DNA of 64,000 bases from Gallionella sp. (lineage in GTDB: Bacteria; Pseudomonadota; Gammaproteobacteria; Burkholderiales; Gallionellaceae). The DNA lies in the NCBI GenBank assembly GCA_003153155.1, contig PLWV01000021.1, forward strand, positions 3,557 to 67,556, read 5' to 3'. Positions 1 to 64,000 of the stretch are shown piece by piece. The stretch's first letter is position 1. Every line of letters starts with the position of its first letter. Under the pieces are notes generated by a model that saw nothing but the letters and a program-made list of their open reading frames with translations, had not been told where the DNA came from and ran no database searches. Made by a program: the position numbers and the translations under genes.

Positions 1-498
1 ATAGGAGTTTTGATTGAGAATATGTTTGAGGATTCGGAGTACAAAAAACCCGCAGCGGCTTTTAAAAAAGCAAAACATGAACTTGTACATTTAGGGGTCA
101 AAAAAGGAACCGTTAAAGGAGAAACGGCCGGCATCAAGGTTAAAGTAGAAAAAGCGGTTAGCGATGTGGTTGCCGGTGATTTTGACGCGCTCTTTATACC
201 CGGCGGATATTCTCCGGATCGGCTGAGGAGCCATGACGAGGTAGTCGCTTTCGTGAAACAATTTGCCGCAACAGGTAAGCCAATTTTATTCATTTGTCAT
301 GGGGCACAACTATTGATTACTGCAGACCTATTAAAAGGACGCAGGGTTACAGGTTGGAAATCCATCATTCAGGATATTAAAAATGCCGGAGCTGAGTATC
401 TTGACCAGGAGGTGGTGGAGGACAGAAATTTCATTTCGAGCCGCTATCCTGCAGATATTCCGGCATTTATCAAAGCTTCATTGGATAAGCTTAAGTAG
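1..498 (+). CDS. PfpI/DJ-1 family protein, 5' end outside the window
   Basis: The reading frame is already open at base 1 and continues to a TAG at 496-498, so the start codon lies upstream. The protein belongs to the PfpI/DJ-1/ThiJ class I glutamine amidotransferase-like superfamily. It shows the FEDSEY motif near its N-terminus, which holds the family's acidic residue, an IPGGY segment, and the nucleophile elbow FICHGAQ with the Cys-His pair expected of PfpI enzymes. Members act as proteases, deglycases or stress proteins; substrate cannot be told from sequence. Base composition is clearly more AT-rich and Lys-rich (many AAA codons) than every housekeeping gene that follows, and the gene runs directly into a damaged 5S rRNA gene. 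It may therefore come from another genome, by transfer or misassembly. Confidence 0.85.
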   Translation: MGVLIENMFEDSEYKKPAAAFKKAKHELVHLGVKKGTVKGETAGIKVKVEKAVSDVVAGDFDALFIPGGYSPDRLRSHDEVVAFVKQFAATGKPILFICHGAQLLITADLLKGRRVTGWKSIIQDIKNAGAEYLDQEVVEDRNFISSRYPADIPAFIKASLDKLK

Positions 499-510
499 TA
501 TCAAGAAGGA

Positions 511-625
511 CGACGGGCGCCCATAGCGAGTTGGTCCCACTCCTTCCCTCCCGAACAGGACAGTGAAACGACTCCGCGCCGATGATAGTGTGGATTACCC
601 ATGTGAAAGTAGGCCATCGTCAGAC
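511..625 (+). rRNA. rrf: 5S rRNA, 5' arm disrupted
   Basis: Bases 521-625 match a betaproteobacterial 5S rRNA: CCATAGCGAGTTGG, then CCGAACAGGACAGTGAAACG, GATGATAGTG and a 3' arm CGTCAGAC. The expected 5' arm GTCTGACG that should pair with that 3' arm is not present before 521; the sequence there is unrelated. The very conserved loop CCCATCCCGAAC reads CCCTCCCGAAC, missing one A. No 23S rRNA lies upstream; a protein gene does instead. This is either a decayed orphan copy or the edge of a chimeric join. Confidence 0.75.
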
Positions 626-631
626 TCCTTA

Positions 632-673
632 CCAATAAAAAAGCCCAGCCTTGTGTCGGGCTTTTTTATTGGT
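632..673 (+). terminator. Rho-independent terminator after 5S rRNA
   Basis: A near-perfect inverted repeat, AATAAAAAAGCCC against GGGCTTTTTTATT, encloses a 10-base loop and ends in a T-run. It lies 7 bases after the 5S 3' end, as expected for the end of an rRNA operon. The A-run on the left arm means it could also act on the minus strand. Confidence 0.85.
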
Positions 674-746
674 AAGGAATATATCGAGTGATGACCTACT
701 GTAACGAAGTGACAACACGCGCCGCAGACTCCTTATAAACAACAAC

Positions 747-778
747 GCCCCTCCAAAAATGGTGGGGCATTTTTGTTT
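747..778 (+). terminator. Second terminator hairpin
   Basis: GCCCCTCC pairs with GGTGGGGC (one mismatch) around a 6-base loop and is followed by ATTTTTGTTT. It probably backs up the rRNA terminator at 632-673. Confidence 0.7.
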
Positions 779-803
779 GGGATTCTATCTATTGCCTATT
801 GCT

Positions 804-1069
804 GGGTGCTTCTAGAAATTCAGAGTTCGTCCAAATACCCCACAAGGGGACGCCGATCCGCTACGGGCTGAGGCCCGGACGGAATCGTCAACAAGGCGCG
901 TAGAGCTGCGTAGCGGTTGCTCGCAAATAATTTTAGCACCGCCGCATATGGCTGATGGACAAGCAAGAAAACGAAGTTTCAGAGAAGGGTAATCTTTAGG
1001 TAGGCCGGAACTAAAATTTTTGGGCAACGCAGCCATTGAAATGAAATCTGGATTTATAGAAGAAGTGTT
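804..1069 (-). repeat. Family B palindromic element (copy 1)
   Basis: The ends are imperfect inverted repeats: TTCTAGAAATTCAGAGTT on the left and, read backwards from the right, TTCTATAAATCCAGATTT. On the minus strand the interior aligns with the element at 12234-12653, sharing GCTGCGTTGC, TTACCCT, CGTTTTCTTG, CATATGCGGCGGTGC and CAACCGCT in the same order. It abuts the stop codon of the next gene (1070). No transposase is encoded, so it is MITE-like. Open frames within it are repeat sequence, not genes. Confidence 0.75.
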
Positions 1070-1474
1070 CTACTTGTAATCGCGCAATTCCGGAGGGGTG
1101 TCATCGTGGTCGCCGTGCGGTTCGTGGTCGTAAGCCTTGACGAATACTTCACGTTCATTCATTTTTGTTGAATGTACGGGAATGTCCAGATTGTGGCAGG
1201 CGGTATCTTCGCAGTAGTAAATCACCTTGCGTCCGATACTGTGCAGCGGGCTGTGGTCGAGGTGGAATCCTTCTTTGGTCAAGCCATCTTCCAAACCATT
1301 GAGAGTGTAGTGGTGCAAGTTGTAAGTGACACGCAATGTATTCGGGGAATCGCCATACTCAACTTTGCAGTCGGGTAGACCGGACAAAAGCTGATAGGCG
1401 CGAGCTATCTGTCCGGGAGGCTCCGCACTGAATACGATATCGCGCTGTTTATTCAGTTCAGATGGATCAATCAT
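1070..1474 (-). CDS. Conserved hypothetical protein, 134 aa
   Basis: I do not recognise this protein. It is soluble, with no signal peptide or membrane span, and is rich in His and acidic residues, including a C-terminal HEPHGDHDDTPPE stretch that could bind metal. A central segment around VIYYCEDTACHNLDIPVH has two Cys five residues apart. It follows ctpA on the minus strand after a 21-bp gap, so it is probably the last gene of the gpmI-envC-ctpA transcript. The upstream AGAT before ATG is a weak ribosome binding site, consistent with translational coupling. Codon use matches its neighbours, so it is a resident gene. Confidence 0.7.
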   Translation of the reverse strand: MIDPSELNKQRDIVFSAEPPGQIARAYQLLSGLPDCKVEYGDSPNTLRVTYNLHHYTLNGLEDGLTKEGFHLDHSPLHSIGRKVIYYCEDTACHNLDIPVHSTKMNEREVFVKAYDHEPHGDHDDTPPELRDYK

Positions 1475-1495
1475 GTTGATCTCGCGGTAACAAGA

Positions 1496-2893
1496 TTATT
1501 TGCCCTGCAGTATTTGCATTCCTTTAAGAAGATTCAATGCCTGATTAAGCTGATAGTCGCTCTTGGACCCGAATTCAGTAGGCGTAAATTTCGCCGCATC
1601 TTCTTTGGTGTCGGGCGGAGAGAATGTGTTCTTGCCTGCGTTGCCTGGTTTTTCATCCGACGGTTTGTCATTGATCAAGTGCTTGTCCAGATCCGCTTCA
1701 CGCAGACGAAATATGCCGCTGTCACGCCCAGCGGAGGCAGGATCTTCCACCAGAATGTCGGGTACGATGCCTTTGGCTTGTATGGAACGCCCCCCTGGCG
1801 TGTAATAACGCGCCGTGGTGAGTTTGATCCCGGTATTGTTACCCAATGGCAAGACGGTTTGCACGGAACCCTTGCCGAAAGTTTGTACGCCCATGATGAC
1901 CGCACGCTTGTGATCTTGCAGCGCACCGGCAACAATTTCGGATGCGGATGCAGAACCGGCGTTTACCAGCACGACCAGCGGTACGCTTTTAATGGAGTCA
2001 GGTACGGTTTTCAGGTAATCATTCTCGCCATTGCTGTGCAGATAATTTTCCGGGTTGGCGGTCAGGCGCATTTTGGCATCTTCGGTGCGGCCTTCGGTGT
2101 AAACCACCAGCGCGTCCTTGGCCAGAAAAGCGGAGGAAACGGCGACTGCTCCAGTCAATAGCCCGCCCGGATCATTGCGCAAGTCAAGCACTAAACCTTT
2201 TAGCGCACCTTGGTTTTGCTTAACAAGATTTTCCAGCGCGGTGGCGAGATTGTCGCCGGTCATTTCCTGGAACTGAGTGATACGGACAAAACCATAGCCA
2301 GACTCCAACAATTTGGACTTCACACTTTGCACTTTGATGACGGCGCGTACCAAGGTAATCTCAAGAGGCTTAGGTTCATCCTTGCGGATAATGGTTAGAA
2401 CGATCTTGCTGCCAGGCTTGCCGCGCATGCGTTTAACCGCGTCGTTCAGTGACATACCCTTGATCAGCGTATCATCCAGCTTGATGATGAAGTCGCCACT
2501 TTTGATGCCGGCGCGATAGGCCGGGGTGTCTTCAATCGGTGAGATGACTTTCAAAACGCCATCCTCCATGCCGACCTCGATACCGAGTCCGCCGAATTCG
2601 CCGTGTGTGCCGACTTGCAGTTCTTTGAACGCCTCTTCATCCAGATAAGCGGAATGCGGATCCAAACCGTTCAACATGCCAGCGATAGCGTCAGTGATCA
2701 ATTTTTTGTCTGTGACCGGTTCGACGTAGTCGCTCTTGATGCGACCGAACACCTCGGAGAACGCGCGCAACTCCTCAATAGGTAGCGGCGTGGGGAGTGT
2801 TTCCTTGTCGGCTACCGCTGCGAAATGCAGGCTGACAGACACGCCCGCGATCAAACCCAAACCGATCAAACCCGCTTTTTCCAGAAGACGCAT
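1496..2893 (-). CDS. ctpA: S41 carboxyl-terminal processing protease
   Basis: A C-terminal processing peptidase of family S41, anchored by an N-terminal hydrophobic segment (residues 5-28) and acting in the periplasm on peptidoglycan-related or secreted proteins. A PDZ domain spans roughly residues 95-175 (GGLGIEVG, AGIKSGDFIIKLDD). The catalytic core contains VLDLRNDPGG and the Ser-Lys dyad: the middle Ser of SASASE (about S316) and the Lys of FGKGSVQ (K341), spaced 25 residues as in known CtpA enzymes. It lies just downstream of envC (13-bp gap) and gpmI, an arrangement found across betaproteobacteria. At 465 aa it has the usual length; a polar C-terminal tail follows the protease domain. 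Confidence 0.93.
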   Translation of the reverse strand: MRLLEKAGLIGLGLIAGVSVSLHFAAVADKETLPTPLPIEELRAFSEVFGRIKSDYVEPVTDKKLITDAIAGMLNGLDPHSAYLDEEAFKELQVGTHGEFGGLGIEVGMEDGVLKVISPIEDTPAYRAGIKSGDFIIKLDDTLIKGMSLNDAVKRMRGKPGSKIVLTIIRKDEPKPLEITLVRAVIKVQSVKSKLLESGYGFVRITQFQEMTGDNLATALENLVKQNQGALKGLVLDLRNDPGGLLTGAVAVSSAFLAKDALVVYTEGRTEDAKMRLTANPENYLHSNGENDYLKTVPDSIKSVPLVVLVNAGSASASEIVAGALQDHKRAVIMGVQTFGKGSVQTVLPLGNNTGIKLTTARYYTPGGRSIQAKGIVPDILVEDPASAGRDSGIFRLREADLDKHLINDKPSDEKPGNAGKNTFSPPDTKEDAAKFTPTEFGSKSDYQLNQALNLLKGMQILQGK

Positions 2894-2906
2894 AATTCCC
2901 TCAATA

Positions 2907-4199
2907 TTATTTTGTTGCCAGCCATTTCATCGGATCGAGCGGTTTGCTCTCATGGCGCAGTTCAAAGTATAAACCGAAATCCTCATTGCCGCCGCTATTC
3001 CCAACTGTCGCAATGGTATCACCGCCGCGCAGCACATCCCCGACCTGTTTGTAGAGCGTTTCATTGTTGCCATACAAGCTCATGTAGCCCTTGCCGTGAT
3101 CGATAATAAGCAGGTTGCCAAAGCCGCGCAGCCAGTCTGCAAACACCACCTGTCCGGCGGCGATCGCTTTGACAGCTTGCCCGCTGGAAGTTCTAAGAAA
3201 CAGCCCCTTCCATTGCACCGTGCTATCAGGTCGCGGTGTGCCGAAGCGATTGGTGATCTCACCCCTGACCGGCAACGTCAGCTTGCCTTTTAGTTGGTCG
3301 AACGGGCTGCCATCAAAGCGATTGTCCGGAAGGTTGTCATTGCGGAACAGCGATTTTGTATTCGGTTGTGCGAGCATTTTGGTCAATCTGTCGACCAGTT
3401 GTGAGAGACGGCTCTGGTCGCGTTGCAGGCGGGTGATCTCGCGGCGTTGCTGGTGTAGTTGCTGTGAGATTTTGCCCAGCATTCGCTGTCGAGCGTGCTG
3501 CTCTTTCTCCAGTGTCTTTTTTTGCGCTGCTTGTTCCGTGCGTAACGATGCCAGTTCCGTGCGCTGTTCGCGTGTGGACATACTGACTGCATCCAGCGCG
3601 GCGAGATTTTCGCGCAAGGTGGCTAGCCAGGTTGCGCGGCTGCGGGCAATGTATTGGTAATACCGAAGATCGCGAGCGACTTGGTTGGGGTCCTGATTGT
3701 TCAGTAACAGCTTGAGATATTCCTGCTTGCCGCCGAGATATTGCTGATACAGCAGCTTGCCAAGCAGAGCCTGTTGCCCTGCCATGTTGATACTTAGTTT
3801 TTGTTGCTGCCCTTGCAGTTTGCTGAGTTTTTGATCTGCGGCATGTTGTAGTGCGGCGAGTTCGGCAAGTTTGCGATTGCTGTTGCTAATCGCACGTTCG
3901 GATTCACGCAATGCGTCCGCCGCTTCGGCTTTTGACTCGCTGGTTTTATCCATGTCGTGCTGAACGGCCGCGATGCGCTTGCGCAGATTTTCCAGCTCTT
4001 CCTGTTGGCTGGCGTATGCCACGTTGACCAAGGTCAAACAACATAATGCCAGCGAAAGTAAGCGCGCGAGTCTTGTCCTGAGCGTAAGCGCCTCTTTGCC
4101 TTCGACTCCGCGCTGCGCGCTATGCAAAGGACGAGCGGACTCAGGGCGAACGGGGCTTTGGTCGAAGGGTTGCGGTGCTGGAGCCGAAGGCAGAGTCAC
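2907..4199 (-). CDS. envC: EnvC-type murein hydrolase activator (degenerate LytM/M23)
   Basis: A coiled-coil protein (about residues 62-290, heptad-rich with many Gln/Leu/Arg) followed by a LytM/M23 domain (about 310-430). The zinc ligands of active M23 enzymes are missing: HKGxDI reads WKGLFL and HxH reads YFELRH. This is how EnvC works: it does not cut peptidoglycan but switches on amidases at the septum. The GTG start at 4199 overlaps the gpmI TGA, implying coupling. The first ~42 residues lie before the hydrophobic signal segment (LARLLSLALCCLTLVNVAYA) and are mostly encoded by a palindromic repeat at 4075-4169, so the signal peptide is unusually far from the start. Either a cytoplasmic extension is tolerated or a later start is used. 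Confidence 0.85.
   Translation of the reverse strand: MTLPSAPAPQPFDQSPVRPESARPLHSAQRGVEGKEALTLRTRLARLLSLALCCLTLVNVAYASQQEELENLRKRIAAVQHDMDKTSESKAEAADALRESERAISNSNRKLAELAALQHAADQKLSKLQGQQQKLSINMAGQQALLGKLLYQQYLGGKQEYLKLLLNNQDPNQVARDLRYYQYIARSRATWLATLRENLAALDAVSMSTREQRTELASLRTEQAAQKKTLEKEQHARQRMLGKISQQLHQQRREITRLQRDQSRLSQLVDRLTKMLAQPNTKSLFRNDNLPDNRFDGSPFDQLKGKLTLPVRGEITNRFGTPRPDSTVQWKGLFLRTSSGQAVKAIAAGQVVFADWLRGFGNLLIIDHGKGYMSLYGNNETLYKQVGDVLRGGDTIATVGNSGGNEDFGLYFELRHESKPLDPMKWLATK
4075..4169. repeat. CCTGAGC/GTCGAAGG palindromic repeat inside envC
   Basis: The segment begins with TGTCCTGAGCG and carries CCTTCGACTCCGCGC, ACTCAGGGCGAACGG and GGTCGAAGGG, the arms of the widespread CCTGAGCnTGTCGAAGG-type palindrome. 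Related copies here are at 22556-22580, 56091-56215, 57201-57286 and 63425-63465. It is read in frame as the N-terminal region of EnvC, ahead of the signal sequence. Confidence 0.7.
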
Positions 4200-5734
4200 T
4201 GTATCTGAATCAAGCTGTGCCCAGTCATTTCCGCAGGTTGCGGTAAGCCCATAATGGTCAGCAGGCTGGGCGCGAGATCGCGCAGCGCGCCATTATCGGT
4301 CAGCCTGGCCTTGCGCCCGATATACAGACAAGGCACCTGGTTCAGCGTGTGCGCGGTGTGCGCCTGGTGCGTGACGCGATCAATCATTTGCTCGGCGTTG
4401 CCGTGATCAGCGGTGATGATGACTTCGCCGCCGATGGATCGCATCGCCTTGACCACGCGACCGATGCAAATATCCAGTGCCTCGATGGCTAGTGTGGCCG
4501 CTGCCATATTGCCACTGTGTCCCACCATATCGCCGTTGGCGTAGTTGCAAATGATGGCGTGATACTGGCGGCTCAAGATCGCGGCTTCGAGCTGATCCGT
4601 CACTTCGAACGCACTCATTTCCGGCTTTAGGTCGTAAGTGGCGACTTTGGGCGACGGCACCAAAATACGCTCTTCGCCGGGGTAGGGCTGTTCCCTTCCG
4701 CCATTGAAGAAGTAGGTGACGTGGGCATACTTTTCCGTTTCGGCGATGCGCAATTGCTTCAGTCCCAGATTGGAAATATATTCGCCGAAGCCGTTGTGAA
4801 TTGGCTCCTGGGTATAAGCGCAGGGCAAATTAAAATCTTCGCCATAGCGGCTCAGTGTGACAAAGCTGGCAAGCTTGGGTATGTAGGCGCGGCGGAATCC
4901 ACTGAACGCGTCGTCCGTCAAAGCGCGTGTGATTTCGCGGGCACGATCGGCGCGGAAGTCCATGAATACCACCACGTCGCCCTCTTGCATGGTCGCGGCT
5001 TGCGCGCCACTTGGGATAATGGCAGTAGCCTTGACGAACTCGTCCGATTCGCCGCGTGCATAGGCCAGCTCCAGTCCGCTTAATGCATCTGTTGCGGTGA
5101 ATTCGGCGCGGCCTTGGGTGAGCAATTCGTAAGCCGGTTGTACACGCTCCCAGCGATTGTCTCTATCCATCGCGTAAAAGCGCCCGACGATGCTGGCGAT
5201 TCGGCCGACACCCAATGCAGCGCATTTTTCCTGCAATAGTTGCAATGATTGCGCCGCACTCTTGGGCGGAGTATCACGCCCATCCAGAAAAGCATGCAGA
5301 TAAACTTTTTTCAAGCCGTTGCGTGCCGCCATTTCCAACATGGCGAAGATATGATTCTCGTGACTGTGCACGCCGCCCGGAGAGAGCAGTCCCATGATGT
5401 GCAACGCGCTGCCGCTTTGTTTGGCTAGCTCAACCGCCTTGCTCAAGGCGGGATTGGTGTAGAAGCTGCCGTCCTCGATCGCCACATCAACGCGGCTCAA
5501 ATCCTGATACACCACGCGCCCGGCGCCGATGTTGAGATGGCCCACTTCGGAGTTGCCCATTTGATGGAAAGGCAGGCCAACAAATTTTTCAGAAGCGTTA
5601 AGCAAAGTGTGCGGATAGTCGCGCCAAAGCTTGTCCCAGTTGGGTTTGCGGGCGGCCAGAATAGCGTTGTAATCGGCATCTTCACGGTAGCCGAAACCGT
5701 CAAGAATGAGCAGTAAAACAGGGGTGACGTTCAT
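4196..5734 (-). CDS. gpmI: 2,3-bisphosphoglycerate-independent phosphoglycerate mutase
   Basis: Interconverts 3- and 2-phosphoglycerate in glycolysis and gluconeogenesis. The ATG at 5734 gives 512 aa, the family length, beginning MNVTPVLLLILDGFGYRED. The in-frame extension back to 5893 is non-coding, with no family similarity. Metal and catalytic residues are in place: D12 in LDGFG, the phospho-Ser S62 in MGNSEVGH, the HAFLDGRDT segment, FMDFRADRAR, and the C-terminal NYANGDMVGHSGN and ITADHGNAE metal motifs. It is the first gene of the gpmI-envC-ctpA minus-strand operon and is divergent from the ArsR gene. Confidence 0.96.
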   Translation of the reverse strand: MNVTPVLLLILDGFGYREDADYNAILAARKPNWDKLWRDYPHTLLNASEKFVGLPFHQMGNSEVGHLNIGAGRVVYQDLSRVDVAIEDGSFYTNPALSKAVELAKQSGSALHIMGLLSPGGVHSHENHIFAMLEMAARNGLKKVYLHAFLDGRDTPPKSAAQSLQLLQEKCAALGVGRIASIVGRFYAMDRDNRWERVQPAYELLTQGRAEFTATDALSGLELAYARGESDEFVKATAIIPSGAQAATMQEGDVVVFMDFRADRAREITRALTDDAFSGFRRAYIPKLASFVTLSRYGEDFNLPCAYTQEPIHNGFGEYISNLGLKQLRIAETEKYAHVTYFFNGGREQPYPGEERILVPSPKVATYDLKPEMSAFEVTDQLEAAILSRQYHAIICNYANGDMVGHSGNMAAATLAIEALDICIGRVVKAMRSIGGEVIITADHGNAEQMIDRVTHQAHTAHTLNQVPCLYIGRKARLTDNGALRDLAPSLLTIMGLPQPAEMTGHSLIQIQ

Positions 5735-5844
5735 TGATGTAGAATATAAGCGGATGGTGATTTTTAAGAAGGTGCATTTTAGACGAATTTGTCCTGCTTG
5801 GTGCGTGGCTTGATAGGGCAATTTAGGGTAATGGGGGTACACAT

Positions 5845-6147
5845 ATGGCAAACAGGCTGATTGACAGAGATGAAGACATTCAACAGGCTGCACAAGCTAT
5901 CAAGGCAATCGCACACCCGTTGCGCTTGAAGATTTTATGCGTACTCGGCGATCAGGAAGTCAGTGTGCAGGATATCGTGGAACAAGTCGGCACGTCACAA
6001 AGCAACATCTCGCAGCATCTGTCGATACTACGCGACAAGGGTGTATTGGCAACACGCAAGGACGCGAATCGGGTTTTCTACCGCATTGGTGATTTGCGTA
6101 CCCTGAAACTGGTGGGGATGATGCGCGATGTATTTTGCAGCACTTAG
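5845..6147 (+). CDS. ArsR-family transcriptional regulator
   Basis: A 100-residue winged helix-turn-helix protein. The recognition helix region reads VSVQDIVEQVGTSQSNISQHLSILRDKGVL, the ArsR signature, followed by a wing with NRVFYRI. The classical ArsR/SmtB metal site ELCVCDL is absent; the corresponding helix reads KILCVLGDQ with a single Cys, so the inducer is unlikely to be arsenite-type binding at that site. A thiol-redox or non-metal signal is possible. It is divergent from gpmI, and no obvious target gene follows, since rsmE downstream is convergent. It may therefore act elsewhere or on itself. Confidence 0.88.
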   Translation: MANRLIDRDEDIQQAAQAIKAIAHPLRLKILCVLGDQEVSVQDIVEQVGTSQSNISQHLSILRDKGVLATRKDANRVFYRIGDLRTLKLVGMMRDVFCST

Positions 6148-6277
6148 AAATCATACTTTTCTCTGCCGGGTGAACGACTTTGAGCTGGCAACTTATGTAC
6201 ATGCTCAGTGTTTGAGCGAATCCCGATTCAATTAAGATTGGTAAGTTAATGTATTTTTTCGGCGTGGGATGGTTTGG

Positions 6278-7018
6278 TTAAAAATCTCCCCACAGAGTTT
6301 GCAGCGCGGCGAGTCCGGCGATGGCGGCAGTCTCGGTGCGCATCACGCGCGCGCCTAGCCGTATGGAGGTAAATCCGCAGTGTAGCGCGGTAGTGCTTTC
6401 TGCTTGAGAAAAACCCCCCTCCGCACCGATCAGCAAGACGGCTTTGCCTTGCGGTTCGGCTTGATCATGCAGCGAGGCTGCACTTTCCGGCAGTAATATA
6501 TATTTCGCAATATTTTTCGCATCTGGCATCGCTTTAATTTGTTGCAGCCACACCATGATGTCCAGCGGCGCATGTATCTTCGGTAACACATTGCGACCGC
6601 ATTGTTCACAGGCAGAGATGGCGACTTGCTGCCAATGTTCAAGTCGCTTGGCGGTGCGTTCGGCAGACAGCTTGGCCACGCTATGGTCGGTGGCCAGCGG
6701 CTGAATTTCTGTGACACCTAACTCCGTGGTTTTCTGAATTACCCAATCCATTTTTTCACTGCTTGAAAGAGCCTGTGCCAGCACGACATGCAATGGTGAT
6801 TCGCGTCTAATGTCGGTTGCGATAATGTTGGCGACGGTCACGCGCTTGCCGCTGAGATCGGCAATCAGCCCGTGGCATTCGTTGCCGATGCCATCGAAGA
6901 TTTCCACCGTATCACCCACCCTTAAACGCAGCACACGCGAGGCGTGGTGTGCCGCATCCGGCGGCAGATCGAACGAGCCGCTGAACGGCATTGGCGGAGG
7001 GCAGTAGAAACGTGGCAT
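6278..7018 (-). CDS. rsmE: 16S rRNA m3U1498 methyltransferase
   Basis: A SPOUT-class methyltransferase that methylates N3 of U1498 in helix 44 of 16S rRNA. The 246 aa comprise an N-terminal PUA-like RNA-binding domain (about 1-75, with HHASRVLRLRVGD) and the knotted C-terminal domain. The SAM-binding knot motifs IGAEGGFSQAE and LGARVMRTETAAI are intact, as is the KTTELGV segment. It is divergently arranged with the thioredoxin-like gene at 7090 and convergent with the ArsR gene. Confidence 0.95.
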   Translation of the reverse strand: MPRFYCPPPMPFSGSFDLPPDAAHHASRVLRLRVGDTVEIFDGIGNECHGLIADLSGKRVTVANIIATDIRRESPLHVVLAQALSSSEKMDWVIQKTTELGVTEIQPLATDHSVAKLSAERTAKRLEHWQQVAISACEQCGRNVLPKIHAPLDIMVWLQQIKAMPDAKNIAKYILLPESAASLHDQAEPQGKAVLLIGAEGGFSQAESTTALHCGFTSIRLGARVMRTETAAIAGLAALQTLWGDF

Positions 7019-7089
7019 GTTGAACCGAGCAAGTCGTAAAGATGGGCGTGATAATATAACGTCCCTAAGGATATTGTCAGGAGAATGAA

Positions 7090-7644
7090 ATGGTCAGTCT
7101 GCAACCCCCGCTATGTGATTTTGGCTGGAAAGCCCGGGATTTCGACCTGCCAGGCGTGGACGGCAAGCGCTATAACCTGGCCGGGGCGCGCGGCAAGAAC
7201 GGCCTGCTGGTGATGTTCATCTGCAATCACTGCCCGTATGTGAAAGCCATCCGCGAGCGCTTCATCCGCGACACGCGCGAGTTGCAACAGCACGGCATCA
7301 ACAGCATCGCTATCATGTCGAATGATCCCGCTGAATATGCCGAAGATTCCTTCGACAACATGAAACTGATCGCACAGCAATACAACTATCCATTCCCTTA
7401 CGTGTGGGATGAGACCCAGCAGATCGCCAAGGATTACGGCGCAGTCTGCACGCCGGATTTCTTTGGATTCAACGCCAATCTTGAGTTGCAATATCGCGGC
7501 CGGCTGGATGCTTCGCGCAAGGAGGCGGTCGCTGATGCACCGCGCGATTTGTTCAACGCAATGCTGCAAGTGGCGCAGAGCGGACAGGGGCCGCGCGAGC
7601 AGATCGCCAGCATGGGTTGTTCGATCAAGTGGAAGGCGGCATGA
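7090..7644 (+). CDS. Thioredoxin-fold (AhpC/TSA-like) protein
   Basis: A 184-aa redoxin of the AhpC/TSA-like thioredoxin group, with no signal peptide, so probably cytoplasmic. The N-terminal part has FDLPGVDGKRYNL, and the active site is a thioredoxin-like C45-N-H-C48 followed by Pro-Tyr. VCTPDFFGF supplies the cis-Pro loop typical of the family. GGAGAATGAA precedes the ATG. Its stop overlaps the start of the next gene as ATGA at 7641-7644, so the two are translated together. It probably reduces a thiol or peroxide; the partner cannot be named from sequence. Confidence 0.85.
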   Translation: MVSLQPPLCDFGWKARDFDLPGVDGKRYNLAGARGKNGLLVMFICNHCPYVKAIRERFIRDTRELQQHGINSIAIMSNDPAEYAEDSFDNMKLIAQQYNYPFPYVWDETQQIAKDYGAVCTPDFFGFNANLELQYRGRLDASRKEAVADAPRDLFNAMLQVAQSGQGPREQIASMGCSIKWKAA

Positions 7645-8474
7645 ATCATTCAACCCAAAGCGGCATAAGCGCTCCAACCAGCATGAGCGCGCTGCTCAAG
7701 GCGGTGATCGCGGCAGTCAAGCTGGTGACAGCGGAAGAAATAATGCCGCGTTATCTCAAGGTGGCGCATCAACGCAAGAGCGATGGCAGTCTGTGTACCG
7801 AGGCGGATCTTGCCGCGCAAAGTGCGTTGAGCAAAAAACTGCAAGCGATCCTCAATGTGCCGGTGATGGGCGAAGAAATGACTGCCGCTGAGCAACGTGC
7901 GCTATGGAAGGCGGGCCATGATGGTCTGTGGTGTATTGATCCGATAGATGGCACGTCCAACTTTGTGCGGGGCCTGCCGTATTTCGCGGTATCCGTCGCG
8001 CTGCTACGCGAAGGCAAGAGTGTGTTGGGCGTGGTATATGACCCGGTGGCAAACGAGATGTTTGCCGCCGAGCACGAGCGCGGAGCGTTTCTGAATGGTG
8101 AAAAGCTGCTTGGTCGCGAAGCAGTGATTCCGCTGGCGCAAGCCCTGGCCAGCGTGGATTTGAAACGCCTCAAAAAGAAATTGGTCACGCAACTGGCGGC
8201 CCATCCGCCGTATAGTTCGCAGCGCAACTTTGGCGCGAGCGCGCTGGACTGGTGCTACAGCGCCGTCGGTCGCTATGACATGTACTTGCATGGCGGACAA
8301 AAGCTTTGGGATTATGCCGCCGGCGCGTTGATTTTTCTGGAATCGGGCGGCCATGCTTGCTGCATTGAGACCGATGATTTTGCACAAGGCGACATCTGGC
8401 AGCGTTCGGTGATTGCTGCGCGAGATGAAAAGCTGTTCGAAGAATGGAAAGGCTGGATACGGGCGCAGCAGTAA
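7641..8474 (+). CDS. Inositol-monophosphatase-family phosphatase
   Basis: A Mg2+-dependent sugar-phosphatase of the IMPase/FBPase superfamily, 277 aa. The metal-binding motifs are GEE (residues about 80-82), CIDPIDGTSNF and WDYAAGALIFLESGG. The start at 7641 overlaps the previous stop (ATGA); a second ATG at 7683 is possible, because the first 14 residues are poorly conserved in character. Family members act on inositol phosphates, histidinol phosphate (HisN) or PAP (CysQ); nothing here decides between these. It is followed 16 bp later by trkA on the same strand. Confidence 0.87.
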   Translation: MNHSTQSGISAPTSMSALLKAVIAAVKLVTAEEIMPRYLKVAHQRKSDGSLCTEADLAAQSALSKKLQAILNVPVMGEEMTAAEQRALWKAGHDGLWCIDPIDGTSNFVRGLPYFAVSVALLREGKSVLGVVYDPVANEMFAAEHERGAFLNGEKLLGREAVIPLAQALASVDLKRLKKKLVTQLAAHPPYSSQRNFGASALDWCYSAVGRYDMYLHGGQKLWDYAAGALIFLESGGHACCIETDDFAQGDIWQRSVIAARDEKLFEEWKGWIRAQQ

Positions 8475-8490
8475 ATCAAAAGAGGGCCTC

Positions 8491-9864
8491 GTGAAAATAT
8501 TGATACTTGGTGCGGGACAGGTTGGTTCTACGGTAGCAGAAAGTTTAGTCGGCGAAGCCAATGACATCACCGTCGTGGATTCCGACGGCGAGAAGTTGCG
8601 CCAGTTGCAGGATCGTCTTGATTTGCGCACGTTGGTCGGGAATGCCGCATACCCTTCCACGCTGGAGCAGGCTGGCATAGTCGATACCGACATGCTGCTG
8701 GCCGTCACACAAAGCGACGAAGTCAATCTGGTGGCCTGTAAGCTGGCAGCCAGTCTCTACAATACGCCGACTCGCATCGCGCGTATCCGCGCCCCTGATT
8801 ACCTTGCTCGTCGGGAAGTGTTCAGCGCGGATAATTTCTGTGTGGATTTTTCCATTTGTCCGGAGCAAATACTCACCGAGTACATCGTCAAACTGATCGA
8901 GTTCCCCGAGGCTCTACAAGTGCTGGAATTCGCCGGCGGCAAGGCATCATTGGTGGCGGTGCGCGCCTTTGAAGGCGGGCCACTGGTGGGCAAACCGCTG
9001 AGTTTCTTGCGTACCCATATGCCGCAGGTCGAAACCCGCGTTGCGGCGATTTTTCGCAAGGATAGGCCGATTATTCCCGAAGGCAGTACCGTGGTCGAGG
9101 TGGGTGACGAAATCTTCTTCATCGCCGCAACCGACAACATCCGCAGCGTGCTCAAGGAAATGCGCCGCATGGATAAACCCTGCAAGCGCGTGATGATCGT
9201 CGGCGGCGGCAATATTGGTTGTCGTTTGGCAAAAGCCCTGGAGCGCGACTATCAAGTCAAGCTGATCGAATACAACAAAAAATCCTGCGAAAAAATAGCC
9301 GGGGAACTGACTCGCACGCTGGTGCTGAACGGCGATGGCACGGATGAAAAACTGATGCAGCGGGAGCGTGTCAGTGATGTGGACGTGTTCTGTTCACTCA
9401 CCAACGACGACGAGAACAACATCATGTCGGCGCTGCTCGCCAAACAGGGCGGCGCGCGCAAGGTGATTGCGCTGATCAACCGCAGCGAGTATGTCGAGTT
9501 GGTGCAGGGCGGCAAGATAGACATCGCGCTTTCTCCGGCACATGTCACCATCGGTTCGCTGCTGGCCTACGTGCGGCAAGGCGATGTGGCTGCGGTGCAC
9601 TCATTACGGCGCGGCGCGGCGGAGGCGCTTGAATTGGTAGCACACGGCGACCGTCAGTCCTCGCGAGTGGTGGGACGGCGCATCGACGAGATCGACCTCC
9701 CCAAGGGCGCGACCATAGGTGCGATCGTGCGCGGTAAAGAGGTCATCATGGGACATCGCGACGTGGTCATCGAAGCTGAAGACCACATCATCGTGTTCGT
9801 GGTCAACAAGGCGATGATACATAAAGTCGAAAAACTGTTTCAGGTTAGCATCGGGTTCTTCTGA
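8491..9864 (+). CDS. trkA: Trk K+ uptake system regulatory subunit TrkA
   Basis: A peripheral membrane NAD(H)/nucleotide-binding protein that gates TrkH. GTG at 8491, with AGAGG 5 bases upstream, gives 457 aa, the normal TrkA length; the upstream in-frame ATG at 8413 lies within the previous gene and is rejected. There are two tandem RCK units: Rossmann 1 with ILGAGQVGSTVAE and the terminal D of VVDSD, followed by TrkA-C, then Rossmann 2 with IVGGGNIGCRLAKAL and a second TrkA-C. The stop and the trkH start share one base (TGATG), so the subunits are translationally coupled. Confidence 0.96.
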   Translation: MKILILGAGQVGSTVAESLVGEANDITVVDSDGEKLRQLQDRLDLRTLVGNAAYPSTLEQAGIVDTDMLLAVTQSDEVNLVACKLAASLYNTPTRIARIRAPDYLARREVFSADNFCVDFSICPEQILTEYIVKLIEFPEALQVLEFAGGKASLVAVRAFEGGPLVGKPLSFLRTHMPQVETRVAAIFRKDRPIIPEGSTVVEVGDEIFFIAATDNIRSVLKEMRRMDKPCKRVMIVGGGNIGCRLAKALERDYQVKLIEYNKKSCEKIAGELTRTLVLNGDGTDEKLMQRERVSDVDVFCSLTNDDENNIMSALLAKQGGARKVIALINRSEYVELVQGGKIDIALSPAHVTIGSLLAYVRQGDVAAVHSLRRGAAEALELVAHGDRQSSRVVGRRIDEIDLPKGATIGAIVRGKEVIMGHRDVVIEAEDHIIVFVVNKAMIHKVEKLFQVSIGFF

Positions 9865-11321
9865 TGCAACGCACATTAACGGTTATCCATGCCTTGGGGT
9901 TGATGCTGGTGGTGTTCAGCGCCACTTATCTGATGCCAATTCTCGCTTCACTGATTTATGACGACGGCACGCTGATTGATTTCCTGCTGGCGATGGTTTG
10001 GACATCGGCAATCGGGTTTCTGATGTGGCTAATGACACGCCGCTACAAGGGCGAGCTTTCTATTCGCCATGGCTACTTACTGGTGGTGACCATGTGGACG
10101 GCGATGCCCGCCGTTGCAACCCTGCCGCTGCTGCTGGTGATCAAAGGCCTGTCATTCACCGACGCCTATTTCGAAACCATGTCCGGCATCACGACCACCG
10201 GCGCGACCGTGCTGACCGGGCTGGACACTTTGCCGCCCGCCATCAATATCTGGCGACATGAATTGTGCTGGTTAGGCGGTATGGGCATCATCGTACTGGC
10301 GGTGGCCATCCTGCCTTTGCTCGGTGTTGGCGGACGGCAATTATTCAAGGCGGAAACACCGGGCCCAATGAAGGATTCGGCGCTCACCCCGCGCATCACC
10401 GAAACGGCGCGCAACCTGTGGCTGGTGTATTTGGGCATCACCATCGCCTGTATTTTGTCATTGAAAGCAGTGGGTATGAGTTGGCTGGACGCGATCTGCC
10501 ATGCCTTTTCTGCGATGGGTCTGGGCGGGTTTTCCACCCATGATGCCAGTGTCGGTTATTTCAACTCTCCCGCCATCGAATTTGTGCTGATTATATTCAT
10601 GCTGCTGGCGGCGATGAACTTCGCCACGCATTTTCTGGTGTGGAGGAAAAAAAACCTGAAGTTATATCTGCGCGATGCCGAGGCCGTTGCTACGATTGCG
10701 TTGATATTGACAAGCTGTCTGGGCATAGCCGTATTCCTGTGGTGGGAGGGCACTTACCCGAGTTTCTGGACTGCCTTGCGCCATGCCAGCTTCAACCTGG
10801 TATCCATAGCGACGGACTGCGGCTTTGCCAGTGTGGATTTCAACCAGTGGCCGATGTTCGCGCCGATGTGGATGTTGTTCCTCAGTTGCATTGCAGTCAG
10901 TTCAGGCTCCACCGGCGGCGGCATCAAGATGGTGCGCACACTGATTCTGTTCAAGCAAGCCGGGCGCGAATTCCTCAAGTTGTTGCACCCGACAGTAGTC
11001 AATCCGATGAAGATAGGCGGCAGTGTCGTGCCCAACAACATCGTGTTTGCGGTGCTGGGATTTATTTTTCTGTATTTTATGACGGTGGCCACCCTGACCT
11101 TCGCGCTGCTGATCAGCGGTCTGGATTTCATTTCCGCATTTTCTGCGATCATTGCCTGTATCAACAACGCAGGGCCTGGGCTGGGTGTGGTGGGGCCAGC
11201 CAGCAACTTTGGTGTGCTAACAGATTTTCAGACCTGGGTATGCACGATTGCCATGCTGGTCGGCCGGCTGGAAATCTTCACTGTGCTGATTTTGTTTACC
11301 CCGCATTTTTGGCGGCGGTAA
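9864..11321 (+). CDS. trkH: Trk K+ transporter membrane subunit TrkH
   Basis: The K+-translocating pore subunit, 485 aa with about ten or more membrane segments arranged as four M1-P-M2 repeats. The selectivity loops are visible as TTGATVLTG, FSAMGLGGFSTHD, ATDCGFASVDF and CINNAGPGLG. Together with TrkA it forms the low-affinity K+ uptake system in the inner membrane. SSGSTGGGIKMVRTL is the intramembrane-loop region typical of TrkH. It is the last gene of the redoxin-IMPase-trkAH run; a 125-bp gap follows before pilG. Confidence 0.96.
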   Translation: MQRTLTVIHALGLMLVVFSATYLMPILASLIYDDGTLIDFLLAMVWTSAIGFLMWLMTRRYKGELSIRHGYLLVVTMWTAMPAVATLPLLLVIKGLSFTDAYFETMSGITTTGATVLTGLDTLPPAINIWRHELCWLGGMGIIVLAVAILPLLGVGGRQLFKAETPGPMKDSALTPRITETARNLWLVYLGITIACILSLKAVGMSWLDAICHAFSAMGLGGFSTHDASVGYFNSPAIEFVLIIFMLLAAMNFATHFLVWRKKNLKLYLRDAEAVATIALILTSCLGIAVFLWWEGTYPSFWTALRHASFNLVSIATDCGFASVDFNQWPMFAPMWMLFLSCIAVSSGSTGGGIKMVRTLILFKQAGREFLKLLHPTVVNPMKIGGSVVPNNIVFAVLGFIFLYFMTVATLTFALLISGLDFISAFSAIIACINNAGPGLGVVGPASNFGVLTDFQTWVCTIAMLVGRLEIFTVLILFTPHFWRR

Positions 11322-11446
11322 AATCGCCATGACAGAGGCGGCGAGATACGTTAGCATTGCCGTCGCAGAGCCTTTCAAAACGGTTAGTTATAGAACCGTT
11401 TAAAACAGATGATGAGTAGATCAGTGCCAATGCAAGAGGGAGCAAG

Positions 11447-11860
11447 ATGAGTGATAACCTGCCATTGTCAGGGGTGAAGGTGTTGCTGATCGACGACAGT
11501 AATACCATAAGGCGTAGCGGTGAGATATTTCTGTCGCAGGCGGGATGTCAGGTCATCCTTGCAGAAGACGGATTTGACGGCTTGGCCAAGGTGGTGGATA
11601 ACCAGCCGGATGTCATTTTCGTGGATGTGATGATGCCACGCCTGGATGGCTATCAAACCTGCGCGCTCATCAAAAAGCATCAGCATTTCAGAAATACCCC
11701 GGTGATTATGTTGACCAGCAAAGATACGCTGTTTGATCGCGCGCGCGGCAAACTGGTCGGTGCAGACCAATATTTACTTAAACCGTTCAACAAAAAAAGT
11801 TTGATAGAAACAGTCATCATGCATACTCAAGAGAAAAAGGAGGCGGATTATGGGCATTAA
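11447..11860 (+). CDS. pilG: Type IV pilus response regulator PilG
   Basis: A stand-alone CheY-like receiver, 137 aa, with acidic pocket DD at 16-17, phosphoacceptor D60 in IFVDVMMPRLDG, the switch Thr in VIMLTSK and the conserved Lys in LLKPF. GGGAGCAAG precedes the ATG. By homology, PilG passes the ChpA phosphosignal to the pilus extension machinery (through FimV/FimL and cyclase or ATPase partners). It overlaps pilH by 11 bases. Order and length match the Pil/Chp cluster of Pseudomonas and many betaproteobacteria. Confidence 0.92.
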   Translation: MSDNLPLSGVKVLLIDDSNTIRRSGEIFLSQAGCQVILAEDGFDGLAKVVDNQPDVIFVDVMMPRLDGYQTCALIKKHQHFRNTPVIMLTSKDTLFDRARGKLVGADQYLLKPFNKKSLIETVIMHTQEKKEADYGH

Positions 11861-12215
11861 AAAAATATTGATAGTGGACGATTCGGCAACAGAACGCCAT
11901 TTTATCGGGGAAATATTAAGCAAACGAGGGTTCGAGGTTTCCTTTGCCGAGGACGGCGAAAAAGGCGTGGCACAAGCCAAGCTGAACAAACCGGATTTGG
12001 TCATCATGGATGTGGTGATGCCCGGGATGAATGGCTTTCAGGCGACCAGGGCGATTACCAGCGACCCGGAAACACGTCATATCCCGGTGATTATTTGCAC
12101 CACTAAAGGTCAGGAGACCGACAAAGTTTGGGGTATGCGTCAAGGAGCCAAAGACTACGTGGTCAAGCCGATAACTGAAGCCGAGCTGTTAAGTAAGATT
12201 GCCGCATTGGGTTAA
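11850..12215 (+). CDS. pilH: Type IV pilus response regulator PilH
   Basis: The second CheY-like receiver, 121 aa: DD at 10-11, phosphoacceptor D54 in VIMDVVMPGMNG, then VIICTTKGQETDKVWGMRQGAKDYVVKP. The GQETDKVWGMRQGA stretch is characteristic of PilH rather than PilG. It is thought to act as a phosphate sink or as the retraction-side regulator of twitching. It is cotranscribed with pilG (11-base overlap). After it, a 420-bp mobile repeat separates it from pilI, which is normally only tens of bases away. Confidence 0.92.
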   Translation: MGIKKILIVDDSATERHFIGEILSKRGFEVSFAEDGEKGVAQAKLNKPDLVIMDVVMPGMNGFQATRAITSDPETRHIPVIICTTKGQETDKVWGMRQGAKDYVVKPITEAELLSKIAALG

Positions 12216-12233
12216 GTGGCGCCAAGCGACATT

Positions 12234-12653
12234 GGGAACCTTTGAAAATCCAGATTTGCGTGCATCCGTTGCGCGGATTGTCTGCTTAAACCACTTTGCT
12301 TCAATCGCTGCGTTGCGGAAAAAAATCGGTTTCGATCAACCTAAAAGTTACCCTGCACCGAAACCCCGTTTTCTTGTTTACACAACAACCCTATGCGGTG
12401 CCGCCAATATTTTTTTCAAACAACCGCTGCGTGGTTTGTTTGCTTTCATCTTTGCGCGCGCCGCGTACGATTCTGTATGGGCTGCATCAATTCCACAGTA
12501 TCAACCCCGCGTCCAGTTTGCTGGCCATTGGGTAGCCGGCCTTTGGTGCAACCGAAAGTTGGATGCGGATTGCATGCCTGTTGTATTGGGCGCCATAGTG
12601 GCTCGGTGTTCCTTCGCGGGGCATCTCGGCAAACCCTGAATTTTTAGAGGCCT
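12234..12653 (+). repeat. Family B palindromic element (copy 2) between pilH and pilI
   Basis: Starts GGGAACCTTTGAAAATCCAG and ends CCCTGAATTTTTAGAGGCC; the termini are imperfect inverted repeats matching those at 32398-32604. The interior aligns with the reverse complement of 804-1069. Open frames across it have no coding character. It fills practically the whole pilH-pilI gap, leaving 18 bases before it and 5 after it. Confidence 0.75.
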
Positions 12654-12658
12654 CATCA

Positions 12659-13153
12659 ATGTCAAAGCGGCTTAATCTGCGCGAATTCCAGCAGAACCTG
12701 ATCGACCGGCTACAGGCGACGGATATGTCTGTAGAGCGGGTGTCCACGTTGGGCGTGCAGATAGGCGGGCGAAACTGGCTGGTGGATATGGTGGATATCG
12801 GTGAAGTGTTGCCATTGCCCCCGTTGACAGTCGTGCCCTTCACCAAACCCTGGTTTCGCGGCGTGGCGAATGTGCGCGGCAATCTGTTTGGCGTGATCGA
12901 TATGGCAGCCTATGAGCACAGCGGGGCGGCATCCGGGGATATCAATAATCGCGTACTGCTGGTTGCAGAGCGGCATGCTTTTAACGTGGCGCTGCTGGTT
13001 GATCGTGTGCTGGGTTCGCGCGACGCGCGGAGATGGCTACAAAGCGAGGTTGATGGGCAAATCGAGTATCACGATGAGCAGGGCACATCTTGGCACAAGC
13101 TGGATGTGTCCGGCTTGCTGGAACAGGCGGAATTTTTGCAGATAGGCGTTTAG
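12659..13153 (+). CDS. pilI: CheW-like adaptor PilI
   Basis: A CheW-domain adaptor of 164 aa that couples the receptor PilJ to the kinase ChpA. Domain marks are [20 protein letters not shown], the [17 protein letters not shown] loop with the conserved NxRG, and LLVDRVLG. The ATG lies just 5 bases after the mobile element, so any native promoter or ribosome binding site upstream has been replaced by repeat sequence: AGAGGCC with the spacer CTCATCA is the only Shine-Dalgarno-like stretch. It is followed 25 bp later by pilJ. Confidence 0.9.
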
Positions 13154-13178
13154 CAATTCTCTAAGGGAGAGGAATAAC

Positions 13179-15110
13179 ATGGCATTTAAACTGACATTAC
13201 CCAAATTCAAACTGAAAGTAATTGGCGTGGCCGCAGCAACCTTTTTTGTGTTGACCGCGATTGCTGCCTACATGAGCAACCGGGAAGAGAGCAACAGTGT
13301 GCGCTACGTGGGGCAATCCAGCCAGTTGCTGGTGTTGTCACAGCGGCTTGCCAAAGATGCGCAGCAAGCTCTATCCGGCAACTCGGTGGCGTTTGATGCC
13401 TTGGAGGAAAGCAGGGCGAGCCTGTCGAATATTCTAACCAGGCTGGACAAGGGCGATGGCACGTTGCCCGCGACCGCCGGTGCGTCGCGCGTTGCGCTGG
13501 ACGAGTTCATGAAGAGTGCAAACAAAACACTGCTGGATGTGCAAACATTGCAAGACGGGCGTGCCGGCTTGGTGACATTGGGTGTGACAGTGTCAACGAT
13601 TGACACAGTGAGTGTCGAGTTGCGTGGACTGACACAGACGATGACCGATACTTTTGGTGGCGCAAAAAAGGAGCAGGTAACGCGCTTTGCCCTGGCGACG
13701 GAGCGTATCGGTAAAGATGCGGGCGGGCTGTTGGGGTCGGAAGTGACGATTGATCAGGTAGCCCAGCTCGGGATCGACACCATTGCGGCGGAAGACAGCC
13801 TGGCCGCGCTGCCTGCGACGGATGCAAATGTGGCGCGCGTGCGGGATTTGTTCGATACCACCCGCAATAGCGTCGAGATTCTGGTTTCTCAGGTGCGTAA
13901 CCTGGTGGCGGCAAAGAGTGCGGCCAAGGCGATCGTGGATGATTCTGATTCATTGTTGACCGGAGCGCAGCGTTTGGTGGATTCTTACCAGTCATCTTCG
14001 CGGATTGCCACTGTGGCCGCCTTGCTGTTCGGCCTGTTGTTATTGTCATCGCTGCTATTGTTGGCCAAGGCCTATGTGGATGAATCTCGCCACCGTGCCG
14101 AGGAGGCGACGCGCATCAATAGCCAGAATCAGAACGCGATTTTGCGCTTGATGAACGAGATGGGCGATCTGGCGGACGGCGATTTGACGATTCGCGCGAC
14201 AGTCACGGAAGATGTCACCGGTGCGATTGCCGACTCGCTGAACTACACCACCGAAGAGTTCCGTAAACTGGTGTCGCGAATTATAGCTGCGGTGGAACAG
14301 ATGGGGCACGCAACAAAAAATGCCGAAGATATTTCCAAGGGGCTTCTGGATGCAGCGCAGAAACAGGCGCGGGAAATTCAGGAGGCTGGCGAAGCGGTGC
14401 AGTTGATGACCAAATCCATCAAAGAGGTGGATTCCAGCGCGGCGCAGTCTGCCAACGTGGCGCGCCGCACTTTGGTGGCGACCGAGCAGGGTGCGCGAGC
14501 GGTGCGCAATACTATTAGCGGTATGGACGCTATTCGTGAGCAGATTCAGGATACCTCCAAGCGGATCAAGCGGCTCGGCGAAAGTTCGCAGGAGATCGGC
14601 GAAATCGTTGACCTGATTTCCGACATTACCGAACAGACCAATGTGCTGGCGTTGAATGCGGCGATTCAAGCGGCTTCCGCCGGTGAAGCAGGGCGCGGAT
14701 TCTCGGTGGTGGCGGAAGAGGTGCAGCGTCTGGCGGAACGTTCCGGCGAGGCGACCAGGCAGATCGGTGCGCTGGTGAAAACCATTCAGGGTGATACCCA
14801 TGACGCAGTGGCGGCGATGGAAAAGAGCACCTTGGGTGTGGTGGAAGGAGCCAAGCTGTCTGATGTGGCCGGTCAATCGCTGCGGGAAATTGAGCAAGTA
14901 TCTAACGAGCTGGCGGCGCTGATCAACAGTATTTCGACATCCACCCAAGTGCAGACTGACATGGCCAGCGAAGTGGCGAGCGTGATGCAAGACATTCTGC
15001 AAATTACCGTGCAGACCACGGAAGGTACGCGTTTAACAGCTAATTCCATCGCGCAGTTGACCGGCCTGACATCTGACTTGAGAGGTTCGGTAGCAGGCTT
15101 TAAATTGTAA
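13179..15110 (+). CDS. pilJ: Methyl-accepting chemoreceptor PilJ
   Basis: A 643-aa receptor: TM1 about residues 14-32, a periplasmic type IV pilus sensor region about 33-275 with PilJ repeats ([16 protein letters not shown]), TM2 about 277-300, a HAMP-like linker ([19 protein letters not shown]), and an MCP signalling domain whose hairpin tip [20 protein letters not shown] lies near residue 482. [21 protein letters not shown] follows. It senses surface contact through pilin in Pseudomonas, by homology. AAGGGAGAGG precedes the ATG. It sits between pilI and chpA. No methyltransferase or methylesterase gene is present in the cluster to adjust its sensitivity. Confidence 0.94.
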
Positions 15111-15128
15111 TATTGGGCAAAACTGCAC

Positions 15129-18100
15129 ATGACCAATAGCGCACAATTTGATCGCAACACGCTTGCCGCAGTGAAACCCGGCGTGGACGGCACGCTGGCC
15201 GAGATCAGTGCGCAGATGGATCTTTATCTCGGTGCTCCTGCAGATAACGAGACGGCTTTGGAAGTGGTGCGTTCCGAGTTGCACCGTTTGTTGGGCGTGC
15301 TAAAAATGGTTGGCCTGGATGGTGCGGCGGTATTTTGTGCCGAGCTGGAGCTCACCCTGAGCGAGCTTGCAACGAATCCGAAACAAGTTTCCGCGATGCA
15401 TCGCGATGTGCTGCGCCGCGCCTTGTTCGGTATCACACACTACCTCGACACACTGGCCAATGGTGCGGATAACGCCGCACTACGCCTGTTCCCGCAATAT
15501 CAGGAGTTGCAACAGTTGCGCGGCTTGGAGATGTCGTTCGAACTGGATCTGTTTTATCCCAATCTTGACTTGCAGTTGCCGCAACAGGTATTGAACTTGC
15601 CTGCCCAGAGCGATGCAATGGCGCGCCTCAAGATGTTGCGCAGCCAGTATCAGCAAGGCTTGTTGAAGTGGTTGCGTCAGGACGATGTCGCTGCCTCAGT
15701 GCAACAAATGCAACAGGCGTTGGATGGGGCATTGCGCTGTGCGCCACAGGATGGCAGCCGCGCGTTCTGGTGGATAGGCTATGGCTTGCTTGATTGCCTG
15801 AAGCTTGACGGGTTGCCTCCCGAAATGAATGTACGCAAGTTGCTGAGTCGCATCGACCAGCAATTGCGCGCGGTAGTTGAGGGTAATTTCGGTGATGTAA
15901 AGCCGGTTATGAACGAGATGCTCTATCTGATCGGGCACAGTCACGCCGTGAGTGAACAGGTGGAGGCGATCAAGCGGGTTTACGCGCTGGATCAATACTT
16001 GCCCGAACTTTCGGCACTGTCGCCCAGCGAAGTGGATCAGATGCTTGGCATCATGCGCGATCAATTGCGCGTTGCCGAAGAATGCTGGGAGCTGTGCGCG
16101 CAAGGCGACAAGGCGGCATGCGAAAAATTCATCAAATATGCCGAACAGATTGCTTTGCAGAGCGACAAGCTTGACCGCGATGTCCTGCAGTATCTGACCA
16201 AACAAATTCAGGTGTTGTCGCAGTATGGGAGTTCGCCGGAGCACGCGCGACCCATCGCAATGGATATGGCGATGGCACTGCTGCTGCTGGGTAGCGGTAT
16301 AGAGAATTACCGCCGTATAGGCAGCGGCTTTCAGGAGCAGGCGCGCATCCTGTCCGAGCGTATGCAGGCTGCGGTAAAGCAGCAACCGGAGGACACGAAA
16401 CGGCTGACAGAACTGGTTGATCTGCATTACCAGATGGAACAACGGGGCGACGTGATGGGTCCGCTGGCCAACGAAATGCTGGTGAACATCCAGCATGTCG
16501 AGCAAGGGTTGAACGCCTTTTTCGACAGTGCGATCAAGCGTGACGAGTTGCCTGAGTTGTTGCGTTTGTTGAGCCAGATACAAGGCGGTTTGCGTATCTC
16601 ATCCCTGCATCATGCGGAACAATTGCTGACATCCATTCAGGATCATGTCCGACGTTTCACGCAGCGTGACGATGCTCCCAGGCCGGCAGAAAGGTATGCG
16701 TTGGCCGATGCAATGAGCGCGCTGGAAAATTACATGCAACATCTGACGCATGGACAGACAGGTGATATTTCGCGACTGCAGACGGCATTGGTCGAAATGG
16801 TCAAACTGGATCAAGCCCCAGAAACAGCGGCAATCGCGCCAGCTGAACCAGCGAAGGTTTTCGCGCCGATGGCAATCGCCCCGGTCGAGCAGGTTTCCGC
16901 GCCGATGGAAATCGCTCCGGATGAGGCGCCACAGGTATCTGCACCGGTGGAAATCGCGCCAGTTGAAGCAGCGAAGGTTTTTGCAGCGATACAGCGTCCG
17001 TCGGACGAAGACCAGGAATTGCTCGATATATTTCTGGAAGAGGCGCAAGAGGTATTGGGCACCATGCGCTCCAATCTGGAGACTTGCCAATTACACCCCG
17101 ACAGTCACGAACCATTGGTGATCATCAGGCGCGCTTTCCATACTCTCAAGGGCAGCGGACGGATGGTCGGCTTGACTGAGTTGGGCGAGGTTGCGTGGTG
17201 TGTCGAGCGCGCCATGAATAAATGGTTGCAGTACAACAAAACGGCCACGCCGGGGCTGCTGAACTTTATCAAAGTGGCAGTGCAGTCTTTTGCCGGCTGG
17301 GTGGATATGCTCAGCAACCAGGGTGAGGTGATCATCGAGGCGGGGGACCTGATAGCTGCTGCGCAACAAATCGAGAACGGCCTCGATTCAGAAATGCGGC
17401 TGACCGCTTCGTCGGCCAGTGAATTGCCTGGCTTAGTCACAGACTCTGGACAGGTTTCAACACCCCTATCCGCACCCGCCCCAACGCCTTCAGAAAAGGT
17501 TGTTGTGACAGGCGAGGCCACTTTGTACTCTTCGGCGTTGTTCAATATTGCCAGTGCTGAGGTAAAGCAAAATATCGCGGTTTTGCATCAACAGCTTGAT
17601 GAGTTGCGCACGGCAGTGCCGCCGGTGGTGCAATATGATTTCATGCGTGCTGCGCACACGCTGGCGGGGGTGAGTCGCACCATGGGATTTGCCACTGTGG
17701 TGGAGCTGGCCTACGCCCTGGAAGGCTGGTTGCAGGCGCGTCTGGAGCAGCTCTTCACGCTGAGCGACGGTCAATTGCAATTGCTTGAGCAATCCATCGT
17801 CGCACTGGATGGAATGATACAGAACGTTTGCGACAAAGAAATGCCGCAGATGCGCAGTGATTTGGTTAATCAGCTACTGGCCGACAAGGACAATCTCAGT
17901 GAGGCAGCCTTGGAGCCGGCCAGCGAGGAATCGGCCAGCGAGCCGGAAAAAGCTTTGCAGCCGGAGGCATTTGCTCCCCTGACGCAGAAAGCCGAAGCGG
18001 ACCAGCCTCAAGTGCGCGACGAGGTGAAAGAGCGACTGTTGACCGATAAAGACAAGCTCAGCGGAGCGGTCGCAGAACCGGCCAGTGCGGCAGAAAGCGT

Positions 18101-20378
18101 GTTGCAGCCAGTCGTGCTTACCATAGCCAAGCCGGCTGAGGCGTACGCCGAAGCGTACAAGCCTCGAGTGTACGATGACGTGGATGAGCAACTGCTACCG
18201 GTGTTTCTCGAGGAAGCCGACGACCTGTGTCCGAAGATTAGTGAGGGATTGCGTACATGGCGTGAGCCGCCGCACGACGAGGAGCAAGTGCCATTCTTAA
18301 AACGCCTGCTGCATACCATGAAGGGTAGTTCACGCATGGTGGGTGCGATGCGTATCGGTGAAATTGCCCATGAAATGGAAGACCGTGTGTTGGCGGCTGC
18401 CCAACTGCGCGATGAAGCCGGGTATTGGGACACGCTGGAAAGTGATTTTGATCGCATTATGGCTTTGCTCGGAGAATTGCGCGGTGGTAAACCTGTAGCA
18501 GAGGCCAAACAAGTTCCGACTGGGCGACGCGCGGCAGATCAGCCGGCGGTGGTCGAGCGCAGGGCGGATCGTGCCGTGCTTGGCAATATGCTGCGTGTGC
18601 GTTCCGACGTGTTGGACCGGCTGGTGAACGAAGCCGGTGAAATCAGCGTGGCACGCTCGCGTATGGAAACCGAAATGCGTGTTTTAAAGGAAGGTTTGCT
18701 GGAATTGACGACCAGCGTGATGCGTTTGCGCCAGCAGTTGCGTGAGGTGGAGATTCAGGCAGAGAGCCAGATGCAGGCGCGCGTCTCGTTGGCCAAGGAT
18801 AACGCGGAGCAGTTCGATCCGCTTGAATTTGACCGCTTTACCCGCTTGCAGGAATTAACGCGTTTCATGAATGAAAGCGTGCATGACGTGCAGACCGTGC
18901 AGCAGTCGATGTTGAAAAATCTGGATGAAACCGCTGTCGTGATGTTGGCGCAGGGGAGGCTTAACCGCGAGTTGCAACAAGGCTTAATGAACGTGCGCAT
19001 GGTGTCGTTTAACAGCATCACCAACCGCTTGTATCGCATCGTGCGACAAACCGGCAAGGAGCTGAACAAACGCGCCAACCTTGAATTGCAGGGCACGAAC
19101 GTAGAGCTGGATCGCAGCGTGCTGGAAAAAATGATCGCACCGTTAGAGCACTTGTTGCGCAATTCCATCGTGCACGGCCTGGAAAACGATCAGCTGCGCG
19201 CGCAGAGCGGTAAGCTCCCGATCGGTGAAATTCGTTTGAGTGTGCGCCAGGAAAGCAACGAGGTAGTATTCGAGTTCAGTGATGACGGCGCCGGCCTGAA
19301 CTTTGCGAAGCTGCGCGAAAAGGCGATAGCCAACGGTTCGCTGCAGGCCGATGAAGAGGTCAGTGACGATCAATTGGCGCAACTGATTTTTACTCCCGGC
19401 CTTTCCACTGCGACCGAAATCACCGAAGTCGCCGGACGCGGTATCGGCATGGATGTGGTGCGCAGCGAGATCGTTGCGTTGGGTGGGCGTATCGATGTCA
19501 GCTCGAAGCGGGGGGCAGGTACGCAATTTCTCATCCATTTGCCGCTTACGCTGGCGGTCACGCAGGTGTTGATGGTGCGTTCGGGAGATGCGATTTATGC
19601 GATTCCATCCACCATGGTCGAACAAGTCAGGCAGGTGAAACCGGCAGAAATGGACGCGTTGTATCACGCGCGACAAATCGAATGGCAAGGCAATATTTAC
19701 ATACTGCACTATTTACCGCACCTGCTGGCTGACATGGAAATTGCCCAGAAAAATCAGCCGCGCAATCAGGTGTTGCTGCTGCGCAGCGGCGGGCAACTCA
19801 TTGCTCTGCATGTTGATGAAATGCTGGGCAATCAGGAGGCGATGGTAAAAAATATTGGCCCGCAATTGGCGCGGCTGTCAGGGATCGCCGGTGCGACGGT
19901 GCTGGGTGATGGCAGAGTGGTGCTGATTTTGAACCCGGCGCAACTGGCGCAACGTATCGCCGGCATCAGCAAGGCGAAAAAGGCGGCCGCCAAGCCGCTC
20001 AATACCGAGCCGTTGATCATGGTGGTGGACGACTCCCTTACCGTGCGTAAGATCACCTCCCGCATGCTGATCCGCGCCGGTTATCAGGTTGTGACGGCGA
20101 CGGACGGTGTGGATGCGCTGGAAAAACTGGAGGAGTTCACCCCGAACGTGATGTTGCTGGACATTGAAATGCCGCGCATGGATGGTTTCACGCTTGTCAG
20201 AGAATTGCGTCGCGATCCCAAGATGCAGAATCTGCCGATCATCATGATCACTTCGCGTACTGCTGACAAGCACCGCGATTACGCCATGCAACTGGGCGTC
20301 AACACCTACTTGGGCAAGCCTTATCAGGAAGATGAGTTGCTGCAGAAAATCGCCGATTTTGTGGCAGTGCATAAATAG
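15129..20378 (+). CDS. chpA: Hybrid chemotaxis kinase ChpA/PilL
   Basis: A 1749-aa CheA-like hybrid kinase. After a long helical N-terminus there are three clear Hpt sites: H671 in HTLKGSGRMVG, H843 in HTLAGVSRTMG and H1062 in HTMKGSSRMVG. Then come the dimerisation region, the HATPase (LEHLLRNSIVHGLEN, SDDGAGL, GRGIGMDVV), a CheW-like domain, and a C-terminal receiver with phosphoacceptor D1678 in LLDIEMPRMDG. The linkers contain imperfect Ala/Pro/Glu repeats around residues 560-620 and a duplicated DKDxLS stretch (about 917 and 972). It drives PilG/PilH phosphorylation. Pseudomonas ChpA has more Hpt domains (about 2,500 aa), so this is a shorter version. pmbA follows on the other strand. 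Confidence 0.94.
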   Translation: MTNSAQFDRNTLAAVKPGVDGTLAEISAQMDLYLGAPADNETALEVVRSELHRLLGVLKMVGLDGAAVFCAELELTLSELATNPKQVSAMHRDVLRRALFGITHYLDTLANGADNAALRLFPQYQELQQLRGLEMSFELDLFYPNLDLQLPQQVLNLPAQSDAMARLKMLRSQYQQGLLKWLRQDDVAASVQQMQQALDGALRCAPQDGSRAFWWIGYGLLDCLKLDGLPPEMNVRKLLSRIDQQLRAVVEGNFGDVKPVMNEMLYLIGHSHAVSEQVEAIKRVYALDQYLPELSALSPSEVDQMLGIMRDQLRVAEECWELCAQGDKAACEKFIKYAEQIALQSDKLDRDVLQYLTKQIQVLSQYGSSPEHARPIAMDMAMALLLLGSGIENYRRIGSGFQEQARILSERMQAAVKQQPEDTKRLTELVDLHYQMEQRGDVMGPLANEMLVNIQHVEQGLNAFFDSAIKRDELPELLRLLSQIQGGLRISSLHHAEQLLTSIQDHVRRFTQRDDAPRPAERYALADAMSALENYMQHLTHGQTGDISRLQTALVEMVKLDQAPETAAIAPAEPAKVFAPMAIAPVEQVSAPMEIAPDEAPQVSAPVEIAPVEAAKVFAAIQRPSDEDQELLDIFLEEAQEVLGTMRSNLETCQLHPDSHEPLVIIRRAFHTLKGSGRMVGLTELGEVAWCVERAMNKWLQYNKTATPGLLNFIKVAVQSFAGWVDMLSNQGEVIIEAGDLIAAAQQIENGLDSEMRLTASSASELPGLVTDSGQVSTPLSAPAPTPSEKVVVTGEATLYSSALFNIASAEVKQNIAVLHQQLDELRTAVPPVVQYDFMRAAHTLAGVSRTMGFATVVELAYALEGWLQARLEQLFTLSDGQLQLLEQSIVALDGMIQNVCDKEMPQMRSDLVNQLLADKDNLSEAALEPASEESASEPEKALQPEAFAPLTQKAEADQPQVRDEVKERLLTDKDKLSGAVAEPASAAESVLQPVVLTIAKPAEAYAEAYKPRVYDDVDEQLLPVFLEEADDLCPKISEGLRTWREPPHDEEQVPFLKRLLHTMKGSSRMVGAMRIGEIAHEMEDRVLAAAQLRDEAGYWDTLESDFDRIMALLGELRGGKPVAEAKQVPTGRRAADQPAVVERRADRAVLGNMLRVRSDVLDRLVNEAGEISVARSRMETEMRVLKEGLLELTTSVMRLRQQLREVEIQAESQMQARVSLAKDNAEQFDPLEFDRFTRLQELTRFMNESVHDVQTVQQSMLKNLDETAVVMLAQGRLNRELQQGLMNVRMVSFNSITNRLYRIVRQTGKELNKRANLELQGTNVELDRSVLEKMIAPLEHLLRNSIVHGLENDQLRAQSGKLPIGEIRLSVRQESNEVVFEFSDDGAGLNFAKLREKAIANGSLQADEEVSDDQLAQLIFTPGLSTATEITEVAGRGIGMDVVRSEIVALGGRIDVSSKRGAGTQFLIHLPLTLAVTQVLMVRSGDAIYAIPSTMVEQVRQVKPAEMDALYHARQIEWQGNIYILHYLPHLLADMEIAQKNQPRNQVLLLRSGGQLIALHVDEMLGNQEAMVKNIGPQLARLSGIAGATVLGDGRVVLILNPAQLAQRIAGISKAKKAAAKPLNTEPLIMVVDDSLTVRKITSRMLIRAGYQVVTATDGVDALEKLEEFTPNVMLLDIEMPRMDGFTLVRELRRDPKMQNLPIIMITSRTADKHRDYAMQLGVNTYLGKPYQEDELLQKIADFVAVHK

Positions 20379-20516
20379 AGTGTTGGTCAGCATCGCATGC
20401 GCACGTCACATCCGGATGGCCGTGCGCACAACGGAGCAGCAGGTCTTATCGAGGCACGAGGTTAGAGCGCCGCCTGTTTTAGCGCACTCTACCGAATTAC
20501 ATTTGCCTTCCTGAAA

Positions 20517-21887
20517 TTAGCGTCCCGCGATGGTCATGCTTTCGACCAGAATCGAACCACACTGACGCGAACCTTGCACCAGCACGTCGTTGCCTACCGC
20601 GATGATGTTGCGGAACATATCTTTCAAATTTCCAGCGATGGTGATTTCCTGCACCGGGTATTGAATTTCGCCGTGCTCCACCCAGAAGCCTGCTGCGCCG
20701 CGCGAATAGTCGCCAGTCACAGCATTGACTCCCTGGCCTAATAACTCGGTGACGAGCAGTCCGCGCGACATGGTTTTCAGCATCCCGGCGAAATCCAGTT
20801 CGCCGGATTGCCCCCCTGATGATTTCAAGACCAAATTGTGGTTGCCGCCGGCATTGCCGGTGGAACGCAGCCCCAGCTTGCGCGCCGAGTAACTGCCGAG
20901 AAAATAGCCGCGCAACACACCATTTTCAACGATCACGCGGCGCTGTGTTTGCACGCCTTCATCATCGAACGGGCTGGAAGCCAGTCCTTTGCGAATGTCC
21001 GGCACATCGGCGATGTTGATGTGCGGTGCGAAGATGGTTTGATCGAGTTGATCGAGCAAAAACGAGGACTTGCGATACAGGCTGCCGCCGCTCACCGCGT
21101 TGACAAAACTACCCAGCAAACCGGATGCGATCGGCGCTTCAAACAATACCGGCGCTTGCATGGTTTCGAGTTGGCGTGCGTTCAGGCGGCGCACGGTGCG
21201 CTCGGCGGCGATGCGCCCGACTTGCCGGGCACTTGGCAAATCTTTGGCATCGCGCGCGACTGCATACCAATAATCTCGTTCCATTGCGTCATCCGGTCCG
21301 GCGATGACCGCGCAACTGAGGCTGTGCCGCGAAGTGGGGAAGCCACCCATGAAACCCAGACTGTTGGCGGTTATGAATTGCGCCTCGTGCAAGTTAACGG
21401 TCGCGCCTTCGGAATTGCTGACGCGCGCATCCGTATCCAAGGCCGCTTGTTCGCACTGTTGCGCCAATTCTATCGCCGCATCGACCGGCAAGTCCCACGG
21501 ATGATACAATTCCATATCTGGACAATCACGTGCCAGCATGTCCGCATCCGGCAGGCCTGAGCAATCATCTTTGGCGGTATAGCGCGCAATCGACAACGCC
21601 GCATCCACCGTATCGCGCACCGCTTGCGGCGAAAAATCCGAGGTACTGGCATTGCCGCGCTGCTGGCCGAGATAGACAGTGATGCCCAGACCTTTATCGC
21701 GGTTGTATTCGATGGTTTCGACTTCGCCTTGACGCACCGTGACGCCTTGACCGAAACCAACCGAAACTTCGGCGGAGGCCGCTGATGCACCGCGTTGTTT
21801 GGCGTAGTCCAGCATGTCTTGCACGATGTTGCGCAAGCTGTCAGCGGAATGGGAGAAGCGTAGCGTAGAGGAGACTAGGGCATTCAT
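20517..21887 (-). CDS. pmbA: TldE/PmbA metalloprotease-system subunit
   Basis: The TldE (PmbA) half of the TldD/TldE protease, which matures small modified peptides and degrades CcdA-type antitoxins. The 456 aa from the ATG at 21887 (the TTG two codons upstream is less likely) end with the family's LVQGSRQCGSILVESMTIAG. Characteristic segments are VRQGEVETIEYNRDKGLGITVYLGQQRGNAS and FDDEGVQTQRRVIVENGVL. TldE lacks the HExxxH zinc site of TldD, as here. It is divergent from darP, the usual betaproteobacterial arrangement, and convergent with chpA. Confidence 0.95.
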   Translation of the reverse strand: MNALVSSTLRFSHSADSLRNIVQDMLDYAKQRGASAASAEVSVGFGQGVTVRQGEVETIEYNRDKGLGITVYLGQQRGNASTSDFSPQAVRDTVDAALSIARYTAKDDCSGLPDADMLARDCPDMELYHPWDLPVDAAIELAQQCEQAALDTDARVSNSEGATVNLHEAQFITANSLGFMGGFPTSRHSLSCAVIAGPDDAMERDYWYAVARDAKDLPSARQVGRIAAERTVRRLNARQLETMQAPVLFEAPIASGLLGSFVNAVSGGSLYRKSSFLLDQLDQTIFAPHINIADVPDIRKGLASSPFDDEGVQTQRRVIVENGVLRGYFLGSYSARKLGLRSTGNAGGNHNLVLKSSGGQSGELDFAGMLKTMSRGLLVTELLGQGVNAVTGDYSRGAAGFWVEHGEIQYPVQEITIAGNLKDMFRNIIAVGNDVLVQGSRQCGSILVESMTIAGR

Positions 21888-21981
21888 AAGCAAAGCGGAT
21901 AATTAGCGAAAGGCGGTATCATAGCAGCATCGCCCAAACTCATTAAGACCAAGCTCATTAAGACCAGACACATTAACTGCT

Positions 21982-22704
21982 ATGAATCCGCACAATAAAA
22001 ACCACGACGAAAACGAGCCGTTACATATTCATCTGGGAGATGACGAAGATGAGCATGATGATGCCGAGGCACATGATGCCGAAGAATATGATGATGGCGC
22101 CGTAGAAATCATCCGGCCTCAGGCGCGCAATGTAAACAGCCCCACTACCCGAGGGCGCGGCTTGCGCAACCAACCAGTGGTGGACGGTGATGAGGAAGAG
22201 CTGCCTCCCAGCAAGACCAAGATCAAAAAGCAGATGCACGATCTGCGCGACCTCGGTGAAGAACTGTCCGGGCTTGGCAAGGATCAACTCGCACAACTCG
22301 ACATCCCGGAGAATCTGCGCGATGCGATACGCGAGATGAAGAACATCAACAAGTTCGGCGCGCAACGCCGCCAGATGCAATACATCGGCAAGCTGATGCG
22401 CGATGTGGATACCGCTCCCATCATCGCCAAACTGAACGCATGGAAAGGCACCTCGCAACAGCACGTCGCCTATATGCACCAACTGGAACGCTGGCGCGAC
22501 CGGTTGTTGGAAAGCGATGCGGCACTGACCGAGTTGCTTGCTGCGTATCCGCAAGCCTGTCCTGAGCCCAGTCGAAGGGCCGATGCGCAAAGACTGCGCA
22601 CGCTGATACGCAACGCGCAAAAGGAAATGGAGGCGCAAAAGCCGCCCAAGAATTTCCGCGAGATTTTTCAGGTGTTGCGCGAGATCGTTCCCGAACCTAC
22701 ATAA
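21982..22704 (+). CDS. darP: Ribosome biogenesis factor DarP (YjgA)
   Basis: A DUF615/YjgA protein that assists 50S subunit maturation. The 240 aa comprise a very acidic, His-containing N-terminus (about 1-55, DDEDEHDDAEAHDAEEYDD) and the helical core PPSKTKIKKQMHDLRDLGEEL, LRDAIREMK, RRQMQYIGKLMRD. Residues about 192-200 (ACPEPSRRA) are an in-frame insertion from a palindromic repeat at 22556-22580; family members run straight from the AAYPQA region to the RLRTLIRNAQKE segment. It is divergent from pmbA and is followed 8 bp later by an esterase. Confidence 0.92.
   Translation: MNPHNKNHDENEPLHIHLGDDEDEHDDAEAHDAEEYDDGAVEIIRPQARNVNSPTTRGRGLRNQPVVDGDEEELPPSKTKIKKQMHDLRDLGEELSGLGKDQLAQLDIPENLRDAIREMKNINKFGAQRRQMQYIGKLMRDVDTAPIIAKLNAWKGTSQQHVAYMHQLERWRDRLLESDAALTELLAAYPQACPEPSRRADAQRLRTLIRNAQKEMEAQKPPKNFREIFQVLREIVPEPT
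22556..22580. repeat. CCTGAGC/GTCGAAGG palindrome inside darP
   Basis: CCTGTCCTGAGC is followed by AGTCGAAGGG, the two arms of the palindrome family also found in envC, ftsE and several intergenic gaps. It is translated in frame within a loop between two DarP helices. Confidence 0.75.
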
Positions 22705-22712
22705 CAATCTGC

Positions 22713-23378
22713 ATGAGCGCTATTCTTCCACACATCACGCTCGAATCCGGCAAGCAACCACAACACAGCATCATCTGGCTGCATGGTTTGGGCGCGGACG
22801 GCCAGGATTTTGTGCCCATTGCCGGCGAGCTGAAACTCCCTGTCGCAGTACGTTATATCTTTCCGCACGCGCCGCAACGCCCGGTCACCATCAACGGCGG
22901 GTTTGTGATGCGTGCCTGGTATGACATTGCCAGCCAAAGCATAGATGCGCAACAGGATGAGGCAGGAATCCGCACCTCGCAAATTGCTGTCGAAGCACTG
23001 ATCGCGCAGGAAATGGCACGCGGCATTTCACCGGGAAACATCTTTCTAGCGGGATTTTCTCAGGGCGGGGCAATTGCGCTGCACACCGCATTGCGCCAGA
23101 CTGCCCCGCTGGGTGGAGTGCTGGCACTCTCCACTTATTTGCCGTTGGCGGATAGTGCTGTGCGCGAGGTGCTGGCAAGCACCAGGGCAACTCCCATTTT
23201 TATGGCGCACGGACGCAGCGACCCGGTCATACCCTATGCATTGGGGGCTGTTTCAAGAGATGCGTTGCTGAAATTCGGCTATGCAGTGGAATGGCATGAA
23301 TACGCCATGCAACACTCGGTGTGTGAGGAAGAACTTCGTGATATCGAGGCTTGGCTGACAAAGAGGATTGAGGATTGA
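22713..23378 (+). CDS. Carboxylesterase/phospholipase (alpha/beta hydrolase)
   Basis: A 221-aa serine hydrolase of the phospholipase/carboxylesterase family (PF02230, acyl-protein thioesterase-like). The start HSIIWLHGLGADGQDF carries the oxyanion HGLG. The nucleophile is S116 in AGFSQGGAI. The acid is Asp in HGRSDPVIP, and the His is probably in YAMQHSVCEEEL. No signal peptide is seen, so it is cytoplasmic. It probably forms a two-gene unit with darP. The last codons lie in a long inverted repeat shared with the intergenic gap (23363-23418). Confidence 0.9.
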   Translation: MSAILPHITLESGKQPQHSIIWLHGLGADGQDFVPIAGELKLPVAVRYIFPHAPQRPVTINGGFVMRAWYDIASQSIDAQQDEAGIRTSQIAVEALIAQEMARGISPGNIFLAGFSQGGAIALHTALRQTAPLGGVLALSTYLPLADSAVREVLASTRATPIFMAHGRSDPVIPYALGAVSRDALLKFGYAVEWHEYAMQHSVCEEELRDIEAWLTKRIED

Positions 23379-23418
23379 GTAAGAACCGCTGCTCCGCTTT
23401 TAACTCAATCCTCAATCC
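23363..23418. terminator. Long inverted repeat between convergent genes
   Basis: GGATTGAGGATTGAG (starting inside the last codons of the esterase gene) pairs with CTCAATCCTCAATCC about 25 bases later, giving a 15-bp perfect stem. It sits between convergent genes and probably ends transcription of one or both, although no strong T-run follows. A further partial copy, CTCCTCAATCCTCA, follows. Confidence 0.55.
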
Positions 23419-23425
23419 ACGCTCC

Positions 23426-24949
23426 TCAATCCTCACTAACCTCCTGCTCAATAAGTTTGAATTTTGCCAAATCGTAATCAAGGCCTTTTTCCTGCAATCC
23501 GCTGGGCATCAGCAAATAATTTTTCCCTTCCAGCTGAATTTTCAAGCTGCGATTGGCGGAGAATGTATCGGCCTTCATCAACAATAACTGAACCCCGCCG
23601 GATAACTCACCCTGTTTTGCATAAAGCCAAAGCGCCGCTTGGCCGTTTTCAAGTTCGCTGCCGTTCCGGTTCAAGAACACACCGGCAACCTGGTTGGCCA
23701 GAATTTCCGAGCCCACGTGCAGTCGGTTCGCATCATCGCGCAACAACCGCCGCACCACTGCCACACCCCAATGTGACGCACCCTCCGGCTGTATCCCAAG
23801 CAAACTGCCGATGCCTATGTTAGCGCTTGCTGTAGGCAAAGCGCTGCTAAATCCGCCGACACTGATCTCCTCGGTTACCCAATATACCGGATCTTTTTCG
23901 CTGAAATGCAGCCCTGCATTACTGCGCTCGACCACCTTGTCAAAGCCGTTGACCACGTTCAATGTGACATTGGCCGCGTGTCGCGGATTGCGTCGCACGG
24001 GAGGTGCGATCAAATAATTCAATAAATACTGAACAGCTTCAATAACTATTTTAGCTTCATAGCTTCCGCCCAGATTGATCTCATTGGGAACAATATTTTT
24101 TTTCAGCACTTTCATCAAGTCTTCCAGCTTGGCTTGCATCGTTTGCATGCTGACGAAGCGCAGGGCAGGATGCGTGGTGGCCTCCATGTTGATGCGCGTC
24201 GGTTCAGCCGGGCGATTTAAATCGAAACTGAGCCGACTGTGCCCGCTTGGCTCTGCGTGTATGTCGATGGTCGAGCAATACTGTGCCACAATGCGCTCGG
24301 TCAGATGCATATACAGCGGGCTCAAGGCAAGAAGCCCACTGTCGTACCATACCAACAGGCGCCCCACCTCACATTTCACCGACGTGTTGACTATCATGCC
24401 GGGATACATGCTGACCGGCGTATTGAGGTATTGCAGTTGTTCGGCATGTTTGTATAGCTGGGCGAGGTTAGCCCAAATCGTGTTATCGGCCTGACCATAG
24501 CGGGCACAAACATATTTCAACTGGCAAATCATGGTATGCACCGCGCGGGCAGCCAGCAACGGCACTTGTGCCTTGATGGTATTGCTGCCTTTTTCAGCGT
24601 TGCAATAACGATTGAACACCGTGTAATAAGCATTGGCGGTATGGCGGGAAAAATTGTCCAGCACTAGCCACAGGCGATTTTCCTGGAATTTATTTATCTC
24701 AAAAGGCGTAAAATACTCGCGCACCAATTTTCGTGCGTAAGGCTGGGCAGCCTCGTCAATCAGGCGCAACACGGCAAACTGGTGATCAAGCTTGAAGTCG
24801 GTATGTTCCGACACCGACTCTATCCACTCGGTTAACTCCATGAGCGACTTGAACGCGTCATTCTTCGGCAAGTCGCCCAACAACGCTTGCACAGACTTGA
24901 TATCCGCCAAGGGATGATCAGATTTTTTTCCAAATATTCCCGATAACAT
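23426..24949 (-). CDS. Conserved hypothetical protein, 507 aa
   Basis: I do not recognise a named family with certainty. The start at 24949 (MLSGIFGKKSDHPLADIKS) is preferred to the in-frame upstream codon at 24997, whose first residues look non-coding. The N-terminal ~300 residues are helical and Gln/Leu-rich, without signal peptide or membrane span. The C-terminal part (roughly 370-500) has beta-rich segments such as VGSEILANQVAGVFLNRNG and KIQLEGKNYLLMPSGLQEKGLDYDLAKFKL that could be a PilZ-like barrel, but no RxxxR/DxSxxG c-di-GMP signature is clear. Codon use is native. It is convergent with the esterase and divergent from aat, and probably cytoplasmic. Confidence 0.75.
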   Translation of the reverse strand: MLSGIFGKKSDHPLADIKSVQALLGDLPKNDAFKSLMELTEWIESVSEHTDFKLDHQFAVLRLIDEAAQPYARKLVREYFTPFEINKFQENRLWLVLDNFSRHTANAYYTVFNRYCNAEKGSNTIKAQVPLLAARAVHTMICQLKYVCARYGQADNTIWANLAQLYKHAEQLQYLNTPVSMYPGMIVNTSVKCEVGRLLVWYDSGLLALSPLYMHLTERIVAQYCSTIDIHAEPSGHSRLSFDLNRPAEPTRINMEATTHPALRFVSMQTMQAKLEDLMKVLKKNIVPNEINLGGSYEAKIVIEAVQYLLNYLIAPPVRRNPRHAANVTLNVVNGFDKVVERSNAGLHFSEKDPVYWVTEEISVGGFSSALPTASANIGIGSLLGIQPEGASHWGVAVVRRLLRDDANRLHVGSEILANQVAGVFLNRNGSELENGQAALWLYAKQGELSGGVQLLLMKADTFSANRSLKIQLEGKNYLLMPSGLQEKGLDYDLAKFKLIEQEVSED

Positions 24950-25032
24950 TCGCCGCCCCTTAAACCACAACTTCCACCCATGGCAATATAACCACAAAAT
25001 GCATCCAATGAACAGATGCTAAAAGGACCAAC

Positions 25033-26040
25033 TTGATTCCCTGGCTAACTGATGACACCCCATTCCCGTCTGTCGAGCGCGCTCTAAGTTCGCCTAATGG
25101 TTTGTTGGCGGCGGGCGGCGAGCTAACCGTACCGCGTCTGCTGGAAGCCTACCGCAACGGAATATTCCCGTGGTTCAATCCCGGCGAGCCCATACTGTGG
25201 TGGAGTCCGAATCCGCGCATGGTGCTGATCCCGGGTGAATTCAAGACCTCGCGCTCGCTCGCCAAAATGTTGCGCAACAGCATCCATGAAGTGCGCAACG
25301 ATACTGTTTTCGAACAGGTGATGCGTTGCTGCGCCGCTCCGCGCGCCAAAAATCGAGCCGGCCATCCCGGCACTTGGATAGGCGAAGACATGATTGCAGC
25401 GTATTGCGCACTGCATCGGCTGGGCTACGCGCATTCGGTTGAAGTATGGATGCCAAAAAAATCATTCCAGTTTCAAATCGAAGGCGAGACAAGGCGGCAA
25501 CGATCGAACGAAATGGGCAGTGCAATGAGCACGGCCATAAGTGAGCGATGTCCAGCGACTAAGCTGTCGTCTTGTGACAGCCCAGTCGAATGGCCAGTAG
25601 TTACACCAGGAAGCCAACACAGTATCGCCGATGAGTTGGAGCTGGAATTGGTTGGTGGTTTGTATGGTGTCAGTATCGGACGCATGTTCTACGGCGAATC
25701 CATGTTTAGTGACGTCAGCAACGCCTCGAAGATCGCGCTGGCGCATCTCGCCAGGCAACTTGAACGCTGGCAGTTTGGCATGATCGATTGCCAGATGAAC
25801 ACGCCCCATCTCGCCACACTCGGCGCACGCGAAATTCCGCGCAGCGAATTTATCGCTAGCCTGCAAGAATTGATACACTGTGCGCCGATAGACGAAAAAC
25901 TTTTGATGAAACCACTAGCCATTCCGCTAGGCTGTCAGCCGAGGAGCTCTTGGCCGGGCACCCGAAAGACAACAGCCAAGCGGCTGGTTATGTCCGGGCA
26001 CCCGACTGACTGGCAATTTGACCCCGATCTTTTTACATGA
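25033..26040 (+). CDS. aat: Leucyl/phenylalanyl-tRNA--protein transferase with two repeat insertions
   Basis: Transfers Leu or Phe from tRNA to proteins with N-terminal Lys/Arg, making them ClpS/ClpAP substrates. The TTG start at 25033 has AAAAGGACC upstream. Conserved blocks are [45 protein letters not shown] and [21 protein letters not shown]. At 335 aa it is about 100 residues longer than usual for two reasons. Residues about 141-204, between HSVEVW and LVGGLYG, come from a nested repeat (25464-25648). Residues about 291-323 at the C-terminus come from a second repeat (25904-25990), after which the native-looking WQFDPDLF resumes. Both insertions keep the frame and leave catalytic blocks intact, so the enzyme may still work. 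Confidence 0.93.
25464..25648 (+). repeat. Outer repeat inserted in aat, carrying a family A unit
   Basis: The terminal inverted repeats ATTCCAGTTTCAAATC and (reverse complement of the right end) ATTCCAGCTCCAACTC bound the segment, with GGCG following a few bases inside each end. It contains GAGACAAGGCG, which also occurs in the family B element at 45419-45617, and an intact family A unit at 25549-25608. It is read through in frame by aat. Confidence 0.7.
25549..25608 (+). repeat. Family A 60-bp hairpin unit inside aat (copy 1)
   Basis: Head TGTCCAG (consensus TAACCAG), stem CGACTAAGCTGTC, loop GTCTTGT, stem GACAGCCCAGTCG, and a tail AATGGC..ACCA, giving exactly 60 bases. It falls exactly on codons 173-192 of aat. 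In that frame the consensus head would be a TAA stop; this copy reads TGT instead. Confidence 0.85.
25904..25990 (-). repeat. Family A 87-bp loop-extended unit at the aat C-terminus (copy 2)
   Basis: On the minus strand: head TAACCAG, stem CCGCTTGGCTGTT, a 34-base extended loop containing CGGGTGCCCGGCC, stem GACAGCCTAGCGG, and tail ending TTTCATCA. The length, 87 bases, is a multiple of three. It is translated on the plus strand as [12 protein letters not shown]...TTAKRLV within Aat. Confidence 0.85.
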
Positions 26041-26771
26041 GCCTGCTAAACGACATCCCGCTATCCGCGCTGCATTTTTATCTGACCGCGCCCTATCCAT
26101 GCAGCTATCTGCCCGATCTGCAAGCGCGCTCGCAAGTCGCCACGCCCGCATTGCTGATCAGCACGCCGGTGTATTCAGAACTGGTGCAATGTGGCTTTCG
26201 GCGCAGCGGGACCTACACTTATCGGCCGCATTGCGATAATTGTCGCGCCTGTGTCCCGCTGCGCATATTGGCAAAACAATTCACGGCAAGTCGCTCGCAG
26301 CGGCGCGCCTGGAAGCAACACGCGCATCTCGAGGCTACGCTGCACCCGTTGCAAGACAACGCCGAATATTACGACCTCTATCAACGCTATCAGCGCACAC
26401 GCCACAAAGACGGCGGCATGGACAATGACGACCGCGAGTCGTATCAAAACTTTCTGCTGCAAAGTCATGTTGATTCGCTGCTGGTGGAATTTCGTGAGCA
26501 GGGCGTGCTGCGCATGGTCAGTGTGATCGACTTGCTCAGCGACGGTCTGTCCTCGGTGTATACCTTCTACGAGCCGGATTTGCCGCGTGCCCGCCTGGGG
26601 GTTTACAACGTGTTGTGGCAAATCGAGCTGTGTCGCAAACTCGATCTGGATTTCGTCTATCTGGGCTACTGGATAAAACACAGCCGCAAGATGGCTTACA
26701 AGACACAATACCAACCCGCGCAAGGCTTGTTGGACAGCACTTGGCAGACACTCGACAGGCCTGTGTCCTGA
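26037..26771 (+). CDS. bpt: Aspartate/glutamate leucyltransferase
   Basis: A bacterial ATE-like leucyltransferase (Bpt, sometimes called Ate) that adds Leu to N-terminal Asp/Glu, feeding the N-degron pathway together with Aat. The 244 aa start with an ATGA overlap on the aat stop. Features are the N-terminal Cys cluster [16 protein letters not shown] (with the Cys of [14 protein letters not shown]), then the core [20 protein letters not shown] and [23 protein letters not shown]. Its stop TGA (26769-26771) coincides with the TGATGAAACCAC end of a family A repeat fragment, so the repeat begins at the last codon. Confidence 0.95.
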
Positions 26772-26972
26772 TGAAACCACTGGTGAAACGACTAGCCATC
26801 CCACTAAGCAACCAGAAGACAGTTGCCAAGTGTTTGGTTATAGCCATTCGACTAAGCCATCAGCCGATGCGCTTTTGGCCGGGCACCCGAAAGGCTTTGC
26901 ATAGCCATTCGGCTAAGTCACCAAAATACGGTGACATAAGCCGCTGGTTAACGATAGCCAAGTCGCTGGTTA
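26769..26972 (-). repeat. Cluster of family A units between bpt and the next gene
   Basis: After a 12-base tail fragment there is one intact 60-bp unit at 26781-26840 (stem CCACTAAGCAACC against AGTTGCCAAGTGT, loop AGAAGAC). A truncated loop-extended unit follows (with GGCCGGGCACCCG), then a shortened unit whose stem GTCACC pairs with GGTGAC around AAAATAC (to 26950), and finally a half unit ending GCTGGTTA at 26972. The plus-strand frame stays open throughout. Confidence 0.85.
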
Positions 26973-26997
26973 TGAGCGCAGTCGAAGGAGAATCAGC

Positions 26998-27921
26998 ATG
27001 AAGACACGTTTATGCATCTTCATATTTTCGCTAGTTTTACTACCACTGGCTGGATTGCTCTTGAGCGGCAAGGAATGGAGCGAACTCTCAACTGACACCC
27101 CTGCAGCCGGCACCCCGGCCGCGGCCGAGAATATCGCCGCGATATTGCTCACCACACTGATGTTACTGGGCTATGTCTTGCTCACCAATCACACGATCAA
27201 AAGGCGTACTGGCAACAGCCCGATGAACATTCAACGCAACTACTTCTTGTGGATGGCCGCAGCGAGCGCCATGCTCGGTTGGCTGCTGGCTTACCTGAAT
27301 CTGTTCACAGCAAGTTGGCCGACAGAACAAGGCAACCCCGCCGTGCAGCTATTGCTCTACACCCCGTTGTTCGCCTTGCTGGCTCCGGCAGTGCTCAGCA
27401 CCCGCGCCTTGCTCGGCGCGTTTCCAGGACTGCTCAAACGCCTGTCGCGCGGCATATCCTTGCCGATACCCAGCGGCGAAACGCTCGCCTTCAGCCTCGT
27501 GCCTATCGCCGCGCTAGGTCTGCTGGGTGGTGCGGTATGGCCCGCGCAATTATTCTGGCTGCTGTGGATCGCACCACTGTTACTGTTGGTCGCGCTGCAA
27601 CTGCTGTGGCACGAAAGCACGATTTTCTCCGGTCTCAAATCCGGTGATTGGGGGCGCGTAATTTGCGCCGCGCTGGCTGGAATTATTGTAGGCAACTTTA
27701 CCGTGATCAGCTATCAAATGGGTGGCGGAAACCTGATCAGCAATCTGCCCAATCCGCTGTTCGCGCAATTCGGCTATGCCGTATTCGGCTTGTTGTGCCT
27801 GCAACTCGGTGATGTCGTCGCAGAAAACTGGCGCGGCAAAAAACGCAGCAACCTGTTCCAACAAAAGAAAAAATTCCCGATCCCTGTGGTCGTCAAGCCA
27901 GCCGCCATTAAGAAGCATTAA
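26998..27921 (+). CDS. Integral membrane protein of unknown function, 307 aa
   Basis: I do not recognise a family. It has about seven to eight hydrophobic segments, the first at residues 4-24 ([19 protein letters not shown]) and others near 48-64, 85-102, 118-133, 160-190, 192-205, 220-235 and 255-270. A basic cytoplasmic C-terminus ([15 protein letters not shown]) follows. The ribosome binding site GAAGGAG lies just after the repeat cluster, in GCAGTCGAAGGAGAATC, so repeat-derived sequence probably supplies it. It is followed 2 bases later by pyrD, with which it is probably cotranslated. Confidence 0.7.
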
Positions 27922-27923
27922 CC

Positions 27924-28940
27924 ATGTACCGACTGCTCCGTTCCGCGCTGTTCCAACTTGACCCGGAAACCGCCCACCATCTCACGCTTGGTGGTCTGCA
28001 AACCGCGTATTCATTGGGCTTGAGCGGCATCATCGCGCCGCGTCCGCCAGACAATCCGCGCACCGTTATGGGGCTGATTTTTCCCAATCCGGTCGGGCTA
28101 GCCGCCGGACTCGACAAGAATGGCGACTGCATAGACGGGCTTGCGGCACTCGGTTTTGGTTTCATCGAGATCGGCACCATCACCCCGCTGCCCCAGCCCG
28201 GCAACCCCAAGCCGCGCCTGTTCCGCCTGCCGCAAGCCAACGCCATCATCAACCGCATGGGCTTCAACAACGACGGCGCGGACAAGCTGATCGAGAATGT
28301 GCAGCGCGCTGACTATCGCGGTATATTGGGCATCAACATCGGCAAGAATGCCAACACGCCGATCGAAAATGCAGCGGACGATTACCTGATCTGCCTGCGA
28401 AAGGTGTATGCGCACGCCAGCTACGTCGCCGTCAACATCTCCTCGCCCAACACCAGGCATCTGCGCCAGTTGCAAGGCGAGGACGCGCTGAACGATCTGC
28501 TCAAGCCACTCAAGGCAGAACAACAAAAACTCGCCGACACGCATGGCAAATACGTGCCCATCGTTTTGAAGATCGCACCGGATATGGAAGCCGGGCAAGT
28601 CGCACAAATCGCGCGCCTGCTGATGCAACATCGCATCGACGGCGTGATCGCCACCAACACCACACTGTCACGCGAGGGCGTGGAAAACCTGCCGCATGGT
28701 GAAGAAAGCGGCGGCCTGAGCGGCGCACCAGTGCGCGACAAGTCCACCGGCGTGATCCGTCAGCTTGCTGCTGAACTGCAAGGCGCGTTGCCCATCATCG
28801 GTGTGGGTGGCATTTTGAGTGGCTCGGACGCCGCCGAAAAAATCCACGCCGGCGCGGCATTGGTACAGATATACAGCGGTTTGATTTATCGCGGTCCGGC
28901 GCTGGTAGCAGAAAGCTGTGCGGCAATCCGCGCTATCTAA
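27924..28940 (+). CDS. pyrD: Dihydroorotate dehydrogenase (quinone), class 2
   Basis: Oxidises dihydroorotate to orotate with transfer of electrons to ubiquinone, the fourth step of pyrimidine synthesis, at the inner membrane. The 338 aa have the class 2 N-terminal helical extension ([24 protein letters not shown]). FMN and substrate motifs include [49 protein letters not shown] (catalytic Ser region), KIAPDM, and [18 protein letters not shown]. The start follows the previous stop by two bases. Confidence 0.97.
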
Positions 28941-29012
28941 GTCCGCCATAAACCTGGATTGTTCATTAGCCGGTGCAGCACCAAAAATCAATGGGTGGAA
29001 TGGCTATAACCA

Positions 29013-29340
29013 TAACCAATCACTTGGCAGCTTGCTGCCTTAGTGAGATGGCTAGTTGTTTCATCAATGACTTACCCAGCGTATTTTGCTGGGTTATAAC
29101 CAACCACTTGGTTGTCGTTTTTCGGGTGCCCGGCCAAAAGTTCTTCGGCTGACAACCTGGTGGAATGGCTAGTAGTTTTATCAGTAAGATGGCTATAACC
29201 AGCCGCTTGGCCACCGTTTTTTGGTGGCATAGCGGAATGGCTATAACCAATGACTTGGATGTCGTTTTTGGACAGCCTAGTCAGATGGCTAGTAGTTCCA
29301 CCAGAGGTTTCATCAGTAGTCTCATCAGTGGTTTCATCAG
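29013..29340 (+). repeat. Tandem array of family A hairpin units
   Basis: Units in order are: 54 bp (29013-29066; stems GGCAGC/GCTGCC), a 30-bp core (29067-29096; ACCCAGC/GCTGGGT), the 87-bp loop-extended form (29097-29183; GGTTGTC/GACAACC), 48 bp (29196-29243; GCCACC/GGTGGC) and a full 60 bp (29244-29303; TGACT/AGTCA outer stem). Decayed tail pieces repeat TTTCATCAG up to 29340. All unit lengths are multiples of three, and one minus-strand frame stays open over most of it. It directly abuts the IS30 remnant. Bases 28941-29012 hold only decayed repeat. Confidence 0.85.
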
Positions 29341-29907
29341 AAGCAACGCAAGAAACGTTACGGTAAGAGAGATCGGCGCGGCATGATTCCTAACCGTCTT
29401 TCCATCGATGATCGTCCGGCCATCGTCGATGAACGTAAGAGGATTGGCGATTGGGAAGCTGATACCGTCATCGGCAAGAACCACCGGCAAGCCATCGTGA
29501 GCATCGTTGAACGCAAGACGGGATTCACACTGATCCGCAAGGTTGAGCGCAAGACTGCGCACGCAGTCAGCCAAGCGATGGTCGGGCTACTAAAGCCCTA
29601 TCAGAATAAGGTACACACCATTACTTCGGACAACGGGCGTGAATTCGCCGGGCATGAAAAAATTGCGGCAATGTTGAAGGCAGACTTCTACTTCGCTTAC
29701 CCTTGCTTATCTTGGGAGCGAGGCACCAACGAAAACACCAATGGATTAATACGGCAGTACTTCCCGAAGAACAGGGACTTCACCACGATTACACAACAGG
29801 AGATCGATACAGCGATGGAGAGACTGAACAACCGACCCAGAAAACGACTTGGATACCAGACACCCAATCAGGTATTCTTCAAGTCAGGCGTTGCACTTCA
29901 AATTTGA
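29341..29907 (+). pseudogene. IS30-family transposase, 5' truncated
   Basis: The C-terminal catalytic half of an IS30-type DDE transposase. It starts in mid-protein with KKRYGKRDRRGMIPNRLSID, then IGDWEADTVIGKN (first D), TITSDNGREFAGHE (second D) and WERGTNENTNGLIRQYFPK (catalytic E), and ends NNRPRKRLGYQTPNQVF, so all three DDE residues are present. The N-terminal helix-turn-helix region (about 150 residues) is missing; the family A array lies where it should be. After the stop, GCACTTCAAATTTGAACC looks like the right terminal inverted repeat. With no start or DNA-binding domain it is probably inactive. Confidence 0.88.
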
Positions 29908-29921
29908 ACCCGCGCCTCAAT

Positions 29922-30122
29922 TCATTTTCTGAATATCCAGAAAAGAAGCGACAGCACCAGAGAAATGATGATGCTGGTAGTGATCGGAAAGTAGAGGCTG
30001 AATCCTTTACGCTCGATATAAATATCACCTGGAAGATGACCGATGCCCAGCTTGGACAGCCAAGGCCAAGCCACTCCAACCAGGATGAAAATGATGCCAA
30101 TAATGACGAGCCACTTTGCCAT
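29922..30122 (-). CDS. DUF2905 small membrane protein
   Basis: A 66-aa protein with two membrane spans: residues 3-20 (KWLVIIGIIFILVGVAWP) and about 43-63 (FPITTSIIISLVLSLLFWIF). Between them is the DUF2905 hallmark GHLPGDIYIERKGFSLYFP. The start at 30122 (MAKWLVIIG) is chosen; in-frame codons further upstream lack family similarity. Its function is unknown. It is convergent with the transposase remnant and follows the ankyrin gene on the minus strand. Confidence 0.9.
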   Translation of the reverse strand: MAKWLVIIGIIFILVGVAWPWLSKLGIGHLPGDIYIERKGFSLYFPITTSIIISLVLSLLFWIFRK

Positions 30123-30168
30123 AATCGCTACCTCATGACAGCCTGAATAGTGGATGCGGCACAGGCTG

Positions 30169-31065
30169 CTAGCGGTTTGCGGTGAGCAGTGCCACGATCT
30201 CTTCATGCTTGTTTTTGGTGGCAAGGGTCAAGGGCGTTGTGCCATCCTGGTATTTTGTGCCGCGGTTCGCACCCTTGGCGAGCAGCAGTTTGACTACTTC
30301 GGTATGACCGTTGGCGGCGGCCTTGTGCAGTGGCGTCCAGCCGTCGTTGCTGGCGAGATTGACATCGGCGCCACCGGCAATCAGTTGCCCGGCAGTCAGC
30401 AGGTGGCCGCGTATGGCAGCTTGCAGCAGCGGTGTCCAGCCATGGTTGCTGCGTCCGTTCACATTGGCGCGTTTTTCCACGAGCAGTTTCACTATGTTGC
30501 TGTAACCGTTGAATGCGGCACAGTGCAGCGGCCCATAACCTTCCTTATTTTTGGCGCGGACGTCGGCGCCGCTGCGGATGAGAAAGATTGCAACTTCTTC
30601 CTTGCCATTTAAGGTTGATACCATCAGCGGTGTCCAGCGGTGCTCATCGCGCGTATCAATATCCACGCCGCTGCTCAGGAACAACGCAACGGCATTGCGG
30701 TCGCCCTTTTCGGCTGACTGGATGAAACCACTGGGAGAAAAAGCATAGCCTTGCTGCTCGATGGCGGCTTTTTTCGATGCTTCCACGTCGTCCCAGGGAT
30801 TAACCCCAGCCGCGCCTTGCTGTTTCTGGCTGCGTAATTTTGCGTGCACCAAGCTCAACGAGAAAATTTCGGATGCCACCTCGGGAGGGAACCCCTCTCG
30901 GGTGCTAGCGCGGTTATCAAGCATCAGCTCGGTAAAGTAATCATCAATTTCCCTTGAATGCCACAGATTAATGATACGGTTCAACACACGCGGGTACCAC
31001 TCCTCCAGATTTTTTGGGTAGAGCTTCTCTTTGCCGCCCAGCAGGCGTAACAGTTTTTCGTTCAT
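30169..31065 (-). CDS. Ankyrin-repeat protein
   Basis: Residues about 110-298 form five ankyrin repeats with the consensus G-x-TPLHxAAxxGH (RWTPLMVSTLNGKEEVA, GYGPLHCAAFNGYSNIV, GWTPLLQAAIRGHLLTA, GWTPLHKAAANGHTEVV, GTTPLTLATKNKHEEIV). The N-terminal ~100 residues (LLRLLGGKEKLYPKNLEEWYPRVLNRI) form a separate helical domain. The start at 31065 (MNEKLLRLL) is preferred; an ATG at 31116 would add 17 residues with no plausible Shine-Dalgarno. There is no signal peptide. Ankyrin repeats mediate protein binding; the partner is unknown. Confidence 0.85.
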   Translation of the reverse strand: MNEKLLRLLGGKEKLYPKNLEEWYPRVLNRIINLWHSREIDDYFTELMLDNRASTREGFPPEVASEIFSLSLVHAKLRSQKQQGAAGVNPWDDVEASKKAAIEQQGYAFSPSGFIQSAEKGDRNAVALFLSSGVDIDTRDEHRWTPLMVSTLNGKEEVAIFLIRSGADVRAKNKEGYGPLHCAAFNGYSNIVKLLVEKRANVNGRSNHGWTPLLQAAIRGHLLTAGQLIAGGADVNLASNDGWTPLHKAAANGHTEVVKLLLAKGANRGTKYQDGTTPLTLATKNKHEEIVALLTANR

Positions 31066-31261
31066 CGTAGTGGTGTGCGCGTTTATTGTCATGGTAAACC
31101 ATAATCCAATGTACAACTAATGAATGACCGCTTGTATGGTTGGAGTGGTGTTATCGGCTTTTTTCTGCAACAGTTAAGAAGTCGGGGTGGAGGGACCAAT
31201 GGCAGCATCTGCTCTCCTTGCCGGAAGCGTTGCAGGCGGCTGAGTCGCAACTGCATAAAGG

Positions 31262-31292
31262 GCAATAAAAAGCCCGCCGAAGCGGGCTGTGT
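31262..31292 (-). terminator. Terminator of the pseudopilin gene
   Basis: On the minus strand AGCCCGC pairs with GCGGGCT around TTCG and is followed by TTTTATTGC. It lies 17-47 bases after the stop of the pilin-like gene. The UUCG-type tetraloop favours a stable hairpin. Confidence 0.85.
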
Positions 31293-31308
31293 CACGCCGG
31301 GTGATTTA

Positions 31309-31962
31309 TTAAACGCCCATGCAAACGGTATAGGTTATTGCATCGCTACCTGCCACTGCGGAAAGATCAATGGCCGTTTGTTGAACCGCCATCGGGCGTG
31401 CCCCCGCGTTATTGGCGATAACTCTCATCGAACCAGTGGTGGTGTTGCCATCATCCATCTGTATATCGAGCTGTTTGGCAAACTTGCCCAATATCCCGGC
31501 AGAACAAATGACGTAAGTCCCATTAAGGTTAAGCACCGGGTTGTCGGTAACTGTGCCATTGGTAATACCGATAAGGCCACCGGCAGAATTAGTTGGCAGC
31601 AAGTCTGCGCCTGATGTAGGTCCGGGGGCCAAACCAGCGAGACGAACATCTTGCCAGAATAATTGGGTTTCATCGGTGGCGGTTGTGGAATCCCATTTTC
31701 CGTCGATGATGCCATTGCCATTGCCATTGCCGGTGGCAACCACATGGCTGACAGCCGCAACGTCATCCCCCGGTAACGCCTTGTACTTGTCCTGATAGCC
31801 GTAGATCAACACCGGGAGGTTTCTGAAATCAGTCGCAAGGTTTTTCACCCTGGCGCTGTTGATCAGTTCTTGTCCTTTCAGTACACCGCCGAGCAGCAGG
31901 CCGATAATCACCAGTACGATGGCGATTTCGATTAAGGTAAAGCCGGATTGATTGCGTTTCAT
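31309..31962 (-). CDS. Type IV prepilin-like protein (pseudopilin)
   Basis: A 217-aa protein with a prepilin leader MKRNQSG and mature start FTLIEIAIVLVIIGLLLGGVL, including the conserved E5 and the hydrophobic helix. PilD would cleave after Gly7. The rest is a globular domain rich in Gly, Asn and Thr, with a GNGNGNGIIDG loop and two Cys near the C-terminus (YVICSAG and YTVCMGV) that could form the disulfide-bonded D-region. It is transcribed alone with its own terminator, away from core pil genes. It could be a minor pilin or a pseudopilin of an envelope-spanning system. Confidence 0.87.
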   Translation of the reverse strand: MKRNQSGFTLIEIAIVLVIIGLLLGGVLKGQELINSARVKNLATDFRNLPVLIYGYQDKYKALPGDDVAAVSHVVATGNGNGNGIIDGKWDSTTATDETQLFWQDVRLAGLAPGPTSGADLLPTNSAGGLIGITNGTVTDNPVLNLNGTYVICSAGILGKFAKQLDIQMDDGNTTTGSMRVIANNAGARPMAVQQTAIDLSAVAGSDAITYTVCMGV

Positions 31963-32397
31963 TATGATAATCTCCTGTTTGTATGTGCCACGCCTGAGTT
32001 ACAGCAAGTGTTGGGCCAATGCTACATAATTCTTTTGGCTTTGTCACTCCCGCGCAGCAGAGAAGCCATTAAATCAAGCCATTCGACTGAATCAGGTCTG
32101 TCATGGCGGATTTCCTGGGATGTTCGAGAGGGACGGTGTGCGACTTGATCAGGGTGATTTTGACGAGATATTGACAGGGTGATGACGAATTTGGAGCGAA
32201 AGCTTGACCGTCTTCTTTTGGCGTAGACCTGCCATTCACTAATGTCCGAAAATGACCGAAGGAGACATTCTCGTCGAAGTCATACGACATTTTGCTGCAG
32301 CATCAACGTTCAACCAGGCCATGAAAAAAACCGAACTTAACCTTCCAATTATTGCGTTCCCTCAGCTTGCACATGCGCGTGGTGGCATACTGGAAAC
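31963..32397. other. Gene-free stretch upstream of the pilin-like gene
   Basis: The 435 bases between the pilin start and a family B element contain no convincing gene. The AT-rich part next to the pilin start may carry its promoter; CTCC at 31972-31975 reads GGAG on the minus strand, about 9 bases before the ATG. The rest has short open frames with no recognisable domain and looks like decayed sequence. Confidence 0.5.
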
Positions 32398-32604
32398 ATA
32401 TGGGAACCTCTAAAATCCAGATTTCATCCCAACTGATGGAACTACTAGCCATTCCACTAGGTCGCCAAAGAACGGCAACCAAGTGGCTGGTTATGCTGCG
32501 TTGCGTAAAAAATTTCTTGCTTGCATATAACCCATATGCGGCGCTGCGAAATTTTCCCGCGCCTTGCATTTGGGCGAACCCTGAATTTTTAGAGGTCCCC
32601 ATAT
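32398..32604 (+). repeat. Family B palindromic element (copy 3) with nested family A unit
   Basis: The ends are CATATGGGAACCTCTAAAA and (right end, reversed) CATATGGGGACCTCTAAAA. The interior has GCTGCGTTGCG and CATATGCGGCGCTGCGAA as in copies 1 and 2. A complete family A unit occupies 32434-32493. No gene lies within it. Confidence 0.82.
32434..32493 (-). repeat. Family A 60-bp unit nested in a family B element (copy 5)
   Basis: On the minus strand: head TAACCAG, stem CCACTTGGTTGCC, loop GTTCTTT, stem GGCGACCTAGTGG, tail AATGGCTAGTAGTTCCATCA. It is exactly 60 bases, with the outer stem CCACT/AGTGG where other copies have CGACT/AGTCG. Confidence 0.9.
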
Positions 32605-32687
32605 GGTGATGGCGGATAATTTATACGACAATTCGGACAGCGGCGTATTCCTGTCGCCAAGCTCATTATGCTGATAAGGAGATAAAT

Positions 32688-32774
32688 ATGGACGTGTTGC
32701 AAAAGATAATAATTTTCGTCGCGGTGGCCCTGGTTGTTAGCGGCCTGATCTGGTTCATTTTCATAGCGCATTGA
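32688..32774 (+). CDS. 28-residue single-span membrane peptide
   Basis: ATG at 32688 is preceded by a strong Shine-Dalgarno, AAGGAGATAAAT. The product starts MDVLQKIIIFVAVALVVSG and ends LIWFIFIAH: one hydrophobic helix with almost no soluble part. Family unknown. The signal for a real gene is the combination of ribosome binding site, spacing and hydrophobic pattern. It could be a small regulatory membrane peptide; a remnant is also possible. Confidence 0.55.
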   Translation: MDVLQKIIIFVAVALVVSGLIWFIFIAH

Positions 32775-32967
32775 GTGGCCGTTGCCGGCCGGTAAGAAGC
32801 CGGCGGCGGACGGTTGTCATCCAAGCAAATCGAAGTTGCGTTGTGGGCAGATTGCCCGTGGGCGATCTCGCTTCAGCTTCGTATGAAGCGTTATCGGCGT
32901 AACCGCTTTGATCAACTATTAAATGAGGCTCATCCGTTTTTTTTGAATAATTCTGGTCAGGATAGAT

Positions 32968-33624
32968 ATGAAAAAAGATTTCTGGCTGGAACGCTGGGAG
33001 CGGGAAGAAATCGGTTTTCACCAGAACGTGATTAATCCTTATTTGTGTGAATACTGGCAGGAATTGCATCTTGCCTGCGACAGCATGGTGTTCGTGCCGC
33101 TGTGTGGCAAAAGCCGCGACATGCTATGGCTGCGCAAGCAGGGGCATCAGGTTATGGGTGTGGAACTGAGCAACATCGCGGTGCAAGCGTTCTTCAAGGA
33201 AAACGGCTACACCCCGCATCACGTCGCCCGCGGAAAATTTGAGCATTGCGAAGCGGATGGCATCCGCATCCTGTGCGGCGATTTTTTCGATTTGAGCAAG
33301 GATGACTTGGCAAAAGTGAGCGCGGTGTACGACCGCGCATCGCTGATTGCGCTGCCGCCGGAAATGCGTGAACGCTATGTCCGCCACTTGGCGGGCATCC
33401 TGCCGCCCGCAACGCAAATCCTGCTTATTACTGTCGACTATCCCCAGCCTGAAATGCCGGGTCCGCCATTTTCGGTTTCTTCGGGCGAAGTAGAAGCGCT
33501 CTACCGCGAGCACGCCGAGGTGCGCTTGCTGGTGCAGTTGGACGTGCTGGCGCAAAACCCGCGCTTCCAGGAACGCGGTTTGAGCCGCTTGCAGGAAAAC
33601 ATCTTCCTACTGACACTGCGCTAG
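32968..33624 (+). CDS. tpm: Thiopurine S-methyltransferase
   Basis: A SAM-dependent TPMT-family enzyme, 218 aa, cytoplasmic. It starts MKKDFWLERWEREEIGFHQ, the family N-terminus, and has the SAM motif VPLCGKSRDMLWLRKQGHQVMGVELS and the VYDRASLIALPPEMRERYV segment. Bacterial TPMT methylates thiopurines and oxidised selenium or tellurium species; selenite or tellurite resistance is the usual bacterial association. No related genes are near. Promoter and regulation are not evident. Confidence 0.95.
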   Translation: MKKDFWLERWEREEIGFHQNVINPYLCEYWQELHLACDSMVFVPLCGKSRDMLWLRKQGHQVMGVELSNIAVQAFFKENGYTPHHVARGKFEHCEADGIRILCGDFFDLSKDDLAKVSAVYDRASLIALPPEMRERYVRHLAGILPPATQILLITVDYPQPEMPGPPFSVSSGEVEALYREHAEVRLLVQLDVLAQNPRFQERGLSRLQENIFLLTLR

Positions 33625-33808
33625 CTCGGATAAGGTTGCTTGGCGGTAATGACCAGTTGATCGAACCGGACCGGGTCGAAGAAAAGTTAAGCAGCAGATC
33701 GAATAAAGGGAATCTCTGGAAGCGCAACCTTTTTCTGAAATAGTGACAAGGCGAGATGTGGTAGCATAAAATTCCATGCCACACCGATCACTGAACACTC
33801 ACCGCACT

Positions 33809-33904
33809 ATGCCATATATGAAGCGCTTCCTGACATGGGTGCCACTGCCTGTTGTACTGTGCGGCACCGCAGCAGCAGACTGCAGGAGGGCAAAGCGGTG
33901 GTAG
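33809..33904 (+). other. Signal-peptide-like short frame overlapping the GGDEF gene start
   Basis: A 31-codon frame starting MPYMKRFLTWVPLPVVLCGT and continuing AAADCRRAKRW encodes a basic N-terminus, hydrophobic core and AAA cleavage-like site, then stops at 33904, 7 bases into the diguanylate cyclase gene. It may be a leader peptide or the remnant of a lost periplasmic sensor domain whose frame was broken. Confidence 0.35.
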
Positions 33905-35421
33905 TGTTCTCCTTGCTGCTGATCAGCAGCATCACTATCCTCGTCTTCTACATCATACGCATCAAGCGCAGGCTTGCTCGCGACATCAGCGACCGCAAAC
34001 AGTCTGAACAACGCGAACAAACCCGCAACCATGTGTTGGAACTGCTGGCCCATGGCGCGCCGCTCGCAACCATTCTGGAGGCTATCATGCGTGGAGTGGA
34101 GCAGGAGCAACCGGCCATGCTTTGCAGCATCCTGCTGCTCGATAACGAGGGCAAGCACCTCCTGACCGGCGCTGCACCCAGCCTGCCCGATTTCTACAAC
34201 GCTGCGATCAACGGGATCGAAATCGGCATCGGTGCCGGCTCTTGCGGTACAGCCGCCTTTACCGGCCAGCGTGTCATCGTTGCAGACGTCCAGACCCATC
34301 CTTACTGGGCACCCTATAAGGAACTCACCGGTAGGGCGGGGCTGGGCGCGTGCTGGTCGGAACCCATCCGTTCGGCTTCCGGCAAAGTGCTCGGCACCTT
34401 CGCCATTTATCATCATCAAGCGCACCAGCCGACTGATGAAGAGATCCGCCTGATCGAGCAAACCGCCAACCTGGCCGAGATTGCGCTGGGCCGCAGTCGT
34501 GCCGATCAGGCGCTCAAAGAGAGCGAGAAACTGCTCTCCGATATTCTGGAAAACGTCACCGCCTACATCTACACGAAGGACACACAGAGCCACTACCTGT
34601 TCGCCAACCGCCTGTTGCGCGAGCGGTTCGATGCGCCGATGGAAGAGATCGCGGGTTACGACGACAACAAGTTCTTCGACGCCGATACCGCCGCCAATAT
34701 GCGCAGGGACGATCTGCGTGTATTGCAGAATGGGGAAACACTCCAAACCGAAGAGACCAATCTCAATATCCTTACAGGGGTGACGGAGGTCTTCCTGTCG
34801 GTCAAGCTTCCTCTGCGGCGCGAGGATGGCAGCATCTATGCTTTGTGCGGCATCTCTACCGACATCACCGAGCGCAAGGACATAGAGGAACACATGCAAC
34901 ACATGGCGCAATACGATGCGCTAACTCACCTGCCCAACCGCGCGCTATTCAACGACCGCCTGCACCAGGCGATCGCTGCCGCACAACGGAATAAAGCACA
35001 TTTGGCACTGATGTTCATCGACCTGGACAAGTTCAAACCGGTCAATGACACATACGGTCACGGCGTGGGCGATCTGTTGCTGAAGGAAGTCGCGATGCGC
35101 ATCCAGGATTGCCTGCGTGAGTCAGACACCGCTGCGCGGATAGGCGGCGACGAATTCGTCATCCTATTACCGACCATCGAAACGAAGCAGGATGCCAGCA
35201 AGGTCGGGGAGAAAATACTCCATGCCCTCAACCAGCCTTTCGATCTGGCGGGACACAGCCTGCAAATCTCCTCGAGTATAGGCGTTGCTGTCTATCCGCA
35301 ACACGGCCGCGACGAGAAGCTGCTGGTCAAAAGCGCTGACATCGCCATGTATCATGCCAAGAAAAATGGCCGCAACAACGTCAAGATATACCAGCCCGGA
35401 ATGCAGGAAATCAGCCAGTGA
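33898..35421 (+). CDS. Membrane-anchored GAF-PAS diguanylate cyclase
   Basis: Makes c-di-GMP. GTG at 33898 is chosen because AGGAGGG lies 7 bases upstream and translation opens directly with a membrane span (VVFSLLLISSITILVFYII); an upstream ATG at 33835 would add a non-hydrophobic 21-residue piece. Order: TM about 2-22, a GAF domain about 50-200 (GIGAGSCGTAAFTG), a PAS domain about 215-330 (ILENVTAYIYTKDTQSHYLFANR), and GGDEF about 345-500. The active GGDEF is residues 416-420 and the inhibitory I-site RESD is 407-410, so it is probably an active, feedback-inhibited enzyme. The missing periplasmic sensor is unusual for a protein with one N-terminal span. Confidence 0.9.
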   Translation: MVVFSLLLISSITILVFYIIRIKRRLARDISDRKQSEQREQTRNHVLELLAHGAPLATILEAIMRGVEQEQPAMLCSILLLDNEGKHLLTGAAPSLPDFYNAAINGIEIGIGAGSCGTAAFTGQRVIVADVQTHPYWAPYKELTGRAGLGACWSEPIRSASGKVLGTFAIYHHQAHQPTDEEIRLIEQTANLAEIALGRSRADQALKESEKLLSDILENVTAYIYTKDTQSHYLFANRLLRERFDAPMEEIAGYDDNKFFDADTAANMRRDDLRVLQNGETLQTEETNLNILTGVTEVFLSVKLPLRREDGSIYALCGISTDITERKDIEEHMQHMAQYDALTHLPNRALFNDRLHQAIAAAQRNKAHLALMFIDLDKFKPVNDTYGHGVGDLLLKEVAMRIQDCLRESDTAARIGGDEFVILLPTIETKQDASKVGEKILHALNQPFDLAGHSLQISSSIGVAVYPQHGRDEKLLVKSADIAMYHAKKNGRNNVKIYQPGMQEISQ

Positions 35422-35546
35422 AGTGCAGCAGTTCCCTTCATGCATTCTCACTATAATCCTGCCTTCGCATGTTTTTCGCCGCTCGTCAGCCATTTTTAGA
35501 ATAATCACACATCCCATAGCCGGGATTTTATAGGTGCCATCCTGCA

Positions 35547-35903
35547 ATGAAAAAATCTGAAATCAAATTTACCGTTACACTTGACGATAACAAGATGCCT
35601 GAAAAGATCGACTGGAGCGCTTCCGACGCAAAAGCGGAAAGCACCAGCAAAGCGGTGATGATCGCTCTTTGGGACACCAAGGAAAAAAACACGCTGCGTA
35701 TCGATCTATGGACCAAAGACATGATGGTGGATGAGATGAAACAGTTTTATCACCAGAATCTTTTATCCATGGCAGATACTTTTGAACGTGCCACCGGAGA
35801 AGTGGAAGCAGCAAAAGCCATGCGCACCTTTGCCCAGGAATTTGGTGAACGTATGAATCTGGTCATGAAAAATAATTTTTATTCTCTGGGCAAGAACATT
35901 TAA
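35547..35903 (+). CDS. gldC: GldC-like protein
   Basis: A 118-aa soluble protein closely resembling the gliding-motility protein GldC (TIGR03515-like), normally found in Bacteroidota. Matching hallmarks are KKSEIKFTVTLDDNKMPEKI, DWSASDAKAESTSKAVMIALWD, LRIDLWTKDMMVDEMKQFYHQ and MADTFERATGE. The gene is richer in AAA, GAA and AAT codons than its neighbours, consistent with transfer. No other Bacteroidota gliding or type IX secretion gene (gldK-N, sprA) is present here, so the product probably serves a different role. It stands alone between a cyclase and a dehydrogenase; a repeat fragment (AATTCCGAATTTTTAG) follows at 35923. Confidence 0.85.
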   Translation: MKKSEIKFTVTLDDNKMPEKIDWSASDAKAESTSKAVMIALWDTKEKNTLRIDLWTKDMMVDEMKQFYHQNLLSMADTFERATGEVEAAKAMRTFAQEFGERMNLVMKNNFYSLGKNI

Positions 35904-35958
35904 GTTTAGGTAATCAGGACGAATTCCGAATTTTTAGAATCACCCATAGAGGACGACA

Positions 35959-36657
35959 ATGAAAACCACATTGATTACAGGCGCCAACCGTGGCATCGGA
36001 CTGGAGTTTTGCAGACAGTATGCCGCAGATGGCTGGCGTGTTCTGGCTTGTAGCCGCTATCCCGAAAAGTCGGACGCGCTAAACAAACTGGCGGCTCAAT
36101 ATCCTGAGTTGATAAAAATGCATGCGCTTGATGTCGCCGATCATGTCCAGATCGAGCGCCTGGCGCAGGTGCTGGCCGATGAATCCATCGACCTGCTCAT
36201 TAACAATGCCGGCATCTATCCTGATTCTGATAAAAGCGGTTTTGGCCATACCGGTTATGCGGAATGGATCCAGGCATTCCGCATCAACACCATGGCGCCA
36301 CTCAAGATGGCCGAGACATTCGCCACACAAATCACTCGCAGCAAGCAAAAAACCATCGTGACCATCACCAGCAAAATGGGCAGCTTTGCGGACAATGGCG
36401 GAGGCGGCAGTTACCTTTACCGCTCCAGCAAAGCGGCGGTGAATATGGTCGTGAAGAGTCTTGGAATCGACCTGAAGCCGATCGGAATCACTGCGGTAGT
36501 ATTCCATCCGGGTTGGGTCAAGACTGATATGGGCGGGCCGAGCGCATTGATCTCCGCAGAGCAAAGCGTATCGGGCATACGTCAAGTGATCAGCAGCCTC
36601 ACTATAGCCGACTCCGGGAAATTCTTTGGTTATGACGGACAGGTGATTCCTTGGTAA
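35959..36657 (+). CDS. Short-chain dehydrogenase/reductase
   Basis: A classical SDR of 232 aa. NAD(P) binding motif TGANRGIGLEF (residues 7-17), NNAG near residue 80, active-site Ser within TSKMGS, and Y-x-x-x-K in YRSSKAA. The C-terminus (HPGWVKTDMGGPSALISAEQSV) resembles the C-factor/CsgA subgroup of SDRs. Substrate unknown; cytoplasmic. The preceding GAGGACGAC supplies the ribosome binding site. It is probably independent of gldC. Confidence 0.9.
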   Translation: MKTTLITGANRGIGLEFCRQYAADGWRVLACSRYPEKSDALNKLAAQYPELIKMHALDVADHVQIERLAQVLADESIDLLINNAGIYPDSDKSGFGHTGYAEWIQAFRINTMAPLKMAETFATQITRSKQKTIVTITSKMGSFADNGGGGSYLYRSSKAAVNMVVKSLGIDLKPIGITAVVFHPGWVKTDMGGPSALISAEQSVSGIRQVISSLTIADSGKFFGYDGQVIPW

Positions 36658-36841
36658 TCACGCCCGAATCCTGCAATCCTGTTTTTATGAAGTTGCTGAC
36701 AGCAGGAGTATCAAACCAGACGAGTGGCAACTAAGCGCAAACAGACTTCGGATTTTGAACAGGAGATGCAAAATGCAAAAACGTAAAACGAAACTGACCC
36801 TTTGAAGCTCGGTTGCTTATGCGAAGATGACCCTTTTAGTT

Positions 36842-37252
36842 TTATGACTCCTTGGTCCACATGCGAAGGGTGACGGCACCTTCTGGATAAGTGTACACCG
36901 GACTCACCCGACGGTTGATCGCAACATGCCCGGCGGCGTCACCCTTGTTAGTTCTCTCGTGGCAGTTTTTGTTTGCCCTGAACAGATCGTTCTCGATGCA
37001 GAGCCACTTGATCGTCACGCCGGGTATGGCCGCTGCCAACTCCTGTACGATCTGTTGCCGCACGGCTTCCTGACAATATGCGATCTCAACCACAACGCAG
37101 TCCTGTCCAGAACGCAGGGCTGCGATTAGAGCAGCATGTTGGGTCGGATCGTTGAGGAAGCCCTCATCAAACTTCGCGCTGGCGACGATGCGATCCGCGA
37201 GCCACGTCTTGCCCGCCCCGCACAAGCCAAGGATGAACATCACCGTCGCCAT
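36842..37252 (-). CDS. P-loop NTPase, 136 aa
   Basis: A small protein with a Walker A at residues 9-16, GLCGAGKT, within MATVMFILGLCGAGKTWLAD, and DCVVVEIAYCQ as a possible Walker B-like strand. It resembles kinase-like AAA domains of small phage or bacterial NTPases, but I cannot assign a substrate. The C-terminal ~30 residues (AINRRVSPVYTYPEGAV) are polar. It sits where ruvB normally follows ruvA, but it is far too short for RuvB and lacks its Walker B and sensor motifs. Confidence 0.7.
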   Translation of the reverse strand: MATVMFILGLCGAGKTWLADRIVASAKFDEGFLNDPTQHAALIAALRSGQDCVVVEIAYCQEAVRQQIVQELAAAIPGVTIKWLCIENDLFRANKNCHERTNKGDAAGHVAINRRVSPVYTYPEGAVTLRMWTKES

Positions 37253-37328
37253 ATCAGTCTCTCAGAAGTTAAAGGGGTTAGCTCAGCTTCAATTTGTTTT
37301 TCATCATGCTGTTATGGTGATGGCGGCT

Positions 37329-37910
37329 TCAAGCCTTGGACAACAACTTGAGTGCTTGACGGATACCGTCCGAGACGCTGGCATCTTTGGGTAATTGTTT
37401 GGCCGCCCAGTCCGCTTCCTTGTCGTTGTAGCCCAATGCCAGCAGGGCGTTAACGATGTCGTTGTTTATTGATGTGACAGCCGCACCTCGAACAACACTC
37501 GCGCCAGTCACCACGAACTTGCCCTGCAATTCCAGCAGCAACCGCTCGGCGGTCTTCTTGCCCACGCCGGGAATTTTTGTGAGTCGGCCTGCCTCTCTAT
37601 TCGCCACTGCCACGGCCAGATCATTCAGGCTCAAACCTGACAACACCGAGAGCGCCAGCTTGGGGCCGACGCCGCTGATCTTGAGCAACTGGCGGAATGC
37701 GACGCGCTCTTCATTGCTCAAAAATCCGTACAACAAATGCGCATCCTCGCGCACGATGAGTTGTGTGTGCAGCACCACTTTTTCATGCAGCACGGGCAGG
37801 TTGTAGAACGTGCTCATCGGCACGTCCAGTTCATAAGCCACGCCCTGCACGTCCAGCAGGATTTGCGGCGGATTTTTTTCCAGCAGGATGCCTGTTAAAC
37901 GACCGATCAT
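37329..37910 (-). CDS. ruvA: Holliday junction ATP-dependent DNA helicase subunit RuvA
   Basis: The 193-aa junction-binding subunit. It starts [20 protein letters not shown] with an OB-fold, then two helix-hairpin-helix motifs, [17 protein letters not shown] and [19 protein letters not shown], and a C-terminal domain III ([20 protein letters not shown]) that contacts RuvB. It targets RuvB to crossovers during repair. It follows ruvC on the minus strand, separated by a palindromic repeat. No ruvB follows within the window. Confidence 0.97.
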
Positions 37911-37937
37911 TTCAAGTGAGCCCCGGAAAAATTATTA

Positions 37938-38069
37938 TTTCGTCATTCCCGCGCAGGCGGGAATCCAGCAAATCAAAAATTCTGTGTAGCAGACAAAACA
38001 AAAATGTCGTCCCGCCATGCGGGGATCATCCAATTGACTGGATTCCCGCCTGCGCGGGAATGACGGAAG
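37938..38069. repeat. Palindromic repeat pair between ruvC and ruvA
   Basis: CGTCATTCCCGCGCAGGCGG starts the left arm and CCGCCTGCGCGGGAATGACG closes the right; together they form a perfect long inverted repeat around an AT-rich middle that includes a further ATGCGGGGATCATCC piece. This is a dispersed repeat common in proteobacteria, not a gene. Confidence 0.85.
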
Positions 38070-38083
38070 CACATTGATGTCCA

Positions 38084-38623
38084 TCAAACCAATCTCCCAT
38101 TTTTCATGCGATACCCCGCCGTAGCCAGCGCACCCAAGCCTTGCCCGCTGTGCGCATGGCAAATCGCGCAGGCCAGCGCGTCTGCCGCATCCGGGCTGGG
38201 TGTGCCAGACAACTTCAACAAGCGTTGCACCATTTGTTGCACTTGCTCCTTCTCGGCATGGCCGTTGCCGACCACGGCCTGTTTGACCTGCAACGCGGTG
38301 TATTCCGCCACCGGCAGATTCGCCAGCACCGCCGCGCAGATCGCCGCGCCGCGTGCCTGACCGAGTAGCAGGGTGGATTGCGGGTTGACGTTGACGAACA
38401 CTTTTTCCACCGCGACTTGATCGGGCCGGTGCTGCGCAATCACTTCACTCAACGAATTCAGTATGGCTTTTAACCGCTCCGGCAATTCGCCGTCCGGCGT
38501 TTTGATGCAGCCGCTGGCGACATAACTCAACTGCTGCCCGGCTTTGTCCAACACGCCGAAGCCGGTGATGCGCAGGCCGGGATCTATGCCGAGGATGCGG
38601 ATTGGTGGAGGGGGGGCGATCAA
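38084..38623 (-). CDS. ruvC: Crossover junction endodeoxyribonuclease RuvC
   Basis: The Holliday junction resolvase, 179 aa, acting as a dimer with Mg2+. Acidic residues of the active site are in [26 protein letters not shown] and [16 protein letters not shown]; the conserved [13 protein letters not shown] helix is present. It is followed by ruvA after 173 bases of repeat and preceded by yebC, as in many proteobacteria. The yebC gap is filled by a G/C-rich inverted repeat. Confidence 0.96.
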
Positions 38624-38624
38624 A

Positions 38625-38714
38625 ACCTAAACCCCCTCTAACTCCCCCTTGTCAGGGGGAGGACGTGAGGCTCCTCCCCTGACAAGGGGAGGCTGGGAGG
38701 GGTTAGGTTTTTCC
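38625..38714. repeat. G/C-rich inverted repeat between yebC and ruvC
   Basis: ACCTAAACCCCCTCTAAC and GAGGGGTTAGGTTTTT form the outer arms, with CCCCCTTGTCAGGGGG and CCCCTGACAAGGGG as inner hairpins. A second member in inverse order lies at 44732-44822. It could attenuate transcription between genes. Confidence 0.8.
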
Positions 38715-38751
38715 CCTTGTCCCTTTTCCCTTGGCCCTTGCATCTTTAAAA

Positions 38752-39477
38752 TCATTCCTCGATCACCGCCGTCGTATAGACTTCCTGCACGTCATCCAGA
38801 TCTTCCAGTGCGTCGATCAGCTTCTGCATCTTCACTGCATCATCGCCGGTGAAGATCACTTCGTTGGCGGGTTTCATGATGACTTCGCCGAATTCCGCTT
38901 TATAGCCTGCCGCTTCCAAGGCCTGCTTCACATTCACGAAATCATGCGGCGTAGTCGTCACCTCGATGCTGCCGTCGTCATTGCTGACGATGTCTTCCGC
39001 ACCGGCATCCAGCGCCACTTCCATCAGGCCGTTCTCGTCCGTGCCGGGGGCGAAGATCATCTGCCCGCAATGCGTGAACAGGAACGAGACCGAACCATCC
39101 GTGCCGAGATTGCCGCCATTCTTGGTGAAGGCATGGCGCACATCGGCGACGGTGCGCGTCTTGTTGTCGGTCATGCAGTCCACCATCACCGCCGCGCCGT
39201 TGATGCCGTAACCTTCGTAGCGCAACTCCTGATACTCCACGCCATCCAGTTCGCCGCTACCGCGCTTGATGGCGCGCTCGACGTTGTCCTTGGGCATATT
39301 GTTGGAATACGCCTTGTCCATCGCCAGGCGCAGGCGCGGATTGCCATCCGGGTCGCCGCCGCCCAGCCGTGCCGCCACGGTGATTTCCTTGATCAATCGC
39401 GTGAAATTTTTACCGCGCTTGGCATCCTGCTTGCCCTTGCGGTGTTGGATGTTCGCCCATTTACTATGCCCTGCCAT
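38752..39477 (-). CDS. yebC: YebC/PmpR-family regulatory protein
   Basis: A 241-aa YebC/TACO1-family protein. ATG at 39477 gives [23 protein letters not shown], the universal N-terminus; in-frame codons upstream (to 39594) are rejected because they overlap the divergent ParA gene's leader. Family members relieve ribosome stalling at polyproline or act as DNA-binding regulators. Motifs: [45 protein letters not shown], and [20 protein letters not shown]. It is the first gene of yebC-ruvC-ruvA. Confidence 0.95.
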
Positions 39478-39566
39478 ACTGTTCCCCGAAAAAATGTTGC
39501 GCGATGGTATCATTTCCACCTGTTTAACCCAATATTTAGACCTCTCCGAGGAAAGGTATAGGCGAG

Positions 39567-40181
39567 ATGAAAACGATTCTGATTGCAAATCCAAAAGGCG
39601 GTAGCGGCAAAACCACGCTGTCGGTCAACATTGCCGGATTTCTGGCCAATCGCGGTCAGCGCGTGGCCCTGCTCGACCTCGATCGCCAACAATCCGCCTC
39701 GCTATGGCTCGCCATGCGCCCCGACAATCTCCCTCCGATACGAACACTGGAATCAAAAAAAGAGGAAGCACACCGCAACGACTGGCTGGTGATAGATTCA
39801 CCCGCCGGCCTGCATGGCAAGAACCTTGCCCATGCCCTCAAGCTGGCCAGCAAAATCATCGTGCCCGTCGCCCCGTCTTTATTCGATCTGCAAGCCAGCC
39901 GTGACTTCCTGCAAATACTGGCCGAAGAAAAGAAAGTGCGCAACAGCAAGTGCCATATCGGCATAGTCGGCATGCGCATGGAGATGCGTACCAAAGCCGC
40001 TTGGGCGCTGGAACATTTTCTCGCCACCCTTGATCTGCCGATACTCGCTTACCTGCGTGAGACACAGGTATATGTGAATGCCGCCTTTGAGGGGAAATCC
40101 CTGTTCGACCTTGCGCCCTACCTCGCCGAGCGCGAGCTCGAACAATGGGCGTTTTTGCAGGACTGGCTGGATAAAGACTGA
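39567..40181 (+). CDS. Orphan ParA/MinD-type ATPase
   Basis: A 204-aa deviant Walker A ATPase: [20 protein letters not shown] (residues 8-27), [12 protein letters not shown] (A'), and [12 protein letters not shown] (Walker B). There is no ParB gene or parS cluster near, so it is not a chromosomal segregation pair in this context. Orphan ParAs position protein machineries such as chemosensory arrays or pili at the cell surface. Leading AGGCGAG before ATG supports the start. It is divergent from yebC and followed 52 bases later by a membrane protein gene. Confidence 0.88.
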
Positions 40182-40233
40182 TTTGCCCGTCCGCAAAATC
40201 GGACTCCGTTCACCGGTTATAAAATAACAAACA

Positions 40234-42144
40234 ATGAATCTGACGCTTTCCCTTGCCCGAATGCGGCAACTTGCACCCTTGCTGCTCGTATTGGTCAGCG
40301 CGGTGGTTGTAGTTGCAGCCTATTTGCAGGCATTGAACTTTCCGTTTGTTTTAGACGATATTGCTTACATCAATTGGAATACTAAACTGACAGGACTGCA
40401 CCTGAGCGAACTATGGCGACTCTTTACCGAGCCTTATAACGACTTTTCTGAGTTTCTTCCGCTGCGCGATCTTTCCTACTGGTTCGACATCACGCTGTTC
40501 GGCCTGAACTCAGCCGCGTTCCGGGCGCATAACATCATTCTGTATCTGCTTTGCCTGCCGCTGGTCTATGCCACCACCTTGGGCTTATGGCGATACTTCC
40601 GCCCAGCGGATGCCGCAAGCGCGCCATGGGCAGCGGCTGCAGTCACCGCATTGTTTGCGCTGCATCCTGCGCACGCCGAAGCCGTGGTTTGGATCAGCGG
40701 CCGCAAAGACGTGCTTTCAGCCACGTTCTCGCTGCTTGCGCTGTGGCTCGCCGTGAATGCAAAACGGGAGCAGGGACTTTCCCCCCGATATGCCGCAGCA
40801 GCCTTGCTTGCGCTGCTGGCGGCGATGCTCTCGAAGGCGACGGCCGTTGCGGTGGCGCCGGTTATCGCCATGCTCTGGATCATCTTCTGGCGCGATATTC
40901 CGGCGCAGCACAGGCGCCGCTCACACCTGCTGTGGCCTCTTGCCAGCCTGTTATTAGCCGTGTGCGTTGCCCTGATCTTTACGGCAAGCAGTACGGTGAA
41001 GGAGCCGGTTTATTTCGGTGTTGAAGCGGTCACCCGATTGTTAGCCATACTGGGATGGCTGGCTCGTCTTGCCGTCAGCCCGGGAAGCCGTCATTTGTAT
41101 TACCCGGTATTCGAAGATACATACCTTCCATTCAGGGTCGCACTCGGGGTAGCGGTTCTGGCAGCGGCCGCAGCCGGTGGAGTGATGATCCTGCGCAGAC
41201 GCTCTCTGGAGGGATTTGCTCTGGTCATTTTTTTGCTGCTGTGCATGCCTTACACTCAGTTGATTCCTTACGTTACGGATTCGCTCGTATCAGACCGTTT
41301 TTTGGCGCTTGCGGTGTGGCCGGCCATGCTGTTGGTTGTCGCACTATCATGGCGTTTGAACCCCGTTCCCCGCACTGCACTATTAATTGTCATCGCGCTG
41401 GCATGGGTCTTCCAGACCGTCGAGCGGCCCCGCGACTGGCGCAGTTTCGAAGCACTGGTAGACGCGGATTTGCGCGCATATCCCGGATACTATATGCCTG
41501 CTGTATTTAAAATCTCCAGTTTCCAGTTACCACGCGGGCAGTATCGCGATGCGGAAAACTTGGCCAGTAGCATAACAACCCCAGAGATTCGCGATGCCAT
41601 GATTCGGATGATCAAGATCCATCATGGCGGGGATGCCGATGCTGCCACTACTGGCAAGCTCCAGGAAGCAATGGCTATGCTCTGGATGCTGGGACATGAC
41701 CTTAAGCAATTCCCTGTTCAAGCCAGGTGGAATCAGCCATTAAACAATCTCTGGATAAAAATGCCAACGTTTCTTGCAATTGAATGGGGGTATCTGGCCG
41801 CACGTTTTCCTGATGATGTGTCGGTGCGCTACAACGCCGGATTATGGATGTTGGATGCGCATAGATACGATGACGCAGTAGCTTATTTGCGCCCAGCCAC
41901 GGAGTCGCAGCGCCTCCCGGGAACCGTGCGCGGGATAGCCTTCGATGGCCTCGGTCTTGCCTTGATGAATTCCGGACATATTGCCGAAGCGGAAGCACCA
42001 CTACGCGCCGCATTGGAACAGACGCCGCCGGATTTGCGCGCATATTGCTCGCTCACAGAGGTGTATAAGCAGAGCGGTCGATTCGAGGAAGCCGCGCGCG
42101 CTGCGGCTAACTGCCCAGGCGGGCTCAGCGTGCCGCGATATTGA
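40234..42144 (+). CDS. Membrane protein with GT-C-like N-terminus and TPR C-terminus
   Basis: A 636-aa protein with about ten membrane spans (the first at 12-34) followed by a soluble TPR-like region (about 410-625). Early features are FPFVLDDIAYINWN, with an Asp pair just after TM1 as in GT-C glycosyltransferases, and LHPAHAEAVVWISGRKDVLS, which resembles the TMTC/PMT-like family of TPR membrane proteins. It may transfer sugars from polyprenyl phosphates to exported proteins. The TPR part includes VRYNAGLWMLDAHRYDDAVAYL and GLALMNSGHIAEAEAPLRAAL. Its 3' end overlaps the convergent gene by 20 bases. Confidence 0.75.
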   Translation: MNLTLSLARMRQLAPLLLVLVSAVVVVAAYLQALNFPFVLDDIAYINWNTKLTGLHLSELWRLFTEPYNDFSEFLPLRDLSYWFDITLFGLNSAAFRAHNIILYLLCLPLVYATTLGLWRYFRPADAASAPWAAAAVTALFALHPAHAEAVVWISGRKDVLSATFSLLALWLAVNAKREQGLSPRYAAAALLALLAAMLSKATAVAVAPVIAMLWIIFWRDIPAQHRRRSHLLWPLASLLLAVCVALIFTASSTVKEPVYFGVEAVTRLLAILGWLARLAVSPGSRHLYYPVFEDTYLPFRVALGVAVLAAAAAGGVMILRRRSLEGFALVIFLLLCMPYTQLIPYVTDSLVSDRFLALAVWPAMLLVVALSWRLNPVPRTALLIVIALAWVFQTVERPRDWRSFEALVDADLRAYPGYYMPAVFKISSFQLPRGQYRDAENLASSITTPEIRDAMIRMIKIHHGGDADAATTGKLQEAMAMLWMLGHDLKQFPVQARWNQPLNNLWIKMPTFLAIEWGYLAARFPDDVSVRYNAGLWMLDAHRYDDAVAYLRPATESQRLPGTVRGIAFDGLGLALMNSGHIAEAEAPLRAALEQTPPDLRAYCSLTEVYKQSGRFEEAARAAANCPGGLSVPRY

Positions 42145-42847
42145 AACGCATGATGCGGTAAAAATCCGCAAAGCAATGTTCAACGCCGGGTTCACCATTC
42201 AATGCTTTGCTGTTCTGCCTGAGCGCGTCGTTTAATTTTTCTGTCACGTCTTCCTGCCAAAATCCCGGCAGGAAAGGTTCGAGATGTCCAAGCAGCCAAC
42301 GGAATGGCACGAAGCGATACAGCCAGTGCTGTTGCGGGGTTGCGGCATATTCTGTAATCAGCACCGAGCCGCCCGGACGCACCACGCGCGCGATTTCGGC
42401 GTAAGCTTTATGCCGCGCTGAGGTGGGCATTTCGTGGAATAAAAAGAAGACGATGACCTGATCGAATGCGTCGTTGCGATAGGCCAGGCATTCTGCGTTC
42501 ATGCGCGCCAAATGGCAGCGCTCCGTGTAGTGTAGCGTCTTGCGCCGCGCCAATTGCAATTGGCCGGTGGCGATGTCGCACAAGTGAATTTCATTGCGGG
42601 CGCCGGACAGCAGCAACGGCGTGAGTTTTCCGTACACGCAGGTCAGTTGCAGTAGCTTCGCGTCCGGCCTGGTCTCGACTTGTGCCAGTGTCTTTTTCAG
42701 CAGCCGGTCGTATTGACCGAACAGAATGGCGTTGATGACGGGTTGATGATCGAAGAACCAGATGCCCCAGCGCCACAGATACGCCCACCAGTAATAGCGC
42801 GCGAGATACTCGGGCACCCCGTCGAGAAATTTTTTGTATAGGCGCAT
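42125..42847 (-). CDS. rquA: RquA-like class I methyltransferase (rhodoquinone synthesis)
   Basis: A 240-aa SAM-binding protein that resembles RquA, which converts ubiquinone to rhodoquinone for low-potential anaerobic electron transport. Supporting features: VPEYLARYYWWAYLW, a motif I reading LQLTCVYGKLTPLLL (RquA lacks the usual GxGxG), MNAECLAYRNDAFDQVIVFFLFHEMPTSARHKA and ARVVRPGGSVLITEY. RquA is normally distinguished from UbiE/COQ5-type enzymes by that altered motif I. If not RquA it is a related class I methyltransferase. It is convergent with the GT-C gene. Terminal residues are hydrophilic; the N-terminus may associate with the membrane. Confidence 0.65.
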   Translation of the reverse strand: MRLYKKFLDGVPEYLARYYWWAYLWRWGIWFFDHQPVINAILFGQYDRLLKKTLAQVETRPDAKLLQLTCVYGKLTPLLLSGARNEIHLCDIATGQLQLARRKTLHYTERCHLARMNAECLAYRNDAFDQVIVFFLFHEMPTSARHKAYAEIARVVRPGGSVLITEYAATPQQHWLYRFVPFRWLLGHLEPFLPGFWQEDVTEKLNDALRQNSKALNGEPGVEHCFADFYRIMRFNIAAR

Positions 42848-42888
42848 GCCAGCACGTAAATCGGGGGGTGATTGATTAAAGGGAACTT

Positions 42889-43518
42889 CTAAAAGTTTTC
42901 CTTTCTCTTGTTTTTCTCTATCGCCGTTCTAAGGTTATTCATGCACGCGGACAGCTTGCCGACTTCGTTCTGGTCTAGCCGCTTATCGAATTGAAATACG
43001 TCATCCGGACCATCCTCATTTCTATTAAGCCCGACCTTGAAGCTTTCCTGAGATATCGCGACTAACAAATCCATGGTGCTGGCGAATTCCGCTGATGCCA
43101 TATAGGCGTCGTTGTGCGACGATTCGCCGTTTTTATAAATCAGCGGTTCCTTTCCCGAATCGGGTTTGATCCAGGCCTTCCATATCTTTCCGATGTTTGC
43201 ATAGGTGATCTTGCCGTCCTGTAACAGAGGAACACCTTCCTTCACGTTTACTTTTCTGGCGACCACTTTGATCACCCCGAAGGTAGCCCCCGTTCCCTTC
43301 ATGAACACAGTGATCAACACGTTGAGCCACAAGTCGTCCTTGATCTCCCCGGTTATTCTCAACCCGCAACCCATTTGCCGGCCATCACCGAAATAATCGA
43401 CCACCGCCAGGTTCTGGTTCAAGGGGATTATCGGAGGATGGGGAACTACCGGAGGGGAAGTGTCGGCAAATGCATGGGCGGATAACAGCGCCCCAAAGAG
43501 AAAACCTGAATATTTCAT
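42889..43518 (-). CDS. Exported hypothetical protein
   Basis: ATG at 43518 with GGGAGG upstream is chosen over an in-frame codon at 43536. It starts MKYSGFLFGALLSAHAFA, a signal peptide probably cut before DTSPP, so the 209-aa product is periplasmic. I recognise no family. Beta-like segments include GCGLRITGEIKDDLWLNVLIT. The stop region AAACTTTTAGAAGTTCCC resembles a family B element end, so the last ~4 residues may be repeat-encoded. It stands alone upstream of ychF on the same strand. Confidence 0.65.
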   Translation of the reverse strand: MKYSGFLFGALLSAHAFADTSPPVVPHPPIIPLNQNLAVVDYFGDGRQMGCGLRITGEIKDDLWLNVLITVFMKGTGATFGVIKVVARKVNVKEGVPLLQDGKITYANIGKIWKAWIKPDSGKEPLIYKNGESSHNDAYMASAEFASTMDLLVAISQESFKVGLNRNEDGPDDVFQFDKRLDQNEVGKLSACMNNLRTAIEKNKRKENF

Positions 43519-43621
43519 ATACCCTCCCTTCTGCAACGACCGTAATCGAGTGCTTTATTCGTGATGGGCAAAGGTTAACATAATTGGAACGCGGGCAAGA
43601 TGTTTGTGCTCCCGGAGTTTT

Positions 43622-44713
43622 TTATACGTTGAAGCGGAAGTGCATGACATCGCCGTCCCGCACGATATATTCCTTGCCTTCCACACGCATCTTGCCGGCA
43701 TCCTTCGCGCCCTGTTCGCCTTTGTATTTCATGAAGTCTTCAAAGGCAATCACTTCGGCGCGAATAAAACCGCGCTCGAAGTCGTTGTGGATCACGCCCG
43801 CCGCTTGCGGAGCGGTGTCGCCTTTGTGGATGGTCCAGGCCCGCACTTCTTTCACGCCGGCGGTGAAGTAAGTTTGCAGTCCGAGCAGGTTGTAGCCGGT
43901 GCGGATCAGACGATTCAGGCCGGGTTCGGCTAAACCCGCATCAGCAAGAAATTCTTTTTTGTCTTCATCGGACAGTTCGGCAATCTCCACTTCCAGCGCG
44001 GCGCAAATCGGCACCACTGGCGCGCCTTCCTTGTTGGCGAATTCTTCCAGGCGGGTCAGTAGCGGGTTGTTGCTGAAGCCACCCTCCGCGACATTGGCGA
44101 CATACATGGCGGGCTTGATGGTGAGCAGGCACAGCGGCTGGAGCAGCGCGCGTTGTTCGGCATCCAGCTTCAGCACACGCGCCGGTTTTCCCTGGTCGAG
44201 ATGCGCGGCGACTTGCTCCAGTAACATGCCCAATTTGGCGGCTTCCTTGTCGCCGGATCGCGATTGCTTGCTGTTGCGCTGCTGGGCTTTTTCCACGGTG
44301 GCGAGGTCGGCCAGCGCAAGCTCGGTGTTGATGGTTTCGATGTCGGAAATCGGGTCGACTTTGCCCGCGACGTGAATCACGTTGTCGTCCTCGAAACAGC
44401 GCACCACGTTCAGAATACCATCCGTCTCGCGGATGTTGGCGAGGAACTGGTTGCCCAGCCCTTCGCCCTTGGACGCGCCCGCGACCAAGCCGGCGATGTC
44501 GACGAATTCGGTGATCGCATGTTGCATACGCTGCGGCTTGACGATCTCCGCCAGCGCCGCCATGCGCGCATCCGGCACTTCGACGATACCGACGTTCGGT
44601 TCGATGGTGCAGAAGGGATAATTTTCCGCCGCGATACCCGCCTTGGTCAGCGCATTGAACAAGGTGGATTTGCCCACGTTAGGCAGACCGACGATTCCGC
44701 ATTTCAAACTCAT
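43622..44713 (-). CDS. ychF: Ribosome-binding ATPase YchF
   Basis: A 363-aa OBG-family P-loop protein that prefers ATP because of NVAE in place of NKxD (in [10 protein letters not shown]). The G1 motif is [14 protein letters not shown] and G3 is [16 protein letters not shown]. The middle coiled coil precedes a C-terminal TGS domain ([33 protein letters not shown]). It acts in translation and oxidative stress control. It follows pth on the minus strand, the conserved pth-ychF pair. Confidence 0.97.
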
Positions 44714-44731
44714 TGCATTTCCTTTTTAATA

Positions 44732-44822
44732 ACTGCGACCCCAAACCCCTCCCGGCCTCCCCTTGTCAGGGGAGGAGTCCATGCTCTCCCCCTGATAAGG
44801 GGGAGCTGGAGGGGGTTTGGGT
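44732..44822. repeat. G/C-rich inverted repeat between pth and ychF
   Basis: CCAAACCCCTCCCGGCC and GGAGGGGGTTTGGGTTT are the outer arms, with CCCCTTGTCAGGGG and CCCCCTGATAAGGGGG as inner hairpins. It is the same family as 38625-38714, in the opposite order, and ends at the stop codon of pth. Confidence 0.8.
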
Positions 44823-45407
44823 TTACGCACTATGCAGCTTCAACATCGCTGCTTCGGTTTTTCCTTCGATGACCAGATGCGCGATGTTTTGCGCTTGCTG
44901 CATGGCCTCGTCTATCAGTTCGCGTTCTTCGCGTCGCGGATCATGCAACACGTAGTCGGTCACTTCAGCCCGGTCGCCGGGATGGCCGATGCCGAGGCGC
45001 AGCCGCCAAAAATCCTTGCTGCCGAGATGCGCGATAATGTCTTTCAGCCCGTTGTGCCCGCCGTGCCCGCCGCCCATTTTCAGGCGCGCCACACCCGGCG
45101 ACAGATCCAGTTCGTCATGCACGACCAGCATTTCCGCCGGAGCGATCTTGTAGAACTGCGCCAGCGCGCCGACGGCCCGGCCGCTGACATTCATGAAGGT
45201 TTGCGGTTTGAGCAGCAACACTTCATGTCCATGCAACTGACCGCGCGCAGTCAAGCCGTGAAACCTGGTCTCGCTCCTGAAGCTCAGCTTTTGCAGGCGC
45301 GCGAGCTCGTCCACCCACCGGAAGCCGACGTTATGCCGGGTGGTTTCGTATTCGCGTCCGGGGTTGCCCAGACCAACTATCAAACGTATTGCAGTCATTC
45401 CATTCAT
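44823..45407 (-). CDS. pth: Peptidyl-tRNA hydrolase
   Basis: Recycles peptidyl-tRNA dropped by ribosomes. The 194 aa start [20 protein letters not shown], with the essential His in TTRHNVGFR (His-20 equivalent) and the [21 protein letters not shown] and [13 protein letters not shown] blocks all intact; the Asp in DELD is catalytic. A start at 45398 (MTAIRL) is also possible. It lies in the prs-rplY-pth-ychF block; here a family B element separates it from rplY. Confidence 0.97.
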
Positions 45408-45418
45408 AGCGCCTAAAT

Positions 45419-45617
45419 GGCACCTCTATAAATTCAAAATCCTGATGAAACAACTAGCCATTCCACTAGGCCGCCAAAATACAGCAGCCAAGTGGCTGGT
45501 TATAAGTGAGACAAGGCGCGAAAGAAATTTTAGTGCGCAGCATATGATTTATATGTAAGCGATAAAATTTCTTGAGCAACACCGTATCACGACGGAGTTT
45601 GGATTTATAGAGGCGCC
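45419..45617 (-). repeat. Family B palindromic element (copy 4) with nested family A unit
   Basis: The ends GGCACCTCTATAAATTCAAA and, reversed from the right, GGCGCCTCTATAAATCCAAA form the terminal inverted repeats. The interior is itself palindromic: AAGAAATTTTA pairs with TAAAATTTCTT around a CATATG-type loop. A full family A unit sits at 45443-45502. It fills the rplY-pth gap upstream of the rplY terminator. Confidence 0.85.
45443..45502 (-). repeat. Family A 60-bp unit nested in a family B element (copy 6)
   Basis: On the minus strand: head TAACCAG, stem CCACTTGGCTGCT, loop GTATTTT, stem GGCGGCCTAGTGG, tail AATGGCTAGTTGTTTCATCA. Sixty bases exactly. In the plus frame it reads LAIPLGRQNTAAKWLV. 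Confidence 0.9.
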
Positions 45618-45623
45618 ATGAAA

Positions 45624-45656
45624 AAACCCGCCACAGCTTTCGATATGGCGGGTTTG
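45624..45656 (-). terminator. Terminator downstream of rplY
   Basis: On the minus strand AAACCCGCCA pairs with TGGCGGGTTT around a 12-base loop, followed by TTTTC. It lies 20-52 bases after the rplY stop. Confidence 0.88.
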
Positions 45657-45675
45657 ATTTACTTGGCTTGCTTGG

Positions 45676-46398
45676 TTACTTGGCTTTTTTGGCGGCAGGA
45701 GCGGCAGGGGCTGCAGCAGCAGGGGTAGCTCCTGCCGTTTTAGCAACGCCTGCAGCCGCCGCAGGAGCTGATGCCGCAGAAGCAGCTGCGGCGGCCTCTG
45801 CCTCGGCAGTCACTTCAGCTTCCATCATGCCACGCGGCACTTGCACGGTAGCCACCACCGCTTTAGCGGCATGCGCCCCGTGTGCAGCAGCTTCCACGCC
45901 TTTGGGCAACTTCAGGTCGGCCACGTGGATGGAATGGCCCAGTGCCAGATGAGCCAAGTCCACTTCGATGAAGACTGGCAGATCTTTGGGCAAACAAGTG
46001 ATGTCCAGATCGGTCATCACGTGGCTGATCTTGCCGCCACCGTCCTTCACACCCGGCGAGATGTCGGCATTCAAGAAATGCAGCGGCACTTTGATATGCA
46101 TCTTTTTGTTCGCGTCCACGCGCTGGAAGTCGATGTGTTGCACTTGCTGGCGGAACGGGTGCATCACGAAATCGCGCAACAGCACGGGCTCTTTTTTGCC
46201 ATCCAGATTCAACGTCAATATGGAAGCATGGAACGCTTCCGCGCGCAGCTTGTAATACAGCTCATTGTGATCGATGTCGATCAGGTTCACGTCGCCCGCG
46301 CCATACACAACACCTGGCACGCGGCCGGTGTTACGCAGACGGCGGCTCGCACCCGTGCCTTGCGCCTTACGATTTGTTGCATTGATCTCAATTGCCAT
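45676..46398 (-). CDS. rplY: 50S ribosomal protein L25/general stress protein Ctc
   Basis: The long, two-domain form of L25 (Ctc/TL5 type), 240 aa. ATG at 46398, with GGAG 9 bases upstream, gives [21 protein letters not shown]. The 5S rRNA-binding domain (about 1-95) includes [17 protein letters not shown] and [18 protein letters not shown], and the C-terminal domain runs to about 190. A tail of ~50 residues is almost entirely Ala with Glu, Pro and Lys, a common feature in this class. It is the second gene after prs. Confidence 0.95.
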
Positions 46399-46500
46399 TT
46401 CACTTCTCCAAAAAACAGAATCGCCCGCGACCAGACGATTCAACATTTGCGGTAGCCAACATGGCTACCGCTAAAAACTTACTCAGTGAAGGCTATTTAC

Positions 46501-47451
46501 TTATTCAGTAAATAGGGAGCTCACCGACTCTTCACTATTGATGCGTCGTATCGTTTCCGCCAGCAATTCAGCCGTGCTCAATTGACGGATGCGCTTGCAG
46601 TTGCGTGCTGCCTCGTTCAACGGGATGGTGTCGGTGATCACCAACTCATCCATCGCGGAATTCTCGATGCGCTCGATTGCCGTGCCGGACAGCACCGCAT
46701 GGGTACAGTAGGCCAATATGCGCGTCGCGCCCTTTTCCTTTAACGCGTTGGCGGCTTCGCACAACGTGTTGGCGGTATCCACCATGTCATCCATGATCAG
46801 ACAAGTGCGTCCCGCCACCTCGCCGATGATATTCATCACCTTCGCCACGTTCGGCTTGGGACGGCGCTTGTCAATGATCGCCAGGTCCGCATCCAGTTGC
46901 TTCGCCAGCGCTCGGGCACGTACCACACCGCCCACGTCCGGCGATACCACGATCAGATCCGGGTAATTGTGCTTCCACACGTCGGATAGCAAGATCGGGC
47001 TGGCGTAAATGTTGTCCACCGGAATATCGAAGAAGCCCTGAATCTGGTCGGAGTGCAGATCCATGGTCAACAGACGATCCACGCCGGCACTGCTCAACAT
47101 ATCTGCCACCAGTTTGGCGGTTATTGCGACCCGCGCCGAGCGCAAGCGGCGATCCTGGCGAGCGTAGCCGAAATACGGCATCGCCGCGGTGATACGTCCC
47201 GCAGAAGCGCGTTTCAACGCATCTACCATCACCAATACTTCCATCAGGTTGTCATTGGTTGGCGCGCAAGTGGATTGCAGCACGAACACATCCCGACCAC
47301 GCACATTCTCAAGAATTTCCACCATCACCTCACCGTCGGAGAAACGCCCCACCTTGGCTCTACCGAGATGCAGGTGAAGATGCCGAGCGACCGCTTCAGC
47401 GAGCTTAGGATTGGCATTGCCGGTGAACACCATCAAGCTGTCATAGGACAC
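46501..47451 (-). CDS. prs: Ribose-phosphate pyrophosphokinase
   Basis: Makes PRPP from ribose 5-phosphate and ATP for nucleotide, His and Trp synthesis. The 316 aa, with a GTG start at 47451, begin [18 protein letters not shown]. Motifs: [43 protein letters not shown] (ATP loop), the ribose-5-P/PRPP loop [16 protein letters not shown] and [13 protein letters not shown]. Located just after tRNA-Gln, the normal order lolB-ispE-tRNA-prs-rplY. An in-frame ATG lies 6 codons inside. Confidence 0.97.
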
Positions 47452-47499
47452 GTGCGACCCCTTAAAGAATCAAAACACCAAGGCACACGCCCTGAGATT

Positions 47500-47574
47500 T
47501 GGCTGGGGAGGTAGGGATCGAACCTACGAATGCTGGGATCAAAACCCAGTGCCTTACCACTTGGCGACTCCCCA
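47500..47574 (-). tRNA. tRNA-Gln (anticodon TTG)
   Basis: Read on the minus strand: acceptor TGGGGAG with CTCCCCA, the anticodon stem CTGGG/CCCAG enclosing TTTTGAT (anticodon TTG), the T-arm GTTCGATCC, and an encoded 3' CCA (GCCA). Its place between ispE and prs is conserved in betaproteobacteria. Confidence 0.97.
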
Positions 47575-47629
47575 ATAACCTACAGCAACCACTAACAACT
47601 TACTATTCGTACGTTGGTAAGCAATCGCC

Positions 47630-48487
47630 TTACTCAAGCACCCAATCATGCAACGGATGCTTTGCTAAACCTTGCGCCACCACACCGCGCATCCCGTGCG
47701 GCAACTGTTCCATTATTGCTTCGGCTTGGCTGCGATTGGCAAACTCGGCGAACACACATGCGCCAGACCCGGTTATCATCGCTTTGCCGAATTTATTGAG
47801 ACTAGCTATATAGCGCCCCACTTCCGGGTAGAGATTGCACACCACAGATTGCAGATCGTTGCGAAGTTGCCGCTCCCAGAATTGCCGTTTCGAGAGGGCG
47901 CGCATTGTGATGGAAACCGCATCCCGTGTCAATTCAGGATGCGCAAAAATCTGTGCGGTAGGCACCTGTACCGGCGGAAACAGCACCACGTACCACGCCT
48001 CCACCAGGGGATAAGCTTGCAACTCTTCGCCCACCCCCTCGGCGAACGCGTTCTCGCCGAACACGAACACAGGCACATCCGCGCCCAAACGCAAGCCTAG
48101 TTGCATCAAGCGTGTGCGTGACAAACCCAATGACCACAAGCGATTCAGCGCAATCAGAGTGGTCGCCGCGTCCGAACTGCCGCCACCCAAACCGCCGCCC
48201 ATCGGGATGCGCTTTTCCACCGCGATGTCCACGCCCAATCTGCACCCGGTCTCGCTTTGCAACAGACGCGCCGCGCGCACGCATAAATCCTGATCCTCCG
48301 CCACGCCCTCAATAGCATTGGTACGCCGCACCACGCCGTCTTCGCGCAAGCTGAAGTGCAGCGTGTCATGCAGGTCAATGAAGCGGAACAGGGTTTGCAG
48401 CAGGTGATAGCCGTCCGGCCTGCGTCCGACGACATGGAGGAACAAATTTAATTTTGCCGGTGCGGGGCAGGTGAGTTTAAGGGGCAT
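47630..48487 (-). CDS. ispE: 4-diphosphocytidyl-2-C-methyl-D-erythritol kinase
   Basis: A GHMP-kinase step of the non-mevalonate (MEP) isoprenoid pathway, 285 aa. ATG at 48487 gives MPLKLTCPAPAKLNLFLHV, the family N-terminus; the longer in-frame reading lies within a repeat. The ATP loop is RIPMGGGLGGGSSDAATTL, with NLFLHVVGRRPDGYHLLQT and TGSGACVFAEF. The start codon lies inside the GGGCATC terminus of a repeat element (48483-48625), so its ribosome binding site is repeat-derived and weak (CTAAAG). It is downstream of lolB. Confidence 0.96.
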   Translation of the reverse strand: MPLKLTCPAPAKLNLFLHVVGRRPDGYHLLQTLFRFIDLHDTLHFSLREDGVVRRTNAIEGVAEDQDLCVRAARLLQSETGCRLGVDIAVEKRIPMGGGLGGGSSDAATTLIALNRLWSLGLSRTRLMQLGLRLGADVPVFVFGENAFAEGVGEELQAYPLVEAWYVVLFPPVQVPTAQIFAHPELTRDAVSITMRALSKRQFWERQLRNDLQSVVCNLYPEVGRYIASLNKFGKAMITGSGACVFAEFANRSQAEAIMEQLPHGMRGVVAQGLAKHPLHDWVLE

Positions 48488-48625
48488 CTTTAGAAATTCG
48501 CTTTTCCGGGATGAAGCGCAAGAAGCCGCGCAGCGAACGACGAGACATATCAGATAGATAGGCGAGAAGTGAGCGAGCACGCGACGCAGCGATTCGCCTG
48601 GAAAATAAATTTATAGGGATGCCCT
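48483..48625. repeat. Family B-short palindromic element between lolB and ispE
   Basis: GGGCATCTTTAGAAATTCGC at the left and AAATTTATAGGGATGCCC at the right are inverted repeats. The minus-strand interior shares GTCGCGTGCTCGCTCA and TCGCTGCGCGGC with the element at 58096-58215. It spans exactly from the ispE start codon to the lolB stop. Confidence 0.8.
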
Positions 48626-49195
48626 TCATTGTGGATTCCATTCCCACTCATCGATCAGCAATTGCACCTGCATATCTTCATGGCTTAACTGCATGCGCGT
48701 CGGCAAGCTGTCCGGCCTGGTGTCGGCATAGCGCAGGTAGCGCACTTCCCAACCATCCTGACGCAGCACGGTGATTCGACCATTGGTATCACGCTCGATT
48801 TGCGCCTGGGTATCGGCAGCCGGCAGACCCAGCACCCATTGATGCAGGCCGACCAGCGGTAAATGCCAGCCCAATACCTGTTGCATCAGCGATTCTGCAT
48901 CAACATCTTGATAGTGTTTATCGCCATCATCCAGCGTCGCATTGCTATCGTCGCGATAAACGCGCGCGGCAGTTTGCCCGAGCGGGGTGAGCAGCAGGAT
49001 TTCATCGGATCGCACCTGATGTGTCCAGTGCAGCCCGGCGGAATGCCGCTCGCCCTGATGATTGATCGAGATGCGTCCGTTCATTGCGAACGGCGCTGAT
49101 TCCGGCTGTGCGGGGCGCGCAACCAGCATCGGGGCAGGGGGTAATAACGCGCAGCCGCTCAACATGGCCAGCCCCAAAAATACCAGCCACCGCAT
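48626..49195 (-). CDS. lolB: Outer-membrane lipoprotein receptor LolB
   Basis: Receives lipoproteins from LolA and inserts them into the outer membrane. The 189-aa precursor has a lipobox LSGC (Cys at 15) after MRWLVFLGLAMLSGC. The mature part has FAMNGRISINHQGERHSAGLHW, ILLLTPLGQTAARVY and LPLVGLHQWVLGLP, as in LolB. It lies downstream of the TPR lipoprotein (2-base gap) and upstream of ispE, a conserved order. Confidence 0.93.
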   Translation of the reverse strand: MRWLVFLGLAMLSGCALLPPAPMLVARPAQPESAPFAMNGRISINHQGERHSAGLHWTHQVRSDEILLLTPLGQTAARVYRDDSNATLDDGDKHYQDVDAESLMQQVLGWHLPLVGLHQWVLGLPAADTQAQIERDTNGRITVLRQDGWEVRYLRYADTRPDSLPTRMQLSHEDMQVQLLIDEWEWNPQ

Positions 49196-49197
49196 CT

Positions 49198-50943
49198 TCA
49201 GGGACCGAATTTTTTGATGACTGCTTGCAGTTGCTCATTGCCGGAATTTTCCTTGAGGCTATCCTGCCAAATCTTTTTGGCTTCATCTTTATCGCCGCGC
49301 ACCCACAACACTTCGCCCAGATGCGCAGCGATCTCGGGATTGGCATTGCCGGCGAAAGCGCGCCGCAACATCTTCACGCTCTCATCCAGCTTGCCGCTGC
49401 GATAGTAGCCCCAGCCCACGCTGTCCATGATGGCGGCATCATCAGGCGCAAGCTGCAGGGCTTTTTCCACCAGCTGCATCGCTTCCGGAATGCGCTCGTT
49501 GCGTTCCAACATGCCATAGCCCAGCGCATTGTAGGCTTGCGCGTGATCGGGTTTGATTTTGATCAGCTTGCGCATCAATTGCTCGAACACGTCCGGCTTG
49601 CCGATCTTGTCGGCCATCATCGCGGTCTCATAAAGCAGATCAATATGATTGGGCAGCTTCTCCAGGGCCTGATTCAACACCCGATATGCCTCGTCAAATT
49701 GATTCGCCTCGCGCAATAATTGCGCCTCGATCATCACCAGTTGCACGCGCTGCTGATTGTCAGTGGCCCGCGCCTGCTGCAACAGCTGGCGCGCTTCGGC
49801 AAGTTGACCGCGCTTGCTCAGCAAATAAGCGATGCGGATCTGCGCAGCCATCAGATATTCGCCATCCTTGACCTCGCGATAATAGGCGATTGCTTCTTCC
49901 TCGTTTTTCTTCGCCTCGCTCAACTGCCCGAGGTAATACTGCACCGTATCCTGCTCTTTCTTGCCCTTGCTGAGTGCCTGCTTGAGTTGTATCTCCGCAC
50001 TCTTAAAATCGTTCAACTGCAGCGAAATCAGTGCGATGGCATAGGCCATATCCGGGTTATCGGGATTTTCGTCCGCCATTCGCTGAAATTCGTCCCGCGC
50101 CGGCTTGTATTGTTTTTGATCAAGCAATGCGCGTGCATATTGCAAACGAATTTCACGCGCATCGGGATAGCTCGACAAATAGCTGCGCAACACATCCAAA
50201 CCCTGTTGCGGCGCATTCTTCTGCAACAATAGCGCCTCCAATGAGACCGCCATATCCCACTCGGGACGCAGGCTGCGCGCCTGCCTTGCCTCGTTTAACG
50301 CAAGCTCCCCGTCGCCGGACGCTTGCGCCAATTGCGCCACCCCCCAATGCGCTTCAGCCACACGCGGGTAGAGCTGCGCGAGTTGGCGCAACAACTTCAA
50401 CGCCGCCGCCTTATCCGGATAGGTAGCCAGCATTTGATAAATTTGAACAAAGGTCTGTGCGGAATGGTCTTCGTCCGCTTTCAACAATTTAACCAGTTCC
50501 TCGCTGGCTTCGTCGAGCTTGCCGCTGCGCAACAATACCGAAGACAGCATACGTCTGGCCATAAGCGAAGACGGATCGGCATCACGCCAAATCCTGAGCG
50601 CCTCGATAGCCTTGTCGTTTTGGCCGAATTGAAGCGCCAGGTGAGCAGCGCGCATGGCAAGGCGCGGGTCGCGCGTTTTCTTTGCCAAATCCGAACTACC
50701 CTCGACGGCGAGAGTATCGTTTCCACGCTGACTGGCGATTTCGGATAGCAAGAATTCATAGAGCAACTCGCTGCTCAACTCAACGTTGGGCAACACCTGC
50801 GGCGCTTCTGCCTGCGGCTCAGGCTGCTCGACCTGATCCGCAGCCTCCGGTTGGCCAATCTGATTCACGGGGGTGCGCGCGGGGGCGTGCGCACAAGCGG
50901 TGAGCAGCAAACTGCCGAGAAGGATGTATTTGAACTGGGCCAT
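49198..50943 (-). CDS. TPR-repeat lipoprotein
   Basis: A 581-aa protein. ATG at 50943 begins MAQFKYILLGSLLLTACAHA with a lipobox LTAC; an earlier in-frame start (50973) would mask it. The mature region has at least ten TPR motifs, including YLLSKRGQLAEARQLLQQA, LGYGMLERNERIPEAMQLVEKAL and SVGWGYYRSGKLDESVKMLRRAF. It resembles the large TPR lipoprotein found before lolB in betaproteobacteria, probably involved in envelope protein assembly or interaction. It ends 2 bases before lolB. Confidence 0.9.
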   Translation of the reverse strand: MAQFKYILLGSLLLTACAHAPARTPVNQIGQPEAADQVEQPEPQAEAPQVLPNVELSSELLYEFLLSEIASQRGNDTLAVEGSSDLAKKTRDPRLAMRAAHLALQFGQNDKAIEALRIWRDADPSSLMARRMLSSVLLRSGKLDEASEELVKLLKADEDHSAQTFVQIYQMLATYPDKAAALKLLRQLAQLYPRVAEAHWGVAQLAQASGDGELALNEARQARSLRPEWDMAVSLEALLLQKNAPQQGLDVLRSYLSSYPDAREIRLQYARALLDQKQYKPARDEFQRMADENPDNPDMAYAIALISLQLNDFKSAEIQLKQALSKGKKEQDTVQYYLGQLSEAKKNEEEAIAYYREVKDGEYLMAAQIRIAYLLSKRGQLAEARQLLQQARATDNQQRVQLVMIEAQLLREANQFDEAYRVLNQALEKLPNHIDLLYETAMMADKIGKPDVFEQLMRKLIKIKPDHAQAYNALGYGMLERNERIPEAMQLVEKALQLAPDDAAIMDSVGWGYYRSGKLDESVKMLRRAFAGNANPEIAAHLGEVLWVRGDKDEAKKIWQDSLKENSGNEQLQAVIKKFGP

Positions 50944-51020
50944 AACAATACTGCTTTTGATGTGGGCGCACATAATAGGTTATATTTAGCCAAATTCACA
51001 ACCATGACGACCACTAGCCC

Positions 51021-51980
51021 TTGCCTAACATCACTCCCGAAATAACCCTTTCCGCACGCAACCTGACGCGCCGCTTCGGCAATCACCTGGTCATTCATAA
51101 CGTGTCGCTGGAATTGAAGCGCGGAGAAGTGCTGGGCTTGCTCGGACACAACGGCGCGGGAAAAACCACCACGCTGCAAATGCTGACCGGCTGTTTGCTG
51201 CCGAACAGCGGCGAAATCGAAATCTGCGGCATCAGTCTGTTGCGCAAACCCACGCTGGCGAAAGCGCACCTCGGCTACCTGCCGGAAACCCCGCCGTTAT
51301 ACCGCGAACTCAGCGTGAACGATTACCTGACATTTGCGGCGCGATTGCGCGGCATGGAATCCGCCGCAGTGGCCGAGGCACTGGCGCAAACCAGGCAACG
51401 CTGCGGCCTGGAAGCGGTCAGCAAAAAGATCATCGGCACCTTGTCCAAGGGTTATCAGCAACGCGTCGGCATCGCGCAAGCCATCATCCATCGTCCAGCC
51501 GTGATCGTGCTGGACGAACCCACCATCGGCCTCGACCCCGTGCAAATCCGCGGGATACGCAGCCTGATCCGCGAATTGGGCGATACGCACAGCGTGATCC
51601 TCTCCACGCATTTGCTCAGCGAAGTGGAAAGCGTCTGCGATCGCGTTGAAATCATGCAGCACGGCAAGCTGATCTATGGCGACACCAGTGCGCACATGCA
51701 GCAACACGGGAGCGTATCAGGCTTCACCATCAGCCTGCGCAACCCGCCGCCGCTGAGTGTTCTGGAAGGTATTGCCGGCATCAGCCACGTCGAGCAACTT
51801 TCCGCCACGCAGTTCCGCGTGTTGCATGCACCGGATCACAACCCCAAAGGCGAGTTGCTTACCCTGGCAGAACAACAAGGCTGGCAACTGGAACAACTCA
51901 CGCCGCTGCAAGCCACGCTGGAAGACGTGTTCGTCAAGATCACCGACACTGAAAAAAATGCTGCAGGGGAAACGAAATGA
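51021..51980 (+). CDS. ABC-2 transporter ATP-binding protein (GldA-like)
   Basis: A 319-aa ATPase: Walker A GHNGAGKTTTLQM, Q-loop with YLPETPPLY, signature LSKGYQQRVGIAQ, Walker B VIVLDEPTIGLDP, and STHLLSEV (H-loop). The start is TTG at 51021, as no ATG lies in frame. The C-terminal ~100 residues (from HGKLIYGD) are the extension common to multidrug/NosF/GldA ABC proteins. It forms a tight operon with the following permease (ATGA overlap) and the GldG-like protein. The substrate cannot be told. Confidence 0.93.
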   Translation: MPNITPEITLSARNLTRRFGNHLVIHNVSLELKRGEVLGLLGHNGAGKTTTLQMLTGCLLPNSGEIEICGISLLRKPTLAKAHLGYLPETPPLYRELSVNDYLTFAARLRGMESAAVAEALAQTRQRCGLEAVSKKIIGTLSKGYQQRVGIAQAIIHRPAVIVLDEPTIGLDPVQIRGIRSLIRELGDTHSVILSTHLLSEVESVCDRVEIMQHGKLIYGDTSAHMQQHGSVSGFTISLRNPPPLSVLEGIAGISHVEQLSATQFRVLHAPDHNPKGELLTLAEQQGWQLEQLTPLQATLEDVFVKITDTEKNAAGETK

Positions 51981-52720
51981 TCCGCCTGCTCGCCCTGCGC
52001 GAACTGCGCAGCCTGTTTGCGATGCCGTCCACCTGGTTCATCCTGGCGGTGCTGCAATTCATTTTCGCGTGGTTCTTTCTGGCGCGGCTGGAAGCATTCC
52101 TGGAAATACAACCGCAGCTTGCACAACTCGCCAATCCGCCCGGCGTGACGACCACGGTCGCCGCACCGATGTTTAACACGGTCGCGCTGCTGCTGATGAT
52201 GCTGGTGCCGATGTTTACCATGCGCCTGATCGCCGAGGAGCGCCGCAACCAAACGCTCGCGCTGCTGCTCTCGGCTCCGCTGTCCGGTCGCCACATCGTG
52301 CTTGGCAAGTTTCTGGGTTTGCTGATCTTTCTGGTCGTGCTGATGACCGGCGTGCCGCTGATGCTCTGCACCCTGGCACTCGGCACAGACCTCGATCACG
52401 GTCTGCTGTTGAGCAATATCCTCGGCCTGCTCCTGCTCACCGCCAGTTATATCGCGCTGGGGCTGTATATTTCCGCGCTCACCACACAACCCATCATCGC
52501 CGCCATCGGCGCGTTCGCGGTGCTGATCGGTTTGTGGCTGGCCGACATCGGCGCGGCGGCGGAAGATTCGCCCTGGCATTCCATCTCGCCGTTCAATCAC
52601 TTCCAAAATTTCAACAACGGCTTGCTGGATAGCAGCGATGTGGCATTCTTCGTTTTGTTCACAGCTGTCTTCCTGTTGCTGACCATGAAGCGGTTGCACA
52701 ACAACCGCAGATACGGATGA
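51977..52720 (+). CDS. ABC-2 permease (GldF-like)
   Basis: A 247-aa integral membrane protein with about six spans (around 20-42, 55-80, 100-125, 145-165, 172-195 and 220-240). The motif LALLLSAPLSGRHIVLGKFLG after RNQT is the ABC-2 coupling element. It starts with an ATGA overlap with the ATPase gene, so the two are cotranslated. It resembles the GldF permease and other gliding-associated ABC-2 permeases that occur widely in proteobacteria. Confidence 0.9.
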   Translation: MIRLLALRELRSLFAMPSTWFILAVLQFIFAWFFLARLEAFLEIQPQLAQLANPPGVTTTVAAPMFNTVALLLMMLVPMFTMRLIAEERRNQTLALLLSAPLSGRHIVLGKFLGLLIFLVVLMTGVPLMLCTLALGTDLDHGLLLSNILGLLLLTASYIALGLYISALTTQPIIAAIGAFAVLIGLWLADIGAAAEDSPWHSISPFNHFQNFNNGLLDSSDVAFFVLFTAVFLLLTMKRLHNNRRYG

Positions 52721-52723
52721 GCC

Positions 52724-54184
52724 ATGCCGCATAAATTCTCCCCCAACGGGCAAGCCCGTTCCCCTCTCCCCAACCCTCTCCCGCATGCGGGCGAGGGGGC
52801 AAACGAATCGCTGCGCGAGTTTCACATTAACCCAACCCTGCGCAATCTGCTGTTCGTATTGCTGCTGTTGGGTGCTGCGTCCGACCTGGGCTATCTCGCC
52901 ATGCATCATCATATCCAGCGCGATGTCACCTATAACGCCAGCAACAGCCTGGAACCCAGCAGTGTGGAAGTGCTCAGGCAACTGGGCGGCCCGGTCACAA
53001 TCACCGTGTATGCGACCGAACAGGACGCGCGCCTGGGCGACATACGCAAAATCATTCGCGATTTCCTGTCGCTTTATCAACGCTACAAGCTCGACATTCA
53101 ACTGGTATTCATCGACCCCGAGAAAGAAACTGAAAAAGCCCGTGCGGCGCAAATCCGCTTCAACGGCGAAATGGTGATCGAATACGCCGGGCGCAGCGAA
53201 CACCTCACCCAGATCAACGAGCAAATCGTCACCAGCACCTTGCTGCGCCTGGCACACACCCGCGATCAAACCGTGATGTATCTGGACGGGCACGGCGAAC
53301 GCAAACTGGACGGCATCGCCAACTTTGACCTCGGTTCGCTGTTCGGCGCGAAGCTCAAGCAGAATGGTTTTCACCTCGGCAGCCTTAATCTGGCACTGGC
53401 GCAGGAAGTGCCAGGCAATGCCAGCGTATTGGTGATCACCCAGCCGCAACTTGATCTCATGCCCGGCGAAGTGGACAAGCTGCTGCGCTATGTCGATCGC
53501 GGCGGCAATCTGCTCTGGCTGGTGGACGCCGAACCGCTGCACGGACTGGAACGCCTCGCCGAAAAACTGGATATACTGCTGCCGCCCGGCATCGTGATCG
53601 ACCCGGCTGCCACCGAGATGAATGCACCCGCCACCTGGTCACTGGGCGCCACTTATCCGCCTCACGCCATCACGCACAATTTCAATTTGACCACCGCCTT
53701 CCCTTCCGCACGACAGCTGCTCTGGAATGAAAACCCGGACTGGCAACACCACGTATTGGTGGAAGCCGCCGCACGCGGCTGGGTGACCAGCAAACCACCG
53801 AAAGGCAAGCCGCGCGACGGAAACCGTTTGTCCGGGCACCCGTTCGATAAGCAGCACGACACCCCCGGCCCCATTGTCATCGCGATGGCATTGCAACGCA
53901 ACATCAATGACCGCGAGCAACGCATCGTGGTCGTCGGCAACGGCGCGTTCCTCTCCAACAGTTTCGCCGGCAACGGCGGCAACGTGGACTTGGGCATGAA
54001 CATGGTGAACTGGCTTGCCGGCGAGGAACATCTCATCACACAGCAACTGCGTGCCGCAAAGGACAGCAAACTGGAGTTAAGCGCAACGCAGCTCAGGCTC
54101 ATCAGCATCAGCTTTTTGCTTGGTTTGCCGCTGATGCTGGCAGGCGTGGGAATATTTATTTGGTGGAAACGGCGCCGTGCCTGA
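52724..54184 (+). CDS. GldG-like ABC-system auxiliary membrane protein
   Basis: A 486-aa protein of the GldG/DUF4350-like group: TM about 42-60, a large extracytoplasmic region (ITVYATEQDARLGDIRKIIRDFLSLYQRY, TVMYLDGHGERKLDGI, RYVDRGGNLLWLVD), and a C-terminal TM about 461-481 followed by KRRRA. Residues about 5-25 (SPNGQARSPLPNPLPHAGEG) come from an intergenic palindrome read in frame. Residues about 358-382 (KPPKGKPRDGNRLSGHPFDK) look like another insertion, with GTCCGGGCACCCG shared with the sequence after the aat repeat. It acts with the upstream ABC pair. Confidence 0.85.
   Translation: MPHKFSPNGQARSPLPNPLPHAGEGANESLREFHINPTLRNLLFVLLLLGAASDLGYLAMHHHIQRDVTYNASNSLEPSSVEVLRQLGGPVTITVYATEQDARLGDIRKIIRDFLSLYQRYKLDIQLVFIDPEKETEKARAAQIRFNGEMVIEYAGRSEHLTQINEQIVTSTLLRLAHTRDQTVMYLDGHGERKLDGIANFDLGSLFGAKLKQNGFHLGSLNLALAQEVPGNASVLVITQPQLDLMPGEVDKLLRYVDRGGNLLWLVDAEPLHGLERLAEKLDILLPPGIVIDPAATEMNAPATWSLGATYPPHAITHNFNLTTAFPSARQLLWNENPDWQHHVLVEAAARGWVTSKPPKGKPRDGNRLSGHPFDKQHDTPGPIVIAMALQRNINDREQRIVVVGNGAFLSNSFAGNGGNVDLGMNMVNWLAGEEHLITQQLRAAKDSKLELSATQLRLISISFLLGLPLMLAGVGIFIWWKRRRA
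52747..52799. repeat. CCCTCTCCC-type palindrome in the GldG-like gene
   Basis: CCCCTCTCCCCAACCCTC followed by CCCGCATGCGGGCGAGGG is a well-known proteobacterial intergenic palindrome. Here it is translated in the N-terminus. A related one is at 54456-54518. Confidence 0.75.
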
Positions 54185-54203
54185 AAGACCGCCGCACAAC
54201 TAC

Positions 54204-54263
54204 TGATGAAACGACTAGCCATCCGACTAAGTTGTCAAACTACGCCAACTAAGTCGTTGGTTA
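54204..54263 (-). repeat. Family A 60-bp unit (copy 7)
   Basis: On the minus strand: head TAACCAA, stem CGACTTAGTTGGC, loop GTAGTTT, stem GACAACTTAGTCG, tail GATGGCTAGTCGTTTCATCA. Exactly 60 bases, with the T-T mismatch at stem position 6 as in most copies. Confidence 0.9.
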
Positions 54264-54536
54264 TGCACTTGCTGATACTGCGTTAAAAAATGGCTCAAAA
54301 TCCTCATTTACAAAACAGTAAATTCCGGTTTTTGCGAGTTGGGCGGCAACGGCAAGCCGCCCATCCCTGCCAAACCCACTTCGCCATTTTTTGTCTTGTC
54401 TCAACTGCGCTCGCTACGTTATGCGGCGGTCTTTAATCATCACTCGAACGCTATTTCGCTCCCCTCCCACACAGGTGGGGGAGAGCTTGCGAGGGGGCAG
54501 GTTGGGGGAGAGGGTCGCAAAATATCCGAGGTGCCC
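54264..54536. repeat. Repeat-filled gap upstream of mutM
   Basis: No gene is visible. Bases 54264-54415 are a degenerate element with TGCGTTAAAAAATGGCTC and, further on, GCCATTTTTTGTCTTGTCTC, forming an imperfect inverted repeat; it is a known type of degenerate dispersed sequence. Bases 54456-54518 carry a CCCTCCCACAC / GTGGGGGAGAG palindrome. Family A copy 7 abuts on the left. Any mutM promoter would be in repeat sequence. Confidence 0.7.
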
Positions 54537-55367
54537 ATGCCCGAACTCCCTGAAGTAGAAACCACGCGGCGCGGTCTGGCCGCACATCTCACCGGCCTGA
54601 CCATCACGGATGTCGTCATCCGCAACGCCAAACTGCGCTGGCCTATCCCGAAAAACTTGCCCAGGCTATTGCGCGGACGCACCATCGCCTCACTCAAGCG
54701 TCGCGCCAAATACCTGCTGATGGATTGCGGCAGCGGCAGATTGATTCTCCATCTCGGCATGTCCGGCAGTCTGCGCATCCTGCCCGCCAGCACACCGCCG
54801 GACAAACACGACCACTTCGATCTAACGCTGAGCAACGGCACGTTGATGCGGCTACGTGACCCGCGCCGCTTTGGTGCGGTGCTATGGCATACAGGTGATC
54901 CGGCTACCCACCCGCTGCTCGCGACACTCGGCCCTGAACCACTGGAAGATGGGCCGCCAGCAAACAACTTCGATGCGCGCTATCTCCATCAAGCCACGCG
55001 CGGGCGCAACGTCAGTATCAAACAATGCATCATGGACAACCACGTCGTGGTCGGCGTGGGCAACATCTACGCCAACGAAGCGTTGTTCCGCGCCGGGATC
55101 AAACCGCAACTCGCTGCCGGAAAACTCAGCCTGCCGCGTTGCGCAAAACTGGTCGCGGAAATCCGCGCGACCTTGGCCGAAGCCATCAACTTGGGCGGCA
55201 GCAGCCTGCGCGACTTTGTGAACACCTCGGGCCAACCCGGCTACTTCCAGCAGCACTATTGGGTGTACGGGCGCAGCGGCGAACCGTGCCGCCGTTGCGG
55301 TTCGCCCATCAAGCAAATCAGGCAGGGACAGCGTTCCAGTTTTTACTGCGGGAGTTGCCAAAAATAA
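54537..55367 (+). CDS. mutM: Formamidopyrimidine-DNA glycosylase
   Basis: Removes 8-oxoguanine and FaPy lesions. ATG at 54537 gives [18 protein letters not shown], with the essential P2 and E3; the open frame to 54339 is repeat sequence. The catalytic-loop Lys is in LKRRAKYLL, with HLGMSG and RDPRRFG. The DNA-binding region has [25 protein letters not shown]. The C-terminal zinc finger reads CRRCGSP...FYCGSC. All 276 residues fit the family. Confidence 0.97.
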
Positions 55368-55369
55368 AA

Positions 55370-55395
55370 GCCGCGCAAAACTTTGCGCGGCTTCA
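55370..55395 (+). terminator. Probable mutM terminator hairpin
   Basis: GCCGCGCAAAA pairs with TTTTGCGCGGC nearly perfectly around a two-base loop, 3 bases after the mutM stop. Only a short TTC follows, so strength is uncertain. Confidence 0.65.
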
Positions 55396-55450
55396 ATATC
55401 AAGTCTAAACAAAAACGAACAACCTCTAATTCTCAACCGGCCGCCAACCG

Positions 55451-55615
55451 TTAAGCCGATTTCATCATGCCTTTAAGCTGTTGGTCTGTTGCGTTCATAT
55501 CATGCTTTTCCTTGGCATGCTTTCTGGCGATATCAAGCACTTCCTTTTCATCGTGGCTCTGTACGACAAAGCCGCATTTCGGATCACACTCAATCCTTTT
55601 TAGGTCATTACTCAT
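55451..55615 (-). CDS. DUF1059 small protein
   Basis: A 54-residue protein preceded by a perfect Shine-Dalgarno, AGGAGGTGA, spaced 7 bases from ATG at 55615. It starts MSNDLKRIECDPKCGFVVQS and continues HDEKEVLDIARKHAKEKHDM, with two Cys (CDPKC) and a His-rich helix, the DUF1059 signature. Function is unknown; small size and Cys/His content suggest metal binding or stress. It is convergent with mutM. Confidence 0.85.
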   Translation of the reverse strand: MSNDLKRIECDPKCGFVVQSHDEKEVLDIARKHAKEKHDMNATDQQLKGMMKSA

Positions 55616-55905
55616 TTTAATTCACCTCCTGCCGATAAATTCGAAACGACAAGTGACGATTTTGTTGGCCACTACATTCTGTTTAGAGTTACCAGAAAAT
55701 GTGAGACCATGATACACATAACCAAGTATTATTGTCAAGTAATTGGGGTCGTATGAAAAGGGTCCGCGCAGGATGCACTAGCACTGCGTAATGCGCCAAA
55801 GACAGGCAGCTTCCCAAGCGTCTTACGAGCTTGAGTTGTGACACTGCCGAATATTGGTTTCTTAATGTGGCACAATACGTTCGTACCTACCCCACAGGAG
55901 GAAAC

Positions 55906-56082
55906 ATGAAATACATCTTGCTCGCCGTCGTACTGTTGCTCACTGCGTGTGACAACTCATCCACAGTGCCTAAAATAGCCGCACCGCAACGTGAAGCGCT
56001 TGAAAAGGCCAAGGGCGTGGATCAGGCTGTGCAAAAAGAAACTGAGGAATCGAAGAAGAAAATCGAGGATGCGGAAAAGTAA
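55906..56082 (+). CDS. Small putative lipoprotein
   Basis: Fifty-eight residues. ATG at 55906 with AGGAGG upstream begins MKYILLAVVLLLTACDNSS, with lipobox LTAC. The mature ~40 residues are highly charged (EALEKAKGVDQAVQKETEESKKKIEDAEK) and helical. The Asp after the Cys could favour retention at the inner membrane by the usual +2 rule. Similar small lipoproteins are common in betaproteobacteria; the role is unknown. Confidence 0.8.
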   Translation: MKYILLAVVLLLTACDNSSTVPKIAAPQREALEKAKGVDQAVQKETEESKKKIEDAEK

Positions 56083-56090
56083 TCTGCATC

Positions 56091-56215
56091 AATTCCGTTC
56101 GCCCTGAGCTTGTCGAAGGGTTAGCCGTACCAATTGATTGATATAGATTTAATCCGATCATGGTTCGACAGGCTCACACCACAGGGTGCGAGAACCTCTG
56201 CGAGGCCACGAACGG
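56091..56215. repeat. Palindrome with a nested 29-bp twin-hairpin insertion
   Basis: CCGTTCGCCCTGAGCTTGTC and AAGGG at the left and TGGTTCGACAGGCTCAC at 56161-56177 are the CCTGAGC/GTCGAAGG palindrome. Its continuation CACGAACGG appears only at 56207-56215, after a 29-bp insertion consisting of two small hairpins: CACC-ACA-GGTG (with the neighbouring G) and CCTC-TGC-GAGG. Confidence 0.7.
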
Positions 56216-56252
56216 ATTAAAACGGCGTTTCTCTAAGCTCAGCCTGATTATT

Positions 56253-57095
56253 ATGCCCGTCATGACCCGCCGCTTACTCGCCATCGCCCTGCTCGCTGTT
56301 ATACTCGCGCCTGTTGCTCACGCCGGGCAGTTGCCGCGCCCAGATCATATCGTGGTGGTGATCGAGGAAAATCGCGGCTATGCGCAGATTATGGATAAGC
56401 GCAACAGCGCTTCCTACATCCACGCGCTGGCGAAACGCGGGGCGTTGTTCACAGAGTCTTATGGTGTGTCGCATCCGAGCCAGCCTAACTATCTGGCCTT
56501 GTTTTCCGGCTCTACACAGGGCATCACCAGCAATGCCTGCCCCAACACTTTCGACTCGGACAACCTTGCGACGCGGCTGCTGGATAGCGGATTGAGCTTT
56601 GCCAGCTTTGCCGAATCGTTGCCCGCAACGGGCGATGTGAGCTGCATGTCTGGTGCCTATCAACGCAAGCATAATCCTGTGACGAACTGGCAAGGCACAC
56701 GATTCCCCACTGAGGTAAACAAGCGCTTTGCCGATTTTCCGCAGGATTTTTCCAGGCTACCCACCATCTCTTTCGTCATCCCGGACCAGGATAACGACAT
56801 GCACGATGGCAGTTTTGAAGCGGCGGACGATTGGCTGAAAACGCGCATCGCGCCCTATGCAGACTGGGCGATGAAACACAACAGCTTATTGATACTCACT
56901 TGGGATGAGGATGACAATCACGAAGGCAATCATGTGGTGACGATACTGGTGGGTCCGATGGTGAAAGCGGGTAAGAGTGCGCAACGCATCAACCACTACA
57001 ACGTGTTGCGCACGCTGCTCGACTTTTACAACCTGCCTGCGCTCGGCGCGAGCCATGATGCGGAAGCGATCAATGGCGTTTGGGAAAAACGCTAA
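56253..57095 (+). CDS. Secreted phosphoesterase (acid phosphatase family)
   Basis: ATG at 56253 begins MPVMTRRLLAIALLAVILAP with a signal peptide cut after VAHA; the upstream in-frame ATG at 56160 lies in the repeat. The 280 aa have the PF04185 motifs HIVVVIEENRGYAQI, SYGVSHPSQPNYLALFSG, and LILTWDEDDN. The family includes phospholipase C and acid phosphatases. No neighbours suggest a substrate. The C-terminus AINGVWEKR is complete. Confidence 0.9.
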   Translation: MPVMTRRLLAIALLAVILAPVAHAGQLPRPDHIVVVIEENRGYAQIMDKRNSASYIHALAKRGALFTESYGVSHPSQPNYLALFSGSTQGITSNACPNTFDSDNLATRLLDSGLSFASFAESLPATGDVSCMSGAYQRKHNPVTNWQGTRFPTEVNKRFADFPQDFSRLPTISFVIPDQDNDMHDGSFEAADDWLKTRIAPYADWAMKHNSLLILTWDEDDNHEGNHVVTILVGPMVKAGKSAQRINHYNVLRTLLDFYNLPALGASHDAEAINGVWEKR

Positions 57096-57102
57096 CCAGA
57101 TG

Positions 57103-57300
57103 CAGGAGCAGGTCCTGCGTGTGTTGTTGGGGCTTCAGCCCCTTACAACCACGGCGTACCTCTTGCGGGTGCTGCCCGCGATATTAGAGATGCCTACGGG
57201 CCGCTTCGACAGGCTCATAACCAGCGACTTGGCTATCGTCTTTTGATAGCCTAGTCGAATGGCTAGTAGTTCCATCAGGACAGGCACGGCCCGCTCCTAC
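57103..57300. repeat. REP-like palindrome and family A copy 8
   Basis: GCAGGAGCAGGTCCTGC and GGGGCTTCAGCCCC are REP-like hairpins; CGGCCCGCTCCTACATTTTTT closes the segment. Within it, CCGCTTCGACAGGCTCA (57201-57217) is interrupted by the family A unit and resumes as GGACAGGCA (57278). Confidence 0.75.
57218..57277 (+). repeat. Family A 60-bp unit (copy 8), with an identifiable empty site
   Basis: Head TAACCAG, stem CGACTTGGCTATC, loop GTCTTTT, stem GATAGCCTAGTCG, tail AATGGCTAGTAGTTCCATCA: 60 bases. Flanks match the unoccupied sequence at 63440-63465, in ftsE, exactly on both sides. Confidence 0.95.
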
Positions 57301-57315
57301 ATTTTTTGGATGATG

Positions 57316-57588
<273 letters not shown>

Positions 57589-57609
57589 TCAGTAGAGTTC
57601 CGGGGCAAT

Positions 57610-58095
57610 TCAATTCCGGGACGATTTATTCTTTTGCTGCAATTTTTCCATCACATAGGGCGACACGAACTTGCTGACATCTCCGCCGAAGCGCGCGACT
57701 TCGCGCACCATGCTGGCCGAGATGAAAGTGTACTGCTCCGCCGGGGTCAGGAACAGCGTCTCGACCTCGGGATACAGATTGCGATTCATGCCCGCCAACT
57801 GAAACTCATATTCAAAATCCGACACCGCGCGCAGTCCGCGCAACACCACGCGCGCATCATGTGCCTGCACGAAGTTCATCAGCAAGCCGTTGAAGCCTTC
57901 CACGCGCACGTTGGCAAAATTCGCGAACACCTCACCCGCGATCTCCACCCGCTCACCCAGCGTGAACAAGGTTTGCGCGCGGCTTTCCGCCACCGCCACG
58001 ATGACCTCGCCGAACAATCCGGCGGCACGACGCACCACGTCTTCGTGGCCGCGCGTGATGGGATCGAATGTTCCCGGATAAACCACCTTAATCAT
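57610..58095 (-). CDS. coaD: Phosphopantetheine adenylyltransferase
   Basis: The fourth step of CoA synthesis, 161 aa. It starts [20 protein letters not shown]; the nucleotide-binding T/HxGH motif (TRGH) and the ATP signature [12 protein letters not shown] are intact. FNGLLMNF and [16 protein letters not shown] match the family. It lies between rsmD and ferredoxin as in related bacteria. The upstream gap to rsmD is a repeat (58096-58215), so its ribosome binding site is poor. Confidence 0.97.
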
Positions 58096-58215
58096 GTCAA
58101 ATTCAATTGGCGGGCAAATCGCGGTGTCGCGTGCTCGCTCATTCCTCGTCTATCCATTTCGATATGCCTCGTCATTCGCTGCGCGGCTCCTTGCGCTTTA
58201 TCCCGCTAATTGAAT
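58096..58215. repeat. Family B-short element between rsmD and coaD
   Basis: TCAAATTCAATTGGCGGG and CCCGCTAATTGAATTTAAG are the inverted ends. The interior shares GTCGCGTGCTCGCTCA and TTCGCTGCGCGGCTCCTTGC with the element at 48483-48625. It fills exactly the gap from the rsmD stop to the coaD start. Confidence 0.8.
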
Positions 58216-58749
58216 TTAAGCAACTTGCAGTAATTGATAATGCACCTGCCCCGCCTTGCCGGATTTGATTACCTGCCACGGTGGAGGAACAGTTATCGCG
58301 GCACCGGATTCGACATACACCACGCCGTTTTTGTTCAGGCGTTGCGGCAAAATTTCCAGCAGCCTGGGCAGATAATCGCTCTGGAACGGCGGATCCAAAA
58401 AGATCACGTCATACTGCTGCGCATCACGGGACACGAATTCTAGCCCATCCTGCCCCTGTACGAACACATTAGCGCAGCCCAGCTTTTTAACATTGTCCTG
58501 CAAGGCGCGCAGAACCGCAGGATTCCTCTCCACCATCACCACCCGCTCGGCTCCGCGCGAAGCAGCCTCGAATCCCAGCGCACCGCTACCAGCGAACAGA
58601 TCCAGACAGGTGCGTCCATATAATGTTTGGCCTAGCCAGTTGAACAACGTCTCGCGCACGCGATCCGGCGTGGGACGCAGGCCTTCCGCATCAGGAAGGC
58701 TGATCATGCGGCTGCGTAGCTCGCCGCCGATGATTCTGACCTTGTTCAT
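58216..58749 (-). CDS. rsmD: 16S rRNA m2G966 methyltransferase
   Basis: Methylates G966 of 16S rRNA, 177 aa. It starts MNKVRIIGGELRSRMISLP, with the SAM motif LDLFAGSGALGFEAASRGA and the amide-methylation motif DPPF in VIFLDPPFQSD. Family length and order (M16 protease-rsmD-coaD) match. It lies 11 bases after the second M16 gene. Confidence 0.96.
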   Translation of the reverse strand: MNKVRIIGGELRSRMISLPDAEGLRPTPDRVRETLFNWLGQTLYGRTCLDLFAGSGALGFEAASRGAERVVMVERNPAVLRALQDNVKKLGCANVFVQGQDGLEFVSRDAQQYDVIFLDPPFQSDYLPRLLEILPQRLNKNGVVYVESGAAITVPPPWQVIKSGKAGQVHYQLLQVA

Positions 58750-58760
58750 CTTATGGCCTG

Positions 58761-60188
58761 CTATTTCGCAGCCCCTTCGGGTGGTGTCAACTCCACATTC
58801 GGCTTGCTGGATAGTGGATTGCCTGCACCCTCCGGGTGCGAGAACCCCTGCGGGGCCTCTGGTGCACCAACGATCACCGTCGCCATCGCTTGCGGATTGA
58901 CGTGGCGCGCGAACGCATCGCGTATCTGCGCCACAGTCACCCGGTCGATGTTGCGCGTGAAATCGTCCAGATAAGTCAGCGGCAAATCGTAAAAGCCGAT
59001 GATGCTCAGGTACTCGAGTATCTTGCGGTTGCTGTCGATGCGCAGCGGAAAACCGCCGATGATGTTCTGCTTGGCAGCCAGCAATTCCTTCTCGGTCGGG
59101 CCTTTGGCGATGAAGTCCGCCAGCGTGTTGCGCACCAGTTTCAGCGCTTCATCGGCCTGCTCTTTCTTGGTTTGCAGACCGATCTGGAACGCCCCGGGTT
59201 GTTTGAGCGGCATGAAATAGCTATAGACGCTGTAGGCCAAGCCCTTTTTTTCGCGCACCTCGTTCATCAGGCGCGAAGCAAAACCGCCGCCGCCCAGGGT
59301 GTAGTTGCCGACATACAGCGGGAAAAAGTCGGGGTCGCTGCGCGCCATGCCCGGCGCACCGATCAGGATATGGCTTTGGCTGGCGGGATGGCTGATGCGT
59401 TGCTCGCTCGCGGCGATTTGCGTCACTACGTTGGGCAGTGCGTGGGGCGCAAAAGATGAGGGCAATTGCGCCGTGAGTTGTTGCGCGATCGCTTCCGCCT
59501 GGGCACGCGACGCATCGCCCATGATGGCGACCACGGCATGGTCGGCCTGGTAATGTGCGCGATAAAAATCGCTCAGGTCTTGCACGGTGATTTTTTCCAC
59601 ACTGTCGACCTCGCCCGAGCCCAGCAACGCGTAAGGATGCGTGCCGAACACCGCCTTCTGAAAAGCCTTCTCGGCGATGCTTTCCGGCTTGGTCTCCGCC
59701 TCTTTCAGGGCGGCGATCAGCCGCACTTTTTCACGCGCCAGGATCGCTTCCGGAAACACCGGGTGCTGCAGCACACGCGCCATGATGTCCAACGCCTTGT
59801 CGCGCTCCGCAGCACTGCTCAAAGTGCGCAATGACATGCTGGAACGATCCTGATCAAAGCTGCCGCCAAATTGCGCGCCGATGTCCGCCATCCCGCGTGA
59901 AATTTCGTCCTCGCTCAAACCATCCGAGCCGGAATCCAGCAACTGATGGGTCAGCCCCGCCACGCCGGATTTGTCCGCCGCGTCAAAACTGCTGCCCGCC
60001 TGAACGGTCACCGCCACATCCAGCATCGGGATGTCATGATCTTCCACGAACAACACCTTCGCACCGCTGGCGCTTTGCCAGTGCTGAATGTTGGGGATGG
60101 CACAGACAATGGTTGAAATACAGCACAATGCTGCAACCCCAATGGATTTGACCAGTAAGGATTTGACCCGTTTTGAATTAGCGAACAT
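58761..60188 (-). CDS. M16-family protein, non-catalytic partner
   Basis: A 475-aa inverzincin-like periplasmic protein. An N-terminal hydrophobic segment (about 9-30, ending VCA) acts as signal peptide. The HxxEH zinc motif is lost: the equivalent position reads THQLLDSGS. The C-terminal half has SRLMNEVREKKGLAYSVYSYF, the R/Y pair used in substrate binding by M16 B-subunits. It pairs with the catalytic subunit next to it (11-base overlap). The last ~25 residues (APQGFSHPEGAGNPLSSKP...) are encoded by a twin-hairpin repeat (58824-58861), so the native tail has been replaced or extended. Confidence 0.9.
   Translation of the reverse strand: MFANSKRVKSLLVKSIGVAALCCISTIVCAIPNIQHWQSASGAKVLFVEDHDIPMLDVAVTVQAGSSFDAADKSGVAGLTHQLLDSGSDGLSEDEISRGMADIGAQFGGSFDQDRSSMSLRTLSSAAERDKALDIMARVLQHPVFPEAILAREKVRLIAALKEAETKPESIAEKAFQKAVFGTHPYALLGSGEVDSVEKITVQDLSDFYRAHYQADHAVVAIMGDASRAQAEAIAQQLTAQLPSSFAPHALPNVVTQIAASEQRISHPASQSHILIGAPGMARSDPDFFPLYVGNYTLGGGGFASRLMNEVREKKGLAYSVYSYFMPLKQPGAFQIGLQTKKEQADEALKLVRNTLADFIAKGPTEKELLAAKQNIIGGFPLRIDSNRKILEYLSIIGFYDLPLTYLDDFTRNIDRVTVAQIRDAFARHVNPQAMATVIVGAPEAPQGFSHPEGAGNPLSSKPNVELTPPEGAAK
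58824..58861. repeat. Twin mini-hairpin repeat in the M16 gene
   Basis: GCACCC-TCC-GGGTGC followed by GAGAA and CCCC-TGC-GGGG. The same two-hairpin arrangement occurs at 56178-56206, where the second stem is CCTC/GAGG, a compensating change. Confidence 0.75.
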
Positions 60189-61545
60189 TTGACGATCCTC
60201 CTCCAGACTGATGTATTGGCTTGCCGGAAAGCGGCTGCGGATCGAGCACCGCGACCGTCAGATTATCGTCCTGCAAAAATTCCTTGGCGACTTGCTGCAC
60301 TTGCTCTGCCGTCACCGCCCGAAGTTTTTCCAGCATCACCGGAATCGCCTGATAGCCCAAGCCGATGCTCTCCAGCTGACCGATCTGCATCGCCTGATAG
60401 AACACCGAGTCGCGTTTATACACTTCGCCCGCCATGACTTGCGCTTTAACACGCTTCAACTCATCCTCGCTCACGCCGTCTTTTACCAGCAACGCAATTT
60501 CCTCGCGCAACGCAGCCTCGACATCCTGCACCGTCTTGCCTGTGCTCGGCGTGGCATCCAGAGTGAACAGGCTCGGACCGCGCGAGGTCGAGTCATAACT
60601 TGCGCCCGCTGCACTCGCGACTTGCTGCTCGCGCACCAGATGTTTGTTGAGACGCGCCGACTCGTTGCCATCCAGCACACCTGCCAGCATATCCAGCGCG
60701 TAAGGTTTCCAGTCCTGCCTGGGATTTTTCAGCGTGGGAGTGTGGTAGGCCATCACCAATTGCGGCAACTCGGCGGGTGCTTTCACGACCAGGCGCTTGA
60801 TACCCACTTGTTGCGGTTCGGTATAGTTTCGCCGTGCCGGCAGCACATGTTTGGGGATGGCGCCGTAATAGCGTTGCGCCAGAGCGAACACTTCGCCGGG
60901 CTTCACGTCACCGGCGACGACCAGCGTGGCGTTGTTCGGCGCGTACCAGCGGTTATACCAGACCTTGGCATCGTTTACCGTGAGCACCTGCAGGTCACTC
61001 ATCCAGCCGATGACCGGGTTGTGATAGGGATGCTCCTGATAAATCGTCGACATCATGATTTCATTCATCAGCGATTGCGGTTCATCGTCGGTGCGCATGC
61101 GCCGCTCTTCCATGACTACCTTGATCTCCTTGCTGAATTCCTTTGCAGTCAGATTGAGGTTCTGCATCCGGTCCGATTCCAGCTTCATCGCCAGCGGCAA
61201 TTGGGATTTGTGCAGTTGCTGGAAATAAGCGGTGTAGTCGGTGCTGGTAAAAGCATTCTCGCGCGCCCCCGCTGCCGCGATGCGCTTGGAAAATTCGCCC
61301 GCTGGCACGGCCTTGGTGCCCTTGAACATCATATGCTCCAGCACGTGCGCGACGCCGGTGGTTCCGGTGCTCTCGTCCATGCTGCCGGCCTTGTACCAGA
61401 TCTGTTGCACCACCACCGGCGCGCGGTGATCTTCCTTGACGACGACTTTCAGCCCGTTCGCCAGCGTGCGTTCGAACACTTCCGCTTGCGCGGCGCTGTG
61501 CGACCAACCCAACAACAGCAAAATATAAAGCAGGACAGCTCTCAT
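60178..61545 (-). CDS. M16-family zinc metalloprotease, catalytic subunit
   Basis: A 455-aa protease (ATG at 61545 is preferred; it starts MRAVLLYILLLLGWSHSAAQ with a signal peptide). The inverted zinc motif HxxEH is intact as HVLEHMMFKGT, with the distal Glu in the EERRMRTDDEPQ region. It resembles PqqL/YmxG-type periplasmic proteases. It lies upstream of and overlaps the non-catalytic partner by 11 bases, a typical heterodimer. Longer in-frame starts (up to 61623) lack a signal peptide at the N-terminus. Confidence 0.93.
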   Translation of the reverse strand: MRAVLLYILLLLGWSHSAAQAEVFERTLANGLKVVVKEDHRAPVVVQQIWYKAGSMDESTGTTGVAHVLEHMMFKGTKAVPAGEFSKRIAAAGARENAFTSTDYTAYFQQLHKSQLPLAMKLESDRMQNLNLTAKEFSKEIKVVMEERRMRTDDEPQSLMNEIMMSTIYQEHPYHNPVIGWMSDLQVLTVNDAKVWYNRWYAPNNATLVVAGDVKPGEVFALAQRYYGAIPKHVLPARRNYTEPQQVGIKRLVVKAPAELPQLVMAYHTPTLKNPRQDWKPYALDMLAGVLDGNESARLNKHLVREQQVASAAGASYDSTSRGPSLFTLDATPSTGKTVQDVEAALREEIALLVKDGVSEDELKRVKAQVMAGEVYKRDSVFYQAMQIGQLESIGLGYQAIPVMLEKLRAVTAEQVQQVAKEFLQDDNLTVAVLDPQPLSGKPIHQSGGGSSNVR

Positions 61546-61762
61546 AATCTTCAACCCTTCAACTGATAAATCGGAACCCTTCAGCGTGTAATCGGCATAA
61601 AATGCGCGCGCATTATGCGACATTTACTTGCCTCCCGACTACGTTCATTTGCCGATAACCACATGATTGATGCAGGCATCCTGTCAGTGCGATTCCTTGT
61701 TAAAGCGCGCCCAGCCGTTGTACACAGGCCCGGCATTTCCTTCAATTTTTTAAAATTTAACA

Positions 61763-62755
61763 ATGCTCAGCTTCCTGAAAAAAAAATCATCCGGGTCTGA
61801 GAACGATCCGGCCAGCAAAGACAAGTCCGGCTCCAGTTGGTTCGCGCAGCTGAAGTCCGGCTTGGCGCGCACCGGCGAGCAACTGACCGGCCTGTTCAGT
61901 CGCGGCGGCAAGATAGACGACGATCTCTACGATGAACTGGAAACAATCCTGATCACCGCCGATGTCGGCATGGATGCGACCCGCGCGCTGCTCGCCGATC
62001 TCCGCCACCAGGTCAAAGAACGACACCTGAGCGAAGCGTCTGAACTCAAGGAAGCTCTCGCGCATTGTTTGCTCAAGCTGCTCAAACCGCTGGCGCAACC
62101 GCTGCAAGCCGAAACCCACAAGCCTTTCGTCATCATGATGGTAGGTGTGAACGGCGCGGGCAAGACCACCTCGATCGGCAAGCTGGCGAAATATCTGCAA
62201 GGTCAGGGTTTGTCGGTGTTGCTCGCGGCGGGCGACACGTTTCGTGCTGCTGCAAGAGAGCAACTGACGATCTGGGGCGAACGCAACAATGTGACGGTGA
62301 TCGCGCAACAAGGCGGTGATGCCGCCGCAGTGATCTACGATGCGGTGCAAGCCGCGCAGGCGCGCAACATCGACGTGGTGCTGGCCGATACCGCCGGACG
62401 GCTGACCACCCAGGCGCACCTGATGGAAGAGATCAAGAAGGTGAAGCGCGTCATCGCCAAGGTATTGCCAGAAACATCAATATCACCAGCCGCGCCGCAT
62501 GAAGTGTTGCTGGTGCTGGATGCCAACACCGGACAGAACGCGCTGAGCCAGGTCAAAGCCTTCGATCAGGCACTCGGCGTCACCGGACTGATACTCACCA
62601 AACTGGACGGCACGGCCAAGGGCGGCGTGATCGCCGCGATTGCCAAGGCGCATCCGATTCCGGTACGATTCATCGGCGTGGGCGAAGGGCTGGATGATCT
62701 GCGTCCCTTCGTCGCGGAAGATTTTGTCGCGGCACTATTAGGTCTGGACGCATGA
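61763..62755 (+). CDS. ftsY: Signal recognition particle receptor FtsY
   Basis: The SRP receptor GTPase, 330 aa. The short acidic/charged A-domain (about 1-35) is followed by the NG domain: DDDLYDELETILITADVGMDAT, G1 GVNGAGKTTSIGKLAKYL, DTFRAAAREQL, DTAGRLTTQ, and TKLDGTAKGGV. It docks ribosome-SRP complexes at the inner membrane. The stop overlaps ftsE by 4 bases (ATGA), the standard ftsYEX operon. Confidence 0.97.
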   Translation: MLSFLKKKSSGSENDPASKDKSGSSWFAQLKSGLARTGEQLTGLFSRGGKIDDDLYDELETILITADVGMDATRALLADLRHQVKERHLSEASELKEALAHCLLKLLKPLAQPLQAETHKPFVIMMVGVNGAGKTTSIGKLAKYLQGQGLSVLLAAGDTFRAAAREQLTIWGERNNVTVIAQQGGDAAAVIYDAVQAAQARNIDVVLADTAGRLTTQAHLMEEIKKVKRVIAKVLPETSISPAAPHEVLLVLDANTGQNALSQVKAFDQALGVTGLILTKLDGTAKGGVIAAIAKAHPIPVRFIGVGEGLDDLRPFVAEDFVAALLGLDA

Positions 62756-63468
62756 TCTCCTTCAACCAAGTCCACAAACGTTACCCGGGCGGCTATCAGG
62801 CGTTGAAGAACGTCTCGTTCGAAATCGCCGAGGGCGAGATGGTGTTCCTCACCGGACACTCGGGCGCGGGCAAGAGCACCTTGCTCAAACTCATCGCCGC
62901 GATCGAACGACCCAACCACGGCAGCGTGCTGGTCAACCATCAGAACGTCGGTGTGCTCAAAAGCCGCGCGCTGCCTTACCTGCGCCGCAACCTCGGCATC
63001 ATCTTTCAGGATCACAAGCTGCTGCTCGACCGCAACGCGTTCGACAACGTGCTGCTGCCGCTGCAAATCTGCGGTTTCGATTACCGCGAAAGCCACAAGC
63101 GGGTGCGCGCCGCACTCGACAAAGTAGGGTTGCTCAAGCGCGAAAAATCCAATCCCATCGCGCTGTCCGGCGGCGAACAACAACGACTGTGCATCGCCCG
63201 CGCCATCGTGAATCGCCCGTCCATCCTGTTGGCCGACGAGCCGACCGGCAATCTGGATACCGAATACGCGCAAGAGATCATGGCGATATTCAAATCCTTC
63301 CATCAGGTCGGCGTCACCCTGCTGATCTCTACCCACGATGAAAGCGTGCTGCAAAATACCAATGTTCGCGTGCTCGCGCTCAGGCAGGGAGAGTTGCAGC
63401 CCGCTTCGCCCTTCGCTACCTCAGGAGGCTCAGGACAGGCCGCTTCGACAGGCTCAGGACAGGCATGA
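62752..63468 (+). CDS. ftsE: Cell division ABC ATPase FtsE, repeat-derived C-terminus
   Basis: With FtsX it controls septal amidases through EnvC. Walker A is [16 protein letters not shown], the signature is [14 protein letters not shown], Walker B is [12 protein letters not shown], and the H-loop is STHDESV. It is 238 aa; the last ~20 residues ([18 protein letters not shown]) are encoded by a palindromic repeat (63425-63465), which also supplies the overlap ATGA with ftsX. The normal C-terminus of FtsE is near residue 220. EnvC, its probable effector, is encoded at 2907-4199. Confidence 0.96.
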
Positions 63469-64000
63469 GGCACACACTCGCGCAAAACATCGGCGTATTG
63501 CGGCGCATGTTCTCATCAAAGCTGGCAGGAATCCTCAACATTCTGGTCATCGGCATCGCACTCAGCCTGCCTGCCGGCATGTATGTGCTGCTGCAAAACG
63601 CGCAGGGCCTGGTCGCGCAACTCTCCGGCACACCGCAGATCAGCCTGTTCATGAGCATGGATGCGAAAGCGGATGACGTTGATAAACTGCGCAAACAACT
63701 GGAGCAACATCCGGCCATTGCCCGCGTCGAATTCGTCGCCCGTGCGCAAGCTCTGGAGCAACTCAAACAAAGCACCGGACTCGCCGACGTGATCGGCGGC
63801 TTGAACCAGAACCCCTTGCCGGATGCCTTTATCGTCTATCCCAAACCAAGCGCTGCGCAATCGCTGGATGAACTGCGCATCGAACTGGCGAAGCTGCCCA
63901 AGGTGGAACAGGCGCAACTCGATTCAGCCTGGGCCTACAAGCTCGAAGCCCTGCTCAAATTCGGGCGGATGGTGGTGTTGATACTCGCCAGCCTGCTCAG
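63465..64000 (+). CDS. ftsX: Cell division permease FtsX, 3' end outside the window
   Basis: The first 178 residues of FtsX. It starts [22 protein letters not shown]1 lies about 20-43 (AGILNILVIGIALSLPAGMYVLL), followed by the periplasmic domain (residues about 45-160; QISLFMSMDAKADDVDKLRKQL, RVEFVARAQALEQL, NPLPDAFIVYPKPS) and the beginning of TM2 (RMVVLILASLLS). The open frame runs off the window. Start overlaps the ftsE stop. Together with FtsE it forms a mechanotransmitting ABC complex for septal peptidoglycan splitting. Confidence 0.95.
   Translation, partial: MRHTLAQNIGVLRRMFSSKLAGILNILVIGIALSLPAGMYVLLQNAQGLVAQLSGTPQISLFMSMDAKADDVDKLRKQLEQHPAIARVEFVARAQALEQLKQSTGLADVIGGLNQNPLPDAFIVYPKPSAAQSLDELRIELAKLPKVEQAQLDSAWAYKLEALLKFGRMVVLILASLL

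Follow-up and report, generated by a model that had tools for sequence, protein, structure and literature searches.

Closest described systems

The closest known kinds of repeat to the element described here are the Rickettsia palindromic elements (RPEs) and the cyanobacterial SDRs. RPEs are conserved in sequence. The SDRs, reported by Elhai in 2008, are said to be mobile hairpins of 21-27 nt with compensatory mutations and nesting, confined to one lineage and with an unknown mover. RPEs are described as small palindromic mobile repeats that have landed in frame within protein genes of unrelated kinds, where they specify an inserted peptide (PMC10969869), and SDR5 is described as inserting precisely in the HIP1 repeat (PMC4390886). 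By description, the element resembles RPEs as a palindromic mobile repeat in frame in unrelated protein genes, but RPEs are ~150 bp long, whereas the element is 54-60 nt, has copy-specific covarying stems, an A|G target and palindromic-repeat targets, and occurs in a different bacterial class. With the SDRs it shares tiny mobile hairpins, compensatory changes, self-nesting, precise insertion in another repeat and confinement to a lineage. It differs from them in its length of 54-60 nt, its 12-nt single-stranded tail and its residence in protein-coding genes. Compensatory structure, nested precise insertion and lineage restriction, the traits that define SDRs, are all found in the element.

IS200/IS605 elements make no target duplication, and mitochondrial hairpin elements are not known to reside in coding sequence. 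The IS200/IS605 ends are described as hairpins with a mismatched base and a T in the loop that are recognised in a strand-specific manner (PMC8266576); the element, in contrast, consists of a single hairpin, lacks paired ends and carries no gene. The REP/BIME/REPIN families with TnpA-REP are similar as high-copy, short mobile hairpins with conserved mismatches and a CT cut site on one strand, as described in PMC8266576 and PMC3733652. Unlike these, the element has no GTAG/CGTC tag and no linked Y1 gene, and its stem sequence is not kept. The mitochondrial double-hairpin and repetitive hairpin elements are described as dispersed hairpins without target duplications (PMC2800124), but they belong to organelle genomes and have no tail. 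Classical MITEs differ in having a target-site duplication.

Structure of the element and its copies in the window

The element is a mobile hairpin that is usually 60 nt long, and a 54-nt (18-codon) subtype is also present. The preliminary description placed full-length copies at 25549, 26781, 29244, 32434, 45443, 54204 and 57218 of the window (the whole 64,000-nt stretch of Gallionella sp. DNA that was analysed). The element is found at 7/7 of these positions, on the minus strand at 26781, 32434, 45443 and 54204 (4/7). The reported head TAACCAG holds broadly, except that position 7 is either G or A (TAACCAA in 29244, 26781 and 54204); the head of the 25549 copy is TGTCCAG. What was taken for a 20-nt tail is in fact an 8-nt hairpin foot, RATGGCTA, followed by a true 12-nt tail, GTNGTTNCAYCA. 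The foot pairs with TAACCA, apart from an A·C mismatch that hardly ever varies. Many copies have the loop GTNTTTT, but it is not a rule, as 54-nt and other loop types occur. The stem ACCCAGC/GCTGGGT comes from a copy at ~29007-29096 that another copy interrupts. The complement strand of the element has an open reading frame, and the element usually has a length divisible by three. The inner stem might have been captured from repeats nearby, since CCCGCTTGCGGG is also present in target repeats, but this idea was rejected: the same 54-nt subtype occurs at many unrelated sites, so local stem capture is unneeded.

The covariance model matches the window at 12 places; the bit scores given here come from that model (R1). 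Two copies lie in frame within the aat open reading frame (25033-26040). The first is a diverged copy (25549..25608, plus strand, 64.5 bits) that, on translation, encodes residues 173-192 and has TGT where the consensus has TAA. The second, in the C-terminal part (25904..25990, minus strand, 72.8 bits), carries a second small hairpin, of family B, in its loop. Residues 290-325 of this frame match the composite at 29080-29187 (tblastn). A full copy (26781..26840, minus strand, 74.6 bits) has entered the copy that starts at 26972, at ATGGCTA|G, and two 12-nt tails are counted after it. A variant with tail TGCAAAGC (26902..26950, minus strand, 46.8 bits over positions 1-48) lies within the loop of another copy. 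On the plus strand, a 54-nt short-loop copy (29013..29066, 60.3 bits) splits another copy at CCA|ATGACTT, and the loop of the copy at 29097..29183 (67.2 bits) again contains a family B hairpin. The hairpin at 29196..29243 (plus strand, 56.8 bits over positions 1-48) has its tail displaced by the next insertion, a full copy at 29244..29303 (plus strand, 77.6 bits) inserted at ATGGCTA|G and followed by four tandem 12-nt tails, which extend to ~29339.

The remaining four copies are full. The copy at 32434..32493 (minus strand, 84.7 bits) lies in another dispersed repeat with the target ...CGCAGCA|GTTGGGATG..., and its empty site is matched in locus L243. The copy at 45443..45502 (minus strand, 85.9 bits) lies between a peptidyl-tRNA hydrolase gene and the gene for ribosomal protein L25 (Pfam), and its empty site is matched in L092 and L176. 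By Pfam, the copy at 54204..54263 (minus strand, 79.8 bits) has an ABC-transport-auxiliary-domain gene on one side and a gene for formamidopyrimidine-DNA glycosylase on the other. The best-scoring copy, at 57218..57277 (plus strand, 88.3 bits), has the target ...CGACAGGCTCA|GGACAGG.... Folded as single-stranded DNA it has an energy of -13.7 kcal/mol (z -6.1), and the opposite strand has -12.2 (z -4.2).

Covariation and the folding strand

One strand of the element is constrained to fold: its pairs covary, its mismatches are kept, and it tolerates G·T and rarely A·C. The preliminary description had proposed that the fold is conserved rather than the stem sequence, and had named the lack of a compensatory excess in the stems as the outcome that would count against this. 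That outcome was not seen. Compensating changes exceed those in both shuffled and slid structures, and the mismatches are conserved as well. In a 25-copy alignment, chosen without a pairing criterion, both sides change in 10/17 pairs; the double-changed cells number 55, compared with 16.8 in shuffles and no more than 7 when the structure is slid. The mutual-information set was likewise chosen without a pairing criterion and includes a few wrong-register rows (for example, window 29007). Its 155 distinct copies have 96.5% of stem cells paired and 316 double-changed cells, compared with 95 in shuffles. The nonredundant 41 copies (at least 6 differences in 48 nt) have 93.3% paired and 97 double-changed cells, compared with 29, and with 6 when slid one column.

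A further set of 167 distinct hairpins required at least 8/12 Watson-Crick pairs, and its pair counts are biased toward pairing. The mismatch A3·C46 is kept in 164/167 of these, and the recurrent T·T mismatch noted earlier is T13·T35, present in 159/167. G·T outnumbers A·C 101 to 18, with 43 of the 101 at a single pair; among the nonredundant 41 copies the counts are 30 and 8. Since G·T is far more frequent than A·C, the TAACC...CATCA strand is probably the strand that folds. C-to-T mutation bias or shared descent could contribute partly to the G·T excess.

Quasipalindrome correction by template switching renders arms complementary without selection. That the covariation comes from such arm-to-arm copying, and not from selection on the fold, is very unlikely. 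The T13·T35 and A3·C46 mismatches persist in nearly all of the distinct hairpins, and G·T predominates over A·C. In addition, a purine-purine swap, G7·A41 to A7·G41, is impossible by Watson-Crick copying, and it ranks fifth among all column pairs by corrected mutual information.

Insertion sites and nesting

Insertion is precise at A|G, and target bases are neither duplicated nor deleted. The element is mobile: when the flanks are joined, gap-free empty sites are found for 48/127 insertions. Joins altered by -1, +1, -2, +2 and +3 bases match 5, 5, 1, 1 and 0 of 127, and swapped flanks match 2. A target-site duplication of the classical MITE kind is thus not seen, as joins with bases added or removed match only 0-5/127. 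The base at -1 is A in 112/121 copies and the base at +1 is G in 108/121. Copies in or beside other copies were dropped from these counts (259 to 121 for junction bases, 127 kept for empty sites, and 242 to 116 in a further set). The TAACCA foot is the start of 25/25 aligned copies and sits at the 5' insertion junction.

Other palindromic repeats and the element itself are frequent landing sites. Self-insertion predicts extra 12-nt tails, and such tails are seen: two or more tails occur in 16/28 cases where a hairpin lies directly behind another's foot, compared with 12/221 otherwise (Fisher p 8e-11). In some arrays, the tails outnumber the hairpins, which requires hairpin loss or slippage. 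An autonomous parent was sought in the sampled loci as tails without a hairpin or heads without a foot; on inspection, none was seen to span a transposase. The tail and head outliers look like nesting, deletions, masked bases, short insertions in the loop or matches by chance. The preliminary description had not noticed the precise A|G insertion in palindromic repeats, the nesting or the in-frame copies within protein-coding genes.

Candidate mobilizers

The element is most plausibly a very small non-autonomous mobile hairpin that folds as one strand, inserts at A|G, is moved by an enzyme in trans and is lost by selection where it breaks genes. It would move as a folded single DNA strand, which a structure-recognising enzyme may cut and join in trans, by analogy with IS200/IS605 ends and REP hairpins. 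Natural selection would then purge gene-breaking insertions. Single-stranded DNA transposases are described as contacting mismatched bases and a T in the loop (PMC8266576), and the kept mismatches and T-rich loop of the element are similar. If the mechanism used lagging-strand single-stranded DNA, a replication-strand bias would be expected; in four complete genomes the counts are 39 and 58 (p 0.067, not significant).

The preliminary description suggested that the structure may be recognised by an unknown transposase. The kept fold and the mobility are supported; no mobilizer was found among the Y1, Y2, integron-integrase and reverse-transcriptase candidates. By association, none of Y1, IS91-type Y2, integron integrase or PF00078 reverse transcriptase tracks the element, and these exclusions are by weight only, as old copies may outlive their enzyme and draft genomes may miss one. 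The moving enzyme is probably none of these tested kinds.

That the element is a REP family whose mover is a RAYT/TnpA-REP (Y1) transposase, since lost by some genomes, is unlikely. Y1 genes occur in 91/120 family genomes, with three in the element's own genome, and the hairpin has mismatches, as in REP. TnpA-REP is described as cutting at CT (PMC8266576), and the A|G of the element reads C|T on the other strand. However, there is no GTAG/CGTC tag 5' of the hairpin, a feature of REPs. The element is absent from all 20 stretches that surround the longer Y1 genes (labelled RAYT-like here on the basis of length), and occurs in 1/33 Y1 loci (L116) and in 0/7 of a further set that shares L003 with those 33. 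Y1 is present in 15/17 genomes without an element match and in 76/103 with one (tables compared by hand). When element-bearing genomes were re-searched, 8/12 had no Y1 at E up to 10; even at this threshold, Y1 is absent from the complete genome G044, which has 28 element matches.

Retroposition through a structured RNA copy, as reportedly proposed for cyanobacterial SDRs and also for Allomyces hairpin elements, agrees with precise insertion without target duplication, compensating changes in the structure and nesting. In Allomyces, absent flanking duplications are presented as an argument for an RNA route (PMC2800124). Here, this route is quite unlikely, as no PF00078 reverse transcriptase is found in the own genome (95% complete, 162 matches) or in the match-rich G044, G056, G062, G074, G088 and G096, and orientation to flanking genes is balanced.

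In attC sites, structure is kept and not sequence, which parallels the element, and integron recombination occurs at a GTT core site. An integron integrase above the TIGR02249 cut-off is present in 67/120 family genomes, including the own genome. A mini-cassette site moved by an integrase that recognises folded single strands is nevertheless highly improbable. No element lies near the six integrase genes examined. The insertion junction reads A|G for almost every copy, a possible difference from the GTT site. Many matches without an integrase over the cut-off occur in G044, G035, G004, G011, G069, G081 and G097; the reverse, an integrase without an element match, occurs in G007, G008, G039, G047, G051, G064 and G076.

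A functional RNA or transcription element (a terminator or 3' UTR stem) rather than mobile DNA is extremely improbable, and the RNA element raised in the preliminary description found no positive support. The stem-loop is stable and in the window is mostly intergenic. Nonetheless, copies reside in coding genes and empty sites exist. Relative to both neighbours, 40/115 placed copies are co-directional and 42/115 are opposed, with 12 and 21 in the other two classes (coarse gene call). No Rfam family hits the copies when gathering thresholds are applied, and at a relaxed threshold 57150-57340 gives only a 9-bit chance-level match.

A broader reading is put forward tentatively. One DNA hairpin of 54-60 nt could by itself be a complete mobile element that is recognised by its shape and uses other hairpins as landing sites. 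Its mover would be an undescribed strand-transferring enzyme that is neither Y1 or Y2 nor an integron integrase or a reverse transcriptase. In this undescribed-enzyme reading, lengths in multiples of three and an open complement frame mean that the element would keep adding 18-20-residue modules, here to essential proteins across the family. High copy number, exact empty sites, an A|G target, a predicted active strand and several enzyme kinds found not to track it make the element a tractable case for what moves the smallest bacterial repeats.

Residence in protein-coding genes

What is new here is the presence of element copies in frame within protein-coding genes. In the own genome the host genes are aat, within the window, and mutS, outside it; in relatives they are cysS, leuS, metG, valS, purL, nuoG and mfd, among others. 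The aat frame contains 62 extra residues (141-202) where residues 135/136 of the PDB Aat are adjacent. Where the host frame has at least 400 codons, the element is open in 26/27. Nearly all copies found in long genes therefore keep the frame open, and their translations predict protein inserts of 18-20 residues. A coarse gene call places 73 copies inside predicted frames, many of which are real genes. In the general, RPE-like sense, the element is a protein-coding palindromic element.

Until now palindromic repeats inserted in frame were best known from Rickettsia; these copies add the iron-oxidising betaproteobacteria, with mutS, cysS, leuS, metG and valS among the newly affected genes. The inserts have a known origin and sequence, and their effects could be tested. 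Annotation and protein family analyses in this group should expect inserts of 18-20 residues.

Distribution

The element has reached high copy number in one bacterial family. The own genome has at least 162 covariance-model matches, and complete relatives have 11 to 34 per genome. Within the Gallionellaceae, 103/120 genomes have matches, with family membership taken from record titles; G068, G080 and G118, which belong to the same genus as the own genome, gave no match. Among the other genomes drawn from the class, 4/368 have a match, one each. The tail pattern (at most 2 mismatches) occurs at 230 places in the own genome, compared with 4 for the reversed control. Many loci were picked by best model score or exact tail pattern, and the sample is not random. 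Carriage by viruses was considered and rejected: among the IMG/VR contigs with the tail pattern (n=17), a copy of >23 bits is present only in L271 and L259. The L271 contig repeats the own-genome context of L026 and may be chromosomal.

Copies and Anatomy of the Element

The 60-nt hairpin element is real, mobile, structurally constrained and protein-inserting. The seven window positions reported in the preliminary description (25549, 26781, 29244, 32434, 45443, 54204 and 57218) all carry one and the same 60-nt element. A covariance model (R1), built on 25 distinct copies selected by their conserved ends alone, has 12 matches in the window and at least 162 (E ≤ 0.01; 150 of 1392 first-look candidates scored) in the Gallionella sp. 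assembly to which the window belongs (2.75 Mb, 30 contigs). When at most two mismatches are allowed, this genome has 230 occurrences of the tail pattern versus 4 of a reversed control.

Read along the TAACC...CATCA strand, TAACCA pairs with TGGCTA to form a foot around an A·C mismatch, which is present in 164 of 167 hairpins. The foot is followed by a G·A step, a five-pair outer stem, a T·T mismatch, a seven-pair inner stem and a T-rich loop; behind the hairpin lies a 12-nt tail, GTNGTTNCAYCA. The T·T mismatch is recurrent, as first described, and is found in 159 of the 167 hairpins. Most copies (210 of 242) are 54, 57 or 60 nt long, and the 54-nt subtype has a short loop.

Element loops also contain other sequences. 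A second small hairpin, family B (core GGGTGCCC GG.CA..AAAGTTTTTCG), lies inside element loops and is itself a target of the element (window about 25893-25990, 26842-26901 and 29120-29160; sampled loci L036, L047, L056, L057 and L074). Its outer stem seems copy-specific yet still complementary. An element variant, mostly with the tail TGCAAAGC, lies at GT|CTTTT within the loops of further copies (window 26902-26950; L005, L013, L024, L033 and L041, the last a triple nest). Nested-variant copies in L241 (minus strand, about 3.3 kb along) and L252 (about 300-430) have an extra loop insert of ~40 nt containing GAGTTGGGCATAAAGCCGCCC.

Covariation and the Probable Folding Strand

The proposal that the fold is kept and the stem sequence is not holds in sets of 25 and 155 copies. 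A lack of excess compensatory change was looked for in both sets, and a clear excess over shuffles and slid structures was found instead. Pairing holds in 97.2% of cells among the 25 copies, and both sides have changed at 10 of 17 pairs. Doubly changed cells number 55, compared with 16.8 under shuffling and no more than 7 when the structure is slid. The 155 copies, which are distinct, come from many genomes and were gathered with no pairing criterion, are 96.5% paired. They contain 316 doubly changed cells, whereas 200 shuffles average 94.8 (maximum 126) and slid structures never exceed 66. Kinship of the copies is treated in these tests by slides and thinning alone.

Ranked by corrected mutual information, the eight leading column pairs include seven stem pairs. 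The fifth-ranked pair, column 7 with column 41, is a non-stem pair in which G·A (131 of 167) alternates with A·G (29 of 167). Arm-to-arm copying as the source of the covariation fails to account for the kept mismatches or for this purine-purine swap.

G·T outnumbers A·C by 101 to 18, with a single pair supplying 43 of the 101; for 41 nonredundant copies the counts are 30 and 8. This suggests that the TAACC...CATCA strand is the one required to fold, and mutation bias could contribute to the G·T excess. Folded as single-stranded DNA, the 57218 copy reaches -13.7 kcal/mol (z -6.1) and its complement -12.2 kcal/mol (z -4.2). The TAACC...CATCA strand is again the better folder in both of the further copies that were folded.

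Insertion Sites

Insertion of the element is exact, and the target is neither duplicated nor lost. For 48 of 127 non-nested insertions, the joined flanks match other sampled sequence gap-free across the junction. Joins altered by one to three added or removed bases match in 0-5 cases and swapped flanks in 2, and exact insertion follows from this difference. The junction is A|G, with a preceding A in 112 of 121 and a following G in 108 of 121. Many empty sites are palindromic repeats, for example CCCGCTTGCGGGA|GAGGG and TTCGACAAGCTCA|GGGCGAACGG. Folds below -8 kcal/mol are found in 40% of joined sites versus 26% of sequence 80-400 nt away (rank test p 0.015). Dispersed repeats with TTTTTAGAGGTGCC-like ends are repeated targets (window 32400-32520; L042, L005, L013, L066 and L068).

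Copies enter other copies at ATGGCTA|G, TTA|GTC, CCA|ATG and CATCA|G. Entry at ATGGCTA|G predicts two hairpins followed by two tails. Among hairpins positioned immediately after the foot of another (up to one mismatch in the foot), 16 of 28 have two or more tails, versus 12 of 221 other hairpins (p 8e-11). Of the 12 hairpins among the 28 that lack the extra tail, seven follow AGGGCTA or ACGGCTA, and these stretches mostly resemble other sequence, not element feet. In some arrays, tails outnumber hairpins.

Copies in Frame within Genes

The copy at 25549..25608 (+) is in frame within an ORF (25033-26040) that matches leucyl/phenylalanyl-tRNA-protein transferases (aat). The ORF has 62 extra residues where transferase residues 135 and 136 adjoin, and the element encodes its residues 173-192. 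A second, composite copy accounts for residues 290-325. In L183, the aat match spans 282 query residues in 216 codons and thus lacks the insert. Another dispersed repeat, GAGTGAGCGA...GGAAGCCAACACAGT, seems to surround the element there (window 25500-25660; L004; L071), so the 62-residue insert may consist of nested repeats.

Non-nested copies in the sampled loci were surveyed for long flanking frames (at least 90 codons before and 60 after). One continuous host frame is present in 44 rows versus 38 without, where chance would give a ratio of about one to two. With no copy counted twice, 40 of the 116 non-nested copies are embedded in a continuous host frame of at least 200 codons in total, and 33 of the 40 are open. 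Open copies make up 30 of 33 in frames of at least 300 codons, 26 of 27 in those of at least 400 and 18 of 18 in those of at least 500. Random phase would leave roughly half closed, because about three of the six consensus phases contain stops. The commonest phase encodes DETTSHSTRLSKDDSQVAGY or a relative.

A Pfam search of 19 continuous frames, picked for length, identifies MutS in the Gallionella sp. assembly and in G035, a compared genome. The other frames are CysS, LeuS, MetG, ValS, PurL, Mfd, NuoG, a LysA-like decarboxylase, an RNB-domain nuclease, GlnD, HsdM, HsdR-like and RecB-like helicases, a PD40 protein, a transporter, a CobD/CbiB-like protein and one weak match. For CysS, LeuS and MutS, the segments that flank the insert adjoin, or almost adjoin, in solved structures. 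For NuoG, a break in the alignment at the insert blurs the boundary. The LeuS copy is 59 nt, is in frame only jointly with the rest of its insert, and is left out of the 40. We infer that the cell translates the encoded peptides without harm.

Several genes have the element inside a host palindromic repeat that is in frame as well. Target repeats of the CCCTCTCCC...GGGAGAGGG and TTCGACAAGCTCAGGGCGAACGG types are also in frame in genes such as mfd, purL and mutS (L209, L087, L037, L078 and L080). The common target palindromic repeats may be protein-inserting palindromes too.

Distribution

R1 matches are present in 103 of 120 family genomes (at most 45 candidates scored in each genome), and the host family is probably Gallionellaceae. 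Among the matches listed, titles are mostly Gallionella, Gallionellaceae, Gallionellales, Sideroxydans, Ferrigenium and Nitrosomonadales; a minority of bins are labelled Sulfuricella, Thiobacillus, Hydrogenophilus, Gammaproteobacteria or Proteobacteria, and one Saccharibacter hit is due to chance. Copy number changes fast, because genomes with no match found (G068, G080 and G118) occur within the same genus.

Outside the family, 4 of 368 genomes of the class have a match, one apiece, and two of these are weak (41-42 bits). One of the strong matches, in L276, is likewise at A|G inside a palindromic repeat, and a putative greA frame lies upstream of it.

Related Elements and Candidate Mobilisers

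The nearest known kinds are Rickettsia palindromic elements and cyanobacterial small dispersed repeats. The former are covered in a review, which calls a similar process in other prokaryotes conceivable (PMC10969869). Repetitive extragenic palindromes depend on a tag and on a partner Y1 gene (PMC8266576, PMC3733652); the element lacks the tag, and no Y1 partner was found for it. Among the open-licence papers listed, no report of such an element in Gallionella or Gallionellaceae was found.

The mover is most likely a putative trans-acting cutting enzyme, which would cut and join the folded single strand. Selection would most likely purge gene-closing insertions later. Replication strand bias is 39 versus 58 (p 0.067) in four complete genomes, and the orientation of copies relative to genes is balanced.

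Four kinds of enzyme do not track the element and are unlikely to be the mobiliser. Y1 is present in 91 of 120 genomes, including 15 of 17 match-free genomes, and is absent from the complete relative G044, which has 28 matches. The element was not found flanking the Y1 loci examined, except at L116. Integron integrase (67 of 120 family genomes over the cut-off), Y2 (36 of 120, none in G044) and reverse transcriptase (57 of 120, none in the Gallionella sp. assembly or G044) do not track the element.

Among six integrase loci, one (L367) has an Rfam AAC_AAD_leader/attI match. In several genomes, an IS91-type Y2 transposase and a tyrosine recombinase of about 303 aa recur as a pair, no more than about 1 kb apart (G081:C38, G065:C55, G069:C1, G096:C1 and others).
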